Assembly: GCF_036924535.1 (NCBI RefSeq)
Contig: NZ_JAZHRT010000001.1
Coordinates: 3,782,001-3,846,000, forward strand
Direction of reading: 5' to 3'
DNA: 64,000 bases
From: Bradyrhizobium sp. AZCC 2262
GTDB taxonomy: Bacteria; Pseudomonadota; Alphaproteobacteria; Rhizobiales; Xanthobacteraceae
The translations under genes were made by a program, and so were the position numbers. The notes below the pieces were generated by a model. The model was not told the DNA's origin and did not search any database. It was given only the letters and a program-made list of their open reading frames with translations. The stretch's first letter is position 1. Each line of letters starts with the position of its first letter. Below are positions 1 through 64,000 of the stretch, one piece after another.

Positions 1-117
1 ATCGCCCTTGCGGCCGGGAATGATTGACGCCTTTTTCCGTCCGTGGAAGCGTGGGATTCGAAACCACACAATCGATGGGTATTCGGCGAGGCCGTCAACG
101 GCACGGAGGACAATAAC

Positions 118-1104
118 GTGTTCACGCGACGCGCCTTCTCAATGTCCGCCGCTGCCGCGGTCCTCGCCGGGGGAAGCAGCGCCCGCGCGCAAGGCGCCTT
201 TGCTACGCAAAACATCCGCCTGGTCGTCGGCTATCCGGCCGGCGGCGGTGTCGACATTGTCGCCCGGCTCCTCACGGACCCGATGAAGGCGGCGTTCGGC
301 CAAGCGGTGCTTGTTGAAAACAAGCCCGGCGCGGCCGCGATGATCGCGGCACAATCGGTGGCCCGGGCGACCCCCGACGGCCATACGCTGCTGGTCTCGG
401 CGGCCGGCGAGGTCGCGGTCAATCAGCATATTTATAAGGAGCGGATGGCCTACGATCCGCAGAAGGAGCTTACGCCGGTGGCGCTCGCCGGCATCGTGCC
501 GTGCGTGGTGGTCGTGGCGGCGACCACGCCGGTCAAGACACCGGCAGAGCTGATCGCCTACGCGCTGGCGAACAAGGGAAAGCTTTCCTTCTCTTCGTCG
601 GGCGTCGGCAACCCGCAGCATCTTGCCGGCGAGCTGATGAACCGCATGGCCGGCACCGACGTCCTGCATGTTCCCTATCGAGGGTCTGCACCGGCCGTGA
701 CCGACGTGGCTGTCGGCGCGGTGACGATGAGCTTTTCCAGCCTCGGCGCGGCGCTCCCCTTGATTCTGGATGGACGTCTGCGCGCGGTTGCCGTCACATC
801 GCGCGAGCGCATGCCGCAATTGCCCGACGTGGCCCCGTTGAGCGAAGGTGCACCGGCGCTTGCCGGATATGAGCTGCTCAACTGGTTCGGCGTGTTCGCG
901 CCATCGCCCACGCCGGAGCCGTTACAGGCGCGCCTGTTTGAAGTCGTGTCGAACGCGCTGCAGGAAAAAGCGACGATGGAGAAGCTCCTGATACAGGGCA
1001 TCGTCCCGCGGCCGATGACGCTCGCCGAGCTGCGCAGCTTCGTGCGGTCGGAGAGCGAGAAATTCGGCAGGGTTGCCGAGGCCGCGAAAATCCGGGCCGA
1101 GTGA
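118..1104 (+). CDS. Tripartite tricarboxylate transporter substrate-binding protein (Bug/TctC family)
   Basis: Periplasmic solute receptor of the TctC/Bug family, which binds small carboxylates for TctAB-type carriers. The GTG start at 118 is preferred over an in-frame ATG at 43 because GGAGG lies 8 bases upstream and the product then opens with an export signal (MFTRRAFSMSAAAAVLAGG, cleavage near ARAQ). Family hallmarks follow: IRLVVGYPAGGGVDIVARLL, VENKPGAAAMIA, TPDGHTLLV, HVPYRGSAPAVTDV and the late GVFAPSPTPEPL segment. The length of about 328 residues is normal. No TctA or TctB gene is nearby, so it is an orphan receptor and its ligand is unknown. Confidence 0.88.
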   Translation: MFTRRAFSMSAAAAVLAGGSSARAQGAFATQNIRLVVGYPAGGGVDIVARLLTDPMKAAFGQAVLVENKPGAAAMIAAQSVARATPDGHTLLVSAAGEVAVNQHIYKERMAYDPQKELTPVALAGIVPCVVVVAATTPVKTPAELIAYALANKGKLSFSSSGVGNPQHLAGELMNRMAGTDVLHVPYRGSAPAVTDVAVGAVTMSFSSLGAALPLILDGRLRAVAVTSRERMPQLPDVAPLSEGAPALAGYELLNWFGVFAPSPTPEPLQARLFEVVSNALQEKATMEKLLIQGIVPRPMTLAELRSFVRSESEKFGRVAEAAKIRAE

Positions 1105-1139
1105 GAAACTCACGCCGGGCTTGAAAGGGACAGACGTCC

Positions 1140-2036
1140 TCAGGACCTTGTCGCCAGCACCACGCCGGCCAGCGTGAAGACCAGCGCCACGACCTGCGTC
1201 AGCCCGAGCGGCTCGCCGAGCGCGATCGCGGATGCGACCACGCCGATGACCGGCACCGCCATGGTGCCGATCGCCGCGACCGAGGCCGGCAGGCGGGCGA
1301 GCGCGGCAAACCAGCTGACATAGGCGATGCAGAACTGGATCACGGTCGAATAGATCAGGAGCCACCAGCCGAGCTGCGTCACTTTCTCGATATGCGTGGT
1401 CTCGAAGGCATAGCCGATGATGACGATCGGAAAACATCCGAGCCCGATCTGCCAGGCCGCGGCCGGGATCGGCGGCAGCGGCACCGGCAGCTTCTTCGCT
1501 AGCACCGTGCCGAGCGCAAAGCCGAGCGCGCCGCCAAGCGCCATCACGATGCCCGGCAGTTTTTCTGATGTGGCTGATATGCCGTTGCCGCCCATGATGG
1601 CGGCCAATCCGGCAAACGCCATCACCAGCGCGACCGTGCGCAACACCGTCGGCCGCTCGCCGAGCACCGGCCAGGCCAGAAGCGAGGCCCATACCGGCAT
1701 GGTGTAGGCGATCAGCGCCGCCTCGCTCGCCGGCAGCCACAGCAGCGCCAGCCCCATCAGCACCATCCAGCCGGTGACGTTGAGCAGCGCCGCCAGCATC
1801 AGCCGCGGCCACAAATGCCGCTCGACCTTCAGGCTCTGGGAGCGCGCCAGCGCCAGCACCGCCAGCAGCACCGCGCCGATCACGCCGGTCGAGCCACGCA
1901 AGGTCAGCGGCGGCAACTCGCTCAGGAGATATTTTGTGACAGGCCAGTTAAAGCCCCAGCCCACCGAGGTGATGGCGAGGAACATCAGGCCTGCGGGCGC
2001 GATCCGCGCCGGCGCGGTGGGTTTTGATTCTGTCAT
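1140..2036 (-). CDS. EamA/DMT-family transporter
   Basis: Integral inner-membrane protein of about 298 residues with the two-repeat EamA layout and roughly ten hydrophobic segments. The first repeat has SVGWGFNWPVTKYLL and the second ends in EPLGLTQVVALVFTLAGVVL, the usual EamA signature near the C terminus. The ATG at 2036 (MTESK) is chosen over a TTG four codons upstream. The gene is convergent with the TctC receptor and only 35 bases from it. The family exports metabolites or amino acids; the substrate cannot be read from sequence. Confidence 0.85.
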   Translation of the reverse strand: MTESKPTAPARIAPAGLMFLAITSVGWGFNWPVTKYLLSELPPLTLRGSTGVIGAVLLAVLALARSQSLKVERHLWPRLMLAALLNVTGWMVLMGLALLWLPASEAALIAYTMPVWASLLAWPVLGERPTVLRTVALVMAFAGLAAIMGGNGISATSEKLPGIVMALGGALGFALGTVLAKKLPVPLPPIPAAAWQIGLGCFPIVIIGYAFETTHIEKVTQLGWWLLIYSTVIQFCIAYVSWFAALARLPASVAAIGTMAVPVIGVVASAIALGEPLGLTQVVALVFTLAGVVLATRS

Positions 2037-2781
2037 GGAGCCCGGCAAGGGATGGAATCAGCACGCACCATGGCGCGTATCCGCGCTTCCGACCACGGGT
2101 GCGCAGACATGCCAGACCTCCCCTGCCCGTAGCCTTAACGGCGCGCTCCGTAACCTCACGTGAGTCTCTCCAGTGCAATCCCGGCGGCTGAAAAAATACC
2201 CGCCCTGTGAACAGCGGGGCGAAGGTGGTTTCCACACGCCGCAACAATTTTTTTCCCTTGGGAATCCCTGAGGACTCACTGATACTTGGCAGCATCACAG
2301 GGGCGGCATCACCCCCTGTTATCCCTTACTTTCCACCATATTTAGTATTTGATTCAGGAACTCGTACTAGTCCTTGACGGGCCCGACGGGTTTGGCCTAG
2401 CCTTCTTCCTGTTCGGCGCGAGTGAGTTTTGGGTCCCGCCGGTCGCTCCCAAATGGGTTCCAGAACGATCACTCCGTCAGCCGGTTGAGGCACGGATCGG
2501 GGGTTCGTCTGCCCAAAAAAGGGGGGCGACCAGGGGCGCTGAAAAACGAGCCGAATGGCTCACGTGACGAGTTACGGGCGTTGGGTGGAGGGGTTGGCCT
2601 CGCTGGCGGGCGGGACGAACCCCTTGGGGCGGCGAAGACAGAAAACAGGGCCGGGTCCACCGGTAGAGCTTGCGGATCTAAGGCCCAAGGTTGCCTTCAA
2701 CCTTGGTGCCGGCGGTTCGCTCATTGATAACATCCGGCAACCGCGCCAAATGCGGACCGGTCAATAAGACGGGGCACGACC
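2037..2781. other. Long intergenic region upstream of nrdJ
   Basis: About 745 bases without a convincing gene. It holds a 7-bp-stem GC hairpin (2297-2319, ACAGGGG...CCCCTGT), the NrdR-box-like dyad at 2333-2348, and a purine-rich stretch with several G runs before the nrdJ start. The roughly 430 bases between the dyad and nrdJ could be a long leader. I looked for a cobalamin-riboswitch B12 box and did not recognise one. Confidence 0.5.
2333..2348. promoter_or_regulatory. Possible NrdR box
   Basis: CCACCATATTTAGTAT matches the NrdR consensus ACACTATATATAGTGT at 12 of 16 positions. NrdR boxes normally come as a pair about 31 bp apart; only a weak second candidate is visible, with its TAGT at 2368. 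The position upstream of a ribonucleotide reductase gene fits, but the match is imperfect and single. Confidence 0.3.
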
Positions 2782-5700
2782 ATGCGAATCGAACGGCGCA
2801 ACACCACTTCCGGCCAGTCACCCTATGCAGGGATTGATTTCAGGCTGACGACATCGGAGATCCGCAACCCTGACGGTTCGATCGTGTTCCGGCTGGAAAA
2901 TGTCGAAGTGCCCCAGTTCTGGTCCCAGGTCGCCTCCGACGTCCTGGCCCAGAAGTATTTTCGCAAGGCGGGCGTCGCCGCGCGTCTGAAGAAGGTCGAG
3001 GAAGAGACGGTTCCGTCCTGGCTGTGGCGCTCGGTGCCCGACACCGAGGCGCTCGCCCTCCTCCCGGAATCCGAGCGCTATGTCAGCGAGCTCAGCGCCA
3101 AGCAGGTGTTCGACCGCCTCGCCGGCTGCTGGACCTATTGGGGCTGGAAGGGCAGCTATTTCTCCACGGAAGAAGACGCGCAGGCGTTCTTCGACGAGCT
3201 GCGCTTCATGCTGGCCAAGCAGATGGTCGCGCCGAACTCGCCGCAGTGGTTCAACACCGGCCTTCACTGGGCCTACGGCGTCGATGGACCGGGCCAGGGC
3301 CATTATTACGTCGACCCGTTCACCGGCAAACTGACAAAATCGAAGTCGGCTTACGAGCATCCGCAGCCGCACGCCTGCTTCATCCAGGGCGTGGGTGACG
3401 ACCTCGTCAACGAGGGCGGCATCATGGACCTGTGGGTGCGCGAGGCGCGCCTGTTCAAATACGGTTCCGGCACCGGCTCGAACTTCTCCCGCCTGCGCGG
3501 CGAAGGCGAAAAGCTTTCCGGCGGCGGCCGCTCGTCCGGCCTGATGAGCTTCCTCAAGATCGGCGACCGCGCCGCGGGCGCGATCAAGAGCGGCGGCACC
3601 ACGCGCCGCGCGGCCAAGATGGTCGTGGTCGACGCCGACCACCCGGACATCGAGACTTATATCGACTGGAAGGTGAAGGAGGAGCAGAAGGTTGCCGCGC
3701 TGGTCACCGGCTCCAAGATCAACCAGAAGCACTTGAAGGCGGTGCTGAAGGCCTGCGTGAACTGCGAAGGCTCCGGCGACGATTGCTTCGATCCCGAAAA
3801 GAACCCGGCGCTCCGCCGCGAAATCAAGCTCGCACGCCGCGCGCTGGTGTCCGACAACGTCATCAAGCGGGTGATCCAGTTCGCCAAGCAAGGCTACAAG
3901 GACATCGACTTCCCGACCTACGACACCGACTGGGATTCGGAAGCCTATCTCACTGTCTCCGGCCAGAACTCCAACAACTCGGTTTCGCTGAAGGACGATT
4001 TCCTGCGCGCGGTGGAAACCGACGGCGACTGGAACCTGATCGGCCGCACCAACAAGAAGATCACCAAGACTTTGAAGGCCCGCGAGCTCTGGGAAAAGAT
4101 CGGCCACGCCGCCTGGGCCTCGGCCGATCCCGGCCTGCACTTCAACACCACCATGAACGACTGGCACACCTGCAAGGCGTCCGGCGATATCCGCGCGTCG
4201 AACCCGTGTTCGGAATACATGTTCCTGGACGACACGGCGTGCAACCTCGCCTCCGCCAACCTGATCACGTTCTATTCGACGACGACAAAACGCTTCGACG
4301 TCGAATCGTATGAGCATCTTTGTCGTCTGTGGACCATCGTGCTCGAAATCTCCGTGATGATGGCGCAGTTCCCCTCGAAGGCGATCGCCGAACTCTCCTA
4401 CGAGTTCCGCACGCTGGGCCTCGGCTTTGCCAACATCGGCGGCCTGCTGATGACCATGGGTCTGCCTTACGACTCCAAGGAAGGCCGTTCGCTGTGCGGC
4501 GCGCTGACCGCTGTGATGACCGGCGTGGCCTACGCCACCTCGGCCGAGATGGCCAAGGAGCTCGGCCCCTTCCCCGGCTACAAGAAGAACGCGGCGCACA
4601 TGCTGCGCGTGATCCGCAACCATCGCCGCGCGGCGCATGCCGAAAGCCGTGGCTATGAGGCGCTGGCGGTCAATCCCGTGCCGCTCGATCACGCCTCCTG
4701 CCCGCAGGCTGACGTGATCACCCACGCCAAGGCGGCCTGGGACAAGGCGCTCGAACTCGGCGAATTGAACGGCTACCGCAACGCGCAGACCACCGTGGTG
4801 GCGCCGACCGGCACCATCGGTCTCGTGATGGATTGCGACACCACAGGCATCGAGCCTGATTTCGCGCTGGTGAAGTTCAAGAAACTCGCCGGCGGCGGCT
4901 ACTGGAAGATCATCAACCAGGCAGTCCCCGTGGCGCTGCGGACGCTCGGCTACAGCGAAGCTGATATCGCCGAGATCGAGGCCTACGCCGTCGGCCATGG
5001 CTCGCTCTCCAATTCGCCCGGCATCAACGTCTCCACCCTGAAGGCCAAAGGCTTCACCGACGAAGCGCTGGCCAAGGTTGAAAAGGCGCTGCCGACCGCG
5101 TTCGACATCAAGTTCGCCTTCAACAAGTGGACTTTTGGCGAGGACTTTTTGCGCGAGACGCTCAACATAGCGCCGGAAGCCATCGCTGCCCCCGGCTTCG
5201 ACCTGCTCTCGGCGATCGGTTTCAGCAAGCGCGAGATCGAGGCCGCCAACGTGCACATCTGCGGCGCGATGACGGTCGAGGGCGCTCCCCACCTCAAGGC
5301 CGAACATTACGCGGTGTTCGATTGCGCCAATCCCTGCGGCAAAATTGGAAAACGTTATCTGTCGGTCGAGAGCCACATCCGCATGATGGCGGCGTCGCAG
5401 CCGTTCATCTCGGGTGCGATCTCAAAAACCATTAACATGCCGAACGACGCCACCGTCGAGGATTGCAAGTCGGCGTATCTGCTGTCCTGGAAACTCGCGC
5501 TGAAGGCCAACGCGCTCTACCGCGACGGCTCGAAGCTGAGCCAGCCGCTGAACTCGCAGCTCATCAGCGATGATGACGACGAGGACGATGCGACCGAGGC
5601 GTATTACGACAAGCCGATGGCCGCGCGTGCCGCCCAGGTCTCGGAAAAGATCGTCGAGAAGCTCGTCGAGCGTATCGTCGTGATGCGCGAGCGCGAAAAA

Positions 5701-6531
5701 ATGCCGGACCGACGCAAGGGCTACACCCAGAAGGCGGTGGTCGGCGGCCACAAGGTGTACTTGCGAACCGGCGAGTATGACGACGGCCGTCTCGGCGAGA
5801 TCTTCATCGACATGCACAAGGAAGGCGCCGCGCTCCGCTCCTTCATCAACAACTTCGCCATCGCCGTCTCGCTCGGCCTGCAATACGGCGTGCCGCTGGA
5901 GGAGTATGTCGACGCCTTCACCTTCACCCGCTTCGAGCCGGCGGGCCCCGTGCAGGGCAACGACTCGATCAAGTACGCGACCTCGATCCTCGACTATGTG
6001 TTCCGCGAACTCGCGGTCAGCTACATGTCGCGCTTCGATCTCGCGCATGTCGATCCCTCCGAGTCCAACTTCGACGCGATGGGCAAAGGCGTCGAGGAAG
6101 GCAAGGAGCCGTCCGACGGCGCGAGCCAGCAGGCGACCAAATATCTGTCCAAGGGCCTGACCCGCTCGCGCACGGATAAGCTGGTCGTGATGCGCGGCGT
6201 CGATGCCGACGCCCGCGGCTCGGGCAACGTCACCGCGATCGCCGGCCACGGCGCAAGCGCGCGCGCCTCCGACGCGCATGAAGGCGCGGTTGCGCTGAAG
6301 CAGGAAACCAGCCACGACCTGTCGCCAACGGAAAGGCTGGACGCCCTGAAGTGGAGCAAGGCCGGCAGCGCGGCAGTCGCGGTCGCCCCGAGCAAGGCCG
6401 AACGCCGGGCGGAAGCCAAGGCCAAAGGCTACGAAGGCGAGATGTGCTCGGAGTGCGGCAACTTCACGCTGGTGCGGAACGGGACGTGCATGAAGTGCGA
6501 TACGTGCGGAAGCACGACGGGGTGTTCGTAA
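2782..6531 (+). CDS. nrdJ: Vitamin B12-dependent (class II) ribonucleotide reductase
   Basis: Adenosylcobalamin-dependent ribonucleotide reductase of 1249 residues, reducing ribonucleotides for DNA synthesis without oxygen-dependent radical generation. Visible family features are the active-site segment NPCSEYM (from residue 474), the ATP-cone-free N terminus, and the central [20 protein letters not shown] stretch. The C-terminal tail is cysteine-rich (CSECG from residue 1222, then [14 protein letters not shown]), which serves as the reductant shuttle. The length matches the long rhizobial form. The ATG at 2782 has a weak ribosome site (GGGGCA). A clear hairpin terminator follows, so it is probably monocistronic. 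Confidence 0.95.
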
Positions 6532-6537
6532 ACCTTC

Positions 6538-6574
6538 AGCCCTCGGAACCAACGAACAGTTAGTTCCGAGGGCT
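6538..6574 (+). terminator. Hairpin terminator after nrdJ
   Basis: AGCCCTCGGAAC pairs perfectly with GTTCCGAGGGCT across a 13-base loop, starting 7 bases after the nrdJ stop. Only a short T tract (TTTAACT) follows, so it is a strong stem with a weak tail. Confidence 0.6.
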
Positions 6575-7418
6575 TTAACTATGGCCTCTCATGAAGAAAT
6601 CACATCCAGATGAATGCGCATGTGCAATTTGCCGCAACGAAAAGGACTTCGACTTTCCTGAGCATCTGCTCGATAAAATTGCAAGTGGAGACGTCGTAGT
6701 CTTCGCAGGAGCAGGAATCAGCACCGAGAATAGGTCGCACTGTCAATCTTCTCTCTATGAACAGATACAATCAGAACTAAAGTCAGTCACCAACCTATCT
6801 TTCCCCGAGTTGATGGACGCCTATTGCGCCCAGCCTGACGGCAGAATCAAACTTCTAGAAAAGATAAAAAGCCGGTTCGACTATTTCTTGTCGTTTGACA
6901 ATTTCATTCGACCGATGACGCGCTTTCATCGTGCGATATCACCGCTCCACATGATCAAGGACGTAGTTACGACAAATTGGGACGACTTTTTCGAGAGAAC
7001 ATGCAATTTCGACGCCTTCGTCTATGACAGCGATCTGGCCTTTTGGGATGCGTCCAAACGACGGGTCATGAAGATCCACGGCTCAATAACAAATTTCGGA
7101 TCTTTGGTTGCCACAACGAGTGACTACGAGCAGTCGTTTAAGCGACTAAACGATGGACCATTGGGAGCCCAACTTAAGTCACTAATTGCGCGCAAGACCG
7201 TCATCTATGTCGGATATTCCTTGTCGGACGAGAATTATCTTCAGCTGTTGGCTAATATTGCACGGCTAATGCAAGGCAATCTCCGGCAGTCCTACTTTAT
7301 CTCGCCAATAATCGATGACCAAAAGCTCGCGAGGGCTCCCGTATCTTTGATTCCAATTGAAACGGACGGCTCATATTTCTTCGAAAGCGCACGGGCCAGA
7401 TTAGCCGAACGGTGTGGT

Positions 7419-7424
7419 ATCATC
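7419..7424. repeat. Left copy of IS target-site duplication
   Basis: ATCATC directly precedes the left terminal TGT of the IS21-family element and is repeated at 9904-9909 after the right end. Confidence 0.85.
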
Positions 7425-7426
7425 TG

Positions 7427-8290
7427 TCAATCGGCTTGCAAATTTGACCCCTCATCGGCGTCCAATTTTGACCCCTTTGCGCGGCGGGGTTTGCTGGTAG
7501 CGCTCGTCTCGTCGGAGCTGGCCGGGATAGCGGAGGCGAGACGAGCGCGGGTGGCGTGATCGTCGTCTCGGCTTTTGAACCGCCAGCTATCGTTGCCGGT
7601 CTCGACGATGTCGCAGTGATGGGTCAACCGGTCGAGCAGCGCGGTGGTCATCTTGGCGTCGCCGAACACGGTCGGCCATTCGCCGAATGCGAGATTGGTG
7701 GTCACGATGACGGAGGCGCGCTCATAGAGCCGGCTGACGAGGTGGAAGAGAAGCTGGCCACCGGACTGGGCGAAGGGCAAATAGCCGAGTTCATCCAGCA
7801 CGATGAAGTCCATCCGGGTCAGATGCTCGGCGAGCCGTCCTTGCCGTCCGTTGCGGGTCTCGGTCTCGAGGCGATTGACGAGGTCGACTACGTTGAAGAA
7901 GCGGCCGCGGGCACCGGATCGGATGCAGCTTCTTGCGATGGCAATGGCCAGGTGGGTCTTGCCGGTGCCGGTGCCGCCGACCAGCACGACGTTGCGTTGT
8001 TGGGCGATGAAGCCGCCGCCAGCGAGATCATTGACGAGAGTCTGATTGATCGGCGTGCCTTCGAACTGGAAGTCGGCGATGTCCTTGGCAAGGGGCAGCT
8101 TGGCAATGGTGAGCTGGTACTTGATCGAGCGGGCCTGCTTCTCGTTGATCTCGGCGGAGAGCAGGTCGCCGACAATGCGCTGAGGTTCGTGCTGGCGCTT
8201 GACGGCAGTTGCCATGATCTCGTCGAAGGCAGCCTTCATGCCGTAGAGTTTGAGTTCGCCCATGAGGTCGAAGATTTGGGTTCGTTCCAT
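7427..8290 (-). CDS. istB: IstB, AAA+ ATPase helper of IS21 transposition
   Basis: DnaC/IstB-type ATPase that stimulates IstA. The start is [18 protein letters not shown]. The Walker A motif GGTGTGKT lies near residues 105-112 and the Walker B segment is [13 protein letters not shown]. The ATG overlaps the istA stop by one base (TGATG), giving translational coupling. The C-terminal dozen residues run through the terminal repeats to within two bases of the element end. About 287 residues, slightly longer than typical because of this tail. Confidence 0.93.
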
Positions 8291-9789
8291 CAGATGGTCC
8301 TCCGGAGGTTGTCGTAGCGGGCACAATCGGCGATCGGCGCATGGCGGAGCGTCAGTGCGGCCGGCGTCATGATGTTGGCCGGTGGGGTGGGTTCGCGTTG
8401 ACGAGCCAGGATGTTGAGCACGACATCGGCGGAATGGACGCCATGACCGAGGGCTTCGGCACAGGCGGCTTCCACCGCAGGCAGACCGTCAGTCAGCACC
8501 GCGTTGAGGATGTCGACCATCTGCCGGTTGCCGTCATCGGTGCTGGCGAGCCTGCGCCGGATCCGCTCGATCGCGGCCGGCAGCACCCAGTCCTTGAACG
8601 GAGCGCCGTTGCGCAAGGCGCCGGGTTTGCGGGCGAGCACCGGCACATAGTGCCAGGGGTCGTAGACAGTCTCGCCGCGGCCAAAGGATCGCGGGTGCTC
8701 GGCAACGATGCGGCCATCCTGACGGATCACGATGCGATCGGCATAGGCTTGAACCTCGACCGGTCGTCCGACTGCGCTGGCTGCGACCGAGTACTTGTTG
8801 TTGTCGAAGCGCACCAGGCAGGTCTTCGAGACCGATGCCGTCACCGCATGGAAGCCGTCGAAGCGGCCGGCATAGGGAACGAGTTTGGGGCGTTCGGCTT
8901 CGAACACTTCCCAGATCGTCTGATCGACCAGCTCCGGATGGCGATGCGCCTTGGCGTAGGCGATGCATTTGTCGAGCAGCCAGGCGTTTAACTCGTCGAG
9001 GTTTTTGAACCGCAGCCGCGGCGTGAAGAAGCGTTCCCTGACCAGCCCGACCTGGTTCTTGACCTGCCCCTTTTCCCAGCCTGACGCTGGCGTGCAGGCG
9101 ACCGGATCGACCAGATAGTGACTGCACATCTGCAGGAAGCGGCGATTGTAGAGACGGCCTTTGCCGACGAAGATCGTCTCTACGGCGGTCTTCATGTTGT
9201 CGTAGATGCCGCGGGTGCAGGTGCCTTTGAACAGGGCGAACGCCCGGTCGTGGGCGTCGAACACCATCTCCTGCGTCTCCCGTGGATAGGCCCGCACGAA
9301 CAGCATGCGGCTGTGACAGAGCCGGACATGGGCGGCCTTCACCATCACCGTGGTGCCGCTCAGCAAGACCACCTCGTGGCTCCAGTCGAACTGGTAGGCT
9401 TCGCCTGGGGCAAAGCTCAGCGGGACATAAGCGGCCGCGGTCGATTGCCCGCGTTCTTTGCTCCACCGTCTGGCGTAACGCCGCACCGCATCGTAACCGC
9501 CGTCATAGCCGCGGCCGCGCAGCTCTTCGAAGATCCGGATCAACGTCAGCTGTTCACGAGCCGATTTAGCCGCGTTCGCCGCCAGCAATCCGTCAAGCTC
9601 TACTGCCCATCGTCCCAGCTTTGGCCGCGGCTGCACCTGCCGCTCGTACTCGAAGGAGGTCTCTCCCGACCTCAGCACCTTCCGAACCGTGTTCCGCGAC
9701 ACCTTCAGGTCACGGGCGATCTCCTTGATCGTCTTGCCCTTGATGAAGTGCTCGCGCCGGATCCGGGCAATCGTCTCCACGATCAGCAT
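8290..9789 (-). CDS. istA: IstA, DDE transposase of IS21 family
   Basis: Transposase of about 499 residues. An N-terminal helix-turn-helix ([19 protein letters not shown]) is followed by a DDE integrase core with the first aspartate in YQFDWSHE, the second in the [10 protein letters not shown] segment and a later glutamate after [13 protein letters not shown]. The ATG start ([15 protein letters not shown]) is preferred to a TTG eight codons upstream. No frameshift or stop is visible, so the element may be active. Confidence 0.93.
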
Positions 9790-9903
9790 CCCCCACCACC
9801 TGCTTCGTTCCAAAGCAGGCAGCGCAACAGATCAATCTGTAGGGGGTCAATTTTGGACGCCGATCCCCCGGCTTAGGGGGTCAATATTGCAGGCCGAATG
9901 ACA

Positions 9904-9909
9904 ATCATC
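9904..9909. repeat. Right copy of IS target-site duplication
   Basis: ATCATC directly after the right terminal ACA of the element; it is in frame with the resumed SIR2-gene reading frame. Confidence 0.85.
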
Positions 9910-10422
9910 CGCGATGAAGCGTTTAACTACTGCGCCGAATTGCTTGACGAAGTCGCTGCGAGCCACAACAAAACAGCGGACGCATTTATTCGCAAGCAAC
10001 ACCCTCTTCTTATCTTCCTCCTGAGCTATCAGGATGGTCTAATTCACGCGCTCCAACGAATCCTGCGAATGCGGAGAACCGGGGAATATCACTCGAAAAT
10101 CTCCGTCCACGCGCGGATTCACAGCTACGAACATCGAATAGAGGAGCTATCGAAGAGCAAAGATCATTGGAACGCTACCTATGCTCTAGGATACCAGACT
10201 GGACTCCTCTTCTTGCTGCTAAAGTCAGTGGACGACAATGGCCCGGCACCGCCCCTATTCAGCGCGCCATTTAACGTGACGGTTCGATCGCTATCGGGGG
10301 CACTCAAGTATCCTAAGGAGAAGCTGCCCCGGTCCGTTAATGCCCAAGCCAATCGAATATTAAAAAGGCACCCTAAGGACGCGCAGCTGATTCCTGACCA
10401 CACTCCGTATCTCTAAACAAGC

Positions 10423-10500
10423 GTAGCCCGGATGAGCGAGAGCGACATCCGGGACAGCTCTAACCTCACCCCGATATCCCTTCGCTCATCCGGGCTATGC
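10423..10500. repeat. REP-like palindromic element (copy 1)
   Basis: Starts gtagcccggatgagcg, has an internal cgacatccggga and ends cgctcatccgggctat. The two ends can fold into a long hairpin. It lies just after the SIR2 gene and is the first of about ten relatives in the window. Confidence 0.85.
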
Positions 10501-10625
10501 TCGACCTTTCGGTCCTGTAACAAGATGCCTCGCGACTTTTCAGTTTTCGTTTCGGAGGCGTGCGAAAGGCATTTCGTATCTTGGACCACGGCAAAACTTT
10601 GCTTTCCCCGCAAGGTGCAGACGCG

Positions 10626-11522
10626 TCAGGGCAGCTTAATCTTGATTGGCGTCGGCGCGCCTTCTTTCTCTGCGTCAAACATCACCAACACTCTCAAATG
10701 ACCTGGGCCTTCTTTGCCCAACGGCAGCAGCCCCTCGGGTTTCCGCGCAGGATCGAACGGCAATTCGGATAACAATTTCACGTCGTTACTCTCACCATCC
10801 CAGCTATAGATAGCATAGCGACCGGGCACGCTTGATGAAGGGCCTGCAAGAATGAGAATGCGACCTTCGAAGATCGCGAGATCTCGCACACCTCGGCCGC
10901 CCAAGGGAAGCCGGAATAGCCGATGCGCAGTACCTGACCCGCCGAACAAAACATCGATGCGGACTCCCAAGATAGCAGCGCGGGATCCGTTCAATATCGG
11001 TCCGCGGAAACCGGCGAAGAGGGTTTCGCCGCGGCCGTCGATCGCGATTCCCTCAATTATCACGCCATTGTTTTCCGGCCATTGGCCCATGAACGGGGCT
11101 AAGGCAGGTTCGGCGGCAATAATCTTGCTCAGCCGACTCGTCCGTTCAACAACAGCAGATGCGGGATCGAGTTGAGCGGTCATTTTGAATCTTACAATCT
11201 GACTGTTCGCTGCGTTGCGCGCCCTGAGCGCTTCATCTATCTCCTTCGGGCCGATACCACGAGGACGCCCGTGCGATCCTATGACGTAAAAATACTCGTT
11301 CGAAAACGCAACTCCCTCGCCGTTTAGCAACAGCGGTTTACCGTTGAAGGTATCGTCGATGAGCTTAATCGTTGGACCAGCTATGAGCTCACCATTATTC
11401 AATTGGACAAATTGCGCATATTGCGAATCGTCATTGCTAAGCAGACAGAGAACCACGTGAACCAACTCATGAATATCTGCCAGACCTTGAGATAGGAGTC
11501 CTGAATCAATTCGAATTCGGAT
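10626..11522 (-). pseudogene. DUF3616-type protein, 5'-truncated
   Basis: The readable part matches the DUF3616 pattern: NDDSQYAQFVQLNNGELIAG, then LLNGEGVAFSNEYFYVIGSHG, NNGVIIEGIAIDGRGETLFAGFRGP and RDLAIFEGRILILAGPS. The family normally has a signal peptide and a DxSGIAC segment ahead of the first motif. Here the frame upstream of it soon diverges (…SQGLADIHELVHVVL) and closes at a TAA (11523-11525). Only a TTG (11465) is available as start. I infer a lost 5' end, making this a likely pseudogene. Function of the family is unknown. Confidence 0.6.
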
Positions 11523-11536
11523 TTAATCTCCGCCAT
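11399..11536 (-). CDS. Small hydrophobic ORF overlapping the DUF3616 remnant
   Basis: 45 residues starting MAEIKSEFELIQDSYLKVWQ, with one membrane-like stretch (IFMSWFTWFSVCLAMTI). GGGGAG is placed 8-9 bases before the ATG. It overlaps the DUF3616 frame, so it may be the severed 5' end of another membrane protein fused by rearrangement rather than a functional gene. Confidence 0.35.
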   Translation of the reverse strand: MAEIKSEFELIQDSYLKVWQIFMSWFTWFSVCLAMTIRNMRNLSN

Positions 11537-11604
11537 AGTCGTCTCCCCCGTTTCCCTGCACCTATGGTTGCGCAACTTTCGAGCGAGCGCAAGCGGATTA
11601 CCCT

Positions 11605-11662
11605 ACATAGTTACGGCGACAACGCTGTTGTTGGAATGCAGATCAATTCCGCTGTACATCAT
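11605..11662 (-). pseudogene. IS110-family transposase remnant (first codons only)
   Basis: The minus strand reads MMYSGIDLHSNNSVVAVTM then stop, which is the typical N terminus of IS110-family transposases (DEDD catalytic start). GAGGAGGCGAAG lies just before the ATG. Nothing further of the transposase is recognisable. Confidence 0.6.
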
Positions 11663-11759
11663 CTTCGCCTCCTCGTGGCCAATTCGATGACTTCGAACTC
11701 ACTTTAGCTCCACCGCCTTCTTGGTCGCGAAGGCCGGCTAGATGATCTTCAGTGCACCT

Positions 11760-11955
11760 AACTTGCCGGTGATGCTGACCGAGGCGCGATCCATTGAGTG
11801 CACCGTAATGCACGTAATGCAGGCAAGCATGGTCTCGCGCTTGGTGGGCTCCATCTAGGTAAGCTCCCAGGGCTGTTTCGGCAGGCGCGCCTCGGAGACC
11901 GCGAGTAGCGCGCCGCCGTGCCTGCGGTTCTCGTCGCGCTCACGAAGATGAGCAC
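11760..11955 (-). pseudogene. Decayed copy of the paiB 3' half
   Basis: The stretch around 11822-11950 is nearly the same as 24866-24990 inside the intact paiB-like gene (for example ctcgcgcttggtgggctccatct and cagggctgtttcggcaggcgc), but carries in-frame stops and indels. It is one of two remnants in the window; the other is at 14510-14664. Confidence 0.7.
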
Positions 11956-11974
11956 AGCGATATCCGAGATTGCT

Positions 11975-12168
11975 CAGAGGCCCTCGCCCCGAATCTGTGA
12001 TCTGGCCCATACGCGGTTCAAACCACCTGCCCTACACCTTCGCCCATGTGCTTGAGTTCCGGAGACGGATATGGACGACGAGTTTTGCAGGGAAAGGGCA
12101 CGGACCGTCAGGGCCCTCGCCGAGCGAGCTGATCCATTGATCAAGCGGCGGCGGCTGCAGCTGAATCA
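11975..12168 (+). repeat. Partial duplicate of the 16955-17165 segment
   Basis: From ctgatctggcccatacgcggttc through the start of a small gene (atg at 12071, MDDEFCRERARTVRALAERA) this matches 16955-17165 with few changes. It breaks off after the shared ttgatcaagcggcg, so the small gene here is truncated and reads into unrelated sequence. Confidence 0.75.
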
Positions 12169-12197
12169 TGGTGACAGTGCACTTAACTTGCCAGTAA

Positions 12198-12254
12198 TGC
12201 GGAGTTTGTCATCGGGCGCGCACTCGCGCGACCAGTTAGCTGACCCGCCCTACT
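12198..12254. repeat. GC-rich dispersed repeat, copy 1
   Basis: cggagtttgtcatcgggcgc, an alternating cgcgc core, then gttagctgacccgccctac; a near copy is at 14442-14497 and an inverted partial one near 17327-17360. Confidence 0.65.
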
Positions 12255-12268
12255 CGCTCGATGCCTCT

Positions 12269-12484
12269 TTATTGCAAGCCGCGCTTATGCAAGGCGATGA
12301 TTACGATGCGAATGATGCAGTCAGACATCGACTCGTCTTGCAGTCGCAATCTCTGCAGCCATTGCCACGTTGCCGCGTCGATCTCGGTCCGCCAGTTGCC
12401 GTTCGGCAGGCGCTGTCCGGACGGGGGTTCGAACACGCTCGCAATCAGGGCGCGGCATTCCTCGGTGATTTCGGTATCCGGCAT
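12269..12484 (-). CDS. Small hypothetical protein
   Basis: 71 residues, MPDTEITEECRALIASVFEP at the start, then a segment (GNWRTEIDAATWQWLQRLRL) and a hydrophobic end (CIIRIVIIALHKRGLQ). Composition is protein-like and distinct from a shadow frame, since no other gene covers the region. No clear ribosome site, no recognised family. Confidence 0.35.
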   Translation of the reverse strand: MPDTEITEECRALIASVFEPPSGQRLPNGNWRTEIDAATWQWLQRLRLQDESMSDCIIRIVIIALHKRGLQ

Positions 12485-12650
12485 CGTTTGAATGGAAGGA
12501 AGTCCTCGCGCCCCAGCGCCGCCGGGTGTTGCCCTGATCCGGCAAAATGCACTAGTTAAATCGCGGCAATGCCAATTGAGCCAGCGCGGGCCTTTTGCCT
12601 CGCGCTGCGTCCACGGCCGCGCCCGGTAGCAATTCTCGAAATTCTACGTG

Positions 12651-12686
12651 TCAGCAGGCCTTCCTTTGCGAAGGAAAGCCTGCTGA
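12651..12686. other. Near-perfect 36-bp hairpin
   Basis: TCAGCAGGCCTTCCTTTG and CGAAGGAAAGCCTGCTGA pair almost completely with essentially no loop. No T tract follows on either strand, so it could be a terminator without tail, a processing site or a remnant of an inverted repeat. It sits downstream of the PepSY gene (minus strand, stop at 12745). Confidence 0.5.
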
Positions 12687-12744
12687 GTCATGTTAGCTTT
12701 GCAAAATCACGTCGGGTTCAGATGACGGAGCAAGGTTTCGAATT

Positions 12745-13005
12745 TCACCATCCGCGATTCACGTGGCGCACTTCGCCGGTTCGCGAGTCGACATAGACCT
12801 CCATCCATCGGCCGCGGCCGTCGCGGCCTTCGATCTCCCACTGATCGCCCTGGAACTCGGTGTGAGACACCGTCATGATGCCGAGATCGGTCGCGACGTC
12901 GAGCGCGACCTGCATCGAGATCTGGCCACCGGAATCCTGGGCCATGGCAGGTGACGCTGCGCCAAGCGCCAGGGCGGTAACGATTGGAAGAATGACACGT
13001 CGCAT
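12745..13005 (-). CDS. Small secreted PepSY-domain protein
   Basis: 86 residues. A clear signal peptide (MRRVILPIVTALALGAASPAMAQ) is followed by a single PepSY-like domain: VALDVATDLGIMTVSHTEFQ, WEIEGRDGRGRWMEVYVD, then TGEVRHVNRGW. Such proteins are periplasmic and thought to bind or inhibit peptidases or sense envelope state. An AGGAGTGCTCC sequence precedes the ATG. No operon partner. Confidence 0.8.
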   Translation of the reverse strand: MRRVILPIVTALALGAASPAMAQDSGGQISMQVALDVATDLGIMTVSHTEFQGDQWEIEGRDGRGRWMEVYVDSRTGEVRHVNRGW

Positions 13006-13151
13006 GGAGCACTCCTGTCGAACGTTGAGCCGATACGCCAGCTAGAACGAGCGGCAGCGGCAATGTGTTCCGACATTGGAGATCGCGGAACAGCATGAAA
13101 CTTCGGCAGTTGGGGCGTTTTGGTGGCAGTTCCCTACTTACATCACGCAGC

Positions 13152-13233
13152 CTTGTTCTCCATCCGACTCCATTTTGTTCGCATGGAACGAATCGCATCA
13201 GCGCAAACAGGCGCGGATCAGTTTCTAACAAAT
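13152..13233. repeat. Dispersed 82-bp repeat, copy A
   Basis: cttgttctccatccgactcc followed by attttgttcgc-N3-gaacgaatcg and, after a gap, ctaacaa. A second copy is at 21653-21733. Contains the small dyad GTTC-N5-GAAC. About 150 bp upstream of the PepSY gene. Confidence 0.7.
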
Positions 13234-13460
13234 GGTCGCGGCTCGCAGCAAGCGCAGCTCAAATGAGCGCAAGCAATCCGCCGTTCTGCGCTGGCGGGTT
13301 ACGCATTCGCTAATCCCCTACTCGCTATCAACCATAGATAGAGCCACCGCCATTAATAGAGCGCAACCCATGATGCACGAGAAGAAGTCGCCCCCCCCGG
13401 CCGTATCGACGACAAGGTCGATCATCCCCGGATAGCCAAGGCTCCTACCGAAAATTCTTA

Positions 13461-13508
13461 TTGAACATTGTTCATTTTTGGATTACTCATATTTGAGCAA
13501 CGCTCAAA
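13461..13508. promoter_or_regulatory. Twin operator-like dyads upstream of the ceramidase-like gene
   Basis: TTGAAC-ATT-GTTCAT (13461-13475) and TTGAGC-AAC-GCTCAA (13493-13507) share the pattern TTGARC-N3-GYTCAA and have centres 32 bp apart, about three helical turns. The second extends to a perfect 17-bp palindrome. They lie 20-65 bases before the ATG at 13526. A TetR-type or similar dimeric regulator could bind; none is encoded next to it. Confidence 0.5.
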
Positions 13509-13525
13509 AACTGGAGAATCCGACA

Positions 13526-14374
13526 ATGCAACCCGCTCCCGGTACGGACGTCTCGATCGGCCAGAGCCAGCCCATGGCCCCATGGATCAAGCACGCTCCG
13601 ACGATCATCACCGTCGGCATGATCGTGATCCTGGCGCTGCACGGACGTATTGCGCAGCCGGCGCATTACCACGAATTCGCCGACCAGTCGGCCTCCTTGG
13701 GCATTCCCCACGCAGCCGATGTGTTTTCCAACGCGGGGTTCGCGCTGGTCGCGATCTGGGGCTGGCTGACATTGCGGCCCCGACGCGCCAGCGAGCATTT
13801 GCGCGCCGGATGGCCTGGCTACAGGCTGTTCCTGATCGGACTGTTCCTGACCGCTTTCGGGTCCGCGTTCTATCATCTCGCCCCGGACAATGCCCGCCTG
13901 ATCTGGGACAGGCTGCCGATCGCGCTGGTTTGCGCCGGCCTGCTCGCCGGCGTCCGCGGAGACATAAGGGACGGATCGAACACCGGGATCGACGTGATCG
14001 TTCTCGCCCTCTACGCCGTCGCCAGCGTCGCATGGTGGGCCATCACGGACAGGAACGGCGCGGGTGACCTGCGACCGTATCTCCTGTTGCAAGGGCTCGC
14101 GCTCATCCTCATCCCGCTATGGCAAGCGATTTATCGCTGCCCGCGCACCGATCGCATCGCTTTCGCCACCGCGATGGCGCTGTACATCCTGGCCAAGGTC
14201 GCCGAGGTGCTCGACCACGAGATCGCGACCGCTTTCGGCTTCGTCACCGGACACACGTTGAAGCATCTGATCGCGACGGCAGCCACGGCCGCCGTCGCCT
14301 GGGGATTGATCCGACGATTTTCGCATGACGGTCACGCTGCGCATCGGGTAGATCAGCCGACCTGTCCGCCGTAG
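13526..14374 (+). CDS. Ceramidase-like (CREST superfamily) integral membrane protein
   Basis: 282 residues with about seven hydrophobic segments. Conserved polar positions fit the alkaline-ceramidase/CREST pattern: a first block with HYHEFADQ and HAADVFSNAGFAL, a second GSAFYHLAPDNARLIWDRLP and a final HTLKHLIA. These histidines, serine and aspartate are the presumed zinc site. The ATG at 13526 has GGAG nine bases before it; an upstream TTG is less likely. Reaction unproven: hydrolysis of an amide lipid is inferred from the family. Confidence 0.7.
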   Translation: MQPAPGTDVSIGQSQPMAPWIKHAPTIITVGMIVILALHGRIAQPAHYHEFADQSASLGIPHAADVFSNAGFALVAIWGWLTLRPRRASEHLRAGWPGYRLFLIGLFLTAFGSAFYHLAPDNARLIWDRLPIALVCAGLLAGVRGDIRDGSNTGIDVIVLALYAVASVAWWAITDRNGAGDLRPYLLLQGLALILIPLWQAIYRCPRTDRIAFATAMALYILAKVAEVLDHEIATAFGFVTGHTLKHLIATAATAAVAWGLIRRFSHDGHAAHRVDQPTCPP

Positions 14375-14441
14375 CTCAACGAACGAAGGCGGAAGGCGTA
14401 ATCCACCATTCGTCCGCGCGGCGCACACAGCGGCTGGTTAC

Positions 14442-14497
14442 GCGGAGTTTATCATCGGGCGCGCGTTTCGCGCGACCCGTTGGCTAACCCGCCCTCC
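14442..14497. repeat. GC-rich dispersed repeat, copy 2
   Basis: cgcggagtttatcatcgggc, an alternating gcgcg core, then cgttggctaacccgccctc; matches 12198-12254. Confidence 0.65.
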
Positions 14498-14509
14498 CCT
14501 CCATACTCC

Positions 14510-14664
14510 AACCCCGGCCGCAGCCCCCGCATCTTCTTCCTTCGCCTGCGCCAGCCGATCCGCCACTGCCACGTGATCCTCATCGCTCTTGTGCTGATTG
14601 AGTTTGGCCTGCTCCTCGATCTCGTCGACGACGAGGTCGATCACGCGGATCGCTGACAGCGAGC
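14510..14664 (-). pseudogene. Second remnant of the paiB 3' end
   Basis: The minus strand reads AIRVIDLVVDEIEEQAKLNQ then HKSDEDHVAVADRLAQAKE, the same as residues about 164-200 of the intact PaiB-like protein at 24681-25319. Nothing of the N-terminal flavin-binding half is present. Confidence 0.75.
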
Positions 14665-14666
14665 GA

Positions 14667-14723
14667 GTAGCCCGCATGAGCGCAGCGAGATGCGGGATCA
14701 TTCGAAACCCGGATGTCGCTTTT
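14667..14723. repeat. Degenerate REP-like element
   Basis: gtagcccgcatgagcgcagc then gagatgcgggatca, followed by a second half-site acccggatgtcgc. Variant of the gtagcccggatgagcg family. Confidence 0.55.
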
Positions 14724-14862
14724 GCCCTGATCGAGATTTTGTAGCCGAAGGCATCAACGATCGGACGAACGTCAAGCCTGACGCCTGCGGTCCCCCTTTT
14801 CGCTTGATTTGCCCGGGCATGACCCTACGGTGCGCTCCGCCAAGAGGGTAACGAGACCGATT

Positions 14863-15213
14863 ATGGACGATGCAATGAAATGCCCGGCATGCAATTCCGA
14901 GCATGCCTATCAGGATCGCGGCCTGTGGGTTTGCCCGGAATGCGCGCATGAATGGAGCGCCGAGGCGGCCGCAGCCACGGAGACCTCGCCCGAGCCGGGC
15001 GTCCGCGATATCAACGGCAACCTGCTTGTCGATGGCGACAGCGTCGTCGTCATCAAGGATCTCAAGGTCAAGGGATCGTCATCGGTCGTCAAAGGCGGAA
15101 CCAAGGTCAGGAACATCCGCCTGACCGAGGCGACCGATGGCCACAACATCGCCTGCAAGATCGACGGCATCGGCGCGATGAATCTGAAATCGGAATTCGT
15201 GAAGAAGGCGTAG
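14863..15213 (+). CDS. Zinc-ribbon PhnA/YjdM-family protein
   Basis: 116 residues. An N-terminal zinc ribbon ([20 protein letters not shown] with a following PEC) and a C-terminal SH3-like PhnA domain ([50 protein letters not shown]). The ATG at 14863 (MDDAMKCP) is chosen; upstream extension has no homology. The name PhnA is historical; a role in phosphonate use is not established for this family. Confidence 0.85.
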
Positions 15214-15302
15214 CAAGTCGCGAGAATGCACACTCGGCGATGAGCGCAAGGGCTCGACCCACGGGCTGCTGCCAGAGCGTGGCTAAAGCCACAAAAACCA
15301 GA

Positions 15303-15599
15303 TCACGGCTGTTCTTGCAGGATCGGCGAACCGAGTTCATCGAAACGGAAGAGCTGAAAGACCCGCTGGCCGTTGAAGTCGAGGATCCTCAAATCATCAG
15401 TCTCGTGCAGATTGCTTTCGGCCGCTTGAAAATGCCCGCCGTAGCGCTCCTTCGCGAGCGACAATGGAACCTCAAACGCGACGAACTTGCCGATCCCTTT
15501 GTGCTTGAGCACCTCAAGAAGCTTCTGATCGCGTAAGGACTCGTGCGATGTGAGAATGAGCAGCGGACCGCTCGCCGTGAGCAGCAAAAGCGATTTCAT
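15303..15599 (-). CDS. Conserved small cytosolic protein
   Basis: 98 residues starting MKSLLLLTASGPLLILTSHE, with GAAGGA seven bases before the ATG. Features are KGIGKFVAFEVPLSLAKERYG, HFQAAESNLHETDDLRILDF and QRVFQLFRFDELG. I recognise it as a conserved rhizobial hypothetical protein without known function. Convergent with the preceding PhnA-like gene. Confidence 0.65.
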   Translation of the reverse strand: MKSLLLLTASGPLLILTSHESLRDQKLLEVLKHKGIGKFVAFEVPLSLAKERYGGHFQAAESNLHETDDLRILDFNGQRVFQLFRFDELGSPILQEQP

Positions 15600-15681
15600 C
15601 GGATCTTCCTTCGCGATTGGACTGAACTCACCCGTCATATCCAGTTGCGTAGCCCGTCAAGCCGCCAGCAACTCGTCGAGC

Positions 15682-15711
15682 AAAAAAGCCCGGCTCAAGG
15701 CCGGGCTTTTC
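15682..15711 (-). terminator. Rho-independent terminator of the SH3-protein gene
   Basis: On the minus strand AAAGCCCGGCC-TTGA-GCCGGGCTTTTTTG: a GC stem and a run of Ts, right after the stop at 15714. Confidence 0.85.
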
Positions 15712-15713
15712 AT

Positions 15714-16748
15714 TCATTGGCGCTTGTCCTGACCGTGGCCTCCGCCACCGCCCGGTCCGCCGCCACCACCGCGTGGTGCGGCGTTGATGTGTGGCGCGCC
15801 GCCGCCCTGCGGCATCGCAGGCGCTGCTGCGCGCGGGGCGGCCGGGGCCGGCATCTGCGCGCGTGCGTTCATCGGCGGGCCACCGCCGCCGCGCGCCGCA
15901 TTGGGCTGCGTCATGTGGGGCGTGGCACGCTCGATCCGCGGTGCAGCCGCACGCGGTTCGTCATGACCGCGGGCCATGATCGGCGGCGTCTGCGTGCGGG
16001 TGCGGGCCATCGGCTGTTCGCGCACGGTCGCTCTTGAGCTCTCACGCGTCATCCGCGCGTTCTCGCGCGTCATGCGGGGCTGCACCGCCGCGCGTTCGCG
16101 CACCTCCCGCGCGTTACGCGGTGCGATGTCTTTCTCCCGCGTCACGCGTTCGGTCACACCGGCGCGGGTCCGCTCCGTTGCACCGGCGCGCGTCCGTTCC
16201 TCGACACGGGCACGCGACCTCTCCTCGACACCGACACGTTCCTTTGCACGCGTCCTTGCCTCGGGGAGCGCCGCGTCGCGCGCTGCCGCCGCGCGGCCGA
16301 TCCGGGCCGCCGAGCGGTCGACCGTCAACCGCGTCGCGAAACGCTCATGCGATTGCCAGTAGCCGTTCCAGTGGGCGCGGCGCTGATACCAGGGACGTCC
16401 CGCATAGTAGCTCGACCAGTACGAGGTCAGCACGAACGGCACGACGGGAACGTCGATCTCGTCGACATAGTCCGGCAGATAGACGTAGCGGTTGCGGTAG
16501 AGATATTCGAGATATTGCGACGACACCCAGCCACGATCATCCGACCAGCTCACATCGCACCAGGCGGTGCCTTTGAGACATCCGTGGATGTTGACACGGT
16601 CGCCGCCGGGAATGCGGTCGACCGTCGGAAAACCTGCACCGGGTCCTGCCTTCAGGCTGACCGTGGTGGTGACGATGCCCGGCGCCGCCAGTGCGGCGGC
16701 CGGCATCAGCAGCACGGTTGCTGCGATAAACAATGCTCTCAGTTTCAT
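15714..16748 (-). CDS. Secreted SH3-domain protein with a long Arg/Thr/Glu and Pro/Gly-rich tail
   Basis: 344 residues. Signal peptide MKLRALFIAATVLLMPAAALA, then a bacterial SH3 domain at about 25-85 (VSLKAGPGAGFPTVDRIPGG, CDVSWSDDRGWVSSQYLEYL). A tyrosine/tryptophan-rich link follows, then a low-complexity tail built of RTRAGxTERT-like repeats (about residues 155-230) ending in poly-Gly/Pro. GAGGAGG lies before the ATG at 16748. Probably an envelope protein; the tail is highly charged and likely disordered. A clear terminator follows. Confidence 0.75.
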   Translation of the reverse strand: MKLRALFIAATVLLMPAAALAAPGIVTTTVSLKAGPGAGFPTVDRIPGGDRVNIHGCLKGTAWCDVSWSDDRGWVSSQYLEYLYRNRYVYLPDYVDEIDVPVVPFVLTSYWSSYYAGRPWYQRRAHWNGYWQSHERFATRLTVDRSAARIGRAAAARDAALPEARTRAKERVGVEERSRARVEERTRAGATERTRAGVTERVTREKDIAPRNAREVRERAAVQPRMTRENARMTRESSRATVREQPMARTRTQTPPIMARGHDEPRAAAPRIERATPHMTQPNAARGGGGPPMNARAQMPAPAAPRAAAPAMPQGGGAPHINAAPRGGGGGPGGGGGHGQDKRQ

Positions 16749-16903
16749 GGCGAGTTCCTCCTCATGAGTAGGAACGCCGTAGCGAAACAAGCGTTCCCTG
16801 AGGAGTGGTCGCGTTGGCCGAAGGACGCAGGCGTCTCGCAGGCGCGAGACGCGCCGCTCTTGTTTGTCATTCCGGGATGGGCCAATGGGTCGGGGCGTAG
16901 CAA

Positions 16904-16955
16904 GTAGCCCGGATGAGCGGCTTGTCCGCCGTAGCTCGCAGAGCGTAGGCGGAAG
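16904..16955. repeat. Chimeric REP-like fragment
   Basis: gtagcccggatgagcgg is followed by a different palindromic piece (cttgtccgccgtagctcgca ... gcgtaggcggaag), then by the duplicated segment that continues to about 17165. Confidence 0.5.
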
Positions 16956-17073
16956 CAATATCCGCGTTTGCTCAGAGAAGGCCACTCGATCCGGATTTGT
17001 GATCTGGCCCATACGCGGTTCAAGCCACCTGCCCTACACTTTCGCCCATGGTGCTCGAGTTCCGGGGACGGAT

Positions 17074-17307
17074 ATGGACGAGGAGTTTTGCAGGGAAAGG
17101 GCCAGGACAGTCAGGGCCCTCGCCGAGCGAGCTGATCCATTGATCAAGCGGCGCCTGCTGCAACTGGCCTCCCACTATGAGCGCAGGCTCACGACGCCAT
17201 CCGACATCCGGGACAACCAGGCGTCGGCAGTGTCCGAGCCGTCTGAGGGCGCTGATGGGCAAGAGGTCGAGCCATTGACCGAACGACCGGATCTTGACCG
17301 CGGTTAG
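17074..17307 (+). CDS. Small conserved hypothetical protein (MDEEFCRERAR type)
   Basis: 77 residues starting MDEEFCRERARTVRALAERA, then DPLIKRRLLQLASHYERRL. This is a small helical, charged protein common in Bradyrhizobium-type genomes; function unknown. A truncated copy starts at 12071 within a 190-bp duplication. The only ribosome-site candidate is GGGGACGG. Confidence 0.6.
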   Translation: MDEEFCRERARTVRALAERADPLIKRRLLQLASHYERRLTTPSDIRDNQASAVSEPSEGADGQEVEPLTERPDLDRG

Positions 17308-17310
17308 CAA

Positions 17311-17450
17311 GTAGTGCGGATGAGTCAACGGGTCGCGCGAACGCGCGCCCGACGAGGAGCGTGATTGCGCTCGCGCAGTGATGACAGGCTCCGCGACATC
17401 CGGGACTGCTCTAACATCACCCCGGATATCCCGGCGCTCATCCGGGCTAC
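17311..17450. repeat. REP-like element with an internal insertion
   Basis: Starts gtagtgcggatgag, carries a GC-rich inverted piece (tcgcgcgaacgcgcgcc), then resumes with gacatccgggac and ends cgctcatccgggctac. It looks like a composite of two repeat families. Confidence 0.65.
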
Positions 17451-17668
17451 GCCCGTTTTGGTTGTGGAGCGAGCAGGTCTCTTTTCATAGCTGCACCCTT
17501 AAGATGCTTTCGCTGTTTTGGCGCCAGACCTCAAGACGGGTGGTGTGGCAGCCGGCACACACTCTCGGCGTGAAGTGCGTCGTCATCAGCGAAAGAGCCG
17601 CGCTGTTCACAGACTTGCCGCAAATGCGTGTGGAGCATTGATGGGGACCATCAGCTGAGTATCAACCC

Positions 17669-18397
17669 ATGCGTTTGTCAGTTCTGTCGACCGCCGCCGC
17701 CGAGCGCGCCGGCGTGCTTTGCTGTATCTTGTTTATGGTGATAAGCGCGCAAGCGCTCGCGCAGACGTCGGCCACGGACAATCCGGGCCCGACCGCAGCG
17801 CAACCTTCAGTGGCAGAGCAGGAAAAGCCTGCGACCGCTGCAGAAGAGAAACCGCCTGCCGCGGACGACAAGCCCGCCATTGCCGAGCAGAAGCCGGCGC
17901 CCGCGGAGGAGAAGCCAGCCATCGCGCAGGACAAGCCCGCGGCGGTGGAAGAGAAGTCGGCTGCCACGGACGACAAGCCTGCCATCGTCGAGCAGAAGCC
18001 GGCCCCCACCGAGGCGGCCTCACCAGTTGCGCAGGACAAGCCCGTAGCCGCCGAGGAGAAGCCGACTGCCGCGAACGAAAAACCTGCCATCGTCGAGCAG
18101 ACATCGGCCATCCCGGACGCGAAGCCTGCGGTTGTCGAGCAGAAGCTGGCTCCTGCCGGGGAAAAACCAGCGGTTGCGCACAAGAAGCCCGCCTTGAAGC
18201 AGAAGTCAGCCGCCAGGCAACCCGAAGGCGCGTCCCGCAGCAGAACGGCAGAGCCCAGTAAACCGGTGCAACCGGCCAGGGCAGCCCAGAAGCCGCGCGA
18301 GCGGACCCTGGTCATGCTCTGCACCCGCTTCCGCACCTACAATCCGTCGTCCGGGACTTACCGGGGCTACGACGGCCAGACGCGTTCTTGCCGATAG
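17669..18397 (+). CDS. Secreted Ala/Glu/Lys/Pro repeat protein with BA14K-like C-terminal motif
   Basis: 242 residues. Signal peptide (ends near AQALAQ at residue 32), then about 150 residues of imperfect 8-12-residue units such as EEKPAIAQDKPA, DDKPAIVEQKPAP and AEEKPTAANEKPA. A basic linker (HKKPALKQKSAARQP) leads to the C-terminal CTRFRTYNPSSGTYRGYDGQ, resembling the BA14K motif with a final C. The repeat domain is probably extended and disordered, spanning the periplasm; the BA14K tail is an envelope or lectin-like module in the family. Confidence 0.65.
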   Translation: MRLSVLSTAAAERAGVLCCILFMVISAQALAQTSATDNPGPTAAQPSVAEQEKPATAAEEKPPAADDKPAIAEQKPAPAEEKPAIAQDKPAAVEEKSAATDDKPAIVEQKPAPTEAASPVAQDKPVAAEEKPTAANEKPAIVEQTSAIPDAKPAVVEQKLAPAGEKPAVAHKKPALKQKSAARQPEGASRSRTAEPSKPVQPARAAQKPRERTLVMLCTRFRTYNPSSGTYRGYDGQTRSCR

Positions 18398-18420
18398 GCG
18401 AACGCGGACGCGGCTGACGA

Positions 18421-18497
18421 GTAGCCCGGATGAGCGAAGCGACATCCGGGACAACTCTGCCACCGCCCCGGATATCGCTTTCGCTCATCCGGGCTAC
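18421..18497. repeat. REP-like palindromic element
   Basis: gtagcccggatgagcgaagc ... gacatccgggacaa ... ccccggatatcgct ... cgctcatccgggctac. Canonical copy, between two convergent genes. Confidence 0.88.
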
Positions 18498-18509
18498 GGC
18501 GCTACTCAC

Positions 18510-19496
18510 TCACTTCGCCAGCCCGAGCGACTTCAGCGCCTTGCCGTTGTCCTCGTCGTCCGCCTTCATGAACTCCGCAAAGCCAGCCGAATCCAGATAG
18601 ATCATGTCGAAGCCGCGCCGGTTCATGAACTCCTTGAACTCGGCGCTGTCCCAGACCTTCTTGATCGCGGTCTCGTACTGCGTGGCAATCTCCTTCGGCA
18701 GGCCCTTGGGCGCCGCAAAGCCGCGCCACACGCCCTTGTGCCACTTGTGACCCGTCGCCTCCTCGGTGGTCGGCACATCAGGGAAGTTCGGCGCGCGGTT
18801 GGGTGAGAAGAACACCAGGCTGCGGATACGCCCCGCCTTGATCAGCGCCTCGGCTTCCGGCATCGAGCACGCGACGAAGTCGACGCCGCCGGCCGCGAGA
18901 TCGGTCAGCGCGGTCGCAGCGCCGGTGGACGGCACCCAACGGATCGAACCGGGCGAAACGCCGTCGGCCTGCATCAGGCCGGCGAGCGCGACATGCCAGC
19001 TTCCGCCCTGCCCGGTGCCCGAGGCTACCAGCTTGTTCGGGTTCGCCTTGATCTGCGCGAACAGCTCCTTGACGTTCTTGTAGGGCGCATCCGCCTTGAC
19101 GTGGATCGCGGCGGGGTCCTGGTTGACCAGCGCGAGCGGCGTATACTTCTCGAAGGTCAGATCGGTGAGCCCCACCCAGTGCATCAGGTTGATCTCGAGC
19201 GTGATGAGACCGAACGTGTAACCGTCAGGCGCGGCGGTGGCGATCGCCTGGTGGCCGACCACGCCCGACCCGCCCGTGCGGTTCACGACGTTCACCGGCT
19301 GCTTGAGATCGCGTTCCAGCATGTGGGCGATCTGGCGCGCGACCGCGTCGGTGCCGCCGCCGGCGGCCCACGGCACGATCAGCGTGATCGGCCGCTCCGG
19401 GAAGTCGGCCTTTGCGTTTCCGGCGCCGAGCAGGCTTGCGGCCGCAAGCGCGAAAAGCGCGAAATTCCTGACATGGCGAGACACTTGGCGAAACAT
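18510..19496 (-). CDS. Tripartite tricarboxylate transporter substrate-binding protein
   Basis: 328 residues, TctC/Bug family. The ATG at 19496 (MFRQVSRHVRNFALFALAAA) has GGAGGG in place; signal cleavage near GNAKA. Motifs: ITLIVPWAAGGGTDAVARQI, NVVNRTGGSGVVGHQA, APDGYTFGLI, GTGQGGSWHVALAGL, and GVWRGFAAPKGLPKEI. No membrane components nearby. Same orientation as the next receptor gene but unrelated at close range, so not a simple tandem duplicate. Confidence 0.88.
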   Translation of the reverse strand: MFRQVSRHVRNFALFALAAASLLGAGNAKADFPERPITLIVPWAAGGGTDAVARQIAHMLERDLKQPVNVVNRTGGSGVVGHQAIATAAPDGYTFGLITLEINLMHWVGLTDLTFEKYTPLALVNQDPAAIHVKADAPYKNVKELFAQIKANPNKLVASGTGQGGSWHVALAGLMQADGVSPGSIRWVPSTGAATALTDLAAGGVDFVACSMPEAEALIKAGRIRSLVFFSPNRAPNFPDVPTTEEATGHKWHKGVWRGFAAPKGLPKEIATQYETAIKKVWDSAEFKEFMNRRGFDMIYLDSAGFAEFMKADDEDNGKALKSLGLAK

Positions 19497-19661
19497 TCGC
19501 AAACCCTCCCCCTTTGTTTTTGATGCGCCGGGTGCGACACCGCGACGCGCGCTTATGCGCTATTCGTCATTCGGACGGCGAAGCGCCAACATGTCAAGGA
19601 GAAGTGCCGGCACATTGGCGCAACGGACCTGACCGGTAATTGAAAAGGTGACGGCGCCCTC

Positions 19662-20648
19662 TCACCCGCCCTCCGGCTTGATCCCGGCTGCCTTCATGAT
19701 CGGCAGCAGCCGTGCTTCCTCGCTGTCGCGATAGGCTGACATCTCTTGCGGCGTGGTCGGCCAGGTGCTGGCGCCCAGATCAGCGTAGCGCTTTTGCAGC
19801 CAGGGGTCGTTGAGCGCCTTCACGGTGAGCGCGTTGATTTGCGCGACGAGGTCGGCCGGCATGTTCGCAGGTCCCACCAGGCCGGCCCAGGAGGTGAGCT
19901 CGTAGCCGGGCAACAGTTCGGCCATCGCAGGCACGTCGGGAAGATCTGCCAGCCGCGTCTTCGCGGTGACCGCAACGGCCCTGATCGCGCCGGAGCGCAC
20001 GCTCGGCAGCGAGCCCGGCAGATTGTCGAACAGCAGGTCGACATTGCCGCCAAGCAAATCGTTCAGCGCCGGCGCGCCGCCGCGGTAAGGGACGTGGCGG
20101 ACCTGGACGCCTGCCATGCTGTTCATCATCTCGCCGGAGAGATGCAGCGTGGTGCCGAAGCCGGCGGACGCGTAGGTGTATTTGCCCGGCTCCTTCTTGA
20201 ACGCCGCGAGCAATTGCTTGAGGTCCGCGGAGAACAGGTCCTTCTTCGCCGTCAGGATGTTCGGCAGTTGCCACATGCCGCAGATGAAGGTGAAATCCTC
20301 GCGCGGATGATACGGCAGCTTGGCGTAGCTGCCGATCGCGAGCACATTGGAGGCGATGCCGCCGAGCCCGACCGTGTAGCCGTCTGGCGGCGCCTTTGCG
20401 ATCGCATCCGCGCCCAGCACACCGCCGGCCCCGGCCCTGTTCTCGACCACGAAGGATTGCCCGGACAATTCGCTCATCTTCTGGCAGATCAAGCGCGACA
20501 GCGTGTCGGTGGCGCCGCCGGCCGGAAAGCCGTTGACATATTTTACGGAACGGATCGGCCAGGCCTCTGCAGCGCGGCCCAGCCGCGGCGCGGCAACGAA
20601 AGAGCCAAGGAGCGCAAGCGCGCGACGGCGGTCGATAGACAGCGGCAT
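19662..20648 (-). CDS. Tripartite tricarboxylate transporter substrate-binding protein
   Basis: 328 residues, TctC/Bug family, start MPLSIDRRRALALLGSFVAA with GGGAGG before the ATG. Motifs: VKYVNGFPAGGATDTLSRLI, VVENRAGAGGVLGADAIAK, PPDGYTVGLG, HVPYRGGAPALNDLLGG and TSWAGLVGPANMPADL. The twin-arginine-like RRRALALLG in the signal could mean Tat export, which is common for this family. No TctAB genes in the window. Confidence 0.88.
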   Translation of the reverse strand: MPLSIDRRRALALLGSFVAAPRLGRAAEAWPIRSVKYVNGFPAGGATDTLSRLICQKMSELSGQSFVVENRAGAGGVLGADAIAKAPPDGYTVGLGGIASNVLAIGSYAKLPYHPREDFTFICGMWQLPNILTAKKDLFSADLKQLLAAFKKEPGKYTYASAGFGTTLHLSGEMMNSMAGVQVRHVPYRGGAPALNDLLGGNVDLLFDNLPGSLPSVRSGAIRAVAVTAKTRLADLPDVPAMAELLPGYELTSWAGLVGPANMPADLVAQINALTVKALNDPWLQKRYADLGASTWPTTPQEMSAYRDSEEARLLPIMKAAGIKPEGG

Positions 20649-20859
20649 CGGTGTCCTCCCCTTGCACGCCATGCGCCACGTCGCAGCTTTGCTGCGGTTC
20701 TTTTTCCTTGCCTCCGGCCGTCGATTGGTAACCGGAGATGGGGCGCGTTCGGCTGGCCTCAGCTTATGAGGTGCGAGCGAAACTGCAAAGCCTGCTTTTT
20801 TGCGACAAAAGCCCGCGAGGACATCGCGGACTTTCTGCGGGCAGCCAGGACGGCATTCT

Positions 20860-21573
20860 CTATCGGCGTGCGCCGGCCGCTTTGACCACGCCCTTCTTCC
20901 ACAGCCGAAATCCGCCCTCGAACGCGTTGGTGTTGGCGCCGAGCCGGACCTTGCGCGGCAGCTTGTCGATCTTGTCGGCGTTTCCACCGCCCAGCATGAC
21001 GTAATCCGGCTCCAGTGCGGCGAGCAGACGCTTCAGGACGTCATCGACGAAGCGTTGCCATTTCTTCCTGCCAACACGCTTGAGGGCTGCGGCGCCGACG
21101 CATTGCTCGAACGTCTTGCCGCTGCGGTACGGCAGGTGAGCCAACTCCATCGGTTCCAGAATGCCATCCACGATCATCGCGGAGCCAAGACCCGTTCCCA
21201 GGCCCAGGAACAGCATCCGGCCGCCCTGGTAGCTGCCGATCGCCTGCATCAACGCATCGTTGACGACCTTCGTCGGGCGGCCGAAGGCCTTTTCGAAATT
21301 GAAACCGGCCCACCCGAGACCGAGATTGTGCGGCTCCGACAAGGGCCGGTTGTTGACCACAGGCCCCGGATATCCGATCGAGACGACATCATAGGACCAG
21401 TCTTTCGTCAGCGCCTTGACCTTCCTTACCATCACTCTCGCGGAAAGGTCGGGACCGGACGTAAACGCGCGCCTGGTTCGCTCCGTGCTGGTCATGACCT
21501 TCACGCGCGAACCACCGATGTCGATCGCAAGGACCGTCTGCCGCGATGCCCGCTTGCCCGTTTTCTTCGCCAT
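20860..21573 (-). CDS. ROK-family kinase, polyphosphate-glucokinase-like
   Basis: 237 residues. The N terminus VLAIDIGGSRVKVM is the phosphate-binding loop of the ROK/hexokinase fold, SIGYPGPVVNNRP and NDALMQAIG hold the sugar-binding and catalytic Asp region, and LGLGTGLGSAMIVDG is the second phosphate motif. Overall it resembles polyphosphate glucokinases, but the short length and lack of the CXCGXXGCXE zinc motif of repressors leave the phosphoryl donor open. Upstream is copy B of the 82-bp dispersed repeat. Confidence 0.75.
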   Translation of the reverse strand: MAKKTGKRASRQTVLAIDIGGSRVKVMTSTERTRRAFTSGPDLSARVMVRKVKALTKDWSYDVVSIGYPGPVVNNRPLSEPHNLGLGWAGFNFEKAFGRPTKVVNDALMQAIGSYQGGRMLFLGLGTGLGSAMIVDGILEPMELAHLPYRSGKTFEQCVGAAALKRVGRKKWQRFVDDVLKRLLAALEPDYVMLGGGNADKIDKLPRKVRLGANTNAFEGGFRLWKKGVVKAAGARR

Positions 21574-21652
21574 GAATTCGCGCCCTACTCGGTCGGATGA
21601 TCATAGCTCCAGCCGATACTCACCTGAAGCAGAGAAACAAACAGCACCACAG

Positions 21653-21733
21653 CTTGTTCTCCATCCGACTCCATTTTGTTCGCAAAGAACGAATCGGAAT
21701 CGCGCAAATCAGCGCGAGCCAATTCTTAACAAT
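21653..21733. repeat. Dispersed 82-bp repeat, copy B
   Basis: Same as 13152-13233 (cttgttctccatccgactcc, attttgttcgc-N3-gaacgaatcg). It lies 80 bp upstream of the ROK kinase gene and just past the original stop of the frameshifted crp (21773). Confidence 0.7.
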
Positions 21734-21772
21734 GCGTTTGCTTCGTGTTTGCCCGCGGATGCCACGAAAAAA

Positions 21773-22464
21773 TCACGACGGAGCTTGCGCTGCATCCCGG
21801 AGACGGCGCGGATCGAGAATGCGCACTCCGCCGCGTTGGCATTGAATGACCCCCTCCTGCTCCAGATGGCGGAGCAACTCGTTGACGGTTTGGCGGCTGA
21901 GCGAAAGTATCGTCCCCAACCGCTCTTGCGAGACGCGCACGTGGCAGGACGGCGCGGCCTTGCGCTGGCCGTAGCCTTCGAGCAGGTGGATAAGGCACCG
22001 CGCCAGTCGAACCCTCGGAGGTCGAGCGCCATGTCTTCCAGCAGCGAGAGCGCGATGCGGAGCTTGTGCACCAGCAAGCGTCCCATCTGCTGCCATCGGA
22101 GCGGATCGTCGGCGAGAATTCTCGTCAGGTGACGCGAAGGCAGATGCAGCACGTTCGAGGCGACGTCGGCCCATGCATCGTGGGTGCGCGCGCCGCCGTC
22201 GAACAGCGCGACTTCGCCGAACCATTGCGGCGCTTCGGCGAGTGCTGCGATCGATGCCCGACCCGATGACGCGATGCTGCCGAAGCAAACGGCGCCCAAC
22301 AGGACGCAATAGATGCCGTCGCTGGGGTCACCGCGGTGGAATACGGTTTCGCCTGATGCCAACAGCTTGACGCGCGACGATCCCAGCACGGCCTCTCGAA
22401 ACGCTGGCTCCAACGCGGCAAACCATTCGCTGCCGTTCAGAACGGACAGTTGCTCAGGCGTCAT
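21773..22464 (-). pseudogene. Crp/Fnr-family regulator with a frameshift before the DNA-binding domain
   Basis: The N-terminal cyclic-nucleotide-binding domain is in one frame (SGETVFHRGDPSDGIYCVLL, APQWFGEVALFDGG, residues about 35-95). The helix-turn-helix (VSQERLGTILSLSRQTVNEL, then RHLEQEGVIQCQRGG) is in the next frame. The shift is near 22005-22015, between ALDLRGF and LARCLIHLLEGYG, and is explained by loss of one base. As read, translation continues out of frame to 21709 without a functional HTH. It is either a real mutation or a sequencing error. Confidence 0.8.
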
Positions 22465-22520
22465 CGCTCGCCCCGATCAGCAACTTCATCCGGTATGAAG
22501 TCGACCGGCAACGGCAGGAG

Positions 22521-23702
22521 GTGCGCATCAGCCTTGCCGGCCTCGTGCATAGCCGCGCGGTTCATGATGGGCGCTTCGGATGCCGCGTCCTGCATCCCGG
22601 CCGCGAGGCGCGTTTCTCAACGAGCGAAGGCGACGCGCGCCAGCCACCCATCCCGTCACTGCCGCCGCTCGCCGGTCCTGAAGTCGTCGCGCCGGCGAAC
22701 GCAAAATTGTCCGAGGCGCTGGATCACGCGTTTGCCGAAGCGGAATCCGGGCCGCGCCGCTTCACCAAGGCCGTCGTGGTGCTACATCGCGGCCGCGTTG
22801 TCGGCGAACGCTATGCGGCCGGTATCACGCCGGCGACGCCGCTGATCGGCTGGTCGATGACCAAGTCCGTGACCAATGCGCTGCTTGGCATTCTTGTCAG
22901 GCAAGGAAAACTGGACATGCAGAAGCCGGCGCCGATTGCCGAATGGTCGGCGGCGCCGGAGGACCCGCGCCGCGTCATCACGCCGGATCAGTTGCTGCGG
23001 ATGGTGAGCGGCATTCGCTGTGGTCAGTCGCTGCAAACAGGGTTTACCACGCTCTTCGATGCCGATACCCAGATGGAGTTCGACATGGCCGACCAATCGG
23101 CCTTCGCCGGCAATGCGCGCCTGCGCGCAGCGCCCGGAACGGAGTGGCGGTACACCAACTGCAATTTCGTGCTGCTGTCGCGGCTGATCCGCGATGCCGC
23201 TGGCGGTGATGCGAAATCGGCGCGAAGCTTTATCGAGCGCGAACTGTTCGCGCCGCTCGGTTTTGAGCACGCCACGCTCGAATACGACAGCGCCGGCGCC
23301 CCGCTCGGCACTATACATCTCTGGGCCAGCGCCCGCGATTGGGCACGCTTTGGTTTGCTGTACCTGCAGGACGGCGTAACGGAGAGCGGCCAACGCCTGC
23401 TGCCCGAAGGCTGGGTCGACTACTCGGCCCGGCTGACGCCGCTAAGCGCCGACGAATACGGCTACGGCGCGGGATTCTGGACCCAGCGCGGCAACTCCGC
23501 CGCCGCCCGCCAACGCATTGCCGCCGGCTTCCCGGCCGACAGTTTTATGGCGATCGGCAGCCAGGGCCAATACACGATCGTCATCCCCTCGCATGACCTC
23601 GTGATCGTCAAACTCGGCTGGGCCTATACGCCGCATGACGACCACGTCGCGGTGGAACGCCTGGTCAGGGAAACCATCGCGGCACTGGCTCGGAGCGGGT
23701 AG
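22521..23702 (+). CDS. Beta-lactamase-fold serine hydrolase, N-terminally truncated
   Basis: Class C beta-lactamase/esterase-like hydrolase. SMTK (catalytic Ser and Lys) is in IGWSMTKSVTNALLGILVRQ near residues 114-117; YTN in WRYTNCNFVLLSRLI gives the second motif. Residues from about 40 onward look intact to the normal C terminus. The usual N-terminal signal or membrane anchor is missing: similarity seems to start just before the GTG (frame reads RYEVDRQRQEV upstream without a stop) and ends abruptly near the crp start codon at 22464. Probably 5'-truncated by rearrangement, perhaps not exported. Confidence 0.7.
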   Translation: MRISLAGLVHSRAVHDGRFGCRVLHPGREARFSTSEGDARQPPIPSLPPLAGPEVVAPANAKLSEALDHAFAEAESGPRRFTKAVVVLHRGRVVGERYAAGITPATPLIGWSMTKSVTNALLGILVRQGKLDMQKPAPIAEWSAAPEDPRRVITPDQLLRMVSGIRCGQSLQTGFTTLFDADTQMEFDMADQSAFAGNARLRAAPGTEWRYTNCNFVLLSRLIRDAAGGDAKSARSFIERELFAPLGFEHATLEYDSAGAPLGTIHLWASARDWARFGLLYLQDGVTESGQRLLPEGWVDYSARLTPLSADEYGYGAGFWTQRGNSAAARQRIAAGFPADSFMAIGSQGQYTIVIPSHDLVIVKLGWAYTPHDDHVAVERLVRETIAALARSG

Positions 23703-23722
23703 CGCGCAGCCCCGAAGCTCCA

Positions 23723-24691
23723 TCATTCCATCATCGGCCGGCCGATCCAAAGCCGGTTGAGCCAGCGCACGGCAAGGTCCGGCTGCTTGTCGCCTTGCAG
23801 GCGCGCCAGCGCTTCCTGATAGGGGCCCACCGCGCGCAGGCGCATGGGAAGGCGGGGATAGATGCGTCGCATCCACGCCAGCGCCCGGTTCATGCTGCGC
23901 GCTTCGCGTTCGCCGAATTCAAATCCGAATTCCTGGGCCAGCCGCGCCGGCAGCAAATGGGCCGTCAGCGCGCGATACCATCTGGGCACACGCAATCCTG
24001 TGGCGGAGCCTGAAAAGATCTGCTCCGCAATGTTGCGGGCGGCGGGACTGACCGCGAGAATATCCGACTGCGCCATCGCCTCGGTGTAGGCAGCGAACGA
24101 CGTCCAGTCCGCAGGCAAATCGGCCTGTCGAATGCCGAACAACGCCGCGTACAGTTTGGCCTCGACCCAGTATTGTTCGCGCTCGCTACTCGTAAGCGCA
24201 GGCAGGACGAGGTCATGCGTCTGCAAGGCGGTCTCCACCAGCGTGGCGTGAACCCACCGCAGCGCCGAGACCTCATTGGCGTGGTAAGCCGAACCGGCTT
24301 CGAAGCGCCCGGCCGCCTGCGGCAATATTCCCGTCACCACGGCGTGACGCCGATGTAGCCGGCGGCTTGCGGCCAGCGCCTGATCGAGCGTGCCGAACAC
24401 CATCGTGAACGTGATGTTGAATGTCCGGTGAAACCGGCCGACCGGATCGGCAAAGGTTCTGGAATGCTCTGATATGGCGGCGGCGACCCAGGGGTGCGCC
24501 AATTGCAGCAACAGCGCCCGCCCCGCACCAAGGAAAATCGCCGCCTCGCGGTCGACCCGCCACGTCAGCGACTCCGGACCGAAGATTCCCTCGATGGGTC
24601 CGGCCGCCGCCTCGCGAACGATGTCGAGACTGTTTTCAAAATTATCCGTGGACAACAATGACAGCATGTCCTCAGGCGGGTTATCGCTCAT
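23723..24691 (-). CDS. Oxygenase MpaB-family (DUF2236) protein
   Basis: 322 residues starting MSDNPPEDMLSLLSTDNFEN. Family features: WRVDREAAIFLGAGRALLLQ, LAHPWVAAAISEHS (haem-ligand histidine region), FNITFTMVFGTLDQAL, and ALRWVHATLVETAL. MpaB-type proteins are haem b oxygenases acting on polymers or lipids; the substrate here is unknown. The start overlaps the paiB stop by 11 bases, so the two genes are co-transcribed and probably translationally coupled. Confidence 0.82.
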   Translation of the reverse strand: MSDNPPEDMLSLLSTDNFENSLDIVREAAAGPIEGIFGPESLTWRVDREAAIFLGAGRALLLQLAHPWVAAAISEHSRTFADPVGRFHRTFNITFTMVFGTLDQALAASRRLHRRHAVVTGILPQAAGRFEAGSAYHANEVSALRWVHATLVETALQTHDLVLPALTSSEREQYWVEAKLYAALFGIRQADLPADWTSFAAYTEAMAQSDILAVSPAARNIAEQIFSGSATGLRVPRWYRALTAHLLPARLAQEFGFEFGEREARSMNRALAWMRRIYPRLPMRLRAVGPYQEALARLQGDKQPDLAVRWLNRLWIGRPMME

Positions 24692-25319
24692 ACCCAAGCC
24701 CCGGCCGCAATGCCCGCATCCTCTCGGCCAGCCGCCGGCCGCCTGTGTCCTCCGCGCGCGCCAGCTGGTTCGCCACCGCCACATGATCCTCATCGCTCTT
24801 GTGCTGGTTGAGCTTTGACTGTCCCTCGATCTGGTCAACGACGAGATCGATGACGCGGATCGAGGCGAGCATCGTCTCGCGCTTGGTGGGCTCCATCTGC
24901 GCGAGATCCCAGGGCTGTTTCGGCAGGCGCGCCTCGGAGATTGCGAGCAGCGCGTCGCCATGGTCTCGGTTCTCGTCGCGCTCGCGCAGATGCGCGACAC
25001 CTGAGAGATGCACCGCCTCGTAAAGCCAGGTCGAAACATTGTCGCGCGAGGCATACCAGTCGTTGGAGATATAGGCGTCGTCGCCGGCGACGATCAGGAG
25101 GAAGCGCCTGACGCCGTCGGCGAGCTCGACCAGCGGATTTCTGGCCGTGAGATGGATCTGGATGATCACGCGATCGTCGCGCTGCTGGATCACAAAGGGC
25201 ACGTGCGACCCGCGCGGGCCGCGCGCGTCCGCGGCAATGATCACGCCAAAACCGCGGTCGGCCGCAAACGCCAGCGCGCGGCTCTCCTCGATGCGAAACC
25301 GGGGTCGGAGGACATGCAT
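24681..25319 (-). CDS. PaiB-type FMN-binding negative regulator
   Basis: 212 residues starting MHVLRPRFRIEESRALAFAA. Matches the PaiB layout: a split-barrel flavin-binding half (GVIIAADARGPRGSHVPFVI, DDRVIIQIHLTARNP, DDAYISNDWYASRDNVSTWLY) and the C-terminal helical tail with QIEGQSKLNQHKSDED and HVAVANQLA. The KLNQ/KLSQ segment is diagnostic. Two decayed copies of this tail occur at 11760 and 14510. Likely redox or flavin-related control of neighbouring genes; target unknown. Confidence 0.82.
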   Translation of the reverse strand: MHVLRPRFRIEESRALAFAADRGFGVIIAADARGPRGSHVPFVIQQRDDRVIIQIHLTARNPLVELADGVRRFLLIVAGDDAYISNDWYASRDNVSTWLYEAVHLSGVAHLRERDENRDHGDALLAISEARLPKQPWDLAQMEPTKRETMLASIRVIDLVVDQIEGQSKLNQHKSDEDHVAVANQLARAEDTGGRRLAERMRALRPGLGYER

Positions 25320-25439
25320 GGCGTGCGCTCGAACGGCTGGAGGATGGTTGGTTCAGGCAAGGCTAGTGCATTCTGCTCCAGAGGTCACCGATGCCGCTGC
25401 CTGACTTCCGGTGGCATTCCTGTTGTGCCATATCACGGA

Positions 25440-25841
25440 GGTGGCAGAGGTGCAGCCGTCGGCGTCGAGCAGGATGAACAGGCCTCCGTCGACGCCTTCG
25501 GCATCGGCCATTGCGGGCGCTATATCGTGCTGAAGCATAGCTATCCCAACGGGCGCGTCGTCTTCACCCGCTATGCCCAGCTTGGCCGCATCGCCGGCGT
25601 CGACGGCCGGCCGATCGCGGTGGGCGCGACGCTCAGAAAGGCAGACAGGATCGGCGAGATCGGCCCGACCACGATCCTGCATTTCGAGATCCGCCCCGTC
25701 GCCCCCGGCACGACGCAGACTGATGCGGCCTGGCAAGCGCGCTACGGCAACGACCCCTCCATGGACTGGTCGCGCTATGATCCCGTCGATCCCAAGAAAT
25801 TCGACGCGGATGTCTTCGGCGGCCGGAAGCGCAAGCCGTGA
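25440..25841 (+). pseudogene. M23 (LytM) peptidase, C-terminal fragment
   Basis: The readable part has GHCGRYIVLKHSYPNGRVVF, TRYAQLGRIAGVDGRPIAVG and the second metal-site motif LHFEIRPV, then a normal tail DPSMDWSRYDPVDPKKFDAD. The N-terminal signal and first half of the peptidase domain, including the first HxxxD site, are absent. Upstream reading frame overlaps paiB antisense. Probably a truncated remnant. Confidence 0.65.
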
Positions 25842-25848
25842 GCAAGAC

Positions 25849-26193
25849 ATGCCCCCACTAAAACCCCAGGCCACCTACGACGATTTCGCCCGTCTCGACA
25901 TCCGGATCGGCAAGGTCGTGGACATCAAGCCGTTTCCCCGCGCGCGCCATCCGTCCTACAAGGTCGGCGTCGACGTCGGTGCCGACAGGATCATGTGGTC
26001 GAGCGCACAGATCACGAACTATGAGCCGGCGGCACTGCTCGGCTCGCTGGTCGTGTGCGTCTGCAATCTCGGCGCGAAGAACATCGCGGGCTTCACATCC
26101 GAACTCTTGATCCTCGGCGCCAAGGACGCGAACGGCAACGTGATCGTGCTCGCCCCGCGTAGCGATGTTGCGATCGGCGAGCCGGTCTTTTGA
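25849..26193 (+). CDS. csaA: CsaA, tRNA-binding/chaperone-like protein
   Basis: 114 residues, a single tRNA-binding EMAP/OB domain: FARLDIRIGKVVDIKPFPRA, PSYKVGVDVGADRIMWSSAQ, ITNYEPAALLGSLVVCVCNL, then GFTSELLILGAKDANGNVIV. The length and sequence match CsaA, reported as an export-related chaperone with tRNA affinity. Starts 7 bases after the M23 remnant stop. Confidence 0.9.
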   Translation: MPPLKPQATYDDFARLDIRIGKVVDIKPFPRARHPSYKVGVDVGADRIMWSSAQITNYEPAALLGSLVVCVCNLGAKNIAGFTSELLILGAKDANGNVIVLAPRSDVAIGEPVF

Positions 26194-26242
26194 CGCCACG
26201 TGCTAAGCTCCTGCTAAACCGCACCGCGCCAGCGTGATCTTC

Positions 26243-26419
26243 TTACTGCCTCATCTTCTCTTGCCGCACCTCGTCCTGTACCTGCTTGAACGTCGGCAAG
26301 CTGGCGTTCGGCTGCATCGGGGCCACCTTTACGGTGACGACATTCGGACTGGTCTGAAACCAGAGCGCCCCGGCGACTGCCATCAAGCCAGCTACGGCGA
26401 TAGCGGCGAGTCCCTTCAT
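26243..26419 (-). CDS. Small single-pass membrane or exported protein
   Basis: 58 residues: MKGLAAIAVAGLMAVAGALW, then FQTSPNVVTVKVAPMQPNAS and a charged end (TFKQVQDEVRQEKMRQ). GGGAG is six bases before the ATG. One hydrophobic helix followed by a short periplasmic tail; unknown family. Too short for many gene callers but well supported by ribosome site and composition. Lies 20 bases after the membrane-protein gene on the same strand. Confidence 0.65.
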   Translation of the reverse strand: MKGLAAIAVAGLMAVAGALWFQTSPNVVTVKVAPMQPNASLPTFKQVQDEVRQEKMRQ

Positions 26420-26439
26420 CTCGATCTCCCTGAAATGCG

Positions 26440-27417
26440 CTAGTTGGAGAGGATAACGCCGTGCTGGCGTCTGGACGGATGATCGGCACTGACCAACGCC
26501 TGCGTGTCGGTTGCGATCACGACTTCCGGCAATGGCACCGGCTCAATTCCGGCAAAGCGGCGGTACAGCGCGCCCATGATGGCGCCGTTGACGACCGCCG
26601 TCGCCAGCAGGAGGGGCATCGCTCCGAATACCGGCATGAGAAGTACGACGCATCCCGCGGCCACCAGGCTTCCGATCGCGGCATACTCGCCTCCGCGGCT
26701 GCGGCGAAGCGCCCTTGCAATGTGATGTATCGCGAGCACGAGAATAGCCGATGGTACGGTGGTCGCGATCAGAACTGTCAGGAACACCTGTGCCGGAAGT
26801 GCCGCGGTGATGATCGAGTCAGGACCTGCCGTTCCGAAGAGCGCTAGCACCATGAACGCCAGTGCGGCCGAAATCGCAGCCGGCACGGTCACGGCGATAG
26901 CGATCGCGCCAACCGAAGAGCGAACACGGACCGGGCCATCGAATACGCGCGGCGGAATGGCGGCGGCCTCGGTGGCTGCAACGGCGGGCCGCGGAGCAGC
27001 GGCGACGACCTCAAGTCCGGCGAACTGGCCATAGAGGAAGCCGGCGAGCATGCCTGCCGCCGTCGGCAGCAAGCCCGCAGTGATTTCGCTGCCCGACGGC
27101 GGCGGGAATAACAACAGGCCGTTGCGCACCGCAAGCAGGTAGCTCGTTGCGGCCATGACGCCGCCGATCAGCGCATAGGCGATCCTGCCGCAGATATTAA
27201 ACTGCCGCAGCACCGAATGGCCGGCAAACAGCAGAACGCCATCCAGCGCCAGCCGGCCGGCGTACAAGAACAGGAGCTTGTCCGGCGGCGGCAGGACTGC
27301 CTGCGCCGGCACGGTCTGCGTTGTGAGTACGGCCATGGTAAGCAGAACGGCGTGCACCACGGCGAGCGGTATCAGTGCCGCGAACAGCGCGCGCGAGGAA
27401 TTTCTGACAACATACAT
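26440..27417 (-). CDS. Polytopic membrane protein of unknown function
   Basis: 325 residues from MYVVRNSSRALFAALIPLAV (ATG at 27417 with AGGGG before it). About eight hydrophobic segments, including the repeated layout LIGGVMAATSYLLAV ... LLPTAAGMLAGFLYGQFAGL and ATAVVNGAIMGALYRRFAGI, suggesting an internal duplication. No recognised domain. The following small gene (26243) may be co-transcribed. Confidence 0.7.
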   Translation of the reverse strand: MYVVRNSSRALFAALIPLAVVHAVLLTMAVLTTQTVPAQAVLPPPDKLLFLYAGRLALDGVLLFAGHSVLRQFNICGRIAYALIGGVMAATSYLLAVRNGLLLFPPPSGSEITAGLLPTAAGMLAGFLYGQFAGLEVVAAAPRPAVAATEAAAIPPRVFDGPVRVRSSVGAIAIAVTVPAAISAALAFMVLALFGTAGPDSIITAALPAQVFLTVLIATTVPSAILVLAIHHIARALRRSRGGEYAAIGSLVAAGCVVLLMPVFGAMPLLLATAVVNGAIMGALYRRFAGIEPVPLPEVVIATDTQALVSADHPSRRQHGVILSN

Positions 27418-27500
27418 TGGTGTAACCCCTGAAGGTGTCACACCCTAAGGGCGAGGCATTACCGGTGGCTCCCGCGAACTGATCAAATTTTAACCAGATT

Positions 27501-27536
27501 GCCCGGATGAGCGAAACGACATCCGGCCCACTCCTG
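27501..27536. repeat. Half REP-like element
   Basis: gcccggatgagcgaaacgac then atccggcc: only the left half of the usual palindrome remains. Confidence 0.5.
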
Positions 27537-27550
27537 CGCCCGATCACCCC

Positions 27551-28471
27551 CTACCGCTGCCGCTGCGCCAGATAGAATCCACAGAGCACCGTGACCAGTC
27601 CCGCCGCCTGCAGCGCGGTCGGGGGCTCGCCGAGCAGGAGCCAGCCGATGAGTATCGTCAGCGCCGGCACGGTTGCCGGGAACACCGCGGCGCGGGCGAC
27701 GCCGATGGTCTGGATCGAGAACGCGAAAAGATACAGCGCCGCGGGACCGGCCAGGATGCCCTGCGCCAGCGCCTGCAGCGCGTTTTCGGTCAGGCCGAGC
27801 GCCGCCACGCGGGCGAATCTGCCGAAGGCCGCATAGAGGGGCAGCAGCGAGAGCGACAGCACGCTGATGACGGTGGCCGCCGAGAAGGCGTTGACGCGCC
27901 AATGCCGCAGCAGCGTGCCGAACACCGCGAACATGAATCCGGTCAGCACGAACAGCAAATCGCCAAGCACGCCGTCAGGGCCGATATGACCGATCGATTC
28001 AGCCCCGATCACCACGAGACCGCCGACGATCGCGACCGCCCCCAACACGCGCGAGAACGGAACCCGCTCGCGCAAGAACACCGCGGCGAGCAACAGGCCG
28101 CCGAGCGTCGCGCTGGAAGGCTGGATGACGCTGCCATGGCCGAGCGGCACGAACAGGAATCCTGTATAGCTGATGAGCGACATCACAGGGCCGCCCAGCA
28201 CCATCAGCACCAGTCCGCGGCCCCATCCGATGCCGCAGAGATTGCCGATGCCGGCGCGCAGCACGATCGGCAGGAACACGATGCCCGACCACAGGAAGCG
28301 GTGCATCAGCAAATCCGCAGGCGTGAACCCGAGCTTCAGCCCGTGCCGTGTCGCCACGAAGCCGAGCGCCCAGAACAGCGCCGCGCCAGCACCGCATGCG
28401 ACCCCAAGCAGGGCCGGTTTCGTATCGGATTTTCGCGTTGGAGATTCAGCGCCGCGGGTCGGCTCGTTCAT
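27551..28471 (-). CDS. EamA/DMT-family transporter
   Basis: 306 residues with two EamA repeats: the first from LLGVACGAGAALFWALGFVA, the second with GDLLFVLTGFMFAVFGTLLR, and the closing GWLLLGEPPTALQAAGLVTV motif. Ten hydrophobic segments. Start MNEPTRGAESPTRKS has a polar leader before the first helix. Substrate unknown. Confidence 0.86.
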   Translation of the reverse strand: MNEPTRGAESPTRKSDTKPALLGVACGAGAALFWALGFVATRHGLKLGFTPADLLMHRFLWSGIVFLPIVLRAGIGNLCGIGWGRGLVLMVLGGPVMSLISYTGFLFVPLGHGSVIQPSSATLGGLLLAAVFLRERVPFSRVLGAVAIVGGLVVIGAESIGHIGPDGVLGDLLFVLTGFMFAVFGTLLRHWRVNAFSAATVISVLSLSLLPLYAAFGRFARVAALGLTENALQALAQGILAGPAALYLFAFSIQTIGVARAAVFPATVPALTILIGWLLLGEPPTALQAAGLVTVLCGFYLAQRQR

Positions 28472-28623
28472 CGCGGAGGCTTAACTTGGCCCGCACAACG
28501 GTTCAACCCGTGCCCATGCAGGGCTGACGAGCGCATCGGCCGACCGGCCTTTCGCAATTCGCCGTTCACGCGCGACGGGCTGGTGGGTTACGCTAACTCA
28601 CCTTGCTCGCGGAAAGGATCACC

Positions 28624-28797
28624 ATGAACGGAAATCGATACTACGGGGTTCGGGTTGAGGGCGCGAAATATGGCGTGGGCTTTGGCTCCGCACTCGCCAT
28701 CGCGATCTCCTACACCAACAACCACTCGATCCTCTGGGCGATCATCCACGGCATCCTGGGTTGGCTCTATGTGATCTATGTCGCGCTGTTCAGGTGA
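28624..28797 (+). CDS. Small membrane protein
   Basis: 57 residues: MNGNRYYGVRVEGAKYGVGF, a hydrophobic stretch GSALAIAISYTNNHSILWAI and IHGILGWLYVIYVALFR. GGAAAGG is seven bases before the ATG. Two short membrane segments; no known family. Followed by a REP-like element. Confidence 0.7.
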   Translation: MNGNRYYGVRVEGAKYGVGFGSALAIAISYTNNHSILWAIIHGILGWLYVIYVALFR

Positions 28798-28810
28798 TAG
28801 CAAGTAGCAA

Positions 28811-28886
28811 GTAGCCCGGATGAGCGCAGCGACATCCGGGACCACTCTCGCACCGCCCCGGATATCGCTTCGCTCATCCGGGCTAC
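28811..28886. repeat. REP-like palindromic element
   Basis: Canonical copy: gtagcccggatgagcgcagc, gacatccgggaccac, ccccggatatcgct, cgctcatccgggctac. Between two convergent genes. Confidence 0.88.
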
Positions 28887-28900
28887 GTTCGCTGCTTCGC

Positions 28901-29170
28901 TCAGGCCGCCTTCGCTACCTTTTCCGGCGGCGCGGTTTCCATCGCGCGCATGTAGAGATCGAGCAGGCTCTCGCGCTCATCGCGCTCGTCCTGGTCCTGC
29001 TTGCGCAGCTTGATGATCTCCTTGAGGATCTTCACATCGAACCCTTCGCCCTTGGCCTCCGCGAACACTTCCTTCTTCTGCTCGTTCAGCTCGGCCAATT
29101 CGCCATCGATGTTCTCGATCCGCTCGACGAAAGAACGGATCTTGCCGCCGGGAATGGTGACGTCAGACAT
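28901..29170 (-). CDS. gapR: GapR (UPF0335/DUF2312) DNA-binding protein
   Basis: 89 residues starting MSDVTIPGGKIRSFVERIEN, almost wholly helical (GELAELNEQKKEVFAEAKGE, GFDVKILKEIIKLRKQDQDE). This is the alphaproteobacterial GapR family: a small tetramer that clamps overtwisted AT-rich DNA ahead of replication and transcription and stimulates type II topoisomerases. GGGAGG precedes the ATG. Divergent from pdxY with about 110 bases between. Confidence 0.9.
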   Translation of the reverse strand: MSDVTIPGGKIRSFVERIENIDGELAELNEQKKEVFAEAKGEGFDVKILKEIIKLRKQDQDERDERESLLDLYMRAMETAPPEKVAKAA

Positions 29171-29279
29171 GGTGCCTCCCTGTTGAATGAGGTTGTGAAA
29201 ATGCCCGCAAACAAATAACCAATGTGTTAACCTCGGAAGGTTCCCACCCCGGCAAATCAGATAATTTCCAGACTTAACC

Positions 29280-30128
29280 ATGAACGTAATTTCAATTCAG
29301 TCGCAGGTCGCTTTCGGCCATGTCGGCAACAGCGCCGCGGTGTTTCCGATGCAGATGCACGGGATCGACGTGGTGGCGGTGCCGACCACGCTGTTGAGCA
29401 ACCGGCCGGGCTATCCGACGATCCGCGGCCGCGTGCTCGACGCGCAACTGCTTGCCGATCTGCTGCGCGGCATCGAGGAGCGCGGCGCTGTCGATGCCGC
29501 GCAGATGATCCTGTCCGGCTATCTCGGCTCGGCCGATAACGCCGCCGTGGTCGCGGATTTTGTCGCGCGCGCCAAGGCCAAAAACCCCGCGCTGCTTTAT
29601 TGCTGCGATCCCGTGCTGGGGGATCGCGACCGCGGCCTGTTCGTCCACGCCGACATCCCGCCGCTGGTGCGCGATCTTCTCTGTCCGCTAGCCGACATCA
29701 TCACGCCCAATCATTTCGAGTTCGAATGGCTGTGCGGGACCAAGGCCACCACAATCAGTCAGATGATCAAGGCGGCGCGCGCGTTCATGGCGCGTGGGAC
29801 GGTCGTCGTCACCAGCGCCGAGCTTGCCGACACGCCTGAAGACGAGATCGAGACCTTGGCAGTCGAGCGCGCAAACGCCTTTCGCGTGCGCACGCCAAAA
29901 CTGCCGATCAGCCCGAACGGCACCGGCGATCTGTTTGCCGCGCTATTGGTCGCCGCGCGCGTCCGTGGCGCCGACACGCCGGATGCGCTCAGCCATGCCG
30001 CCTCCGCCATCTTCGCCGTGCTGGAACGCACGGCCGCTCGGGGTACTGAGGAAATGCGCATCGTCGAGAGCGCCGAGTGGCTCGTGCATCCGCCGCGCAA
30101 ATTCGAATGTATCGCGATCACCCCGTAG
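29280..30128 (+). CDS. pdxY: Pyridoxal kinase
   Basis: 282 residues, PfkB-like kinase of the PdxK/PdxY group that phosphorylates pyridoxal in vitamin B6 salvage. Visible motifs: ISIQSQVAFGHVGNSAAVFP (pyridoxal site), LLSNRPGYPTIRGR, YCCDPVLGDRDRGLFV, DIITPNHFEFEWLCG and the catalytic anion-hole stretch SPNGTGDLFAALLVA with the base Asp. A REP-like element begins inside the stop region. Confidence 0.9.
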   Translation: MNVISIQSQVAFGHVGNSAAVFPMQMHGIDVVAVPTTLLSNRPGYPTIRGRVLDAQLLADLLRGIEERGAVDAAQMILSGYLGSADNAAVVADFVARAKAKNPALLYCCDPVLGDRDRGLFVHADIPPLVRDLLCPLADIITPNHFEFEWLCGTKATTISQMIKAARAFMARGTVVVTSAELADTPEDEIETLAVERANAFRVRTPKLPISPNGTGDLFAALLVAARVRGADTPDALSHAASAIFAVLERTAARGTEEMRIVESAEWLVHPPRKFECIAITP

Positions 30129-30202
30129 CCCGGATGAAGCGCAGCGCAATCCGGGATCACTCTAACACCACCCCGGATTTCGCTTCGCTCCATCCGGGCT
30201 AC
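30125..30202. repeat. REP-like palindromic element
   Basis: gtagcccggatgaagcgcag, caatccgggatcac, ccccggatttcgct, ctccatccgggctac. Slightly longer-armed variant between pdxY and hisC; may act as an intercistronic structure. Confidence 0.85.
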
Positions 30203-30219
30203 TATCCGCAGGACAAAAA

Positions 30220-31284
30220 ATGAGCCGTTTCTGGAGCAGCTTGACGCACGACTTAAAACCCTATGTGCCGGGCGAACAGCCCCGCATGGCGGAGCTGGTC
30301 AAGCTCAACACCAATGAAAGCCCATTTGGTCCGTCCCCACGCGCGCTGGAAGCCATTCGCGGCGAGGCGGCTGATACGCTGCGTCTATACCCGGACCCAC
30401 AGGCGTCAGCGCTGCGGGCTGCCTTGGCCACCTACCACGAGGTACGCCCAGAACAAGTATTCGTCGGCAACGGCTCGGACGAGGTGCTGGCGCACGCCTT
30501 CGCCGCGCTGCTGAAGCATGATGCGCCGTTGCTCTTCCCTGACATCACCTACAGTTTCTACCCAGTCTATTGTCGCCTGTTCGGCATCACCTACGAGGCC
30601 GTGCCGCTCGATCAGGCCATGCAGATCCGCATTTCCGACTATCGCCGGCCGGCCGGCGCGATCATCGTCCCCAATCCGAATGCGCCAACGGGGGTTGCGC
30701 TGTCGCGAGCCGAGATCGCTACCCTTTTGGAGGAACATCCTGACGCGCCCGTTGTCATCGACGAGGCCTATGTCGATTTCGGCGCCGAGACCGCGATACC
30801 GCTGGTTGCCTCCCACCCGAACCTTCTGGTTGTTCAAACCATGTCCAAGTCCCGGGCCCTCGCCGGCTTGCGGGTTGGTTATGCGATCGGCGACGCCGAC
30901 CTGATCGAGGCACTCACCCGGGTGAAGGACAGCTTCAATTCCTATCCGCTTGGCCGCCCAGCCCAGGCCGGCGCCATCGCCTCCCTGGAGGACGAAGCCT
31001 ATTTTCAACAGAGCCGCGCTCGCGTGATCGAAGGCCGGGAGCGGCTGAACCGCGGCCTTGTGGGGCTTGGTTTCGAGGTGCTGCCGTCCTCCGCCAACTT
31101 CGTCTTCGCACGTCATCCGGCGCATGAGGGCGCGGCGCTGGCCACTGCACTGCGCCAACGGGCGGTAATCGTCCGCCATTTTTCCGCGCCTCGGATCTCC
31201 GACCATCTGCGGATAACCGTGGGCCGAGACGAGCAAATCGACCGGCTGTTGTCGGCGCTATCGGACATCCTGGGCAGCAAGTAG
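30220..31284 (+). CDS. hisC: Histidinol-phosphate aminotransferase
   Basis: 354 residues, PLP class I/II aminotransferase that makes histidinol phosphate in histidine synthesis. [13 protein letters not shown] at about 28-40, the NPNAPTG motif at 152-158, [10 protein letters not shown] (Asp181 contacts PLP) and the Schiff-base lysine in [16 protein letters not shown] (Lys210). The C-terminal [18 protein letters not shown] holds the substrate-binding Arg. Stands alone from other his genes here. Possibly one of several HisC paralogues acting on related amino acids. Confidence 0.9.
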
Positions 31285-31305
31285 CCCGGCCCCGCGCGCC
31301 ACCCG

Positions 31306-31890
31306 CTACTCCACGACGTCGAGCTTGACCTTGGCAACACCCTTCCCGACCATTCCCAGCGCGTCGGCTGCGGAATAGGAGACGTCGACAACGCGCCCCG
31401 GAACATAGGGACCGCGGTCATTGACCCGCACCATCACCGACCGGCCGCTCGCGACGTTCGTCACACGCAATTTGGTGCCGAAGGGCAACGTCGGATGGGC
31501 CGCGGTCATATCGAGCGTGTTGAATTTTTCGCCGTTCGCGGTCTTCGTTCCCTCGGTGTAGAAGCTGGCCACCCCATGCGAGGCCGTTTTGATGCCGCCT
31601 GCATCCCTGCGCGACGCGAACGGCGTATGCCTTCTCACGGCCGCCACGCGCCTGGTCATTGACGATGTCGTTCGATCGCTCACCGACGCCTGCCGGCTGG
31701 CGCGAAGTTCGGATTTTTGGCTGACGACCGAGGACTGCGCGCAGGCCGCAAGCGATGCGGCTGCGAGCGCTACAGCAAGCAGCCGGATGAATTTCCCTGC
31801 ACGCGCGGCCGGGATCAACGGCGCTTCAAGTTGAGTAAGGCCTGCTCTGACGTCGACGCACGAAGTACTGGTGCAGCCAATGGACGACAT
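31306..31890 (-). CDS. rlpA: RlpA-family septal-ring lytic transglycosylase-like lipoprotein
   Basis: 194 residues. A lipobox-like LAAC follows the hydrophobic segment FIRLLAVALAAASLAAC, then a basic linker and a double-psi beta-barrel: HGVASFYTEGTKTANGEKFN, MTAAHPTLPFGTKLRVTNVA, MVRVNDRGPYVPGRVVDVS. The catalytic Asp is in VNDRGPY. No SPOR domain, as in the short rhizobial forms. The start at 31890 gives a long cytoplasmic leader; a later start is possible. Confidence 0.85.
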   Translation of the reverse strand: MSSIGCTSTSCVDVRAGLTQLEAPLIPAARAGKFIRLLAVALAAASLAACAQSSVVSQKSELRASRQASVSDRTTSSMTRRVAAVRRHTPFASRRDAGGIKTASHGVASFYTEGTKTANGEKFNTLDMTAAHPTLPFGTKLRVTNVASGRSVMVRVNDRGPYVPGRVVDVSYSAADALGMVGKGVAKVKLDVVE

Positions 31891-32076
31891 GTTGCAATCC
31901 CCCGCTCACGCCCCAGCCCAAGCCGAAAACCAACACGCGGCAATGGCGGGACCGAATCCGGGCGGAAGCGTGGCCGAATGCGATCAGGCACGGTTTCCAC
32001 AGCGCAATTCGGTTCGAGTGTGGTGATTGTGTCACAGGAATTAGCCGGTAAGCCGGATGCGTCCTACCTGCGTTCT

Positions 32077-32454
32077 TCAGGAAGTGAAAAATTTCGTTCC
32101 ATCGAAAAAGCGGTTCGGGCGATTGAACACGGAGAGGAACGTCGCGCCGTTGGGAGCATGCGCAACATGGATGTTGCCGCCCGGCCGCCACACGAAGTCA
32201 CCCGCGCCACAGCTCCCTTCGGCGTCTTCCAGCGATCCTTCGAGCATGAAGGTCTGTTCGAGCGCCGTGTGCTCGTGCAGCGGCACGACCGCGCCGGGCG
32301 CCATCTTGAACAGGATGGTCGAGCGCCCTTCGTCGTCCTTGTACAGGATCTTCATCTCTATTCCGTCGAACTCCGTTCGCTGCCAGGGCATCGACGAGGC
32401 GGCGACGAAGGTCGACCGAAGTTCGGGCGGGTTGACGGGCGAAGGCTTGTTCAT
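32077..32454 (-). CDS. Cupin-domain protein
   Basis: 125 residues, one cupin barrel: metal motif 1 in GAVVPLHEHTALEQTFMLEG (two His, one Glu) and motif 2 in GDFVWRPGGNIHVAHAPNGA (His). Resembles ChrR-type cupins of anti-sigma factors but without the zinc-binding N-terminal domain. Directly downstream of the cyclase gene on the same strand (33 bases), so probably in one transcript. Confidence 0.82.
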   Translation of the reverse strand: MNKPSPVNPPELRSTFVAASSMPWQRTEFDGIEMKILYKDDEGRSTILFKMAPGAVVPLHEHTALEQTFMLEGSLEDAEGSCGAGDFVWRPGGNIHVAHAPNGATFLSVFNRPNRFFDGTKFFTS

Positions 32455-32487
32455 GGCTTCTTCTCCGAAAATGTTGCTCCGCTTCGC

Positions 32488-33894
32488 TCAGGAAATTTCG
32501 TAGACCGACACCTTTTCCGCGATGCCGGTCAGCGCCACGCGTCTCGGCGTCGGCTTCAGCCCGCTGGTCTCGAGCAGGGTGCGGGCATGCGCGTTCTCCA
32601 CCACCTGCTCCGTCACCACGATCGAGCGTGAGGCCGCAAGGCCTTGGACGCGCGAGGCGATATTGACCGTCTGGCCAAAATAGTCCTGCTGGCCATTGAG
32701 GGTCACCGCGAGGCATGAGCCTTCATGGATGCCCATCTTCAGGCGCAGGCTCTGGTGCTGACGCTCGGCGCCAAGATCGCTCATCGCCTCGCGCATGCGG
32801 ATCGCCGCGGCAATGGCGCGGTCGGGTGTCTCGAAGGTCGCCATCACGGCATCGCCGATGGTCTTCACGACCGCCCCTCGTTCGGACGCGATGATCTCCT
32901 GCAACAGCCTGAAATGCTCGTTGACTAGATCGAAAGCGACGAGGTCACCGACGTGCTCATAAAGCTCGGTGGAGTCCTTGAGATCGCTGAACAGGAAAGT
33001 CAGGCTCAGGATCTTGAGGCGCTGGCCGATGGCGAGCGTGTCGGTCCGGTAGATATCGCGAAACGTCTGGTTGGTGAGCAGACGCGTTGCCGTGAGAACC
33101 GACTTTCGTCGCTTGAGGATGTCGTCCAGCGCCGGGTTCGCCACCCATACCGCCGGCAACACGCGACCGTCGGTGCGGTTATCCAGGGCGAGGCGCAGCG
33201 GCCCGGGTCGCAAGCCAACGGTGTCGACGGGAACCTGGATCTTGTTGAAGATCACCGACAGGTTCTGGCGCTCGCTGGTCTCTTCGCCGCTGACCTCCAG
33301 GAACTGGGCCGCATGCGTCACGGGATCGAACACGATCAACGTGCCCTGCGGCACCTGCAGGGAAAGGATGGCCCTTTCGCCTGCCGGCAAGTCGACGATT
33401 TCGAGCGTGACGTCGTCCAGCAGGCTCTCCAGATCGTCCGGAAGATCGATCGCCGAACTCCAGAAGATCTGGCGATAATATTCGGCCGCGGACAGTTCGT
33501 CGGGATTATGGGCCGCGATCTTTCGCAGGCGCGGGCTTACCGTAAAAGTCACCTCGACCAGATTGTCGAGCGTCGTCTCGTAGCCCGCGGCGCAGAAAGC
33601 GCAATTATACTGCGACCGATCCAGGGTCTTCAGGCTCTTGTTGGCGGAAAGAACCCCGGCGCAGCTCGGGCACATCACGTTCCAGGTCATCTCGAACATG
33701 CCGAGCCCGACCGCATTCAGGAGTGCGGCGATGACCCGCTCTTCGTCGATGCCCGCCGTGCCGGCGAGATCGAGCGCGTTCATCTTGTTCAGGGCATGAT
33801 CCGGGGCATCCCGCACCATGCGCTCGAGCAAGTCCACAACGGCTTCGTCGGACGACTGACGCAGGGCCGCAAACAAGGTCTCGGTTTCGCTCAT
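32488..33894 (-). CDS. Adenylate/guanylate cyclase-domain protein with zinc-ribbon N-terminal region
   Basis: 468 residues. The first about 120 residues have a CPSC and CAFC pair, likely a zinc ribbon, in a domain resembling DUF5939. The C-terminal class III cyclase runs from LTFLFSDLKDSTELYEHVGD to the DYFGQTVNIASRVQGLA motif; the metal Asp in FSDLKDST and the GDAVMATF stretch are present. It probably makes cAMP; the substrate-specifying residues were not resolved. The downstream cupin may be the partner. Confidence 0.85.
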   Translation of the reverse strand: MSETETLFAALRQSSDEAVVDLLERMVRDAPDHALNKMNALDLAGTAGIDEERVIAALLNAVGLGMFEMTWNVMCPSCAGVLSANKSLKTLDRSQYNCAFCAAGYETTLDNLVEVTFTVSPRLRKIAAHNPDELSAAEYYRQIFWSSAIDLPDDLESLLDDVTLEIVDLPAGERAILSLQVPQGTLIVFDPVTHAAQFLEVSGEETSERQNLSVIFNKIQVPVDTVGLRPGPLRLALDNRTDGRVLPAVWVANPALDDILKRRKSVLTATRLLTNQTFRDIYRTDTLAIGQRLKILSLTFLFSDLKDSTELYEHVGDLVAFDLVNEHFRLLQEIIASERGAVVKTIGDAVMATFETPDRAIAAAIRMREAMSDLGAERQHQSLRLKMGIHEGSCLAVTLNGQQDYFGQTVNIASRVQGLAASRSIVVTEQVVENAHARTLLETSGLKPTPRRVALTGIAEKVSVYEIS

Positions 33895-34015
33895 GAGACA
33901 ATGCTACCTGAAAGAAGGCAGCGCGAACACCCGCTACCCATCACGTGCGCGTCGTCATAGCCCTCGCTGGTCGGCTTGCGCACGGCGCAAATGCGGGGAG
34001 CCTGTCATTCAAGAC

Positions 34016-34046
34016 AAAAAGCCCGCGATGAAATCGCGGGCTTTTT
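34016..34046 (-). terminator. Rho-independent terminator, bidirectional
   Basis: aaaaaGCCCGCGAT-GAAA-TCGCGGGCttttt: perfect stem with A tract on one side and T tract on the other. It follows the small exported protein on the minus strand. Confidence 0.85.
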
Positions 34047-34071
34047 GCTCAAGCGGCGATGGCGATACCGG

Positions 34072-34347
34072 TCAGCGGATGGCGCGACCGGTGGTCGGGG
34101 CTGGCGCGGCCGTCTCGGCCGTCCGTGTCGTCCGCGGTGTCAGGACGCTCAGTTGATGCGCAGTGGCTGTGGAGGTCAGCGCCGGTGACTGTTCCCGGAC
34201 ATTCGCCGCGCCCAGCACGCCAACCTGCACCGCCGATATCGGCAGGCCCTTCGCTTCATAGCTCGGCAACTCCGCCGCAAAACCGGCAGTGGCGCCCGCA
34301 ATCGAGATCAGGGCGGCGGCTGCGATGGATAGGTAGGTCTTTTTCAC
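34072..34347 (-). CDS. Small exported protein of unknown function
   Basis: 91 residues with GTG start (VKKTYLSIAAAALISIAGAT) and GGAG at the right place. Signal cleavage near GFAA. Mature part: ELPSYEAKGLPISAVQVGVL, then a Thr/Ala-rich end. Pattern as in small rhizobial periplasmic proteins. The promoter region contains the 38-bp palindrome at 34393. Confidence 0.65.
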   Translation of the reverse strand: MKKTYLSIAAAALISIAGATAGFAAELPSYEAKGLPISAVQVGVLGAANVREQSPALTSTATAHQLSVLTPRTTRTAETAAPAPTTGRAIR

Positions 34348-34392
34348 TTCAATTCTCCGGGGTACGATTCGAGCCCGCAACCTATACCTCTT

Positions 34393-34430
34393 TTGTTGCA
34401 ATGCGATATCACGATATTGCATTGCAACAA
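34393..34430. promoter_or_regulatory. 38-bp palindrome in a divergent promoter region
   Basis: Arms TTGTTGCAATGCGATATC and GATATTGCATTGCAACAA around a 2-base centre (AC), 17 of 18 pairs complementary. It lies 46 bases upstream of the small exported gene and 72 upstream of the panE-like gene, so it could control both. It has TGC/GCA half-sites, as do some PhaR and other dimeric operators; the binding protein is unknown. Confidence 0.65.
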
Positions 34431-34501
34431 TGCAGTTCCCCATACTCAATTAATGGTGAGAGCCCAACCAGTTAGCAGCAGGGCCTGCCGGGAGAAAAAA
34501 C

Positions 34502-35407
34502 ATGCAAATCGCGGTCGTCGGTGCTGGAGCGGTCGGATGCTACTACGGCGGAGTGCTGCTCCGGGCTGGACATGACGTGACCTTCATCGGCAGGCAGCCC
34601 CATGTCGACGCCATCAACGCCCATGGCCTGCTGCTCGACACCAGGACTTTCAGCGGCCGCCTGCCCGCCAAAGCCGCGACCGATGCTACCGCGCTTGCCC
34701 CGCCCGAGCTGGTGCTGGTGTGCGTGAAGTCGGCCGATACCGAGCAGGCCGGCCGGTCGCTCGCCGGACGCCTGCTGCCGGAAACATCCGTTCTCAGCCT
34801 GCAGAACGGCGTTGATAATGCGCCGCGTCTCTCTGCCGTCACCGGCCACGCCGTCATTCCTGTCGTCGTCTATGTCGGAAGCGAGATGGCCGGGCCCGGC
34901 CATGTCAGGCATCACGGCGGCGGCGACCTCGCCATCGGCCCCTCCGCCGCGAGCGAAGCACTGGCGCAGACGCTTGCGGCCGCCGGCATCGGCATCACGA
35001 TCGCGGACGACATCGACAAGACGCTGTGGAGCAAGCTGATCATCAACTGCGCCTTCAACGCGCTTTCCGCCGTCGCAGGCATTTCCTACGGCCCGATGCT
35101 GGAAGTCGAAGGCACGCGCGATGTCGTCACGCGCGCGGTGCTGGAGGCGACAGCGGTCGCTCGCGCCTGCGGCGTATCGATCGGCGACGATCTCCTCGCG
35201 CATATCCTGAACATCCCGGCCATCATGCCGAACCAGATGTCGTCCACCGCGCAGGATCTGGCGCGCGGCAAGCCCAGCGAGATCGATTTTCTCAACGGCT
35301 ATGTGGTGCGCAAGGGCGCCGAACTCGGCATTCCCACGCCGACCAATCACGCCCTGCAGGTGATGGTGAAGCTGACCGAACGGGGCAAGGGGATGTCGCG
35401 GAAGTAG
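34502..35407 (+). CDS. panE: Ketopantoate reductase-family protein
   Basis: 301 residues, PanE/ApbA family, NADPH-dependent 2-dehydropantoate 2-reductase of coenzyme A synthesis. N-terminal Rossmann motif IAVVGAGAVGCYYGGVLLRA, then LVCVKSADTEQAG and SLQNGVDNAPRL; the catalytic Lys and Asn are in DKTLWSKLIINCAFNALSAV, and the C-terminal NQMSSTAQDLARGKPSEIDF motif is typical. GGGAG precedes the ATG. Paralogues of this family use other keto acids, so the exact substrate is uncertain. Confidence 0.82.
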   Translation: MQIAVVGAGAVGCYYGGVLLRAGHDVTFIGRQPHVDAINAHGLLLDTRTFSGRLPAKAATDATALAPPELVLVCVKSADTEQAGRSLAGRLLPETSVLSLQNGVDNAPRLSAVTGHAVIPVVVYVGSEMAGPGHVRHHGGGDLAIGPSAASEALAQTLAAAGIGITIADDIDKTLWSKLIINCAFNALSAVAGISYGPMLEVEGTRDVVTRAVLEATAVARACGVSIGDDLLAHILNIPAIMPNQMSSTAQDLARGKPSEIDFLNGYVVRKGAELGIPTPTNHALQVMVKLTERGKGMSRK

Positions 35408-35416
35408 CCCGCCGCC

Positions 35417-35494
35417 GTAGCCCGGATGAGCGCTAGCGACATCCGGGACCACGCCAACACCGCCCCGGATTTCGCTGGCGCTCATCCGGGCTAC
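35417..35494. repeat. REP-like palindromic element
   Basis: gtagcccggatgagcgctag, gacatccgggaccac, ccccggatttcgct, cgctcatccgggctac. Between convergent genes. Confidence 0.88.
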
Positions 35495-35512
35495 GACTAC
35501 GGCGGCAGTCGC

Positions 35513-35695
35513 TTATGCGATCACGCGCTTCTCAAGTATCTTGCGAAAATCCGTTGCCAGGCTGCCGTAATAGCCGGCCAGAACCTCGTAAAAGCTTCGC
35601 TCGGCCTTGTCCGTTGCTGCCCGCGCCTGCTGTTCGCAGCGCGAGGCTTTCGTCTCGTATTTCTCCACCTTGGTCTTCAGCTCAGCCACCACCAT
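35513..35695 (-). CDS. Small helical cytoplasmic protein
   Basis: 60 residues: MVVAELKTKVEKYETKASRC, EQQARAATDKAERSFYEVLA, GYYGSLATDFRKILEKRVIA. Almost wholly helical and charged, probably coiled. The GGAG before the ATG at 35695 favours this start over a TTG-type one upstream. Known as conserved hypothetical in rhizobia; no function. Confidence 0.65.
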   Translation of the reverse strand: MVVAELKTKVEKYETKASRCEQQARAATDKAERSFYEVLAGYYGSLATDFRKILEKRVIA

Positions 35696-35814
35696 CGTCG
35701 TTACTCCCCGCCACACGCACGCTTAGGATGCTAGGCCGGCAAAGGTCGAAAAGATGGCAGGGCTGGGGAGATTTCGTAGCTTAGCCGTGAGCAAGTCGTG
35801 ACCGATCGCGGCGT

Positions 35815-36168
35815 CTATCGCGCCGGCACCGGCGCCGGCGGCCGCACTGATGACCGCGACGCGCCGGTCTTGGCCGCGGACTTCGCCGCGACGCGCTTTC
35901 CACTGTCGACGGATTCCAGATAGGACGTCAGCGCCCAGGCCGAGCTGGAGCTGCTGGAATAGTGTTTCTGCAGAAACAGATAGAGGGTGAGGTGAAAGCG
36001 GTCCTTGGCGAGCCCGCGCGGGCTGCGATGGCAGGACACGCAACTTTCGGCGAACAGTTTTGGCGCCGGTTTGCCCTTATCGAGATTCTGCGCAACCGCC
36101 ACCGATCCGCCCAGCGCCGCCATGGCGGCAAGAACAAAGAGACCGCAGCGCGCTTTCGTTGGCGACAT
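35815..36168 (-). CDS. Small exported monohaem cytochrome c-like protein
   Basis: 117 residues. Signal peptide MSPTKARCGLFVLAAMAALG to near AVAQ, then a single CVSCH haem site at about residue 42. The usual downstream axial methionine region is not clear; the C-terminal third is basic and Ser/Pro-rich. Could be an atypical cytochrome or a haem-binding export protein. No redox partners nearby. Confidence 0.6.
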   Translation of the reverse strand: MSPTKARCGLFVLAAMAALGGSVAVAQNLDKGKPAPKLFAESCVSCHRSPRGLAKDRFHLTLYLFLQKHYSSSSSSAWALTSYLESVDSGKRVAAKSAAKTGASRSSVRPPAPVPAR

Positions 36169-36318
36169 CAGTTTTTCCGGTACGCGGAGGCAGATGAGCC
36201 GCCGGCGGCGGCTCGGGGAAGAAGGCGGAAGATGGCAGGCGAAGCGCAATCTGCTGTCCAGGCGTGGCGAAAAGTGGGTGCGCTTCCGCCATCATTGCGT
36301 TCCAATCGCGGCGTCATC

Positions 36319-36909
36319 TCAATAAGGCGGCTTCTTCTTTTCCCGCTGCGCCCTTGCCGCTTCCATCCACCACGCGAGATCGTCGGCAAAGCGCGGAAAC
36401 GCGTGTGACAGAGCCTTGCCGCCTTCGCCGGCCGGCTTGCCGTCTTCGGTAAGCGTCTGCGCCATCGGCCCGGCCGCGATCGAGCTCGAAATCACCACCA
36501 TGCCCATTTCCGAAAGCGTGCCGTGCCATGCGAGCGCAGCGCGCGCGCCGGAGAAGCGGCCGGCCGAATAGCTGGCGATCGCGGCGGGGCGCCAGAACCA
36601 TTCCTCGAGGAAATGGTCGGTGAGGTTTTTCAGTCCCGGCTGCATGCCCCAATTATATTCGCCGGTGACGAACACAAAGCCGTCGGCGGTGCGGATCTTC
36701 TCGGCAAGTTTCTCCAGCACCTCCGGTGCGCCGCCTTTCGGATGTTCCTTGTACATCCTGTCCAGCATCGGCAGGCCAATCGCCTTGGCGTCGATCAATT
36801 CGACATCGTCGCCACGCGCCGCAAACCCCTCGACGACGAATTGCGCGAGCCGGATGCCCATGCGGTCGGAACGGTAGGAGCCGTAAAAGACGAGAATGCG
36901 GTTACCCAT
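36319..36909 (-). CDS. NAD(P)H-dependent FMN reductase-family protein
   Basis: 196 residues, flavodoxin-like: LVFYGSYRSDRMGIRLAQFV (phosphate loop), then VTGEYNWGMQPGLKNLTDHF (family GEYNxxxPxxLKNxxDw motif) and FWRPAAIASYSAGRFSGARA. Likely reduces FMN, quinones or azo compounds with NAD(P)H. Alone, with a REP-like element upstream. Confidence 0.88.
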   Translation of the reverse strand: MGNRILVFYGSYRSDRMGIRLAQFVVEGFAARGDDVELIDAKAIGLPMLDRMYKEHPKGGAPEVLEKLAEKIRTADGFVFVTGEYNWGMQPGLKNLTDHFLEEWFWRPAAIASYSAGRFSGARAALAWHGTLSEMGMVVISSSIAAGPMAQTLTEDGKPAGEGGKALSHAFPRFADDLAWWMEAARAQREKKKPPY

Positions 36910-36969
36910 GACACCTGCCCCTTAAGACATTGGATAACGCACTCGAACCATGCGGGCTCTGCCCATGCA

Positions 36970-37032
36970 AGAGCGACATCCGGGGCGCTGCGCGAGGGGT
37001 CCCGGATATCGCTTGCGCTCATCCGGGGCTAC
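36970..37032. repeat. REP-like element (degenerate)
   Basis: agagcgacatccggggcg, a GC-rich loop, then cccggatatcgcttgcgctc and atccggggctac. Confidence 0.65.
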
Positions 37033-37037
37033 GCGCC

Positions 37038-37063
37038 AAAAAAAGCGGCCGTAAGGCCGCTTT
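37038..37063 (-). terminator. Rho-independent terminator
   Basis: On the minus strand AAAGCGGCC-TTAC-GGCCGCTTTTTTT, 20 bases after the stop of the Tyr/Gly-rich exported protein. Confidence 0.85.
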
Positions 37064-37082
37064 GATGAAGTGACAATCCGGT

Positions 37083-37424
37083 TCACCAATAACCGGGTTC
37101 ATCGCCGTAATAGGCGTAGGAATCAACGTACGGGGCGCCCGCGATCGCAGCCGCCGTTCCGATCGCACCGGCGGCTACGCCAGCCGCAAGCCCAACGGGC
37201 CCGGGCCCGTAATGGACGCGAGGCCCGTAGTACACGCGAGGTCCGTAGTAGCTGTAGTCATAGCGGCTCGGCGTGCGCACGCCATATCCGCCGCGCAGAT
37301 AGTTGGAGTTCGGGTAGTTGAACCCGATCATGCCGGGCTCCTGGGTCGCTTCCTGCGACATCGCAGGCGTCGCGAGTGCGGTCGCAAGGATCGCGGCCGC
37401 GCCAAGCAGTGTCAGTTTCGTCAT
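37083..37424 (-). CDS. Exported Tyr/Gly/Pro-rich protein
   Basis: 113 residues. Signal peptide MTKLTLLGAAAILATALATP to AMSQ; then a tyrosine-rich part with repeated GPRVYYGPRVHYGPGP, a glycine-zipper-like hydrophobic AAGVAAGAIGTAAAIAGAP and end YAYYGDEPGYW. Resembles small rhizobial envelope proteins with one glycine-zipper. Its own terminator follows. Function unknown. Confidence 0.65.
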   Translation of the reverse strand: MTKLTLLGAAAILATALATPAMSQEATQEPGMIGFNYPNSNYLRGGYGVRTPSRYDYSYYGPRVYYGPRVHYGPGPVGLAAGVAAGAIGTAAAIAGAPYVDSYAYYGDEPGYW

Positions 37425-37728
37425 TGCTCATTCTCCATCTCAATATGAGAGCGAACGAGCGAGATGAGATGCTGGTTCCAGAGGCCGGTTTCACGGCGCG
37501 GTGAGTCTCGCCGACGAGAGAAAAGGCCGGCGGGCGTTACGCCACCGGCCTTCTCTTGCAACTGCCGGCTCGGGAGGTCCGGTTCCGCTGCGATTCCATG
37601 CCTAAAGTTTGACCACTACAGCATTAATAAAATCTTAACGACTGGATGTGAGGTGCATCACGGATGGGCAGAACCTTCTGGCGTTAGCATCGTACCAATA
37701 AGAGCAGCTTCGCTTACAGGAGGCCAAC
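37425..37728. other. 304-bp intergenic region
   Basis: Divergent gap holding one GC hairpin (37518-37556, gagaaaaggccgg ... ccggccttctc) without T tail, and an AT-rich stretch near 37612-37640 that could be a promoter. The DUF6894 gene at 37729 has AGGAGG. No gene seen. Confidence 0.4.
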
Positions 37729-37962
37729 ATGACGCAAGTCTATTTCCACTGCTCCAACTCCCGGGAAGTCCGGCTCGATCGAGCCGGTGAAGCGGTGAGC
37801 GACCTCGCCGAGGCGCGCGACCGCGCAGCCTGCATCGTCCGGTCGCTGATCATGGGACGCGACGCGGAAGACTGGCGCGACTGGGTCGTGCACGTGAACG
37901 ACGATTTCGACGAAGAGATCTTCGTTCTGCCGTTCGCCTTCGTGCTCGGCAAGCCGCACTGA
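37729..37962 (+). CDS. DUF6894-type small protein (copy 1)
   Basis: 77 residues: MTQVYFHCSNSREVRLDRAG, AEARDRAACIVRSLIMGRDA, EDWRDWVVHVNDDFDEEIFV, LPFAFVLGKPH. The pattern YFHxxNSxxVxxDxxG ... DWRDWxxHVxDDxxxEIF is the DUF6894 type. AGGAGG is 5 bases before the ATG. A tiny basic protein gene follows after 9 bases; both are repeated at 39971-40372. Confidence 0.75.
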   Translation: MTQVYFHCSNSREVRLDRAGEAVSDLAEARDRAACIVRSLIMGRDAEDWRDWVVHVNDDFDEEIFVLPFAFVLGKPH

Positions 37963-37971
37963 GAGGTTGCC

Positions 37972-38154
37972 ATGCTGCCGGCTCGACCGCCCTTCATGCC
38001 GCTGCTCCGCCGCCTCGATGCGATCGTGGCGCGCTGCCACCGCCTGATCGAGCGCGCCCGCGACCCCTATCGTCCCGAGCGCCACTACATGCGCGGACCT
38101 GGCCCGAAATGGCACGCCAGACATCGCGCTGACATCACAGGCGTTGCCCTCTAG
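37972..38154 (+). CDS. Tiny basic partner protein (copy 1)
   Basis: 60 residues: MLPARPPFMPLLRRLDAIVA, RCHRLIERARDPYRPERHYM, RGPGPKWHARHRADITGVAL. The core PYRPERHYMRGPGPKWHARH is nearly the same in the second copy at 40214. Positive charge and conserved Trp/His suggest nucleic-acid or metal binding, but there is no known family. GAGAGG precedes the ATG. Confidence 0.6.
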   Translation: MLPARPPFMPLLRRLDAIVARCHRLIERARDPYRPERHYMRGPGPKWHARHRADITGVAL

Positions 38155-38406
38155 GACGCGGCCAACCGCGCACCCGGCGCGTTCTGCGCCCGATCCAGAA
38201 AATCCCGCACTCCCTTTGCGCTTTCCTTGTGCGCCGGTTCCAGCAACCGGAACCCGCAGCCGCAACCTCTCCACGAGATCGCCTTGCTTTGGTCAAACCG
38301 CGCTGGCCGTGTGGCGGCTTGGAAACGGCTTTCGGGGGTTTTCGACGCCGCAAAGCAATGCTCGCCGCCCGTTGCGGGTGACATTGGACAGAGCAAGGGA
38401 CCGCCA

Positions 38407-39402
38407 ATGCAATCCACGCCAACGCTGAAAGACACCGATCCGCACGACGTCTTTGCAATCGAATCGCTGCTGGCCGCACATGCCGAAAAGACGCCGCCGC
38501 TGGCCCACGATCCGGCCGCCCCTTCGGTGGCGCCGCAAGTTCACGTCGCGCCCCCGATTTCGGCCAGCGCGGCAATTCCGCAGCTTGAACCGACGTTTGG
38601 CGCCCCTGATGTGGGCGATATTCAGGTCGAGAATGTCAGGCCAGGCGAGATCAAGGTAGATGGTCTCAAGCCTCTGGGCGAGCCTGCGACCGCCAAATGG
38701 GTGAAGCGCGTGGTCATGGGGCTGCTCGGCCTGTGCGGCGCCATGGCCGCCGCTGCCTGGCAGCATTATGGCGATCAGGCCAAGGCGGTGGCCGCCGAAT
38801 GGGCGCCGCCCTTCGTTCTGGCTGCATTGCCTTCGACAACCACGCCTCCCGTCGCGGAGCAACCGAACGCCCCGGCCAACGAAGCCGCCACAACGGATCC
38901 GGCCGTCGCGCAACCGGCGGCAGCGGCAGCACCGACTCAGCCCGAACCCGTTGTCGCGACGGCCACTGCAGCGGCCGCTCCTTCTGCGGAATCGACCCAG
39001 GTGCAATCGATGGCGCAGGATCTCGCCACGATGGGCCAGCAGGTCGAGGAGCTGAAAGCCACCATCGCGCAGCTGAAGGCGAGCCAGGCCCAAATGGCGC
39101 GTGAGCTTGCCAAGGCGTCAGAGCCCAAAGCGGCCGAAACCAGGCCTGCCGAACAGAACCTGCGGCCCAGGGTGTCGGCGCTGACGCCGCCTGCGCCGCG
39201 GCCCGCTGCGCCGCCGCCGGTGCGAAAGCCGAAGCCGGCCTATTCCTATTCGCCGTCCTACGCGCCCGCGCCGATTGCTGCCGCTCCCGCAGCGCCGCTA
39301 CCGCCGGCGCAGGCCGCTGCACCGTTGCCGCCCGCACCGCCCCAGCAAACGATCGCCGATGACGGCGCGCCGGTGGTACGCCCGCCGATGCCGGTGCGGT
39401 AA
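38407..39402 (+). CDS. Single-pass membrane protein with coiled coil and Pro-rich tail
   Basis: 331 residues. A cytoplasmic segment of about 100, one hydrophobic helix (WVKRVVMGLLGLCGAMAAAA), an Ala/Pro/Thr-rich linker, a coiled coil (SMAQDLATMGQQVEELKATI, AQLKASQAQMARELAKASEP) and a Pro-rich tail with a PSYAPAP and PPxPPQ segment. The ATG at 38407 is chosen because the longer frame upstream has no ribosome site. A rhizobial hypothetical protein, probably envelope-spanning; role unknown. Confidence 0.65.
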   Translation: MQSTPTLKDTDPHDVFAIESLLAAHAEKTPPLAHDPAAPSVAPQVHVAPPISASAAIPQLEPTFGAPDVGDIQVENVRPGEIKVDGLKPLGEPATAKWVKRVVMGLLGLCGAMAAAAWQHYGDQAKAVAAEWAPPFVLAALPSTTTPPVAEQPNAPANEAATTDPAVAQPAAAAAPTQPEPVVATATAAAAPSAESTQVQSMAQDLATMGQQVEELKATIAQLKASQAQMARELAKASEPKAAETRPAEQNLRPRVSALTPPAPRPAAPPPVRKPKPAYSYSPSYAPAPIAAAPAAPLPPAQAAAPLPPAPPQQTIADDGAPVVRPPMPVR

Positions 39403-39542
39403 GCAAGTCGGATTACACGAAGCCTGTCATCACTGCGTGAGCGCAATGGCGCTCGTCGCGACTGCGCGAGCCCAATTGCGCTCGCGGGGCGCGCATTCAC
39501 GCGCCCTATTGGATCCATCAGGGCCTTCGGATCGCGCGGAAC

Positions 39543-39728
39543 TTAACTCTGATGCGGACCTCGCATCAGCTTCATGGCGTCTTCGATATGACGCCACTCC
39601 CTGGCTTCCTCGGCGTCGCCCTTGCTCTCGCAGGCCAGTGCATTGTGTGCGGCTTGCGCGATCGCGGTGAGACCGTGCTTCTCCATCATCTGGCGCGCAA
39701 TCGTGTGGATCTGCATTTCCGACATCAT
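39543..39728 (-). CDS. Small conserved hypothetical protein
   Basis: 61 residues: MMSEMQIHTIARQMMEKHGL, TAIAQAAHNALACESKGDAE, EAREWRHIEDAMKLMRGPHQ. GGGAGAG is seven bases before. Looks like a small helical regulator or stress protein; function unknown. The ATG at 39725 is an alternative start. Confidence 0.6.
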   Translation of the reverse strand: MMSEMQIHTIARQMMEKHGLTAIAQAAHNALACESKGDAEEAREWRHIEDAMKLMRGPHQS

Positions 39729-39970
39729 GTCGCTCTCCCGGGGTTCCACCAGTCCATGCCGCGACGTTTCGCTCGTCGCGGCTTCCTCGTGAAAACTGCC
39801 GAACCGAAAGCCTCGTTCCTCCCGCTGCGACAGATAATTTTCGGACAAGTTTAGGGATCGCGCGGTTCCACCTGCGGTCCCCGTAATATCCCGTCCGCAA
39901 TCTCCCCGAATATCAAGCCGGTCTTCCGACTGGTATTTTTCTGCGTGAGTCGCAATCGCGGGAGTCGGAC

Positions 39971-40204
39971 ATGGCAAAGGTCTATTTTCACTACTCCAAT
40001 TCCGAGGGCGTATGCGTCGACCAGCGCGGCACCGCCGTCGGAAACCTGACCGATGTGCGCAACCACGCCGCCCGCGTCGTGCAATCGCTGATCACCGCGC
40101 AGGGCCCGGAAGACTGGCGCGACTGGACGCTGCATGTCAGCGACGATCTCAACGACGAAATCTTCGCCCTGCCGTTTTCGTCCATGCTCGGCAAGCCGCA
40201 TTGA
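39971..40204 (+). CDS. DUF6894-type small protein (copy 2)
   Basis: 77 residues: MAKVYFHYSNSEGVCVDQRG, then ARVVQSLITAQGPEDWRDWT and LHVSDDLNDEIFALPFSSML. About half of the residues are the same as in the 37729 product, the same length and ending (LGKPH). It is followed by copy 2 of the partner gene with the same spacing. Confidence 0.75.
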   Translation: MAKVYFHYSNSEGVCVDQRGTAVGNLTDVRNHAARVVQSLITAQGPEDWRDWTLHVSDDLNDEIFALPFSSMLGKPH

Positions 40205-40213
40205 GAGATCGCC

Positions 40214-40372
40214 ATGCTGGCCATGCAACCGCTGCTCCGACACCTGACAGAGATCGTGATTCATTGGCACAGGCTGGTCGACCTTGCCCGCAACCCCTAC
40301 CGCCCCGAGCTGCACTACATGCGCGGCCCCGGCCCGAAATGGCATGCGAAGCATCAGGGGCGTAGTGCGTAA
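40214..40372 (+). CDS. Tiny basic partner protein (copy 2)
   Basis: 52 residues: MLAMQPLLRHLTEIVIHWHR, LVDLARNPYRPELHYMRGPG, PKWHAKHQGRSA. Shares the RxPYRPExHYMRGPGPKWHAxH core with copy 1 at 37972. Start codon is 9 bases after the DUF6894 stop, with GAGAG overlapping that stop. Confidence 0.6.
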   Translation: MLAMQPLLRHLTEIVIHWHRLVDLARNPYRPELHYMRGPGPKWHAKHQGRSA

Positions 40373-40375
40373 CCC

Positions 40376-40410
40376 GTAGCCCGGATTGCGCTGCACTCCA
40401 TCCGGGCTAC
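40376..40410. repeat. Short REP-like hairpin
   Basis: gtagcccggattgcgctgc followed by actccatccgggctac: outer arms only, 35 bp, between the tiny gene and surE (convergent). Confidence 0.7.
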
Positions 40411-40415
40411 TGGCG

Positions 40416-41189
40416 TCACTTCAACGTCGTCGTCAGCGCATCCGAGAACGCTTCATCGGTGCGATCGAGCCGCAGCGGCGTGACCGATACGTAGCGTGCC
40501 GCAAGCGCCGCCAGATCGGTGCCTTCGGCCGGCGTATCCATCATCGCGGCGCGCTCAAAGCCGATCCAGAAATACGGATTGCCGCGGCCATCGTGGCGCT
40601 TGTCGACTTTCAGGAAGCCGAGATTGCGCTTGCCCTGACGGGTCACGCGCACGCCCTTGACCTGGTCGGGCGTGCAAGCGGGAAAGTTGACGTTGATCAC
40701 GGTGTTCTTCGGCACGCCGGCATCGATCACCTTGCGCAGGATATCGGGGCCGAATTTCAGCGCCGTGTCCCACAGCGGCGCGTGCCGGGTCTCGATGGAA
40801 AATTCCTGGCTCAGCGCAAATGACGGGATTCCCAGGATCGTGCCTTCAAGGGCGCCGGCGATGGTTCCGGAATAGACGACGTCCTCGGCGACGTTGCGGC
40901 CCCTGTTGACGCCCGACAGCACCAGATCGGGCCCCTTTTCGCCGAGGATGTGGCGCGATCCCATGATCACGCAGTCGGTCGGTGTGCCGCGCACTGCGAA
41001 ATGACGCGGGCCGACTTCGCGCAGGCGCAAGGGATCGTTGAGCGACAGCGAATGCGAGACGCCGGACTGATCGAGTTCCGGCGCCACGACCCAAACGTCG
41101 TCGGAAAGCCCGCGCGCGATCTCCTCGACGATCTTCAACCCCGGCGCATGGATGCCATCGTCGTTGGTGCAGAGGATACGATAGGACAT
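40416..41189 (-). CDS. surE: 5'/3'-nucleotidase SurE with element-supplied N terminus
   Basis: 257 residues. SurE is a metal-dependent nucleoside-monophosphate phosphatase (also exopolyphosphatase) of stationary-phase survival. Metal-site motif [10 protein letters not shown] at about 8-17, [24 protein letters not shown] and [20 protein letters not shown] are all intact. The usual start M-R-I-L-C-T-N has become M-S-Y-R-I-L-C-T-N: the ATG and first two extra codons come from the integrated element whose left core is at 41164-41174. The original start is still present at 56747 facing the other end. Catalysis should be intact; expression now depends on element sequence. Confidence 0.93.
41164..41174. 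repeat. Left attachment core
   Basis: TTGGTGCAGAG, inside surE codons for L-C-T-N on the minus strand; the bases to its right (gatacgataggacat) belong to the element and contain the new surE ATG. Confidence 0.85.
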
Positions 41190-41291
41190 TGAGACCGTTA
41201 GAGAAAAAAGAGAAACCCTTACAAACAGGCAGCTTCTCTTACACACTCAGGTCTCATGTTTCAATCGCCTCCCCGGTGTTTCTGACCTTCC

Positions 41292-41331
41292 GGTTAGCCG
41301 GGGCTAATCCAACCAAAACGCCGGGCTAATC
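41292..41331. promoter_or_regulatory. Possible integrase arm-type sites, left
   Basis: GGTTAGCCGGGGCTAATCC (contains the perfect dyad TTAGCC-GG-GGCTAA) and, 10 bases on, GCCGGGCTAATC. The GATTAGCCCG word recurs at the right end in the opposite orientation. Confidence 0.4.
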
Positions 41332-41363
41332 ACAACCCGTCATCATCCCATCGGGAAATTACG

Positions 41364-42725
41364 ATGCCAGTCCTCATCACCGAAAAGCATCTCGCAGCAA
41401 GCGACAAGCGAAAGACCATCAGCGACAGCAAGCAACTCGGCTTCGCGCTTCGCACCACACCGAATGGCGTGTTCACGTTCTACTATCAGCACCTCAATAA
41501 GAAGACCGGCAGGCGCGATTGGCACCTGATCGGCGCACACCCCGAATGGACCCCTGCACGGGCGCGCACCGAAGCAACCCGGCTCGCCGGCCTGGTCGCG
41601 GGCGAGAAAGACATCAAGCAAATCCGCCATCAGAAGATCGCGCGGGACCGTGCCGAGGGCGTGTCCTTCAAGCAGGTCCATGACGAATACATCTCCTTCT
41701 GCAAACAGCCGGTCGATCGGCGCTGGGGCACCGTGCCGCGAAAGGAAACTTGGAGGGGCATCCAGTATTCCCTCGCCCGTGCGCTGAAATGGTGGGGCAA
41801 CAGGGTCGCCAGCGAGATCACCAGCGCCGACATCAAGGAACTGTACGAAAGCTATGTCCGCGAGAAGCACCCGGCGCAGGCGAACATGGTTCGGGGTAAT
41901 TTGCGCACCATGTTCGTCTGGGCGATGCACGACGACCGGAGGTATCTCGCCGTCAATCCTTGCACCAAGCAACTGGAAGACGACAAGGCAATCGAGAAGG
42001 CCGACATCGACGACGGGCGCGTCCTGACCGCCGACGAACTTCGCACGCTCTGGTTCGGCCTCGATGACCCGAAGTGCCCCGGCACCAGGGGCGCGAGGCT
42101 GGCGCTGAAACTGTCGCTGGTCACGCTGCTGCGCACGGGCGAGTGCGTTGCCATCGAGCGCAACAAAATCACGGCCACCACGGTGACGATCCCGCTCGCG
42201 GTCGCGAAGGGTCGCCGCTCCAAGAAGGCGCGAGACGTCGTGCAGCCGCTGAACAGTCTGGCGCAGGAAATCCTTGGCGAGGTATTCGCGGGCGACGAGG
42301 GGCGGCGCTATGCCTTCCCCGGCACCAGCGGGAAGACCGGCGGCCACATGGCGCAGGGATCACTGAGCGTCTTGATGGGGTCCAGAACAACAAAAAAGAA
42401 CAGCCGGATGGGCATCTGCGAATACCTTGGCTTGGACGATGTGACGCCCCACGATCTGCGGCGCACCGGGGCTTGCATCCTTGAGCAGCTTGGCTATTCC
42501 GATGGCGTCATTGGCAGGGTGATGACGCACAAGACCGCAGACAAGGACGCTGCGTCGGTTACCCGCGACCACTACCTCGTTCCCGTTCAGATTATCGCCC
42601 GCCCGGTCGACCCGCGCGTCAGTGCGCTGAACGACCTCGATGACGCGCTGCGTGAAATCTTCGGTCTGCCGCGCGGCGGCTCGATAGAGCTACCTGCGCC
42701 GCCCCGGCTTCTGACGGCCGCCTAA
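41364..42725 (+). CDS. Tyrosine-recombinase integrase
   Basis: 453 residues. N-terminal arm-binding region of P4-integrase type, a SAM-like core-binding part (FKQVHDEYISFCKQ ... VRGNLRTMFVWAMHDDRRYL) and a catalytic domain with Arg257 (LLRTGECVAI), HDLR (His363, Arg366), His389 and the nucleophile Tyr404 in RDHYLVP. All active-site residues are visible. It reads away from the left attachment core 190 bases upstream, the usual place for an integrase of an island. No tRNA is adjacent; surE is the apparent target. Confidence 0.92.
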   Translation: MPVLITEKHLAASDKRKTISDSKQLGFALRTTPNGVFTFYYQHLNKKTGRRDWHLIGAHPEWTPARARTEATRLAGLVAGEKDIKQIRHQKIARDRAEGVSFKQVHDEYISFCKQPVDRRWGTVPRKETWRGIQYSLARALKWWGNRVASEITSADIKELYESYVREKHPAQANMVRGNLRTMFVWAMHDDRRYLAVNPCTKQLEDDKAIEKADIDDGRVLTADELRTLWFGLDDPKCPGTRGARLALKLSLVTLLRTGECVAIERNKITATTVTIPLAVAKGRRSKKARDVVQPLNSLAQEILGEVFAGDEGRRYAFPGTSGKTGGHMAQGSLSVLMGSRTTKKNSRMGICEYLGLDDVTPHDLRRTGACILEQLGYSDGVIGRVMTHKTADKDAASVTRDHYLVPVQIIARPVDPRVSALNDLDDALREIFGLPRGGSIELPAPPRLLTAA

Positions 42726-42802
42726 ACCCTCACACCGGGCGCGGGTCGTGTTGGAAGCACGACGCCGCGCCCTAACCATTCCAACTGTTAGGAGCAGTTC
42801 CA

Positions 42803-43090
42803 ATGGCTGACACTACTTCTGCATCCATCGTCACACTGCATCAACCGCAACCGGCGCGCGCCAAGACGCCGGCCGAGCGCGCCAGGGCGTACCGGCAGCG
42901 CAAACGGGCGGCTGCCCTCCCGGTTGTGGTGCCGGCGCTCGAAAACGCGGGAGCCCTCGATTTCGAGCAGCCCGCGCCAGCTTCGGACTCGAAGGCGATG
43001 CCGGTGATCTTGACCACCGACGAGGTGCGTGACGTCTGGATGCGCGCCCTGGGACGAGGCAAAGGCGCTACAGCGCCCGCTGCCGGATGA
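42803..43090 (+). CDS. Small basic hypothetical protein
   Basis: 95 residues: [40 protein letters not shown], then a Pro/Ala-rich part and [19 protein letters not shown]. The [13 protein letters not shown] stretch is basic and helix-like and recurs in phage and island small proteins. AGGAG precedes the ATG. Follows the integrase by 77 bases on the same strand. Confidence 0.55.
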
Positions 43091-43196
43091 GGCTTTAAAA
43101 ATCGTGGCGCGTGGCGCGGATAAGACAATGCCGCCGCCGCATGAAACCCGCCCAATGCCATTCTCGGTGAGCACCGGGCAAAATTCCCTAAAAAGC

Positions 43197-43222
43197 AAAA
43201 GGCCCCGCTTGTGGGCGGGGCC
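43197..43222 (-). terminator. Terminator of the small minus-strand gene
   Basis: On the minus strand AGGCCCCGCC-CACAA-GCGGGGCCTTTT: strong stem with T run after the stop at 43259. Confidence 0.75.
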
Positions 43223-43258
43223 TCGCTCGACAGAAATGTTACTATCTCAGGGTACGGC

Positions 43259-43450
43259 TTAGCGCGCGACCAGCAACCGCCAAACGCGCCGCGCAGGCTG
43301 TACCACCAACCGGAACACGGGGGTGGTTTGGGTACGGTAGTAGTTGGCGCGCAGCTTCGCCACCCGGTCTGCGCTCAGCGGCCGGGTTCCCTCGAAAACA
43401 CGCTGGCTCGCGTATTTTCGCACATTAGGGCATGGAGTGCGGGCTAACAT
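43259..43450 (-). CDS. Small basic hypothetical protein
   Basis: 63 residues, [60 protein letters not shown]. Strong AAGGAGG six bases before the ATG and a terminator after, which supports a real gene. Very basic; function unknown. Confidence 0.6.
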
Positions 43451-43504
43451 GGCACCCTCCTTCTCAACATCAGCGGAAACCGTACATGCACGGGTAGTCT
43501 GCGG

Positions 43505-43996
43505 TCAATCCGGCCTTTGCATTAACCAAAAACGCCTATCGAACGGGTCCGTTCCCTCGTCGAGGACAGAATATCCAGCATTTTCAAGAGTTTCCGTTAA
43601 CAAATGGTGCTTTTTGAGACTATTTTCAGTGGGGTCACGATCTTTTGTTACTCGGTAAATCAGCCCGCAATTTGCGTGTTCGATGAGCGCCAAGAGGCCG
43701 TGGCAGACCACATCCATGATCTTTCCGCGAATCTCCGCCGGAATATACGGCGCAGCCATTTGACGATCGTGCGTGCGAAAGGGTTCGATGCAGCCGTCGA
43801 GGGCGAACACGTCAATACTGAAAGAGAATTCCCAACAGGGCTCGGCGCAAATGTTTGTTTGTGCCAACTCACAAACTACCGATACGATTTTGTTCCTATC
43901 AGGACATTCGGCAATATTTACAGTCACAGCAGGGCAGCCATCGATAATATCCACCTCGATGTCGTATGGCGCTACTTTGAGAATCGAGGCGAACAT
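43505..43996 (-). CDS. Hypothetical protein, cargo gene
   Basis: 163 residues starting MFASILKVAPYDIEVDIIDG. Mixed alpha/beta sequence with SVVCELAQTNICAEPCWEFS, MDVVCHGLLALIEHANCGLI and KHHLLTETLENAGYSVLDEG. No domain recognised. Lower GC than core genes. Starts 5 bases after the stop of the 299-residue gene upstream, so the two form one unit. Confidence 0.6.
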   Translation of the reverse strand: MFASILKVAPYDIEVDIIDGCPAVTVNIAECPDRNKIVSVVCELAQTNICAEPCWEFSFSIDVFALDGCIEPFRTHDRQMAAPYIPAEIRGKIMDVVCHGLLALIEHANCGLIYRVTKDRDPTENSLKKHHLLTETLENAGYSVLDEGTDPFDRRFWLMQRPD

Positions 43997-44001
43997 TCAA
44001 A

Positions 44002-44901
44002 TTACTCGCTTGGCGTGTCGCCGCCCTTCGTGCTGATATTAATTTGACCGCTGCCCTTGTAGATTAGGTCGAAAATGTTGGCGGCGGCTTGCAGCCACTT
44101 TGCTCGTCCCTCGATTGTCCAGTTAGTTTGCGGCTCGGGCAATGTATCGAGCAGGCCTTGAATAAAAGGGTGATGCTTGCTTTCTTCCGGCTCCTTTTGC
44201 GCAACCACGGCGGGGCCGTCATGATCAACGGATTCAAGCTCATCCCACGAATTCCGGGGTGACGCTGGCAAAGGCGAATTTCCGATAATCGGTTCAATGA
44301 GCCTGTCCTGCCCATTGGGGAAAAAGCCTGCTTGCGCCGCAGACTTATCAAACGCCAACCGGGCATTTGTTTTCTGCTTCGAGGCGACCCCGAACCGAAC
44401 AAAGGCCATCTCAAGCCCGACTGGACGGGGCGGCAACTGCTTCCCCTTGAATTCGTCGTAGGTCTTGCGAAACAGCGGGACATTGAGAAAAGCGCTTGCC
44501 CGCGCTGCTTTCTGACGCCGCTCATCCGAATCCAATATCTCAAAGCCTGTGTCTGTCAGTTCGTACTTGCCATTATTTGCAAGGATCAGCCCAAACATTC
44601 GAGCAGTCGCCACCTTGGTCACGAAGGCCCCGCTGCCGGCAGACTGATTCATCACGCCAGCCAATTGCTCACGCGTCAGCGCCACGCCACCAGACTGCAG
44701 CATGGCGCGCGCGACAGTGATTGCGGATTCAAGGTCTTGGTAAGGAAAGCCAATCGACGACATTTCGCGGCCCGCTTCCTTTTGGACGGGCTTTTTTACC
44801 ATCCTGATACTCTTCGCCACCACTCCGGGCTTTTTTACTATCCTGATATTCTTCGCCACCATTCCAGGTAAAGCGGCCGGAGGATCTTGATCGTCAGTCA
44901 T
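44002..44901 (-). CDS. Winged-helix-like hypothetical protein, cargo gene
   Basis: 299 residues. An N-terminal part has twin KNIRIVKKPG and KSIRMVKKPV repeats. The middle (residues about 50-170) reads like a DUF5343-style winged helix: FPYQDLESAITVARAMLQSG, ALTREQLAGVMNQSAGSGAF, GLILANNGKYELTDTGFEIL. The C-terminal quarter is acidic. Such proteins often occur in anti-phage or regulatory cargo; that is an inference. Operon with 43505. Confidence 0.55.
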   Translation of the reverse strand: MTDDQDPPAALPGMVAKNIRIVKKPGVVAKSIRMVKKPVQKEAGREMSSIGFPYQDLESAITVARAMLQSGGVALTREQLAGVMNQSAGSGAFVTKVATARMFGLILANNGKYELTDTGFEILDSDERRQKAARASAFLNVPLFRKTYDEFKGKQLPPRPVGLEMAFVRFGVASKQKTNARLAFDKSAAQAGFFPNGQDRLIEPIIGNSPLPASPRNSWDELESVDHDGPAVVAQKEPEESKHHPFIQGLLDTLPEPQTNWTIEGRAKWLQAAANIFDLIYKGSGQINISTKGGDTPSE

Positions 44902-45052
44902 ATTGCTTCAACCGGGGCGATGCGCGGAGCAAAGCCCCGCGCTGGTTAAAGTGAATTGGTGAGACTGACACGCGACCGCTCATGCTTGCCGCGCGTCAGC
45001 ACGCATTAAGCAAGGCTTAAATCAGCAGGTGAAAACGACGCACGTCGAAACC

Positions 45053-45153
45053 CTCCGTCAAGGCGAGACTTGAACGGGGGTCGGAATCGTGGCATACACA
45101 GTCACGGTGATACAGCTTCGCGACAGGCCACTGTCCGAACCCCGTTGACGGAG
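45053..45153. ncRNA. Candidate structured RNA
   Basis: Outer stem CTCCGTCAA/TTGACGGAG, next stem CGGGGGTCGGA/TCCGAACCCCG and an inner GTGGC/GCCAC with a further internal dyad, about 100 nt. The paired segments are far apart and nested, as in a folded RNA, and no gene covers the region. No known RNA family recognised. Confidence 0.4.
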
Positions 45154-45320
45154 AGGCCTTAACTCCCGTCATAGCCACCTATCGGCGGTTCGTGCGTGAT
45201 GTTCTCGACAAACATCAATTTGCACGAGCCGCTAATGGGGCTCTCTACGGTACATACCAGAGTTTTTGGTTCGTGCAAGCGAAGGTTGATGCTTGCCTGC
45301 GATTTTCACAGCAATTCATA

Positions 45321-45504
45321 CCGTCATTTCACGCCATCTTGCCAATCCAATTCTGCGGTTCGGTAAGAGGGGCGATGTTTCATAATTTTCATTTATAGAA
45401 TTACTTATTTATCAATACCTTATCGTCGAACTATGAATGTCATCCCTGATACGTAGTTTTACCGAACCGCAAGATTGGATTGGCAAGATGACGCGAAATG
45501 ACGG
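45321..45504. repeat. Element with 46-bp inverted repeats
   Basis: Left arm 45321-45366 begins CCGTCATTTCACGCCATCTT; right arm 45459-45504 is its reverse complement with 42 of 46 matches. The 92-bp centre is AT-rich. Looks like a MITE or an origin or regulatory palindrome; no coding sequence inside. Confidence 0.7.
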
Positions 45505-45756
45505 CGTGTGACGCAAGCGGGGCCCTCACTGCCTGTGGATAGGCAGTAAGTAACTAAGCCCCTGAACGCGAATCACCACGGCTTTGCGGCGTTTTAGGCG
45601 GGATGATCTTTTGAAGAGATCGTCGAACTCTTGGGCCGTGGTTCTCGCGCCAATAGCCGGAGCCGTTTCTCTGAACCGCTCAGATTGCACTTTGTCACCC
45701 ACCTCTGGCGTTGCTTTTTACTTATTTGGCTCGCCTACACTTCCGTAGTGTGCGTG

Positions 45757-46125
45757 TTAGCCGGTTTGCGAAAACCGGAAGCGGTTGACGTTGACAATGC
45801 CAGCGTGCGTCACAGTACGCGCTATGGCCCGCGTTGAGCCTGCTGTTGTTGGCTCGATCTCGCCATTGACGCCGATAACTAATTGCTCAGTGATTGGCGC
45901 TGGCAGGATGCGTTCGCCCTCCCCGTTCGCCTCGACGGTGTAGCCGAGCTTGCGCAAATCACCGGGCAAGGTCGACCCTGGCAAACATTCCATGGTGACG
46001 TCCCGCGCACCGGGGACCGACGTCAGCCAGCCGTGCCGCGCGCGGACGTATTCGTTCAAGCCTTCGAACCGCGCCTTGCGGTCCTTCACCTCAAGTTTGA
46101 GCGGGATACGAAATTCCTTGCTCAT
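45757..46125 (-). CDS. Hypothetical protein
   Basis: 122 residues, MSKEFRIPLKLEVKDRKARF ... LRKLGYTVEANGEGERILPA ... ITEQLVIGVNGEIEPTTAGS. Last gene of the run 48485-45757; ATG overlaps the preceding stop (ATGA). A CCGGTTT-GCGA-AAACCGG hairpin lies over its last codons. No family. Confidence 0.6.
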   Translation of the reverse strand: MSKEFRIPLKLEVKDRKARFEGLNEYVRARHGWLTSVPGARDVTMECLPGSTLPGDLRKLGYTVEANGEGERILPAPITEQLVIGVNGEIEPTTAGSTRAIARTVTHAGIVNVNRFRFSQTG

Positions 46126-46316
46126 CGCGCGGCGCTCTCATCGGCGAGCGCCAGGGCCTGATCGACATAGAACCGCAGCCGCTCACGCAGAGTCTCGCGC
46201 AGTCTCGGGATGTCGCGAGGGTCGGCGTGTTTTATTGTCCGGAGCTGGACCATGATGCTGCCGGCGGCGTCGTCGATCTCGCCCAGGCTGCGGTCAAAGG
46301 CAGTCGGGATAGCCAT
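46122..46316 (-). CDS. Small hypothetical protein
   Basis: 64 residues: MAIPTAFDRSLGEIDDAAGS, IMVQLRTIKHADPRDIPRLR, ETLRERLRFYVDQALALADE. Helical. Start overlaps the preceding gene by 23 bases and its stop overlaps the next ATG by 4. Confidence 0.55.
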   Translation of the reverse strand: MAIPTAFDRSLGEIDDAAGSIMVQLRTIKHADPRDIPRLRETLRERLRFYVDQALALADESAAR

Positions 46317-46491
46317 GTAAGTGCAGCCACATTTCCAAATCGATGCAGCGATAGTCGCCGAAGCGACGGCGCGCTGCCTGGAACAGCTCCCAACCTGACA
46401 TGACATGCTCAGGCTGGGAGTACGGCGAGATGTTCCAGGCCTCTTTCTCACAGAAAGCCTGCACCGCCGAATCGGAGCAAACGATCGGCAT
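46294..46491 (-). CDS. Small hypothetical protein
   Basis: 65 residues: MPIVCSDSAVQAFCEKEAWN, ISPYSQPEHVMSGWELFQAA, RRRFGDYRCIDLEMWLHLHG. Its ATG shares a base with the stop of the 260-residue gene (TGATG). Confidence 0.5.
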   Translation of the reverse strand: MPIVCSDSAVQAFCEKEAWNISPYSQPEHVMSGWELFQAARRRFGDYRCIDLEMWLHLHGYPDCL

Positions 46492-47273
46492 CAGCGGTCT
46501 CCCTGGATGCGACCGTCTGCCTTCATCGCCTGCATCTTCTTTCTATTCTGCAAGTAGAGATATTCCTTCTCTGTGTTCGACATGTTCGGCGCGCTGAACG
46601 ATGTGCGCGCGATCACACGCTCCTCCGGAGTCAACGTGTTCTCGGACTGTCGTCGTCCACCTGTTGCCATCGGTACCTCGCGAGAAACGGGCGCTGAGAA
46701 CGGGACTGATCTTCGTGGCGCTGCCGGCGGTGCCGCCGGCTCATGCGCGGCCAGGGCCTCGCCGAGCAGCGCCTCTGCTTCAGAGTTGAGGTCTTCAACG
46801 GCCATACCCACCTCGTGGTGCCGCTGCGCGTTCTCCGGCGTCGACCTTGCTTGCGCGGAGGTCAGCTTCTGATGGTGCTGGACCTCGCGCGCGACATTGT
46901 CGACGACAAAATTATCCAGCTCCGGCGTGTCGTCCTGCAGGCCCGCGTCGAGTCCGGCGCGCCAGATTCGCGCCATAACGGGGGCGATCGTCGGGTCCAG
47001 CAACACTGGAAACTTCTTCAGGAAGTCTCGCTTGTGGTCGGACAGGTCGGGCAGCCGGTCGATGTATTGCTCGACGCTCTGCGGCTGTTGCTGACGCTGC
47101 AGCGCCTCGGCGTGCTGCTGGGCCGCCAGGGCTCGCTGCAGCTCGTTGCCGGCATCACCACCTGGTGGCGGCAACGGAGCAGCCGGTGGGGCTGCCTGGG
47201 CCGCCACGGGCATAGGTGGTTCGATCGGCGCATCAGCGACGGCGGCCGAAACGTATTTGCGCCGAACTGCCAT
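46491..47273 (-). CDS. Pro/Ala-rich phage-like protein
   Basis: 260 residues. N-terminal Pro/Ala-rich segment, a glutamine-rich stretch (QQHAEALQRQQQPQ), a helical region (SVEQYIDRLPDLSDHKRDFL, KKFPVLLDPTIAPVMARIWR) and a charged C terminus (TEKEYLYLQNRKKMQAMKAD). Pattern as in scaffold or virion-associated ORFs of rhizobial prophages, but not a firm match. Confidence 0.6.
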   Translation of the reverse strand: MAVRRKYVSAAVADAPIEPPMPVAAQAAPPAAPLPPPGGDAGNELQRALAAQQHAEALQRQQQPQSVEQYIDRLPDLSDHKRDFLKKFPVLLDPTIAPVMARIWRAGLDAGLQDDTPELDNFVVDNVAREVQHHQKLTSAQARSTPENAQRHHEVGMAVEDLNSEAEALLGEALAAHEPAAPPAAPRRSVPFSAPVSREVPMATGGRRQSENTLTPEERVIARTSFSAPNMSNTEKEYLYLQNRKKMQAMKADGRIQGDR

Positions 47274-47566
47274 CAGGCGTCTCGACGAACGCCGGGCATG
47301 TAGTTGTCGTCATCGGCGACGTTCATGTCCGATGTCGCCGCCATCCTGGCTTCGACCTTGCGCGAAACCTTCGGGCCCATCTGCGAGCTGCGCACATCCA
47401 TCTTGCCGGTGTCCGCCAGCTTCATCGTGCGGGATGCACGCGGCGCGATCTCGCTGTTCGCCTTGGCGCGGTCGGCCCAATAGTCGAGGTTCTTCTGATC
47501 TCGGCCGGCACCGTGCGGGCCGCGCTGCGGGTTGGCGTATCCCTTCAAACGATCTTCAAGCGACAT
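47273..47566 (-). CDS. Small hypothetical protein
   Basis: 97 residues from MSLEDRLKGYANPQRGPHGA, chosen because CCGGAGG lies before the ATG at 47566. Then YWADRAKANSEIAPRASRTM and end DDDNYMPGVRRDA. Its stop shares a base with the next ATG. Confidence 0.6.
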   Translation of the reverse strand: MSLEDRLKGYANPQRGPHGAGRDQKNLDYWADRAKANSEIAPRASRTMKLADTGKMDVRSSQMGPKVSRKVEARMAATSDMNVADDDNYMPGVRRDA

Positions 47567-47570
47567 GGTG

Positions 47571-47894
47571 TTACCTCCGGATGATCGGAATGATCGGCGC
47601 AACCGAGCCGACCTGTCTATTGTGATCGTACGGCTGCTGCGGTAGGCGGTCGCCTCTGCCTTTGTCCTGCTTGTACTCGGTGTCTTTGCTGGTGATCAGC
47701 TCGCCGAGCGCGTCGAGCACGGCCTCGCCGTGATAGGTCGCATCCCAGGAGCGGCCCGATGGGTGCCGCAGCCGCATGTTCCAGTTGAAGTCTCCGTGCT
47801 CGCGGGTCGCGATCGCGGTGCGTGTCCGGCCATCGGCGTCGCGGCCGGTGATCGTGAACGATTGCGGGATCGAGGAGCGAAATGTCAGGACCAT
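47571..47894 (-). CDS. Small hypothetical protein
   Basis: 107 residues: MVLTFRSSIPQSFTITGRDA, DGRTRTAIATREHGDFNWNM, RLRHPSGRSWDATYHGEAVL. Beta-rich first half. ATG shares a base with the stop of the next upstream gene. Confidence 0.55.
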   Translation of the reverse strand: MVLTFRSSIPQSFTITGRDADGRTRTAIATREHGDFNWNMRLRHPSGRSWDATYHGEAVLDALGELITSKDTEYKQDKGRGDRLPQQPYDHNRQVGSVAPIIPIIRR

Positions 47895-48277
47895 TATCGT
47901 GAGCCTTGATCATCGCGGTATTGGCCGGTCGCACGCATGTGGCGAAGCCGCTCTTTATTGGCCGCGTAAGCCTGCTGACGCTGTTCGTTGGTGATGCTCT
48001 GATCGCTGCCGGCAATGCCGTTCGCGATAGAGATTTCGTCCTCGTTCAAGCCGTATCTGTTTCCGCGCGGCTGCTGCTGGGAGATGACGAAGTTTTGCGC
48101 GATCCGGTCGAGCGCGGCGCGCTTTTGGTCCATCTCGAGTATGGTGTTGGCTGCGTTCATCGTTTCATACTCGTCTTCGCAAATTCTGCCCGACTCGTAT
48201 CGCGCGACCGCCTCTGCTCGATCTGCGGCGAGCCGTTGATATTGCGCTTCGATAACGGCTCGATGTTCATAGGCCAT
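47894..48277 (-). CDS. Helical hypothetical protein
   Basis: 127 residues from MAYEHRAVIEAQYQRLAADR (ATG at 48277), then AEAVARYESGRICEDEYETM and a C-terminal NEQRQQAYAANKERLRHMRA. Coiled-coil-like. Overlaps the preceding gene by 11 bases. Confidence 0.6.
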   Translation of the reverse strand: MAYEHRAVIEAQYQRLAADRAEAVARYESGRICEDEYETMNAANTILEMDQKRAALDRIAQNFVISQQQPRGNRYGLNEDEISIANGIAGSDQSITNEQRQQAYAANKERLRHMRATGQYRDDQGSR

Positions 48278-48485
48278 TGACGCGCTCCTGATGATGTTGT
48301 TGGCCGTTCGCAGGCTGCGCCGGCTTCTGTGAGATGCCGGCAGCGCGGAGATACATCGCCAGCGCTTGCCGCAGATGCGTTGCCTTGTCGGACAGGCCAT
48401 CGCTGCAAAGCATTTCGAGACCCGCCAGTTGCTGCTCGGTCGACCAAAATTCGAATTTAACCGGGAAGCGTTGGGGTCGCGCCAT
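48267..48485 (-). CDS. Small ribbon-helix-helix-like protein
   Basis: 72 residues: MARPQRFPVKFEFWSTEQQL, AGLEMLCSDGLSDKATHLRQ, ALAMYLRAAGISQKPAQPAN. The order strand-helix-helix with DKATHLRQALAMYL suggests a CopG-like DNA binder. First gene of the minus-strand run, so a possible autoregulator. Confidence 0.5.
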   Translation of the reverse strand: MARPQRFPVKFEFWSTEQQLAGLEMLCSDGLSDKATHLRQALAMYLRAAGISQKPAQPANGQQHHQERVNGL

Positions 48486-48562
48486 GAGCCTTGCCTGTTC
48501 TCGATCCTCGCGGATCGGTTTCTCATCTGACCGTCACATGACAACGGCGGACATGATCGCGG

Positions 48563-48751
48563 TCAGTATTCGCATCTACCGGCGTTGACGATGTAGAGAT
48601 CGTTGTGCGCGTCGGCCAACTTGCGATTTGCCTGGTTCAGCGCATCGACACCGACGCCACGGCTGTAGGCGCGCGTTGCGGTCTCGACCTCGATCTGCGC
48701 TTCTTTGATTTTCTGCGCAGCGTCCTGCGCTCTCGACGTGAAATAGGTCAC
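48563..48751 (-). CDS. Small coiled-coil hypothetical protein
   Basis: 62 residues with GTG start (AAAGGAG eight bases before): MTYFTSRAQDAAQKIKEAQI, EVETATRAYSRGVGVDALNQ, ANRKLADAHNDLYIVNAGRC. A longer frame upstream would overlap the divergent gene, so the short start is preferred. Confidence 0.5.
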   Translation of the reverse strand: MTYFTSRAQDAAQKIKEAQIEVETATRAYSRGVGVDALNQANRKLADAHNDLYIVNAGRCEY

Positions 48752-48797
48752 CGGATCGACTCCTTTGACAACGGAAACGCTGGCGGATAATAATCCT

Positions 48798-49172
48798 ATG
48801 GCGTCGGACACGCAAGGTGCGAGCACTGCTTCTAATATCCGGAGCGTCAAGATGGGGATGCCTGTTTTAGTCACGTTGACCTCGTCAGGCATAGGGCGCG
48901 CCGTCGACTTGGACTGGATGAGTTCGAAGTTCACGAGCTTTTCGGTTACCGGATCGAGCAGCGGAACATTTTCCTACATCGTCGAAGGTGCGCTTGACGA
49001 CCTGCAGCAAACGTCGTCGGCCAACGTCGCGTGGTTCGCCCTCTCATCGGCGACAACCGCGAACTCATCGATCAACATTTTCAGCGGTCCACTCGCTGGC
49101 ATCCGGCTCAATGCGAGCGCGATGTCGAGCGCGATCCTCACCCTTCGCATTGTTCAGGGAATTGGCGGGTGA
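48798..49172 (+). CDS. Phage-virion-like beta-rich protein
   Basis: 124 residues from MASDTQGASTASNIRSVKMG. The second half (SFSVTGSSSGTFSYIVEGAL, then AGIRLNASAMSSAILTLRIV) has the beta-sandwich look of small phage decoration or structural proteins (TGxxxxxVEGSxD and VRLNxSAxxxGxxxLxV). Stop overlaps the next start (TGATGA). Start could be 19 codons later. Confidence 0.5.
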   Translation: MASDTQGASTASNIRSVKMGMPVLVTLTSSGIGRAVDLDWMSSKFTSFSVTGSSSGTFSYIVEGALDDLQQTSSANVAWFALSSATTANSSINIFSGPLAGIRLNASAMSSAILTLRIVQGIGG

Positions 49173-49819
49173 TGAACGACATCGACGCCATCGAAACCGG
49201 TCGCCAGGCGTGGCAGCGACTCCGCGAGCGCGAGCGAAAGCTGTGGCAGGACTGGATGCAGGTCGGCCACGCGCTGCAGGTCGGCCGGACGGAGGCGCTG
49301 AAGGCCGCCGGCACGAACGTGCCGTTCGGCAAGGTCTACACACGGTTCATGGCGGAGTGGTTGCGAGCCAACCAGTTCGACGACATCGGGCAACAGGTCC
49401 GCTATCGGCTCCTGCAGTGCATGGAGAACATCGCCGCGATCGAGAAATGGCGCAGCACCCTCGATGAGCAGCGCCTTCGCCGGTTCAACCATCCTGACAG
49501 CGTCTGGAGCCATTGGCGACAGAGCACTGCGATCAAGGCGAACCGCAAACCCGTCGCACGGCCGCCCTACTGCAACGGCACCGCCAACGTCGGCCGGTCG
49601 ATATACTTCAGCCAGGGCATGGTGCGACGTGCCGCCATCGCGATCGGTGAAAACTGGTCGAACGACACCTTCCGGCTCGCCGCCGTTGCGTTGCATGCCG
49701 CGATCCGCAACGAACAAGATTTACTCGAATTTTTCCCTCCCGATCCGCCGCCGAAGCCAGCACTGCCAGTACGTTCAGCAAAACGTATTTCCGCGCCGGC
49801 CACGCTCGAACTCGCGTGA
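49172..49819 (+). CDS. Hypothetical protein, phage-associated
   Basis: 215 residues. N-terminal helical part (RQAWQRLRERERKLWQDWMQ, VGHALQVGRTEALKAAGTNV) and YTRFMAEWLRANQFDDIGQQ look like a DUF3102-type phage protein, but the match is loose. C-terminal Pro-rich. Translationally coupled to the preceding gene. Confidence 0.5.
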   Translation: MNDIDAIETGRQAWQRLRERERKLWQDWMQVGHALQVGRTEALKAAGTNVPFGKVYTRFMAEWLRANQFDDIGQQVRYRLLQCMENIAAIEKWRSTLDEQRLRRFNHPDSVWSHWRQSTAIKANRKPVARPPYCNGTANVGRSIYFSQGMVRRAAIAIGENWSNDTFRLAAVALHAAIRNEQDLLEFFPPDPPPKPALPVRSAKRISAPATLELA

Positions 49820-49831
49820 GAGGCACCCGCC

Positions 49832-49969
49832 ATGGTTTCGACCTTCACCCCGAACATCCAGCTCGAAGAACCGGCGCGCGGCGACCAGGTCGGCTTCTGG
49901 CACACGCCGGTCAATAAGTGCGATGATTGCCGGCGCAGCCATGATGTCCGCTTTGCAGCAACAAGCTGA
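49832..49969 (+). pseudogene. Phage tail-fibre-type N-terminal fragment
   Basis: MVSTFTPNIQLEEPARGDQV then GFWHTPVNK: the usual opening of phage tail proteins (TPNxxLxxPARGDxVxxWDxPVNxN). Homology stops at about residue 29 and the frame ends at 45. A severed first exon-like piece left by deletion. Confidence 0.6.
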
Positions 49970-50314
49970 CGTCGTTGGCGCGGCTACAGATGTCCGTTAA
50001 GCGCCAGACTCGGAAGTTCCCGATTTTTGCGACGCTATTGCCCTCCACTTGCGAAAGTCGCCGAGGAGCCGGCATTACCTCTCTTCAGCTCAGGGGCAGA
50101 TACAACGGCAAAACCAGACCCTGAGCGGACATTCGCACATCCCCCGACGGGGCTATGTCTCCCGCTACGGTCGGCCGTTAGCATGCCAGCGGGACAAGAC
50201 CGCGTCAAACCAACTTGATTTGTCTTGCAAACGCGCCGTTCCCGGGCGATTTGGCGTCGTCTCAACGAACGATACCCCGACGAATACCGACGGCTTTGCG
50301 CGGAGGATGATCCG
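49970..50314. other. 345-bp region without a clear gene
   Basis: Holds degenerate 'tgtccg' type sequence and an upstream open frame for the cNMP gene with no good start (MQTRRSRAIWRRLNERYPDE would add 30 residues). Nothing else seen. Confidence 0.4.
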
Positions 50315-51127
50315 ATGGGGTCCAACAGTGCAGCTTCGATACTAGACCGCATTCTTGATACGGCGGCGGACAATCTCAGGATCGAAAAGATTCTGGTTCA
50401 GATGGGTCTCGATCCGAACAACATCACCTACGACGCACTATTCAACCGGCTGCTGGAAATTGTGCTGGCCAACATCACGCTTGCCAATATGTTTGCCGTG
50501 GTTGGGGCCATCTTTCTTGTCGCTACCTTGCTGATGCAGACAATCGTGCCACTGCGCGTCGCGAACATGGTCGGCTGCATGTTCTTCGTCGCCTATGGCG
50601 CGCTCTCGGGAAATTTCGGGGCTTTCATCCTCTATCTGCTCTTGCTGCCGGTCAATGCAATCCGCCTCCGTCAAATGCTCAATCTGATCAAAAGGGCACG
50701 TATTGCGACGGAGGGAGATACCTCATTGGAACCGCTCAAACCGTTCATGACTGAGCGCAGATATCGCCGGGGAGACAAATTGTTCAAGAAGAATGATGCA
50801 GCTTCCGAAATGTTTCTAACGGTCACAGGAACGTTTTTGGTCAAGGAAATCGGCGTCGAGCTTCCGCCGGGACGTCTCATGGGCGAACTCGGTTTCCTTA
50901 CTCCCAATCAGCGGAGAACCGCTACCGTCGAATGCATCGAAGACGGGCAAGTGATGACTATTACTTATGAAAAGCTGCTCGAGATTTATTTTCAGAATCC
51001 ACAATTCGGCTATTACGTTCTTGTGCTAACCAGCCAGCGCTTGCTCGAGAACATATCGCGGCTGGAAGGAATCATCGCACAAGAAAAGACCGCGCGGCAG
51101 ACTCTAGCCACGGATGACATAGCTTAA
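50315..51127 (+). CDS. Membrane-anchored cyclic-nucleotide-binding-domain protein
   Basis: 270 residues from MGSNSAASILDRILDTAADN (GGAGG eight bases before). Three to four hydrophobic segments (MFAVVGAIFLVATLLMQTIV, VGCMFFVAYGAL, AFILYLLLLPVNAIRL), then a cNMP domain with RRGDKLFKKNDAASEMFLTV, PPGRLMGELGFLTPNQRRTA and TITYEKLLEIYFQNPQFGYY. Popeye- or YgaC-like arrangement. The phosphate-binding RTA motif is present. Inferred cAMP- or ligand-gated envelope sensor; cargo of the element. Confidence 0.75.
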   Translation: MGSNSAASILDRILDTAADNLRIEKILVQMGLDPNNITYDALFNRLLEIVLANITLANMFAVVGAIFLVATLLMQTIVPLRVANMVGCMFFVAYGALSGNFGAFILYLLLLPVNAIRLRQMLNLIKRARIATEGDTSLEPLKPFMTERRYRRGDKLFKKNDAASEMFLTVTGTFLVKEIGVELPPGRLMGELGFLTPNQRRTATVECIEDGQVMTITYEKLLEIYFQNPQFGYYVLVLTSQRLLENISRLEGIIAQEKTARQTLATDDIA

Positions 51128-51201
51128 CCCTTGGCTCTAGATGTCCCGCACTTTTGGTAACAGGACATCCCGACGCAGCGCAGGTCTTGCGATGCAACGA
51201 C

Positions 51202-51218
51202 GTCCGGTTTGGGTCAAA
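51202..51218 (+). repeat. 17-bp direct repeat flanking the SDR remnant, left
   Basis: GTCCGGTTTGGGTCAAA, repeated at 52290. Confidence 0.6.
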
Positions 51219-51340
51219 CTCGGAAGTCTGGATGCTCAACAGGGAGGTCGGCTTTGCTTTCAATAACGGACATCATCAGCCAAGCCTGTCAGGTCCGAAA
51301 AGTGCCAACAGCAGACATCGGCCGTGAGCAGATGCGATAG

Positions 51341-52194
51341 CTAACGCCTCGGCGTCCTTCCGCGGATGCGGTCGAAGCCCTGCTTGATCGCGGCGAAGCG
51401 CCTGTCGATCGTGGCTTCGTGCTCGGTGTCGGTGAAGATGTAGGGCCAGTCATTTTCGATTGCCTCGCGAACCAGTTCGCCGACATAGAGCGGATCGATG
51501 CCAAATTTGTTGATCCGCTCCTGGAGTGCCTTGATAATATCGGCGATCGGTCCTTCCGTCGGCGGACTGCCGATCTTCTCGACGATCCGCTGCGGCACGT
51601 TGCGACGAAAATTAAAGATATGAGTGCGGACAACGCCCGGACACAGGACGGATACCCCGATTTTCCGCGGCGCGAGCACCGGCCGCAGTCCTTCGGACAG
51701 AGCCACCACTCCATATTTGGTCACATCATACTGCGGACTTCCTCCAGCGATCAGCCCGAAGACGGACGCCGTGGAAACAACTTGCCCTCCTTCGCCGTGC
51801 GCCTCGATCAGCGGACCGAAAATCTCGATGCCCCAAATCACCGACATCAGATTGACGTCGAGAACCCAATTCCAACCCGCATCTGTCCAATGACCATAAC
51901 CCCGGCCGCCGGCGACCCCCGCATTGTTGACTAGAATATGGACTTTTCCGTAGCGCGACACGGTGGCATCCGCCGCGCGGCGTGGAGGTCTGCTTTAAGC
52001 GATACATCCGCTCTCACGCCGTCAACGTCGGCGTTGGTAAGTTTCAATTTCGCTACCGCCGTTGCTAACGCCTCTTCCTCGATGTCGCATAACATGACCT
52101 TCACTCCCGCCTGCGACAGCGCCGTGGCGATCCCTAACCCGATGCCTGATGCTGCTCCGGTGATGAAGGCTGTCCGTCCGGTAAGGTCTTGCAT
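51341..52194 (-). pseudogene. Short-chain dehydrogenase/reductase, frameshifted
   Basis: The 5' part (52194-51960) has the cofactor motif TGAASGIG at residues 12-19 and DGVRADVSLKADLHAA. The 3' part, in another frame from about 51965, has VHILVNNAGVAGG, the YDVTK catalytic Tyr/Lys and a normal C terminus. Shift in the GCCGCGCGGCGGATG stretch; adding or removing one G or C restores it. Reads as a pseudogene or a sequencing error. Confidence 0.78.
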
Positions 52195-52706
52195 GTGCGT
52201 GTTTCCGTTGCTTTTGCAATTGGCCTTGGCAGATACCTATCTGGGTTCGCTGAGTTTATAGTACTTAAGCTTACAGGTGCGCCCGCCGTGTCCGGTTTGG
52301 GTCAAAAGCCGACCACCCGTCCGTCACGATCGATGTCCGCTCTGCCCGCAACAGCGGAAATTGGATCGCCGCGTCGGCTCACGGAAGCCCGCCATGCGGT
52401 CGTGCGGAGATCATGAGCAAGCCCGACCACAAATGTCCCGGTCCGGGTGTAGCCCAGCATCACTACAGGGCCACACTCTCCATGAAGGTAGAGCGCGTCA
52501 AACCCCCGGACCGGAGATAAAACCGTGCATCAAGGCCCGGAAAGAATTTCCAAAAAACTTCCGGAAAATTTGACGGGAAATTGGCGAGCATGGGGAGAGT
52601 GAGGGAAAGAAAAGAAGAGGCCACGCCCGATCCCCGGTGCCGGGTGGGGGTAACGGGTCCGTCACAGGATCGCGGTCTGATCTCGTCAGGCCGCGCCAGG
52701 CGGCCG
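52195..52706. other. Intergenic region, 512 bp
   Basis: Contains the right direct repeat and an AT-containing stretch near 52550-52590 with several TTCC/GGAAA words (aagaatttccaaaaaacttc, cggaaaatttgacggg). No gene recognised. Confidence 0.4.
52290..52306 (+). repeat. 17-bp direct repeat flanking the SDR remnant, right
   Basis: GTCCGGTTTGGGTCAAA, as at 51202. The repeats bracket the SDR gene, so it may be an inserted unit. Confidence 0.6.
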
Positions 52707-53258
52707 TCAGGCCAGCGCGCGGTACATCGTGGCCTCGGAGACCTCGTAGACCTTCGCCAGTTCGGCTTGCGTCTCGCCCTTGGCATAGCGCGCGGCGGCG
52801 ACGCGGCGCTGCTCCGGCGTCAGCTTGACCTTGCGGCCGAACTTCGTGCCCTTGGCCCTGGCGCGCTCGATGCCTTCCTCGCAGCGAGCACGGATCAGGC
52901 CGCGCTCAAACTCATTGACGCCGCTCATGACCGTGACCAGCAACCGGCCAACCGGGGTCGAGGTGTCGCACCAGCTCTCGCCGAGGCTGACGAAGCCACA
53001 GCCGCTCTCATCAAGATCGTGCAGGATGTTGGCCAGGTCGCGGGATGACCGCGCTAGACGATCGAGCTTGGCGACATAGACGGTATCGCCGGGCAACAAC
53101 GCCTTCATGAGCTTATTGAACTCGCGGCGGTCCTCTGTGTTTTTGCCCGAGACCTTCTCGCTGTAAATCTTCTCGCAACCGGCCGCCTTCAACGCAGCCA
53201 CCTGGCCCTGGTAGTCCTGGCCCTTCGAGCTGACCCGCGCATATCCGATCTTTGCCAT
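52707..53258 (-). CDS. Serine resolvase/invertase-family recombinase
   Basis: 183 residues. Catalytic Ser10 in IGYARVSSKGQD, then VYVAKLDRLARSSRDLANIL and SGVNEFERGLIRARCEEGIE; a short C-terminal Hin-type HTH (ETQAELAKVYEVSEATMYRA). Normal full-length resolvase. It could resolve element multimers or invert a segment; no paired sites identified. Confidence 0.92.
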   Translation of the reverse strand: MAKIGYARVSSKGQDYQGQVAALKAAGCEKIYSEKVSGKNTEDRREFNKLMKALLPGDTVYVAKLDRLARSSRDLANILHDLDESGCGFVSLGESWCDTSTPVGRLLVTVMSGVNEFERGLIRARCEEGIERARAKGTKFGRKVKLTPEQRRVAAARYAKGETQAELAKVYEVSEATMYRALA

Positions 53259-53359
53259 GTTCTGCCCCAGTTTTGAAACCCAAATAATTGCAAGTTAGAA
53301 CATGCGGCAAAACCAGGGTCTACAGATAACTTGCAAAGAGGCTACTTTTTGAAAGTGCG

Positions 53360-53965
53360 TCAGGCCAGCCGGCGCTGGCCCTTCGGTGTCGGCCGGAGCA
53401 TCGCAAGGCCGAGCGCCGCTTCGTTACTCGGCGGTGGCGTCGGGTCGACGATCGTCGCACCAGCGGCTGCACGGCCCTCCAGGTCAGCACGGACCTCGGC
53501 GATCATCTCGTCGAAGGCCGAGAGCGCCGAGGCCGCGTCGCCGCCGCCGAGCTGCTCGATCATGTCCGAGGTCACCTTCTCGATCGTGAGGTCACCGAAC
53601 GCGCCAGGAGGGCCGATCTCGATCCTCTCGCGCATGAACCCGAGCAGCCTCGCCTTCAGGCCCGCCGCGTTGCTCGCGGCACCGAACTGTTCGGCGGCGA
53701 CCGCGCCGTCGAAGACCCGGTCGAATTGCTCGGTCAGCGTGTCGACCGTTGTCCGCGTTTTCCGCTCCGCCGGAGCCGTCAGCTCGGCAATACGTGCGCG
53801 GACCTCATCTTTTTTCATCAACCGGGATGCAGCCATTGCTGCGGCATGTCCTTCGGCCGCGTAACCGGCCATCTGGTAGATTTGCGCCTGGCTGAGACCC
53901 TGGGTAGCGCCCCGAACGGTGAGCTGGGCGAAGTTCTCGTGCTTCTGGTTTGTGAGAGCTGGCAT
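53360..53965 (-). CDS. Terminase small subunit-like protein
   Basis: 201 residues from MPALTNQKHENFAQLTVRGA. The first 70 residues (LSQAQIYQMAGYAAEGHAAA, MAASRLMKKDEVRARIAELT) match the TerS helix-turn-helix pattern: LTxKQxxFxxxxxxG ... AYxxAGY ... ASRLxxxxxVxxRIxEL. The remainder is helical with a Pro-rich end. No large terminase gene is present; phage satellites often carry TerS alone to redirect packaging. Confidence 0.65.
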   Translation of the reverse strand: MPALTNQKHENFAQLTVRGATQGLSQAQIYQMAGYAAEGHAAAMAASRLMKKDEVRARIAELTAPAERKTRTTVDTLTEQFDRVFDGAVAAEQFGAASNAAGLKARLLGFMRERIEIGPPGAFGDLTIEKVTSDMIEQLGGGDAASALSAFDEMIAEVRADLEGRAAAGATIVDPTPPPSNEAALGLAMLRPTPKGQRRLA

Positions 53966-54006
53966 GTGTTTAACCCTACACCGGCAGGCGTGATGGCCAA
54001 TAGCCT

Positions 54007-54106
54007 GGTTTCCGGTTTCTGCCAGTTTCCAGAAACTTCGGGTTTGTATCTCACAGGCGCGCGCGTGTAGCCGATAATTGAAGGTTTCGGAAACCACCGG
54101 AAACCT
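54007..54106. promoter_or_regulatory. Cluster of GGTTTCCGG-type repeats
   Basis: GGTTTCCGG (54007-54015), the dyad GTTTCTG...CAGAAAC (54015-54036), GGTTTC-G-GAAACC (54083-54095) and CCGGAAACCT (54097-54106). Five or six iterated half-sites upstream of the TerS-like gene, as in operator arrays or replication iterons. Confidence 0.5.
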
Positions 54107-54218
54107 GAGACCGAGATCGGCCCTGCCAAATTTTTTTCGCAAGCGTTTTTCAACCGCACCGTGTCGGGCATTTGCGAGCTGCGTAACAGGTTAGTTGCAA
54201 GCATGCACCGTGTTTTTG

Positions 54219-54305
54219 CATTGAAACAGTGTGGCCGGTAGGAGGCCGCGACCGCGCGTTACCTGCGTTTCAATGAAGTGTTACAGCAATGCAGCGGCTG
54301 TAACA
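54219..54305. promoter_or_regulatory. Dyads ahead of the primase operon
   Basis: CATTGAAAC (54219-54227) paired with GTTTCAATG (54267-54275), and TGTTACAG (54279-54286) with CTGTAACA (54298-54305) around an 11-base centre. Placed 85-170 bases before the first gene of the primase operon. Confidence 0.5.
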
Positions 54306-54390
54306 TCGCCTCTTCAACTGTTGCGACGCATAGCGCAGGGATCGGCACCTCCTTATCGTGAAAAGGCTGGTTCAACGAGCGGAGGTGCAG

Positions 54391-54570
54391 ATGTCACAGC
54401 GTGAGAAGAAGGCCTGTCAGGCCTGGTTCGACGAACCGGAGATAGCGCAGATCGACCACTGGCGTCGCCGGCAGGCCGTCATCCCGACGATAGCGGAAGC
54501 GATGCGCGTGCTCGTCAAGCGCGGCCTAGCGGCAGAAAACGGTGGTGAGGAGCGGGGACAGGCGGCATGA
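54391..54570 (+). CDS. Small RHH-like protein
   Basis: 59 residues: MSQREKKACQAWFDEPEIAQ, IDHWRRRQAVIPTIAEAMRV, LVKRGLAAENGGEERGQAA. The DHWRRRQxxIPTxAEAxRxLVxRGL pattern is that of a ribbon-helix-helix DNA binder. GGAGG is 6 bases before the ATG. First gene of the primase operon; stop overlaps the next start. Confidence 0.6.
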   Translation: MSQREKKACQAWFDEPEIAQIDHWRRRQAVIPTIAEAMRVLVKRGLAAENGGEERGQAA

Positions 54571-54890
54571 ACCACGACCCGTCGCTGCAAGGCGGGTCGT
54601 GGCAGGAATGCGAAGAGTTCGGAACGCTCAACAATTATCCTGTCGCCGCCGCTGCCGCAATAGTCGCACGCGCCTGCACGTGTGCGGACATGAACGCTGT
54701 CACGTTGGTCGATGCTGGTATCGACATGCAGCAGCTCGCGCATGTGGCCGAGCGCGCGCTTATGCCGACCCCGCAGGTGGTGCCAGCGGCGATCTGCGAC
54801 ATCGCCGACGTCACCACCTTCTGCACCTTCGCACGAAACCGCCTCAGCGAGCCTGAACGCCGCTACTACCGCCTGCGGAGCCGGTCATGA
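54567..54890 (+). CDS. Hypothetical protein in primase operon
   Basis: 107 residues: MNHDPSLQGGSWQECEEFGT, LNNYPVAAAAAIVARACTCA, then YYRLRSRS at the end. ATGA overlaps on both sides. No family recognised; position suggests a replication accessory role. Confidence 0.55.
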   Translation: MNHDPSLQGGSWQECEEFGTLNNYPVAAAAAIVARACTCADMNAVTLVDAGIDMQQLAHVAERALMPTPQVVPAAICDIADVTTFCTFARNRLSEPERRYYRLRSRS

Positions 54891-56293
54891 GCGAGCCCAA
54901 AGCAAAGCCGACCCTGGTGGACTTCGACGAGCGCCTTAGCGCCGAACAAGCCGCGAAGGACATCGCCCCAGAGCTGTCCGAGGACTATGTCGCGCTCGAG
55001 TTCGTCGAACGGAACATTGACGCCGTTCGCTTCGACCACACCAAAAAGCGCTGGCACGTTTGGTCGGGGAACCGCTGGAAGAGGGACGCGACTGCCGTTG
55101 CCTTCGCCTGGACTCGCAGCCTGGTGCGCGGCTTGGCGAGCAACCAAAAGAGCGCCGGAGACCGGCGGCGTCTCGGCTCGCTCAAGTTCGCCGATGGTGT
55201 GGAGCGGTTTGCACGCACCGATCAGCGGATTGCGGTCACGCACGACCATTGGGACCGGAACATCGAGGTGCTAGGCACGCCGGGCGGCATCGTCGATCTT
55301 CGGACAGGTGAACTTTTCGCCCCCGCGCCCGAGCTGTTCATCACGCGCTCCACCGCCGTCGATCCCGACGACATCGCCGACTGCCTCCGGTGGCTGCAAT
55401 TCATCAACCAGGTCACCGCCGGTGACGCGGCGCTGAGGCGTTTCCTGCAGCAATGGGCCGGTTATTGTCTAACCGGCGAGACCAGGGAGCAGAAGCTCGC
55501 GTTCATTTTGGGTCCTGGCGGCACCGGCAAGAGCACCTTCGCTGCCACGTTGCGAGGGATCATGGGGGACTACGCGATCTCGGCCGCGATGGAGACTTTC
55601 GCCGACGCGAAGTTCGAACAGCATCCCGAGCAGATCGCGCGCCTCGACGGCATGCGAATGGTGGTGGCGTCGGAGACCGAGGCCGGACACAAGTGGCGCG
55701 CGAACCGCGTGAAGTTGCTCACCGGCGGTGACGCCGTCACCGCGAGACACTTGTTCGAAAACAGCTTCGACTTCCGGCCGAAGTTCAAGCTGACGTTCCT
55801 GGGCAATCACGCACCGGCGATCACCAACCTTGAAACTGCGATCCAGCGCCGGTTTCTGGTGGTGCCGTTCAACCACAAGCCGGTGGAGCCGGACCTGCGC
55901 CTCGACGACATCCTTGCCAGGGAGTGGCCGGGCATCCTGCGGTGGATGATCAAGGGCGCGGTCGACTGGTATGAGCATGGCCTCATGGTGCCGAAGGCCA
56001 TCAGCGAAGCCACCACGCAATACTTCGACGAGCAGGATGTCTTCCGGCAGTGGCTGGAAGAGGCCTGCGAGGTCGATCCGAAGAACGAACATCTCATGGA
56101 GAAGTCCGTCGACCTGTTCGGGTCGTGGTCGCTGTTCGCCAAGGCCCATGGCGAGGTGGCTGGCACGCAGGCAACGTTCAACGAAAACCTCCGGTTTCGC
56201 GGCTTCGAGGTGAAGGCGATCAAGGCGCTCGGCACCAAGGGGTGCCGGAGAATCAGGCTGAAAATCCAACCGCATTGGAGTGACGAGTCATGA
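54887..56293 (+). CDS. P4/D5-type primase-helicase
   Basis: 468 residues. N-terminal D5_N-like part (DYVALEFVERNIDAVRFDHT, KKRWHVWSGNRWKRDATAVA), then a superfamily 3 helicase with Walker A GPGGTGKST (residues 209-217) and GMRMVVASETEAGHKWRANR with the motif B acid, and FLGNHAPAITNLETAIQRRF (sensor/arginine finger). Typical replication protein of phages and satellites. It lacks an obvious N-terminal polymerase domain, so it may be the helicase half only. Confidence 0.9.
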   Translation: MSEPKAKPTLVDFDERLSAEQAAKDIAPELSEDYVALEFVERNIDAVRFDHTKKRWHVWSGNRWKRDATAVAFAWTRSLVRGLASNQKSAGDRRRLGSLKFADGVERFARTDQRIAVTHDHWDRNIEVLGTPGGIVDLRTGELFAPAPELFITRSTAVDPDDIADCLRWLQFINQVTAGDAALRRFLQQWAGYCLTGETREQKLAFILGPGGTGKSTFAATLRGIMGDYAISAAMETFADAKFEQHPEQIARLDGMRMVVASETEAGHKWRANRVKLLTGGDAVTARHLFENSFDFRPKFKLTFLGNHAPAITNLETAIQRRFLVVPFNHKPVEPDLRLDDILAREWPGILRWMIKGAVDWYEHGLMVPKAISEATTQYFDEQDVFRQWLEEACEVDPKNEHLMEKSVDLFGSWSLFAKAHGEVAGTQATFNENLRFRGFEVKAIKALGTKGCRRIRLKIQPHWSDES

Positions 56294-56604
56294 AGCACGA
56301 CCCCCTTGTTGATGCTGTAAGGAGCCGAGACATGACCGACACCGTCCACGAGCCCCCGCGCGCCCCGCAGCGGGAGGAGGTGCGCGAGATGCTCACCGCT
56401 GAACAGGTGCTCGCACTGATCCCGGTCAGCCGCACAACGCTGTTCCGGCTGGAGAGGGACAAGCTGTTTCCGCTGGGTCAGGCGATCACCCCGCACCGCA
56501 AGCTGTGGTTTCAGGATGAGGTCGTAGCTTGGCAGAAGGCCCTGCAAGACCCGGATAGCACACTCTCGCAGACAATGGCCCTGCGCGCGCGGCGCGGCAA
56601 TTAA
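56290..56604 (+). CDS. AlpA-like excisionase/regulator
   Basis: 104 residues. MLTAEQVLALIPVSRTTLFR, LERDKLFPLGQAITPHRKLW, FQDEVVAWQKALQDPD: the MerR-like winged helix of AlpA-family regulators (LxxxEVxxxxGxSRTTLxRxxxxGxFPxxxxxGxRxxxWxxxEVxxW). ATGA overlap with the primase. In P4-like elements AlpA controls integrase expression; here it is at the opposite end from int. A terminator follows 60 bases later. Confidence 0.85.
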   Translation: MKHDPLVDAVRSRDMTDTVHEPPRAPQREEVREMLTAEQVLALIPVSRTTLFRLERDKLFPLGQAITPHRKLWFQDEVVAWQKALQDPDSTLSQTMALRARRGN

Positions 56605-56649
56605 CCGTTGCTGATTTTCCTGTGCTTCCAACTCCAAAAAGCACCTGAG

Positions 56650-56672
56650 ATTAGCCCGACGTTAGCCCGAGC
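56650..56672. promoter_or_regulatory. Possible integrase arm-type sites, right
   Basis: GATTAGCCCG (56650-56659) and GTTAGCCCGAG (56662-56672), tandem, inverted relative to the left-end GGGCTAATC words. About 60 bases inside the right core. Confidence 0.4.
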
Positions 56673-56690
56673 TTCTCGGGCTATTTTTTT
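56664..56690 (+). terminator. Terminator of the primase operon
   Basis: TAGCCCGAG-CTT-CTCGGGCTA followed by seven Ts. Strong rho-independent terminator inside the right end of the element; it also insulates the surE operon side from reading in. Confidence 0.88.
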
Positions 56691-56727
56691 GTGTAGTTAA
56701 ATCAGCTGGTTAAGCGAATTGACAAAA

Positions 56728-56738
56728 TTGGTGCAGAG
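56728..56738. repeat. Right attachment core
   Basis: TTGGTGCAGAG followed by aattcgcatccgtcaaaa: the minus strand reads ATG CGA ATT CTC TGC ACC AA (M R I L C T N), i.e. the displaced native start of surE at 56747. Confidence 0.9.
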
Positions 56739-56842
56739 AATTCGCATCCGTCAAAATGCCTTCTGGTTCAGGTCGAGGCAGACTGTTGCCTTTGGCGTCG
56801 TCTTATCCGGCTATCGCGGCTGAGGCAAACCGGCCGATTTCC

Positions 56843-57292
56843 TTATGTTTTCTTCATCCAGACGCGCCAGGGGCGTGCGAATCTGGCGCCGCCGTCGATT
56901 TTGATCTGCAGGGCTGGCAATTCCTGCTGTGACGGCTCGACGGTGTGCGGCTGCGGGCTCACGGCCTCCGGCGGGACCGGAGGCGGCGGCGGCTCGACGG
57001 ATGCGAGCGGCTCCGGCGGCGCGATGGGCTCAATCGCCAGAACCGGCGCAGCTTCCGGCGCCGATCCCGCCTGCGGCTGCGGATGTCGCGTCCGCGCAAC
57101 CGACAGCCCCTTCTCGAAATCCTCGGCCTTGAGCCACGCCTTGGCACGCAAGCTCTCTATGAGATCGTCGTCCCACAACCGGGCCATTTCGATATCGAAG
57201 GCCCCCTCCAGCCGCTGATCAATCAATTGCATCCCATGGCCGGTAACAGCCCATTGCCTCCCGATCCAAAAGATGTCGCGATGCAATGCCAT
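56843..57292 (-). CDS. Conserved hypothetical protein of the serS-surE operon
   Basis: 149 residues: MALHRDIFWIGRQWAVTGHG, MQLIDQRLEGAFDIEMARLW, DDDLIESLRAKAWLKAEDFE, then a Pro/Glu linker and end WRVWMKKT. Starts 12 bases after the serS stop on the same strand and was followed by surE after 95 bases before the element integrated. No known function. Confidence 0.65.
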   Translation of the reverse strand: MALHRDIFWIGRQWAVTGHGMQLIDQRLEGAFDIEMARLWDDDLIESLRAKAWLKAEDFEKGLSVARTRHPQPQAGSAPEAAPVLAIEPIAPPEPLASVEPPPPPVPPEAVSPQPHTVEPSQQELPALQIKIDGGARFARPWRVWMKKT

Positions 57293-57304
57293 TTTCGCCT
57301 TGCG

Positions 57305-58669
<1,365 letters not shown>

Positions 58670-58721
58670 TCACGCATTATGTTGACATTTAACGTTTAGT
58701 TTGCGCATCCCGTACCACATC

Positions 58722-58823
58722 CGTCATCGCCCGCGAAGGCGGGCGATCCAGTATTCCAGAGGCGTCTGTGCTGAATCGAGACGCCGCGGCGTACTGGATT
58801 CCCCGCCTTCGCGGGGAATGACG
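58722..58823. repeat. Palindromic intergenic repeat (second family)
   Basis: cgtcatcgcccgcgaaggcg then ggcgatccagtattcca, a central loop, then actggattccccgccttcgc and ggggaatgacg. Different from the gtagcccgg family but also hairpin-forming; common in rhizobial intergenic DNA. Between serS and tatC. Confidence 0.8.
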
Positions 58824-58849
58824 CCTGATGGGGGCCCGAGAACGGCGCC

Positions 58850-59671
58850 CTATTCCGCCGGGTTGGCTTCCGGGGGCGGGCTGGCGGGCGGAGGCGTGGT
58901 CGAGGCCTGCGCGGCAGCGGCCTTCTTTTCCACGATGCGGACGGCGATGATCGAGCCCTCGTAGAGGCCGAGCAAGGGTATGGCGAGCGAGGCCTGGCTG
59001 AGCACGTCGGGCGGCGTCAGCACGGCGGCGATCACGAAGGCGATGACGATGAAATAGCGCCGCTTCTCGCGCAGCATCCGCGAGGTGACGATGCCGATCC
59101 GCCCCAAAAGCGTCAGGATCACGGGCAGCTGGAACGCGATGCCGAAGGCGAAGATCAGCGACATCATCAGCGACAGATACTCGCCGACCTTGGGCAGCAA
59201 CTGGATCTGCGCACTCTCCTCGCCGCCCACCTGCTGCATGCCGAGCGAGAACCGCACCAGCATCGGCAGCACCACGAAATAGACCAGCAGTGAGCCGAGC
59301 ACGAAGAAGAATGGCGTTGCGATCAGGTAAGGCAGGAACGCGCCGCGCTCGTGCTTGTAGAGCCCGGGCGCCACGAATTTGTAGATCTGCGTCGCCACGA
59401 TCGGGAAGGAGATGAACCCCGCGCCGAACAGCGCGAGTTTCAATTGCGTGAGGAAATATTCCAACAGCGCGGTGTAGATGAATTTCGAATTTTCCGCGCC
59501 CGCGACCCAGACGAACGGCCAGACCAGCACGTTGTAGATCTGCTTGGCGAAGAAGAAGCAGAAGATGAAAGCAATGCCAAAGCCGAGCAGCGCCTTGATC
59601 AGCCGCGAGCGCAGCTCGATCAAATGATCCATCAACGGCGCCTTGCTGGCCTCGATGTCCTCGACGGTCAT
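58850..59671 (-). CDS. tatC: Twin-arginine translocase subunit TatC
   Basis: 273 residues, six membrane helices. [60 protein letters not shown] and the last helices [35 protein letters not shown]. Binds the RR signal and forms the receptor with TatB. Start overlaps the tatB stop by 4 bases. C-terminal Pro-rich tail. Confidence 0.96.
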
Positions 59672-60183
59672 GACGCTTTGGCGTCCTTGAGAACGTCAGG
59701 CGCCGCCGGCGCGATATCCTGCGCTGTCGCCTGAACTTCACGTGTGATCGCAAGCGGCTCGGAGGCTGCCGCGTGCGCCTCGGCCTCGACGAAGGTTTCC
59801 GGCACAGGCTCTGCCGGCGTCGTCGGCGTAACGGGCTCGCCGATCGCGGACGCCACCTGCGCATCGTTGGCTGTGGCGGCAGGCTTGTCGATATCGCCGA
59901 TCTGCAGGGCGTCGCCGACGTCCTTTTGCAGCGAGGTCATGAGATTGCTGGGTGAGAGCCCGGTCGCGGCTTCCTTGACCTCGTCAAAACTTTTCTTGAG
60001 GTCGGCCATTTCGGCCTCGCGCATCGCTTCCTGGAACTGGCCCTGGAATTCGGCGGCCATCTTGCGGGCCTTGCCCATCCATTGCCCGATCATGCGCAGG
60101 ACGCCCGGCAGCTCCTTCGGGCCGATGGCAATCAGCGCGACAACCGCGATGACGACCAGTTCACTCCACCCGATATCGAACAT
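59668..60183 (-). CDS. tatB: Twin-arginine translocase subunit TatB
   Basis: 171 residues. N-terminal single helix [20 protein letters not shown] with [10 protein letters not shown], then an amphipathic helix ([20 protein letters not shown]) and a long acidic tail. Normal order tatA-tatB-tatC on the minus strand. Confidence 0.94.
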
Positions 60184-60285
60184 GAATTCTTCCGCTCGCG
60201 CGAGACGTCCGCGCCCAAATCCCTATTTAGCAGATTTGGGGCCGCCCGCGCCTTTTCTCAAACCGGCTTTCAACCGATGTCCGGT

Positions 60286-60531
60286 TCAGACAGCCTTGCT
60301 GCCGACATCCGTCCGTGCCGCCGTCGGCGCCGGCGCCGCGTTGTGATCGATGGTCTTCACCGGTTCTGCGGGCTTCTCGGCAGCCGTCTTGTCGTCGTCC
60401 TGCATGCCCTTCTTGAAGGCCTTGATGCCCTGCGCGACATCACCCATCAGGTCCGAAATCTTGCCGCGGCCGAACAGCAGCAGGACCACTGCAATCACGA
60501 CGATCCAGTGCCAAATGCTAAGCGAACCCAT
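60286..60531 (-). CDS. tatA: Twin-arginine translocase subunit TatA
   Basis: 81 residues from [20 protein letters not shown] (ATG at 60531), [20 protein letters not shown] and a short polar tail. The W-H-W-I-V-V and [11 protein letters not shown] motifs are the TatA signature. Starts about 190 bases after the scpB stop. Confidence 0.94.
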
Positions 60532-60721
60532 CCTGCAACCCTCCAAAAGAGACGGCCGGATACCGGCCAAGCTTTGGCGGAAGGTAGGCCCGAGAGGCGT
60601 CAAAAACAAGGACCCATGCCGCGGCAAATCGCTGTCACGGCTACGTATTATGGCTATTATTAACCGCGCCTGGGCGAATAGTCGGCGGCGCCTTTGGGAA
60701 TAGCTGGCGGCGCCTTGGGAA

Positions 60722-61453
60722 CTAGCTTCCGCCGCCCTCTTCAGGCTCGGCGGCCGGTGCCAGCAGCAGTTCCAGATTATCGCCTGCCTCCAGCGGATCC
60801 TCGTCCTCACGCAGTGCCACGTCGTCGGACGGCGTCGGAACGTTGAAGCCGGAAGGCAGCCGCGAATCCAGTAGCCCCGTACCCTTCAGCTCTTCCAGCC
60901 CCGGCAGGTCGCCGAGTGCTTCCAGGCTGAATTGGGAGAGGAACGCCTCCGTCGTGCCGAAAGTCAACGGCCGGCCCGGCGTCTTGCGGCGGCCGCGGGG
61001 GCGGATCCAGCCGGTTTCCAGGAGCACATCCAGCGTTCCCTTGGAAGTGATCACGCCGCGGATCTCCTCGATCTCGGCGCGCGTCACCGGCTGGTGATAG
61101 GCGATGATCGCAAGCACCTCGATCGCGGCGCGCGACAGGCGCCGCGTCTCCGTGCTTTCGCGCGTCATCAGCCACGACAGATCGCCGGCGGTGCGAAAGG
61201 TCCATTTGTTGGCGACGCGCACCAGATTGACGCCACGCGGGGCATATTCCGCCTGCAGTTGCGCCAGCGCCGCCTTGACGTCGACGCCATCGGGCATGCG
61301 CTTGGCCAGCGCCGCCTGATCGATCGGCTCGGCGGAGGCAAACAGCAGCGCTTCGAGAAGCCGCAATTCCTCGGGCCGCGCCTCAACTTCGGTATTCTGG
61401 TCGATGGGATGATCCTCGGCATCTTCCATGCGTTTTTCCGCCAGGCTTGCCAT
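60722..61453 (-). CDS. scpB: Segregation and condensation protein B
   Basis: 243 residues from [20 protein letters not shown] (ATG at 61453 with AAGGAG; a GTG six codons up is less likely). Two winged-helix domains: [20 protein letters not shown], and [20 protein letters not shown] with the [20 protein letters not shown] loop. With ScpA it forms the kleisin complex for SMC chromosome condensation. Overlap with scpA ends. Confidence 0.94.
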
Positions 61454-61470
61454 GGCTAGGTCTCCTTCCA

Positions 61471-62298
61471 CTACTCGACCGTCATATCCGGCGCAGGCAT
61501 CGCTGCCTGCGGCGGACGCTTACGAAAATACAGCGGCGCGAACGCCTCTTTCTGGTTCAATTCCATTTCGCCTTCGCGCACCAGTTCGAGCGCTGCGGCA
61601 AAGCTCGACGCAAACACCGTCGCCTTCTGCGAGGGATCGACCACGTAGCTGAGCAGGAAATCGTCGAGGCAGCTCCAGTCCTCGGCCTCGGTCATGCCGA
61701 CCAGCCGCTCCAGCGAGGCGCGCGCTTCTGCAAGCGACCACACCGTGCGCTTGGCCAGATGCACCGTCGCCAGTACGCGCTGCTGGCGCTGCACGGCATA
61801 GGCCGTGAGCAGGTCGAACAGCGTCGCAGTGAATTTGGGATGGCGGATTTCGGCGATCGATTCCGGATTGCCGCGCGGAAAGATATCGCGCTGGAACTGC
61901 GGCCGGTTCATCAGCCGGTTGGCGGCTTCCCGGATGGCCTCTAGCCGGCGCAGCCGGTTGGCGAGCGCGGTAGCCATTTCCTCGGCGCTGGGTCCGTCCG
62001 GGGTCGCCGGTTCGGGCAGCAGCAGCCGCGATTTCAGGTACGCCAGCCAGGCGGCCATCACGAGGTAATCGGCCGCGAGCTCGAGTCGGATCTTTCGCGC
62101 AGCCTCGATGAAGGTCAGATACTGATCGGCCAGCGCCAGGATCGAAATCTTGGCGAGATCGACCTTCTGCTGCCGCGCCAGCGTGAGCAGCAGGTCGAGC
62201 GGGCCCTCATAGCCCTCGACGTCGACGACCAGCGCCGGCTCGCCGTCGGTGATTTCGGCAGGCCGTCCGGTCTCAAACGATAGAATCTCAGCCGTCAT
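61471..62298 (-). CDS. scpA: Segregation and condensation protein A
   Basis: 275 residues. Kleisin of the SMC complex: VDVEGYEGPLDLLLTLARQQ, KVDLAKISILALADQYLTFI, AADYLVMAAWLAYLKSRLLL and a C-terminal winged helix with FLLSYVVDPSQKATVFASSF. Start overlaps nagZ stop by 4 bases. C-terminal Pro-rich tail of about 15 residues. Confidence 0.95.
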   Translation of the reverse strand: MTAEILSFETGRPAEITDGEPALVVDVEGYEGPLDLLLTLARQQKVDLAKISILALADQYLTFIEAARKIRLELAADYLVMAAWLAYLKSRLLLPEPATPDGPSAEEMATALANRLRRLEAIREAANRLMNRPQFQRDIFPRGNPESIAEIRHPKFTATLFDLLTAYAVQRQQRVLATVHLAKRTVWSLAEARASLERLVGMTEAEDWSCLDDFLLSYVVDPSQKATVFASSFAAALELVREGEMELNQKEAFAPLYFRKRPPQAAMPAPDMTVE

Positions 62299-63317
62299 GC
62301 CGTTCCAACCCGATCCATCAACGCTTCAAGTTCAGCCCGCGCCGCCTGCCGGTCGAAGGGCTCTGGCTCTCTCCGCGAGGCCAGCGCCCGCCTGGCACGA
62401 TCCAGGGCTTCGCCCGCCAGCTCCGGCGTCTCGCGCGCCACGTCGCGCATCTCGTCGAGCTTGCCGTTGCAATGCAGGACCACATCGCAGCCGGCGTTGA
62501 CGATGGCGCGTGTCCGTTCGGCGATCGATCCCGCCAATGCATTCATGGACACGTCATCACTCATCAACAAGCCTTGGAACCCAATTCCGCCGCGAATCAC
62601 CTGCCGGATGATTGTCGCAGAAGTCGTCGCCGGTTGGGCGGGGTCTAATGCGCTAAACACAACATGTGCGGTCATCGCCATCGGCAGGTTCGCCAGCGGT
62701 TGAAACGCGGCGAAATCCGTCCGTTCCAGCTCTTCCCGCGACGTATCAACGGTCGGGAGCCGGAAATGGCTATCCGCGGTGGCCCGTCCGTGGCCGGGAA
62801 TGTGCTTCAGGACCGGCAGCACGCCGCCCTGCTCCAGCCCCTCCGTAACGGCGCGGGCGATTGCCGCGACCTTGGCCGGGTTGGTTCCATAGGCCCGGTT
62901 GCCGATCACGGCGTCCGCGCCGGCCACCGGAACGTCCGCCAGCGGCAGACAATCGACTGTTATGCCGAGGTCGATCAGGTCCGCCGCGATCAGGCGGGAG
63001 CTCAGCCGGGCGGCGTTGAGGCCCAGAGCCGGGTCCAGATCATAGAGCGCGCTGAAGGTGGCGCCCGGCGGATAGGCCGGCCAATGCGGCGGCCCCAGCC
63101 GCGCCACCCGCCCGCCTTCCTGGTCGATCAGCACCGGGGCATCCGCCTCGCCCAGGCAGTTTCGTAATTCCCCCACAAGCGCAGAGACTTGATCAGGGGC
63201 CTCGATATTGCGTTTGAACAGGATGAAGCCCCACGGGCGCTCGGCGCGAATGAACTCACGCTCCGCGGCGGTCAGTCCTGTTCCGGATATGCCGGTAATG
63301 AAGGCCCGTGTGCTCAT
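62295..63317 (-). CDS. nagZ: Beta-N-acetylhexosaminidase
   Basis: 340 residues, glycoside hydrolase family 3, cleaving GlcNAc-anhydroMurNAc in peptidoglycan recycling. VLIDQEGGRVARLGPPHWPA, the catalytic-loop motif KHIPGHGRATADSHFRLPTV (general acid His) and the nucleophile Asp in LLMSDDVSMNALAGS are all present. Cytoplasmic, no signal. Typical neighbour of scpA in alphaproteobacteria. Confidence 0.95.
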   Translation of the reverse strand: MSTRAFITGISGTGLTAAEREFIRAERPWGFILFKRNIEAPDQVSALVGELRNCLGEADAPVLIDQEGGRVARLGPPHWPAYPPGATFSALYDLDPALGLNAARLSSRLIAADLIDLGITVDCLPLADVPVAGADAVIGNRAYGTNPAKVAAIARAVTEGLEQGGVLPVLKHIPGHGRATADSHFRLPTVDTSREELERTDFAAFQPLANLPMAMTAHVVFSALDPAQPATTSATIIRQVIRGGIGFQGLLMSDDVSMNALAGSIAERTRAIVNAGCDVVLHCNGKLDEMRDVARETPELAGEALDRARRALASRREPEPFDRQAARAELEALMDRVGTA

Positions 63318-63369
63318 GAGGGCCGATTAACCGTACCCCGCTAGGGGGTCAAGGAAACCGCAGATAATT

Positions 63370-64000
63370 CTACGGGATAAAGCACTGTCCCCCGGCGGCC
63401 TTCAGCTCGGTGCAGAACTGGACAGCCTCCTGCCGCGTCCGGTACGGCCCGACCATCGCGCGATATTTGACCTTCCCATCAGCCAGATCCACCCGCTTGA
63501 TCACCGGCGAACGGGAACCGAGCACTGACGCGTACTTGCCTTGCACCATACGGAACGAGTCCCTGGCCGCGGACTCGCTGTCCTGCGACGTCACCGAGAC
63601 CAGAAAACTGGGCCCACCTTCTGGAGCTCCAGCCGGAGCGGTTTGCGTCGGATTGGTCGCAGCCATGCGGGTCGGCGGCTCCGATTCGGGCGCCTGCGGC
63701 GCGATCGACATCGGCGAATTGGCGCTGGCATTGGCCGATGCCGGATTACGCGCCGGCGGGGCGGCGGGAGCAGCGGCCGGAGCGGCGACGGATCGCGTCG
63801 GCGGCCTCGGTGGCGGCGCGCTGGCGCCTGCGGGAACGCCGCCATTGTCGGCGTCGCCCTTGACGGCGAGCGTCTTGATCCTGCGCGGCTCGTTGTTCGG
63901 CATCGTGCCGGTGGCGGCCGCAGGCATCGGCGCCGACGGAGATACGCTCGCGGCCGCCGGCGGGTTGGCGTTCTGGTTCAGCGGCGGAAACACCACGCGG
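63370..64000 (-). CDS. SPOR-domain protein, partial
   Basis: Runs off the window end, so the N terminus (probably a membrane helix) is missing. Visible part: Pro/Ala/Asn-rich linker, then a C-terminal SPOR domain with FLVSVTSQDSESAARDSFRM, SRSPVIKRVDLADGKVKYRA and MVGPYRTRQEAVQFCTELKA, ending GGQCFIP. SPOR domains bind denuded glycan at the septum. Upstream of nagZ in the same direction. Confidence 0.85.
   Translation of the reverse strand, partial: RVVFPPLNQNANPPAAASVSPSAPMPAAATGTMPNNEPRRIKTLAVKGDADNGGVPAGASAPPPRPPTRSVAAPAAAPAAPPARNPASANASANSPMSIAPQAPESEPPTRMAATNPTQTAPAGAPEGGPSFLVSVTSQDSESAARDSFRMVQGKYASVLGSRSPVIKRVDLADGKVKYRAMVGPYRTRQEAVQFCTELKAAGGQCFIP

Follow-up and report, generated by a model that had tools for sequence, protein, structure and literature searches.

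An integrative element in the 5′ end of surE that supplies the gene with a new start codon in a Bradyrhizobium genome

How can surE remain a complete gene when its native start codon lies 15.6 kb from its body? The question is raised by a 64,000-nucleotide stretch of the Bradyrhizobium sp. AZCC 2262 genome (hereafter the window), for which an earlier note had proposed an integrative element in the 5′ end of surE. Empty sites in relatives and recurring inserts with the same core back that proposal, and the sequence comparisons presented here confirm that the 15.6 kb between two copies of a short core constitute an integrative element lying within codons 4-7 of native surE.

Core repeats, empty sites and the start of surE

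The 11-base core TTGGTGCAGAG occurs in exact form twice in the window, at 41164..41174 (left core, plus strand), where the body of surE meets the element, and at 56728..56738 (right core, plus strand), and these direct repeats at both ends give the element its length of 15.6 kb. With their flanks, TTGGTGCAGAGGATACG and TTGGTGCAGAGAATTCG, the two copies match at 15 of 17 positions, in full agreement with the earlier note. A third site with one mismatch is present, and shuffled versions of the window hold on average 1.07 sites with at most one mismatch (at least three sites in 9 of 100 shuffles); since near-matches are this common, the repeat alone is weak evidence, and it is the comparison with relatives that decides. 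The GC content of the element is 59.5%, against 63.0% for the remainder of the window. As the window holds no tRNA gene, a tRNA gene as integration target was ruled out.

At the right core and beyond it, the minus strand reads ATGCGAATTCTCTGCACCAA (56728..56747), which had been taken for the native surE start and is indeed the start found in relatives. At a measured distance of 95 bp, the spacing given before, follows a small gene (56843..57292, minus strand) that is positioned upstream of surE in element-free relatives, and then a gene at 57305..58636 (minus strand), which we take to be serS and which also lies upstream of surE in relatives. A pattern search for the native start ATGCGNRTNCTNTGYACCAAYGAYGAYGGNAT, allowing one mismatch, found it in 259 of 265 same-genus genomes. 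It is missing from six: the window genome (G000), G251, G110, G073, and two assemblies that are 75% and 67% complete and show no SurE match (G096 and G100). In a separate search, 144 of 146 same-genus genomes had a match to SurE. Among the 30 surE loci inspected first, comprising the window genome and 29 near relatives, all 29 relatives carry the native ATGCG start, and 28 have the small gene within 1.5 kb upstream, the exception (L028) lying at a contig edge. Of 25 further loci, 23 keep the native start (the exceptions being L098 from G110 and L099 from G073), with serS inside the retrieved stretch in 22 of these 23 (L062 ends at a contig edge) and serS-to-surE spacings from 496 to 2,084 bases; for the remaining genus genomes the comparison covers the native-start pattern alone, not the upstream genes. 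The uninterrupted surE start preceded by the small gene, which the earlier note had named as the arrangement to look for, is accordingly the empty site. That the repeats arose by chance, being only 11 bases long and of a kind whose near-matches are expected in shuffles, while an old rearrangement split serS from surE, is extremely improbable in view of the native start standing at the right copy and in those 259 genomes, and of the same core, arm and integrase recurring at surE in G251.

The core falls in surE codons 4-7, which encode L-C-T-N just before the conserved DDG; single-base changes inside it occur in several of the listed genus genomes. Their conservation in 259 of 265 genomes may make these codons a natural landing site in the genus.

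On the other side, surE (40416..41189, minus strand; PF01975, E 1e-59) is untruncated, as an ATG supplied by the element at 41189 opens a frame of 257 residues; the mechanical list of open reading frames places the start at an upstream GTG instead, for 276 residues. This start codon (41187-41189) belongs to the left arm of the element (41175..41363), which also holds a leader and the spacer to the integrase gene, and the new 5′ end of surE that it provides is in frame: the protein begins MSYRILCTN in place of native MRILCTN. The same nine residues open surE in G251 and G073, and MAMNSGLRVLCTN does so in G110. The first arm base beside the core differs between G000 and G251, and the next 33 bases (41176-41208, across the new ATG) are identical. 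The R-I codons read CGTATC in the G000 arm against CGAATT in the native start, a difference that would fit an attP whose sequence was copied from a different surE gene. As read from the DNA, native start and leader are replaced by those of the element, and surE stays open as a complete frame. It is the only match to the SurE family (PF01975) in the 9.48 Mb single-contig window genome. Another genome, G025, carries an additional SurE-like gene (C1:7360153-7360890) whose product shares 49% identity with the SurE of the window.

The leader contains a promoter-like pair for surE, TTGAAA and TAAGAG separated by 17 bases (41236..41264, minus strand). The form TTGAAA-N17-TANNNN is found in the leaders of G000, G251 and G073, that is, in all three with the MSYRILCTN start, and ends 42-46 bases before the ATG; TTGAAA was not found in the G110 leader. 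A scan of 41000-41500 for the sigma-70 consensus returned no promoter site, so the pair is only a candidate promoter.

Gene content and ends of the element

A tyrosine integrase of 453 residues (41364..42725, plus strand; Arm-DNA-bind_3 and Phage_integrase domains) starts 190 bases from the left core. At the opposite end, an excisionase-like protein (56290..56604, plus strand; phrog_66, E 8e-10, and no Pfam match) is a candidate directionality factor; small proteins of the PHROG excisionase families occupy the same place near the right end in the G251 element and in a prophage record, G549, described below. Between them lie a cargo gene with no assigned function (44002..44901, minus strand), a short-chain dehydrogenase split over two frames according to the open reading frame translations (51341..52194, minus strand), a serine resolvase (52707..53258, minus strand; PF00239, E 7e-41), a terminase small subunit-like gene (53360..54142, minus strand; phrog_51, E 9e-11, with Pfam Terminase_2 below its cut-off at 22.7 against 26.1 bits) and a D5-type primase/helicase (54887..56293, plus strand; D5_N, and phrog_6088 with E 5e-97 over profile positions 322-764 of 772), whose match is confined to the C-terminal region of the profiles. 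The cargo gene is shared with the G110 insert at surE (73-74% identical); its homologues at E<=1e-40 occur in 7 of 265 genus genomes, the window genome included, with identities of 52% or less after G110.

Twenty distinct element proteins were scanned with Pfam, ten of them also with PHROGs. Among these 20, no conjugation machinery was found and, the terminase small subunit-like protein aside, no phage structural gene. With an integrase by one end, end repeats and an empty site in relatives, we class the element as a tyrosine-integrase integrative element, neither an ICE nor a complete prophage. It may nonetheless have entered by the surE route and now be a fixed, stripped prophage that kept its ends and lost excision, a possibility to which we give somewhat less than even weight and which agrees with the preferred explanation as to origin. 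The lone terminase-like gene, the split dehydrogenase, the partial match of the primase and the shrunken look of the G073 and G110 cases point that way; the open integrase and excisionase-like frames, the exact cores and the retained end repeats speak against it.

The ends carry further repeats. TTAGCC or its complement GGCTAA stands in the left arm at 41294, 41302 and 41324 (41294..41329), and a TTAGCC pair stands near the right core at 56651 and 56662 (56651..56667, plus strand), with an 11-base spacing that is kept in the window element, G251 and G549. Five of the seven copies in the window element fall within its outer 260 and 160 bases; in G251, 4 of 19 copies are near the ends, and in G549, where the left arm is missing from the record, 3 of 6. 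We read these repeats as possible arm sites of the integrase.

Other inserts at surE and a sister clade with another target

The search for further elements with the same core in surE, which the earlier note had suggested, was productive in G251, in G110 and in an IMG/VR prophage record; the shared core spans 11 bases in G000, 14 in G251 and 13 in G110, with TTGGTGCAGAG as the common part. In G251 the cores stand at 5119576 and 5196412, 76.8 kb apart, and the integrase, 73% identical to that of the window, is placed and oriented relative to surE as in the window, with an excisionase-like gene at the opposite end. The DNA of the two elements matches in the left arm and integrase (76.7%, 1397 bases), at the excisionase-like end (86.9%, 176 bases), in a piece of 93 bases and at both junctions. 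Comparison of the proteins adds a 71-residue match of 39% identity to 49031-49819, a few more short ones close by, and resolvase matches that are distant. By eye, translations of the G251 element (L083-L086) include an apparent ABC transporter of the branched-chain amino acid type, amidase-like genes and transposases.

Five IMG/VR records encode a relative of the window integrase. In one of them, UViG_2927012437_000002 (G549, L114), an integrase of 67% identity and the excisionase-like gene are accompanied by an exact core at 45396-45406, followed by the native surE start and the small gene, the same right junction as in the window; the left junction is out of sight because the record begins at the integrase gene. 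Six of eight scanned proteins from its phage part match tail, head-closure or terminase families, and on these matches the record is a tailed-phage-type prophage. In a further record (G550, L118), the integrase is 66% identical and no exact core was found.

Two inserts at surE appear without such an integrase. G110 has cores at 41121 and 44631 with 3.5 kb inserted between them, and its 117 kb stretch shows no relative of the window integrase. In G073, surE begins with MSYRILCTN behind a related leader, some 7.5 kb separate it from the small gene, and there is one core copy; the 20 kb stretch again shows no integrase relative, and the insert is best read as decayed. Given this absence, both would be remnants or have been placed by something else. 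By eye, the G073 insert (L113:7831-15352) encodes apparent HTH, ImmA/IrrE-like, papain-like peptidase and MazG-like proteins. In the same stretch (L113:4112-6021) a large serine recombinase-like frame, preceded by a TraA-like fragment (both likewise judged by eye), ends 13 bases before serS, and another integrated element may occupy the 5′ side of that gene.

Integrases of a sister group, on one tree branch and 60-61% identical to that of the window by tblastn (63-65% in a separate comparison table), were found in G002, G202 and G150 (L034, L035 and L036). All three lie upstream of a gene which, from its motifs, is presumably L,D-transpeptidase-like. The sequence CTAACTTTTGGCTCCCAATG is uninterrupted in the seven element-free relatives inspected (L142-L148, of 13 such loci), from which the site was placed, and in the three carriers the match to these relatives begins at TGGCTCCCAATG; no second copy of the core or far junction was found by pattern or in two sister stretches. 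These integrases appear to insert at or next to TGGCTCCCAATG, a probable second target of the same integrase clade. Two prophages, UViG_2654588141 and UViG_2888419890, carry integrase sequences identical to those of G002 and G202, on the same branch as the window integrase; as in the window element, integrase and target gene are divergently oriented, and in contrast to it the insertion is in non-coding DNA upstream of the target gene. Their site raises the thought that surE is a secondary target of an integrase that prefers other places, which is very unlikely, as the two nearest integrases found (G251 at 73% and G549 at 67%) both sit in surE elements and the attP arm supplies an in-frame SurE start.

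Among 391 family genomes, a wider search for the integrase gave three matches at E<=1e-60, each of them within the genus, and among 397 order genomes the window genome alone matched at E<=1e-70, both samples omitting known carriers such as G251. The plasmid collection yielded 18 records and the phage collection 35, every one below 60% identity, and no near DNA match of the element was found among phages. A peptide-pattern search of genome contigs for integrase relatives returned 27 stretches, none of them confirmed, and a degenerate pattern of the attP-side start had no match there.

What the integrase-bearing elements share is mainly an end module of arms, integrase and excisionase-like gene, and their cargo differs; three bodies of cargo, the 15.6 kb element with its primase, the 76.8 kb island and the tailed-phage-type prophage, have one surE-specific module in common.

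Proposed mechanism and known systems

Insertion, empty site, in-frame replacement of the start and recurrence in other genomes are seen directly in the aligned DNA. In the mechanism that we propose, the tyrosine integrase would recombine the 11-base core carried by a circular form of the element with its identical counterpart in surE codons 4-7. Integration would leave the native start stranded next to its former upstream neighbours, 15.6 kb from the body of surE, and join that body in frame to a start codon and leader on the left arm, giving a complete gene begun in element DNA. The excisionase-like protein by the right core would be the likely directionality factor, and excision would be expected to restore native surE. 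Catalysis by the window integrase, excision, the excisionase role, promoter activity and the function of SurE are all predicted from sequence, and we hold the whole account, an integrase-driven insertion in surE with a rebuilt start, to be highly likely. A bolder reading would make surE, a nucleotide phosphatase, an element-controlled gene: its link to serS lost, it would be read from a leader with likely integrase arm sites, its level would follow integrase binding or the state of the element, and one surE-specific end module (integrase, arms, excisionase) would have moved between a tailed phage, the 76.8 kb island and a small element that has its own primase. We regard this combination as doubtful.

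surE joins the genes whose 5′ end is an integration site with a start rebuilt by the element. Natural repeats of the case comprise two integrase-bearing elements located at both ends, a prophage located at one, and two inserts lacking an integrase, and the sister clade with its other target makes a natural pair for the study of integrase site change.

The earlier note knew of no report of surE as an integration target, and our literature search, which covered open-licence papers, where "sure" is a common word, found none. The passages of PMC8627217, PMC12884075, PMC11476347, PMC4482086 and PMC12424338 make no mention of surE, and those of PMC8557891 mention SurE, though not as a target. As 43.4% of TIGER/Islander islands lie in protein-coding sequences according to the passages of PMC12424338, surE sites may sit undescribed among them.

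The closest known counterparts are the dusA elements, for which the passages of PMC4482086 and PMC8409611 likewise describe a tyrosine integrase that enters a conserved protein gene at its 5′ end, a target 5′ end that is element-derived and an original one reunited on excision, int on one side of attP and the directionality gene on the other, and prophages and islands at the same site. The window element differs in its target, surE rather than dusA, and lies outside the dusA-integrase family proper. Going by the same passages, a shared core of 11-14 bases stands against the 21-base semiconserved repeat of the dusA elements, and a candidate directionality factor of the PHROG excisionase families against a PrtN-like one. 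Carriers of surE elements were found in one genus and one virus record only. The SXT-type ICEs at prfC, as outlined in passages of PMC8409611, show a comparable mode of 5′-end targeting with a target other than surE; unlike them, the window element has no conjugation genes among its scanned proteins. Overall, the mechanism appears to be of a known kind, that of the dusA and prfC elements, acting on a target, surE, that we did not find described and with what seems an unusually good natural replication.
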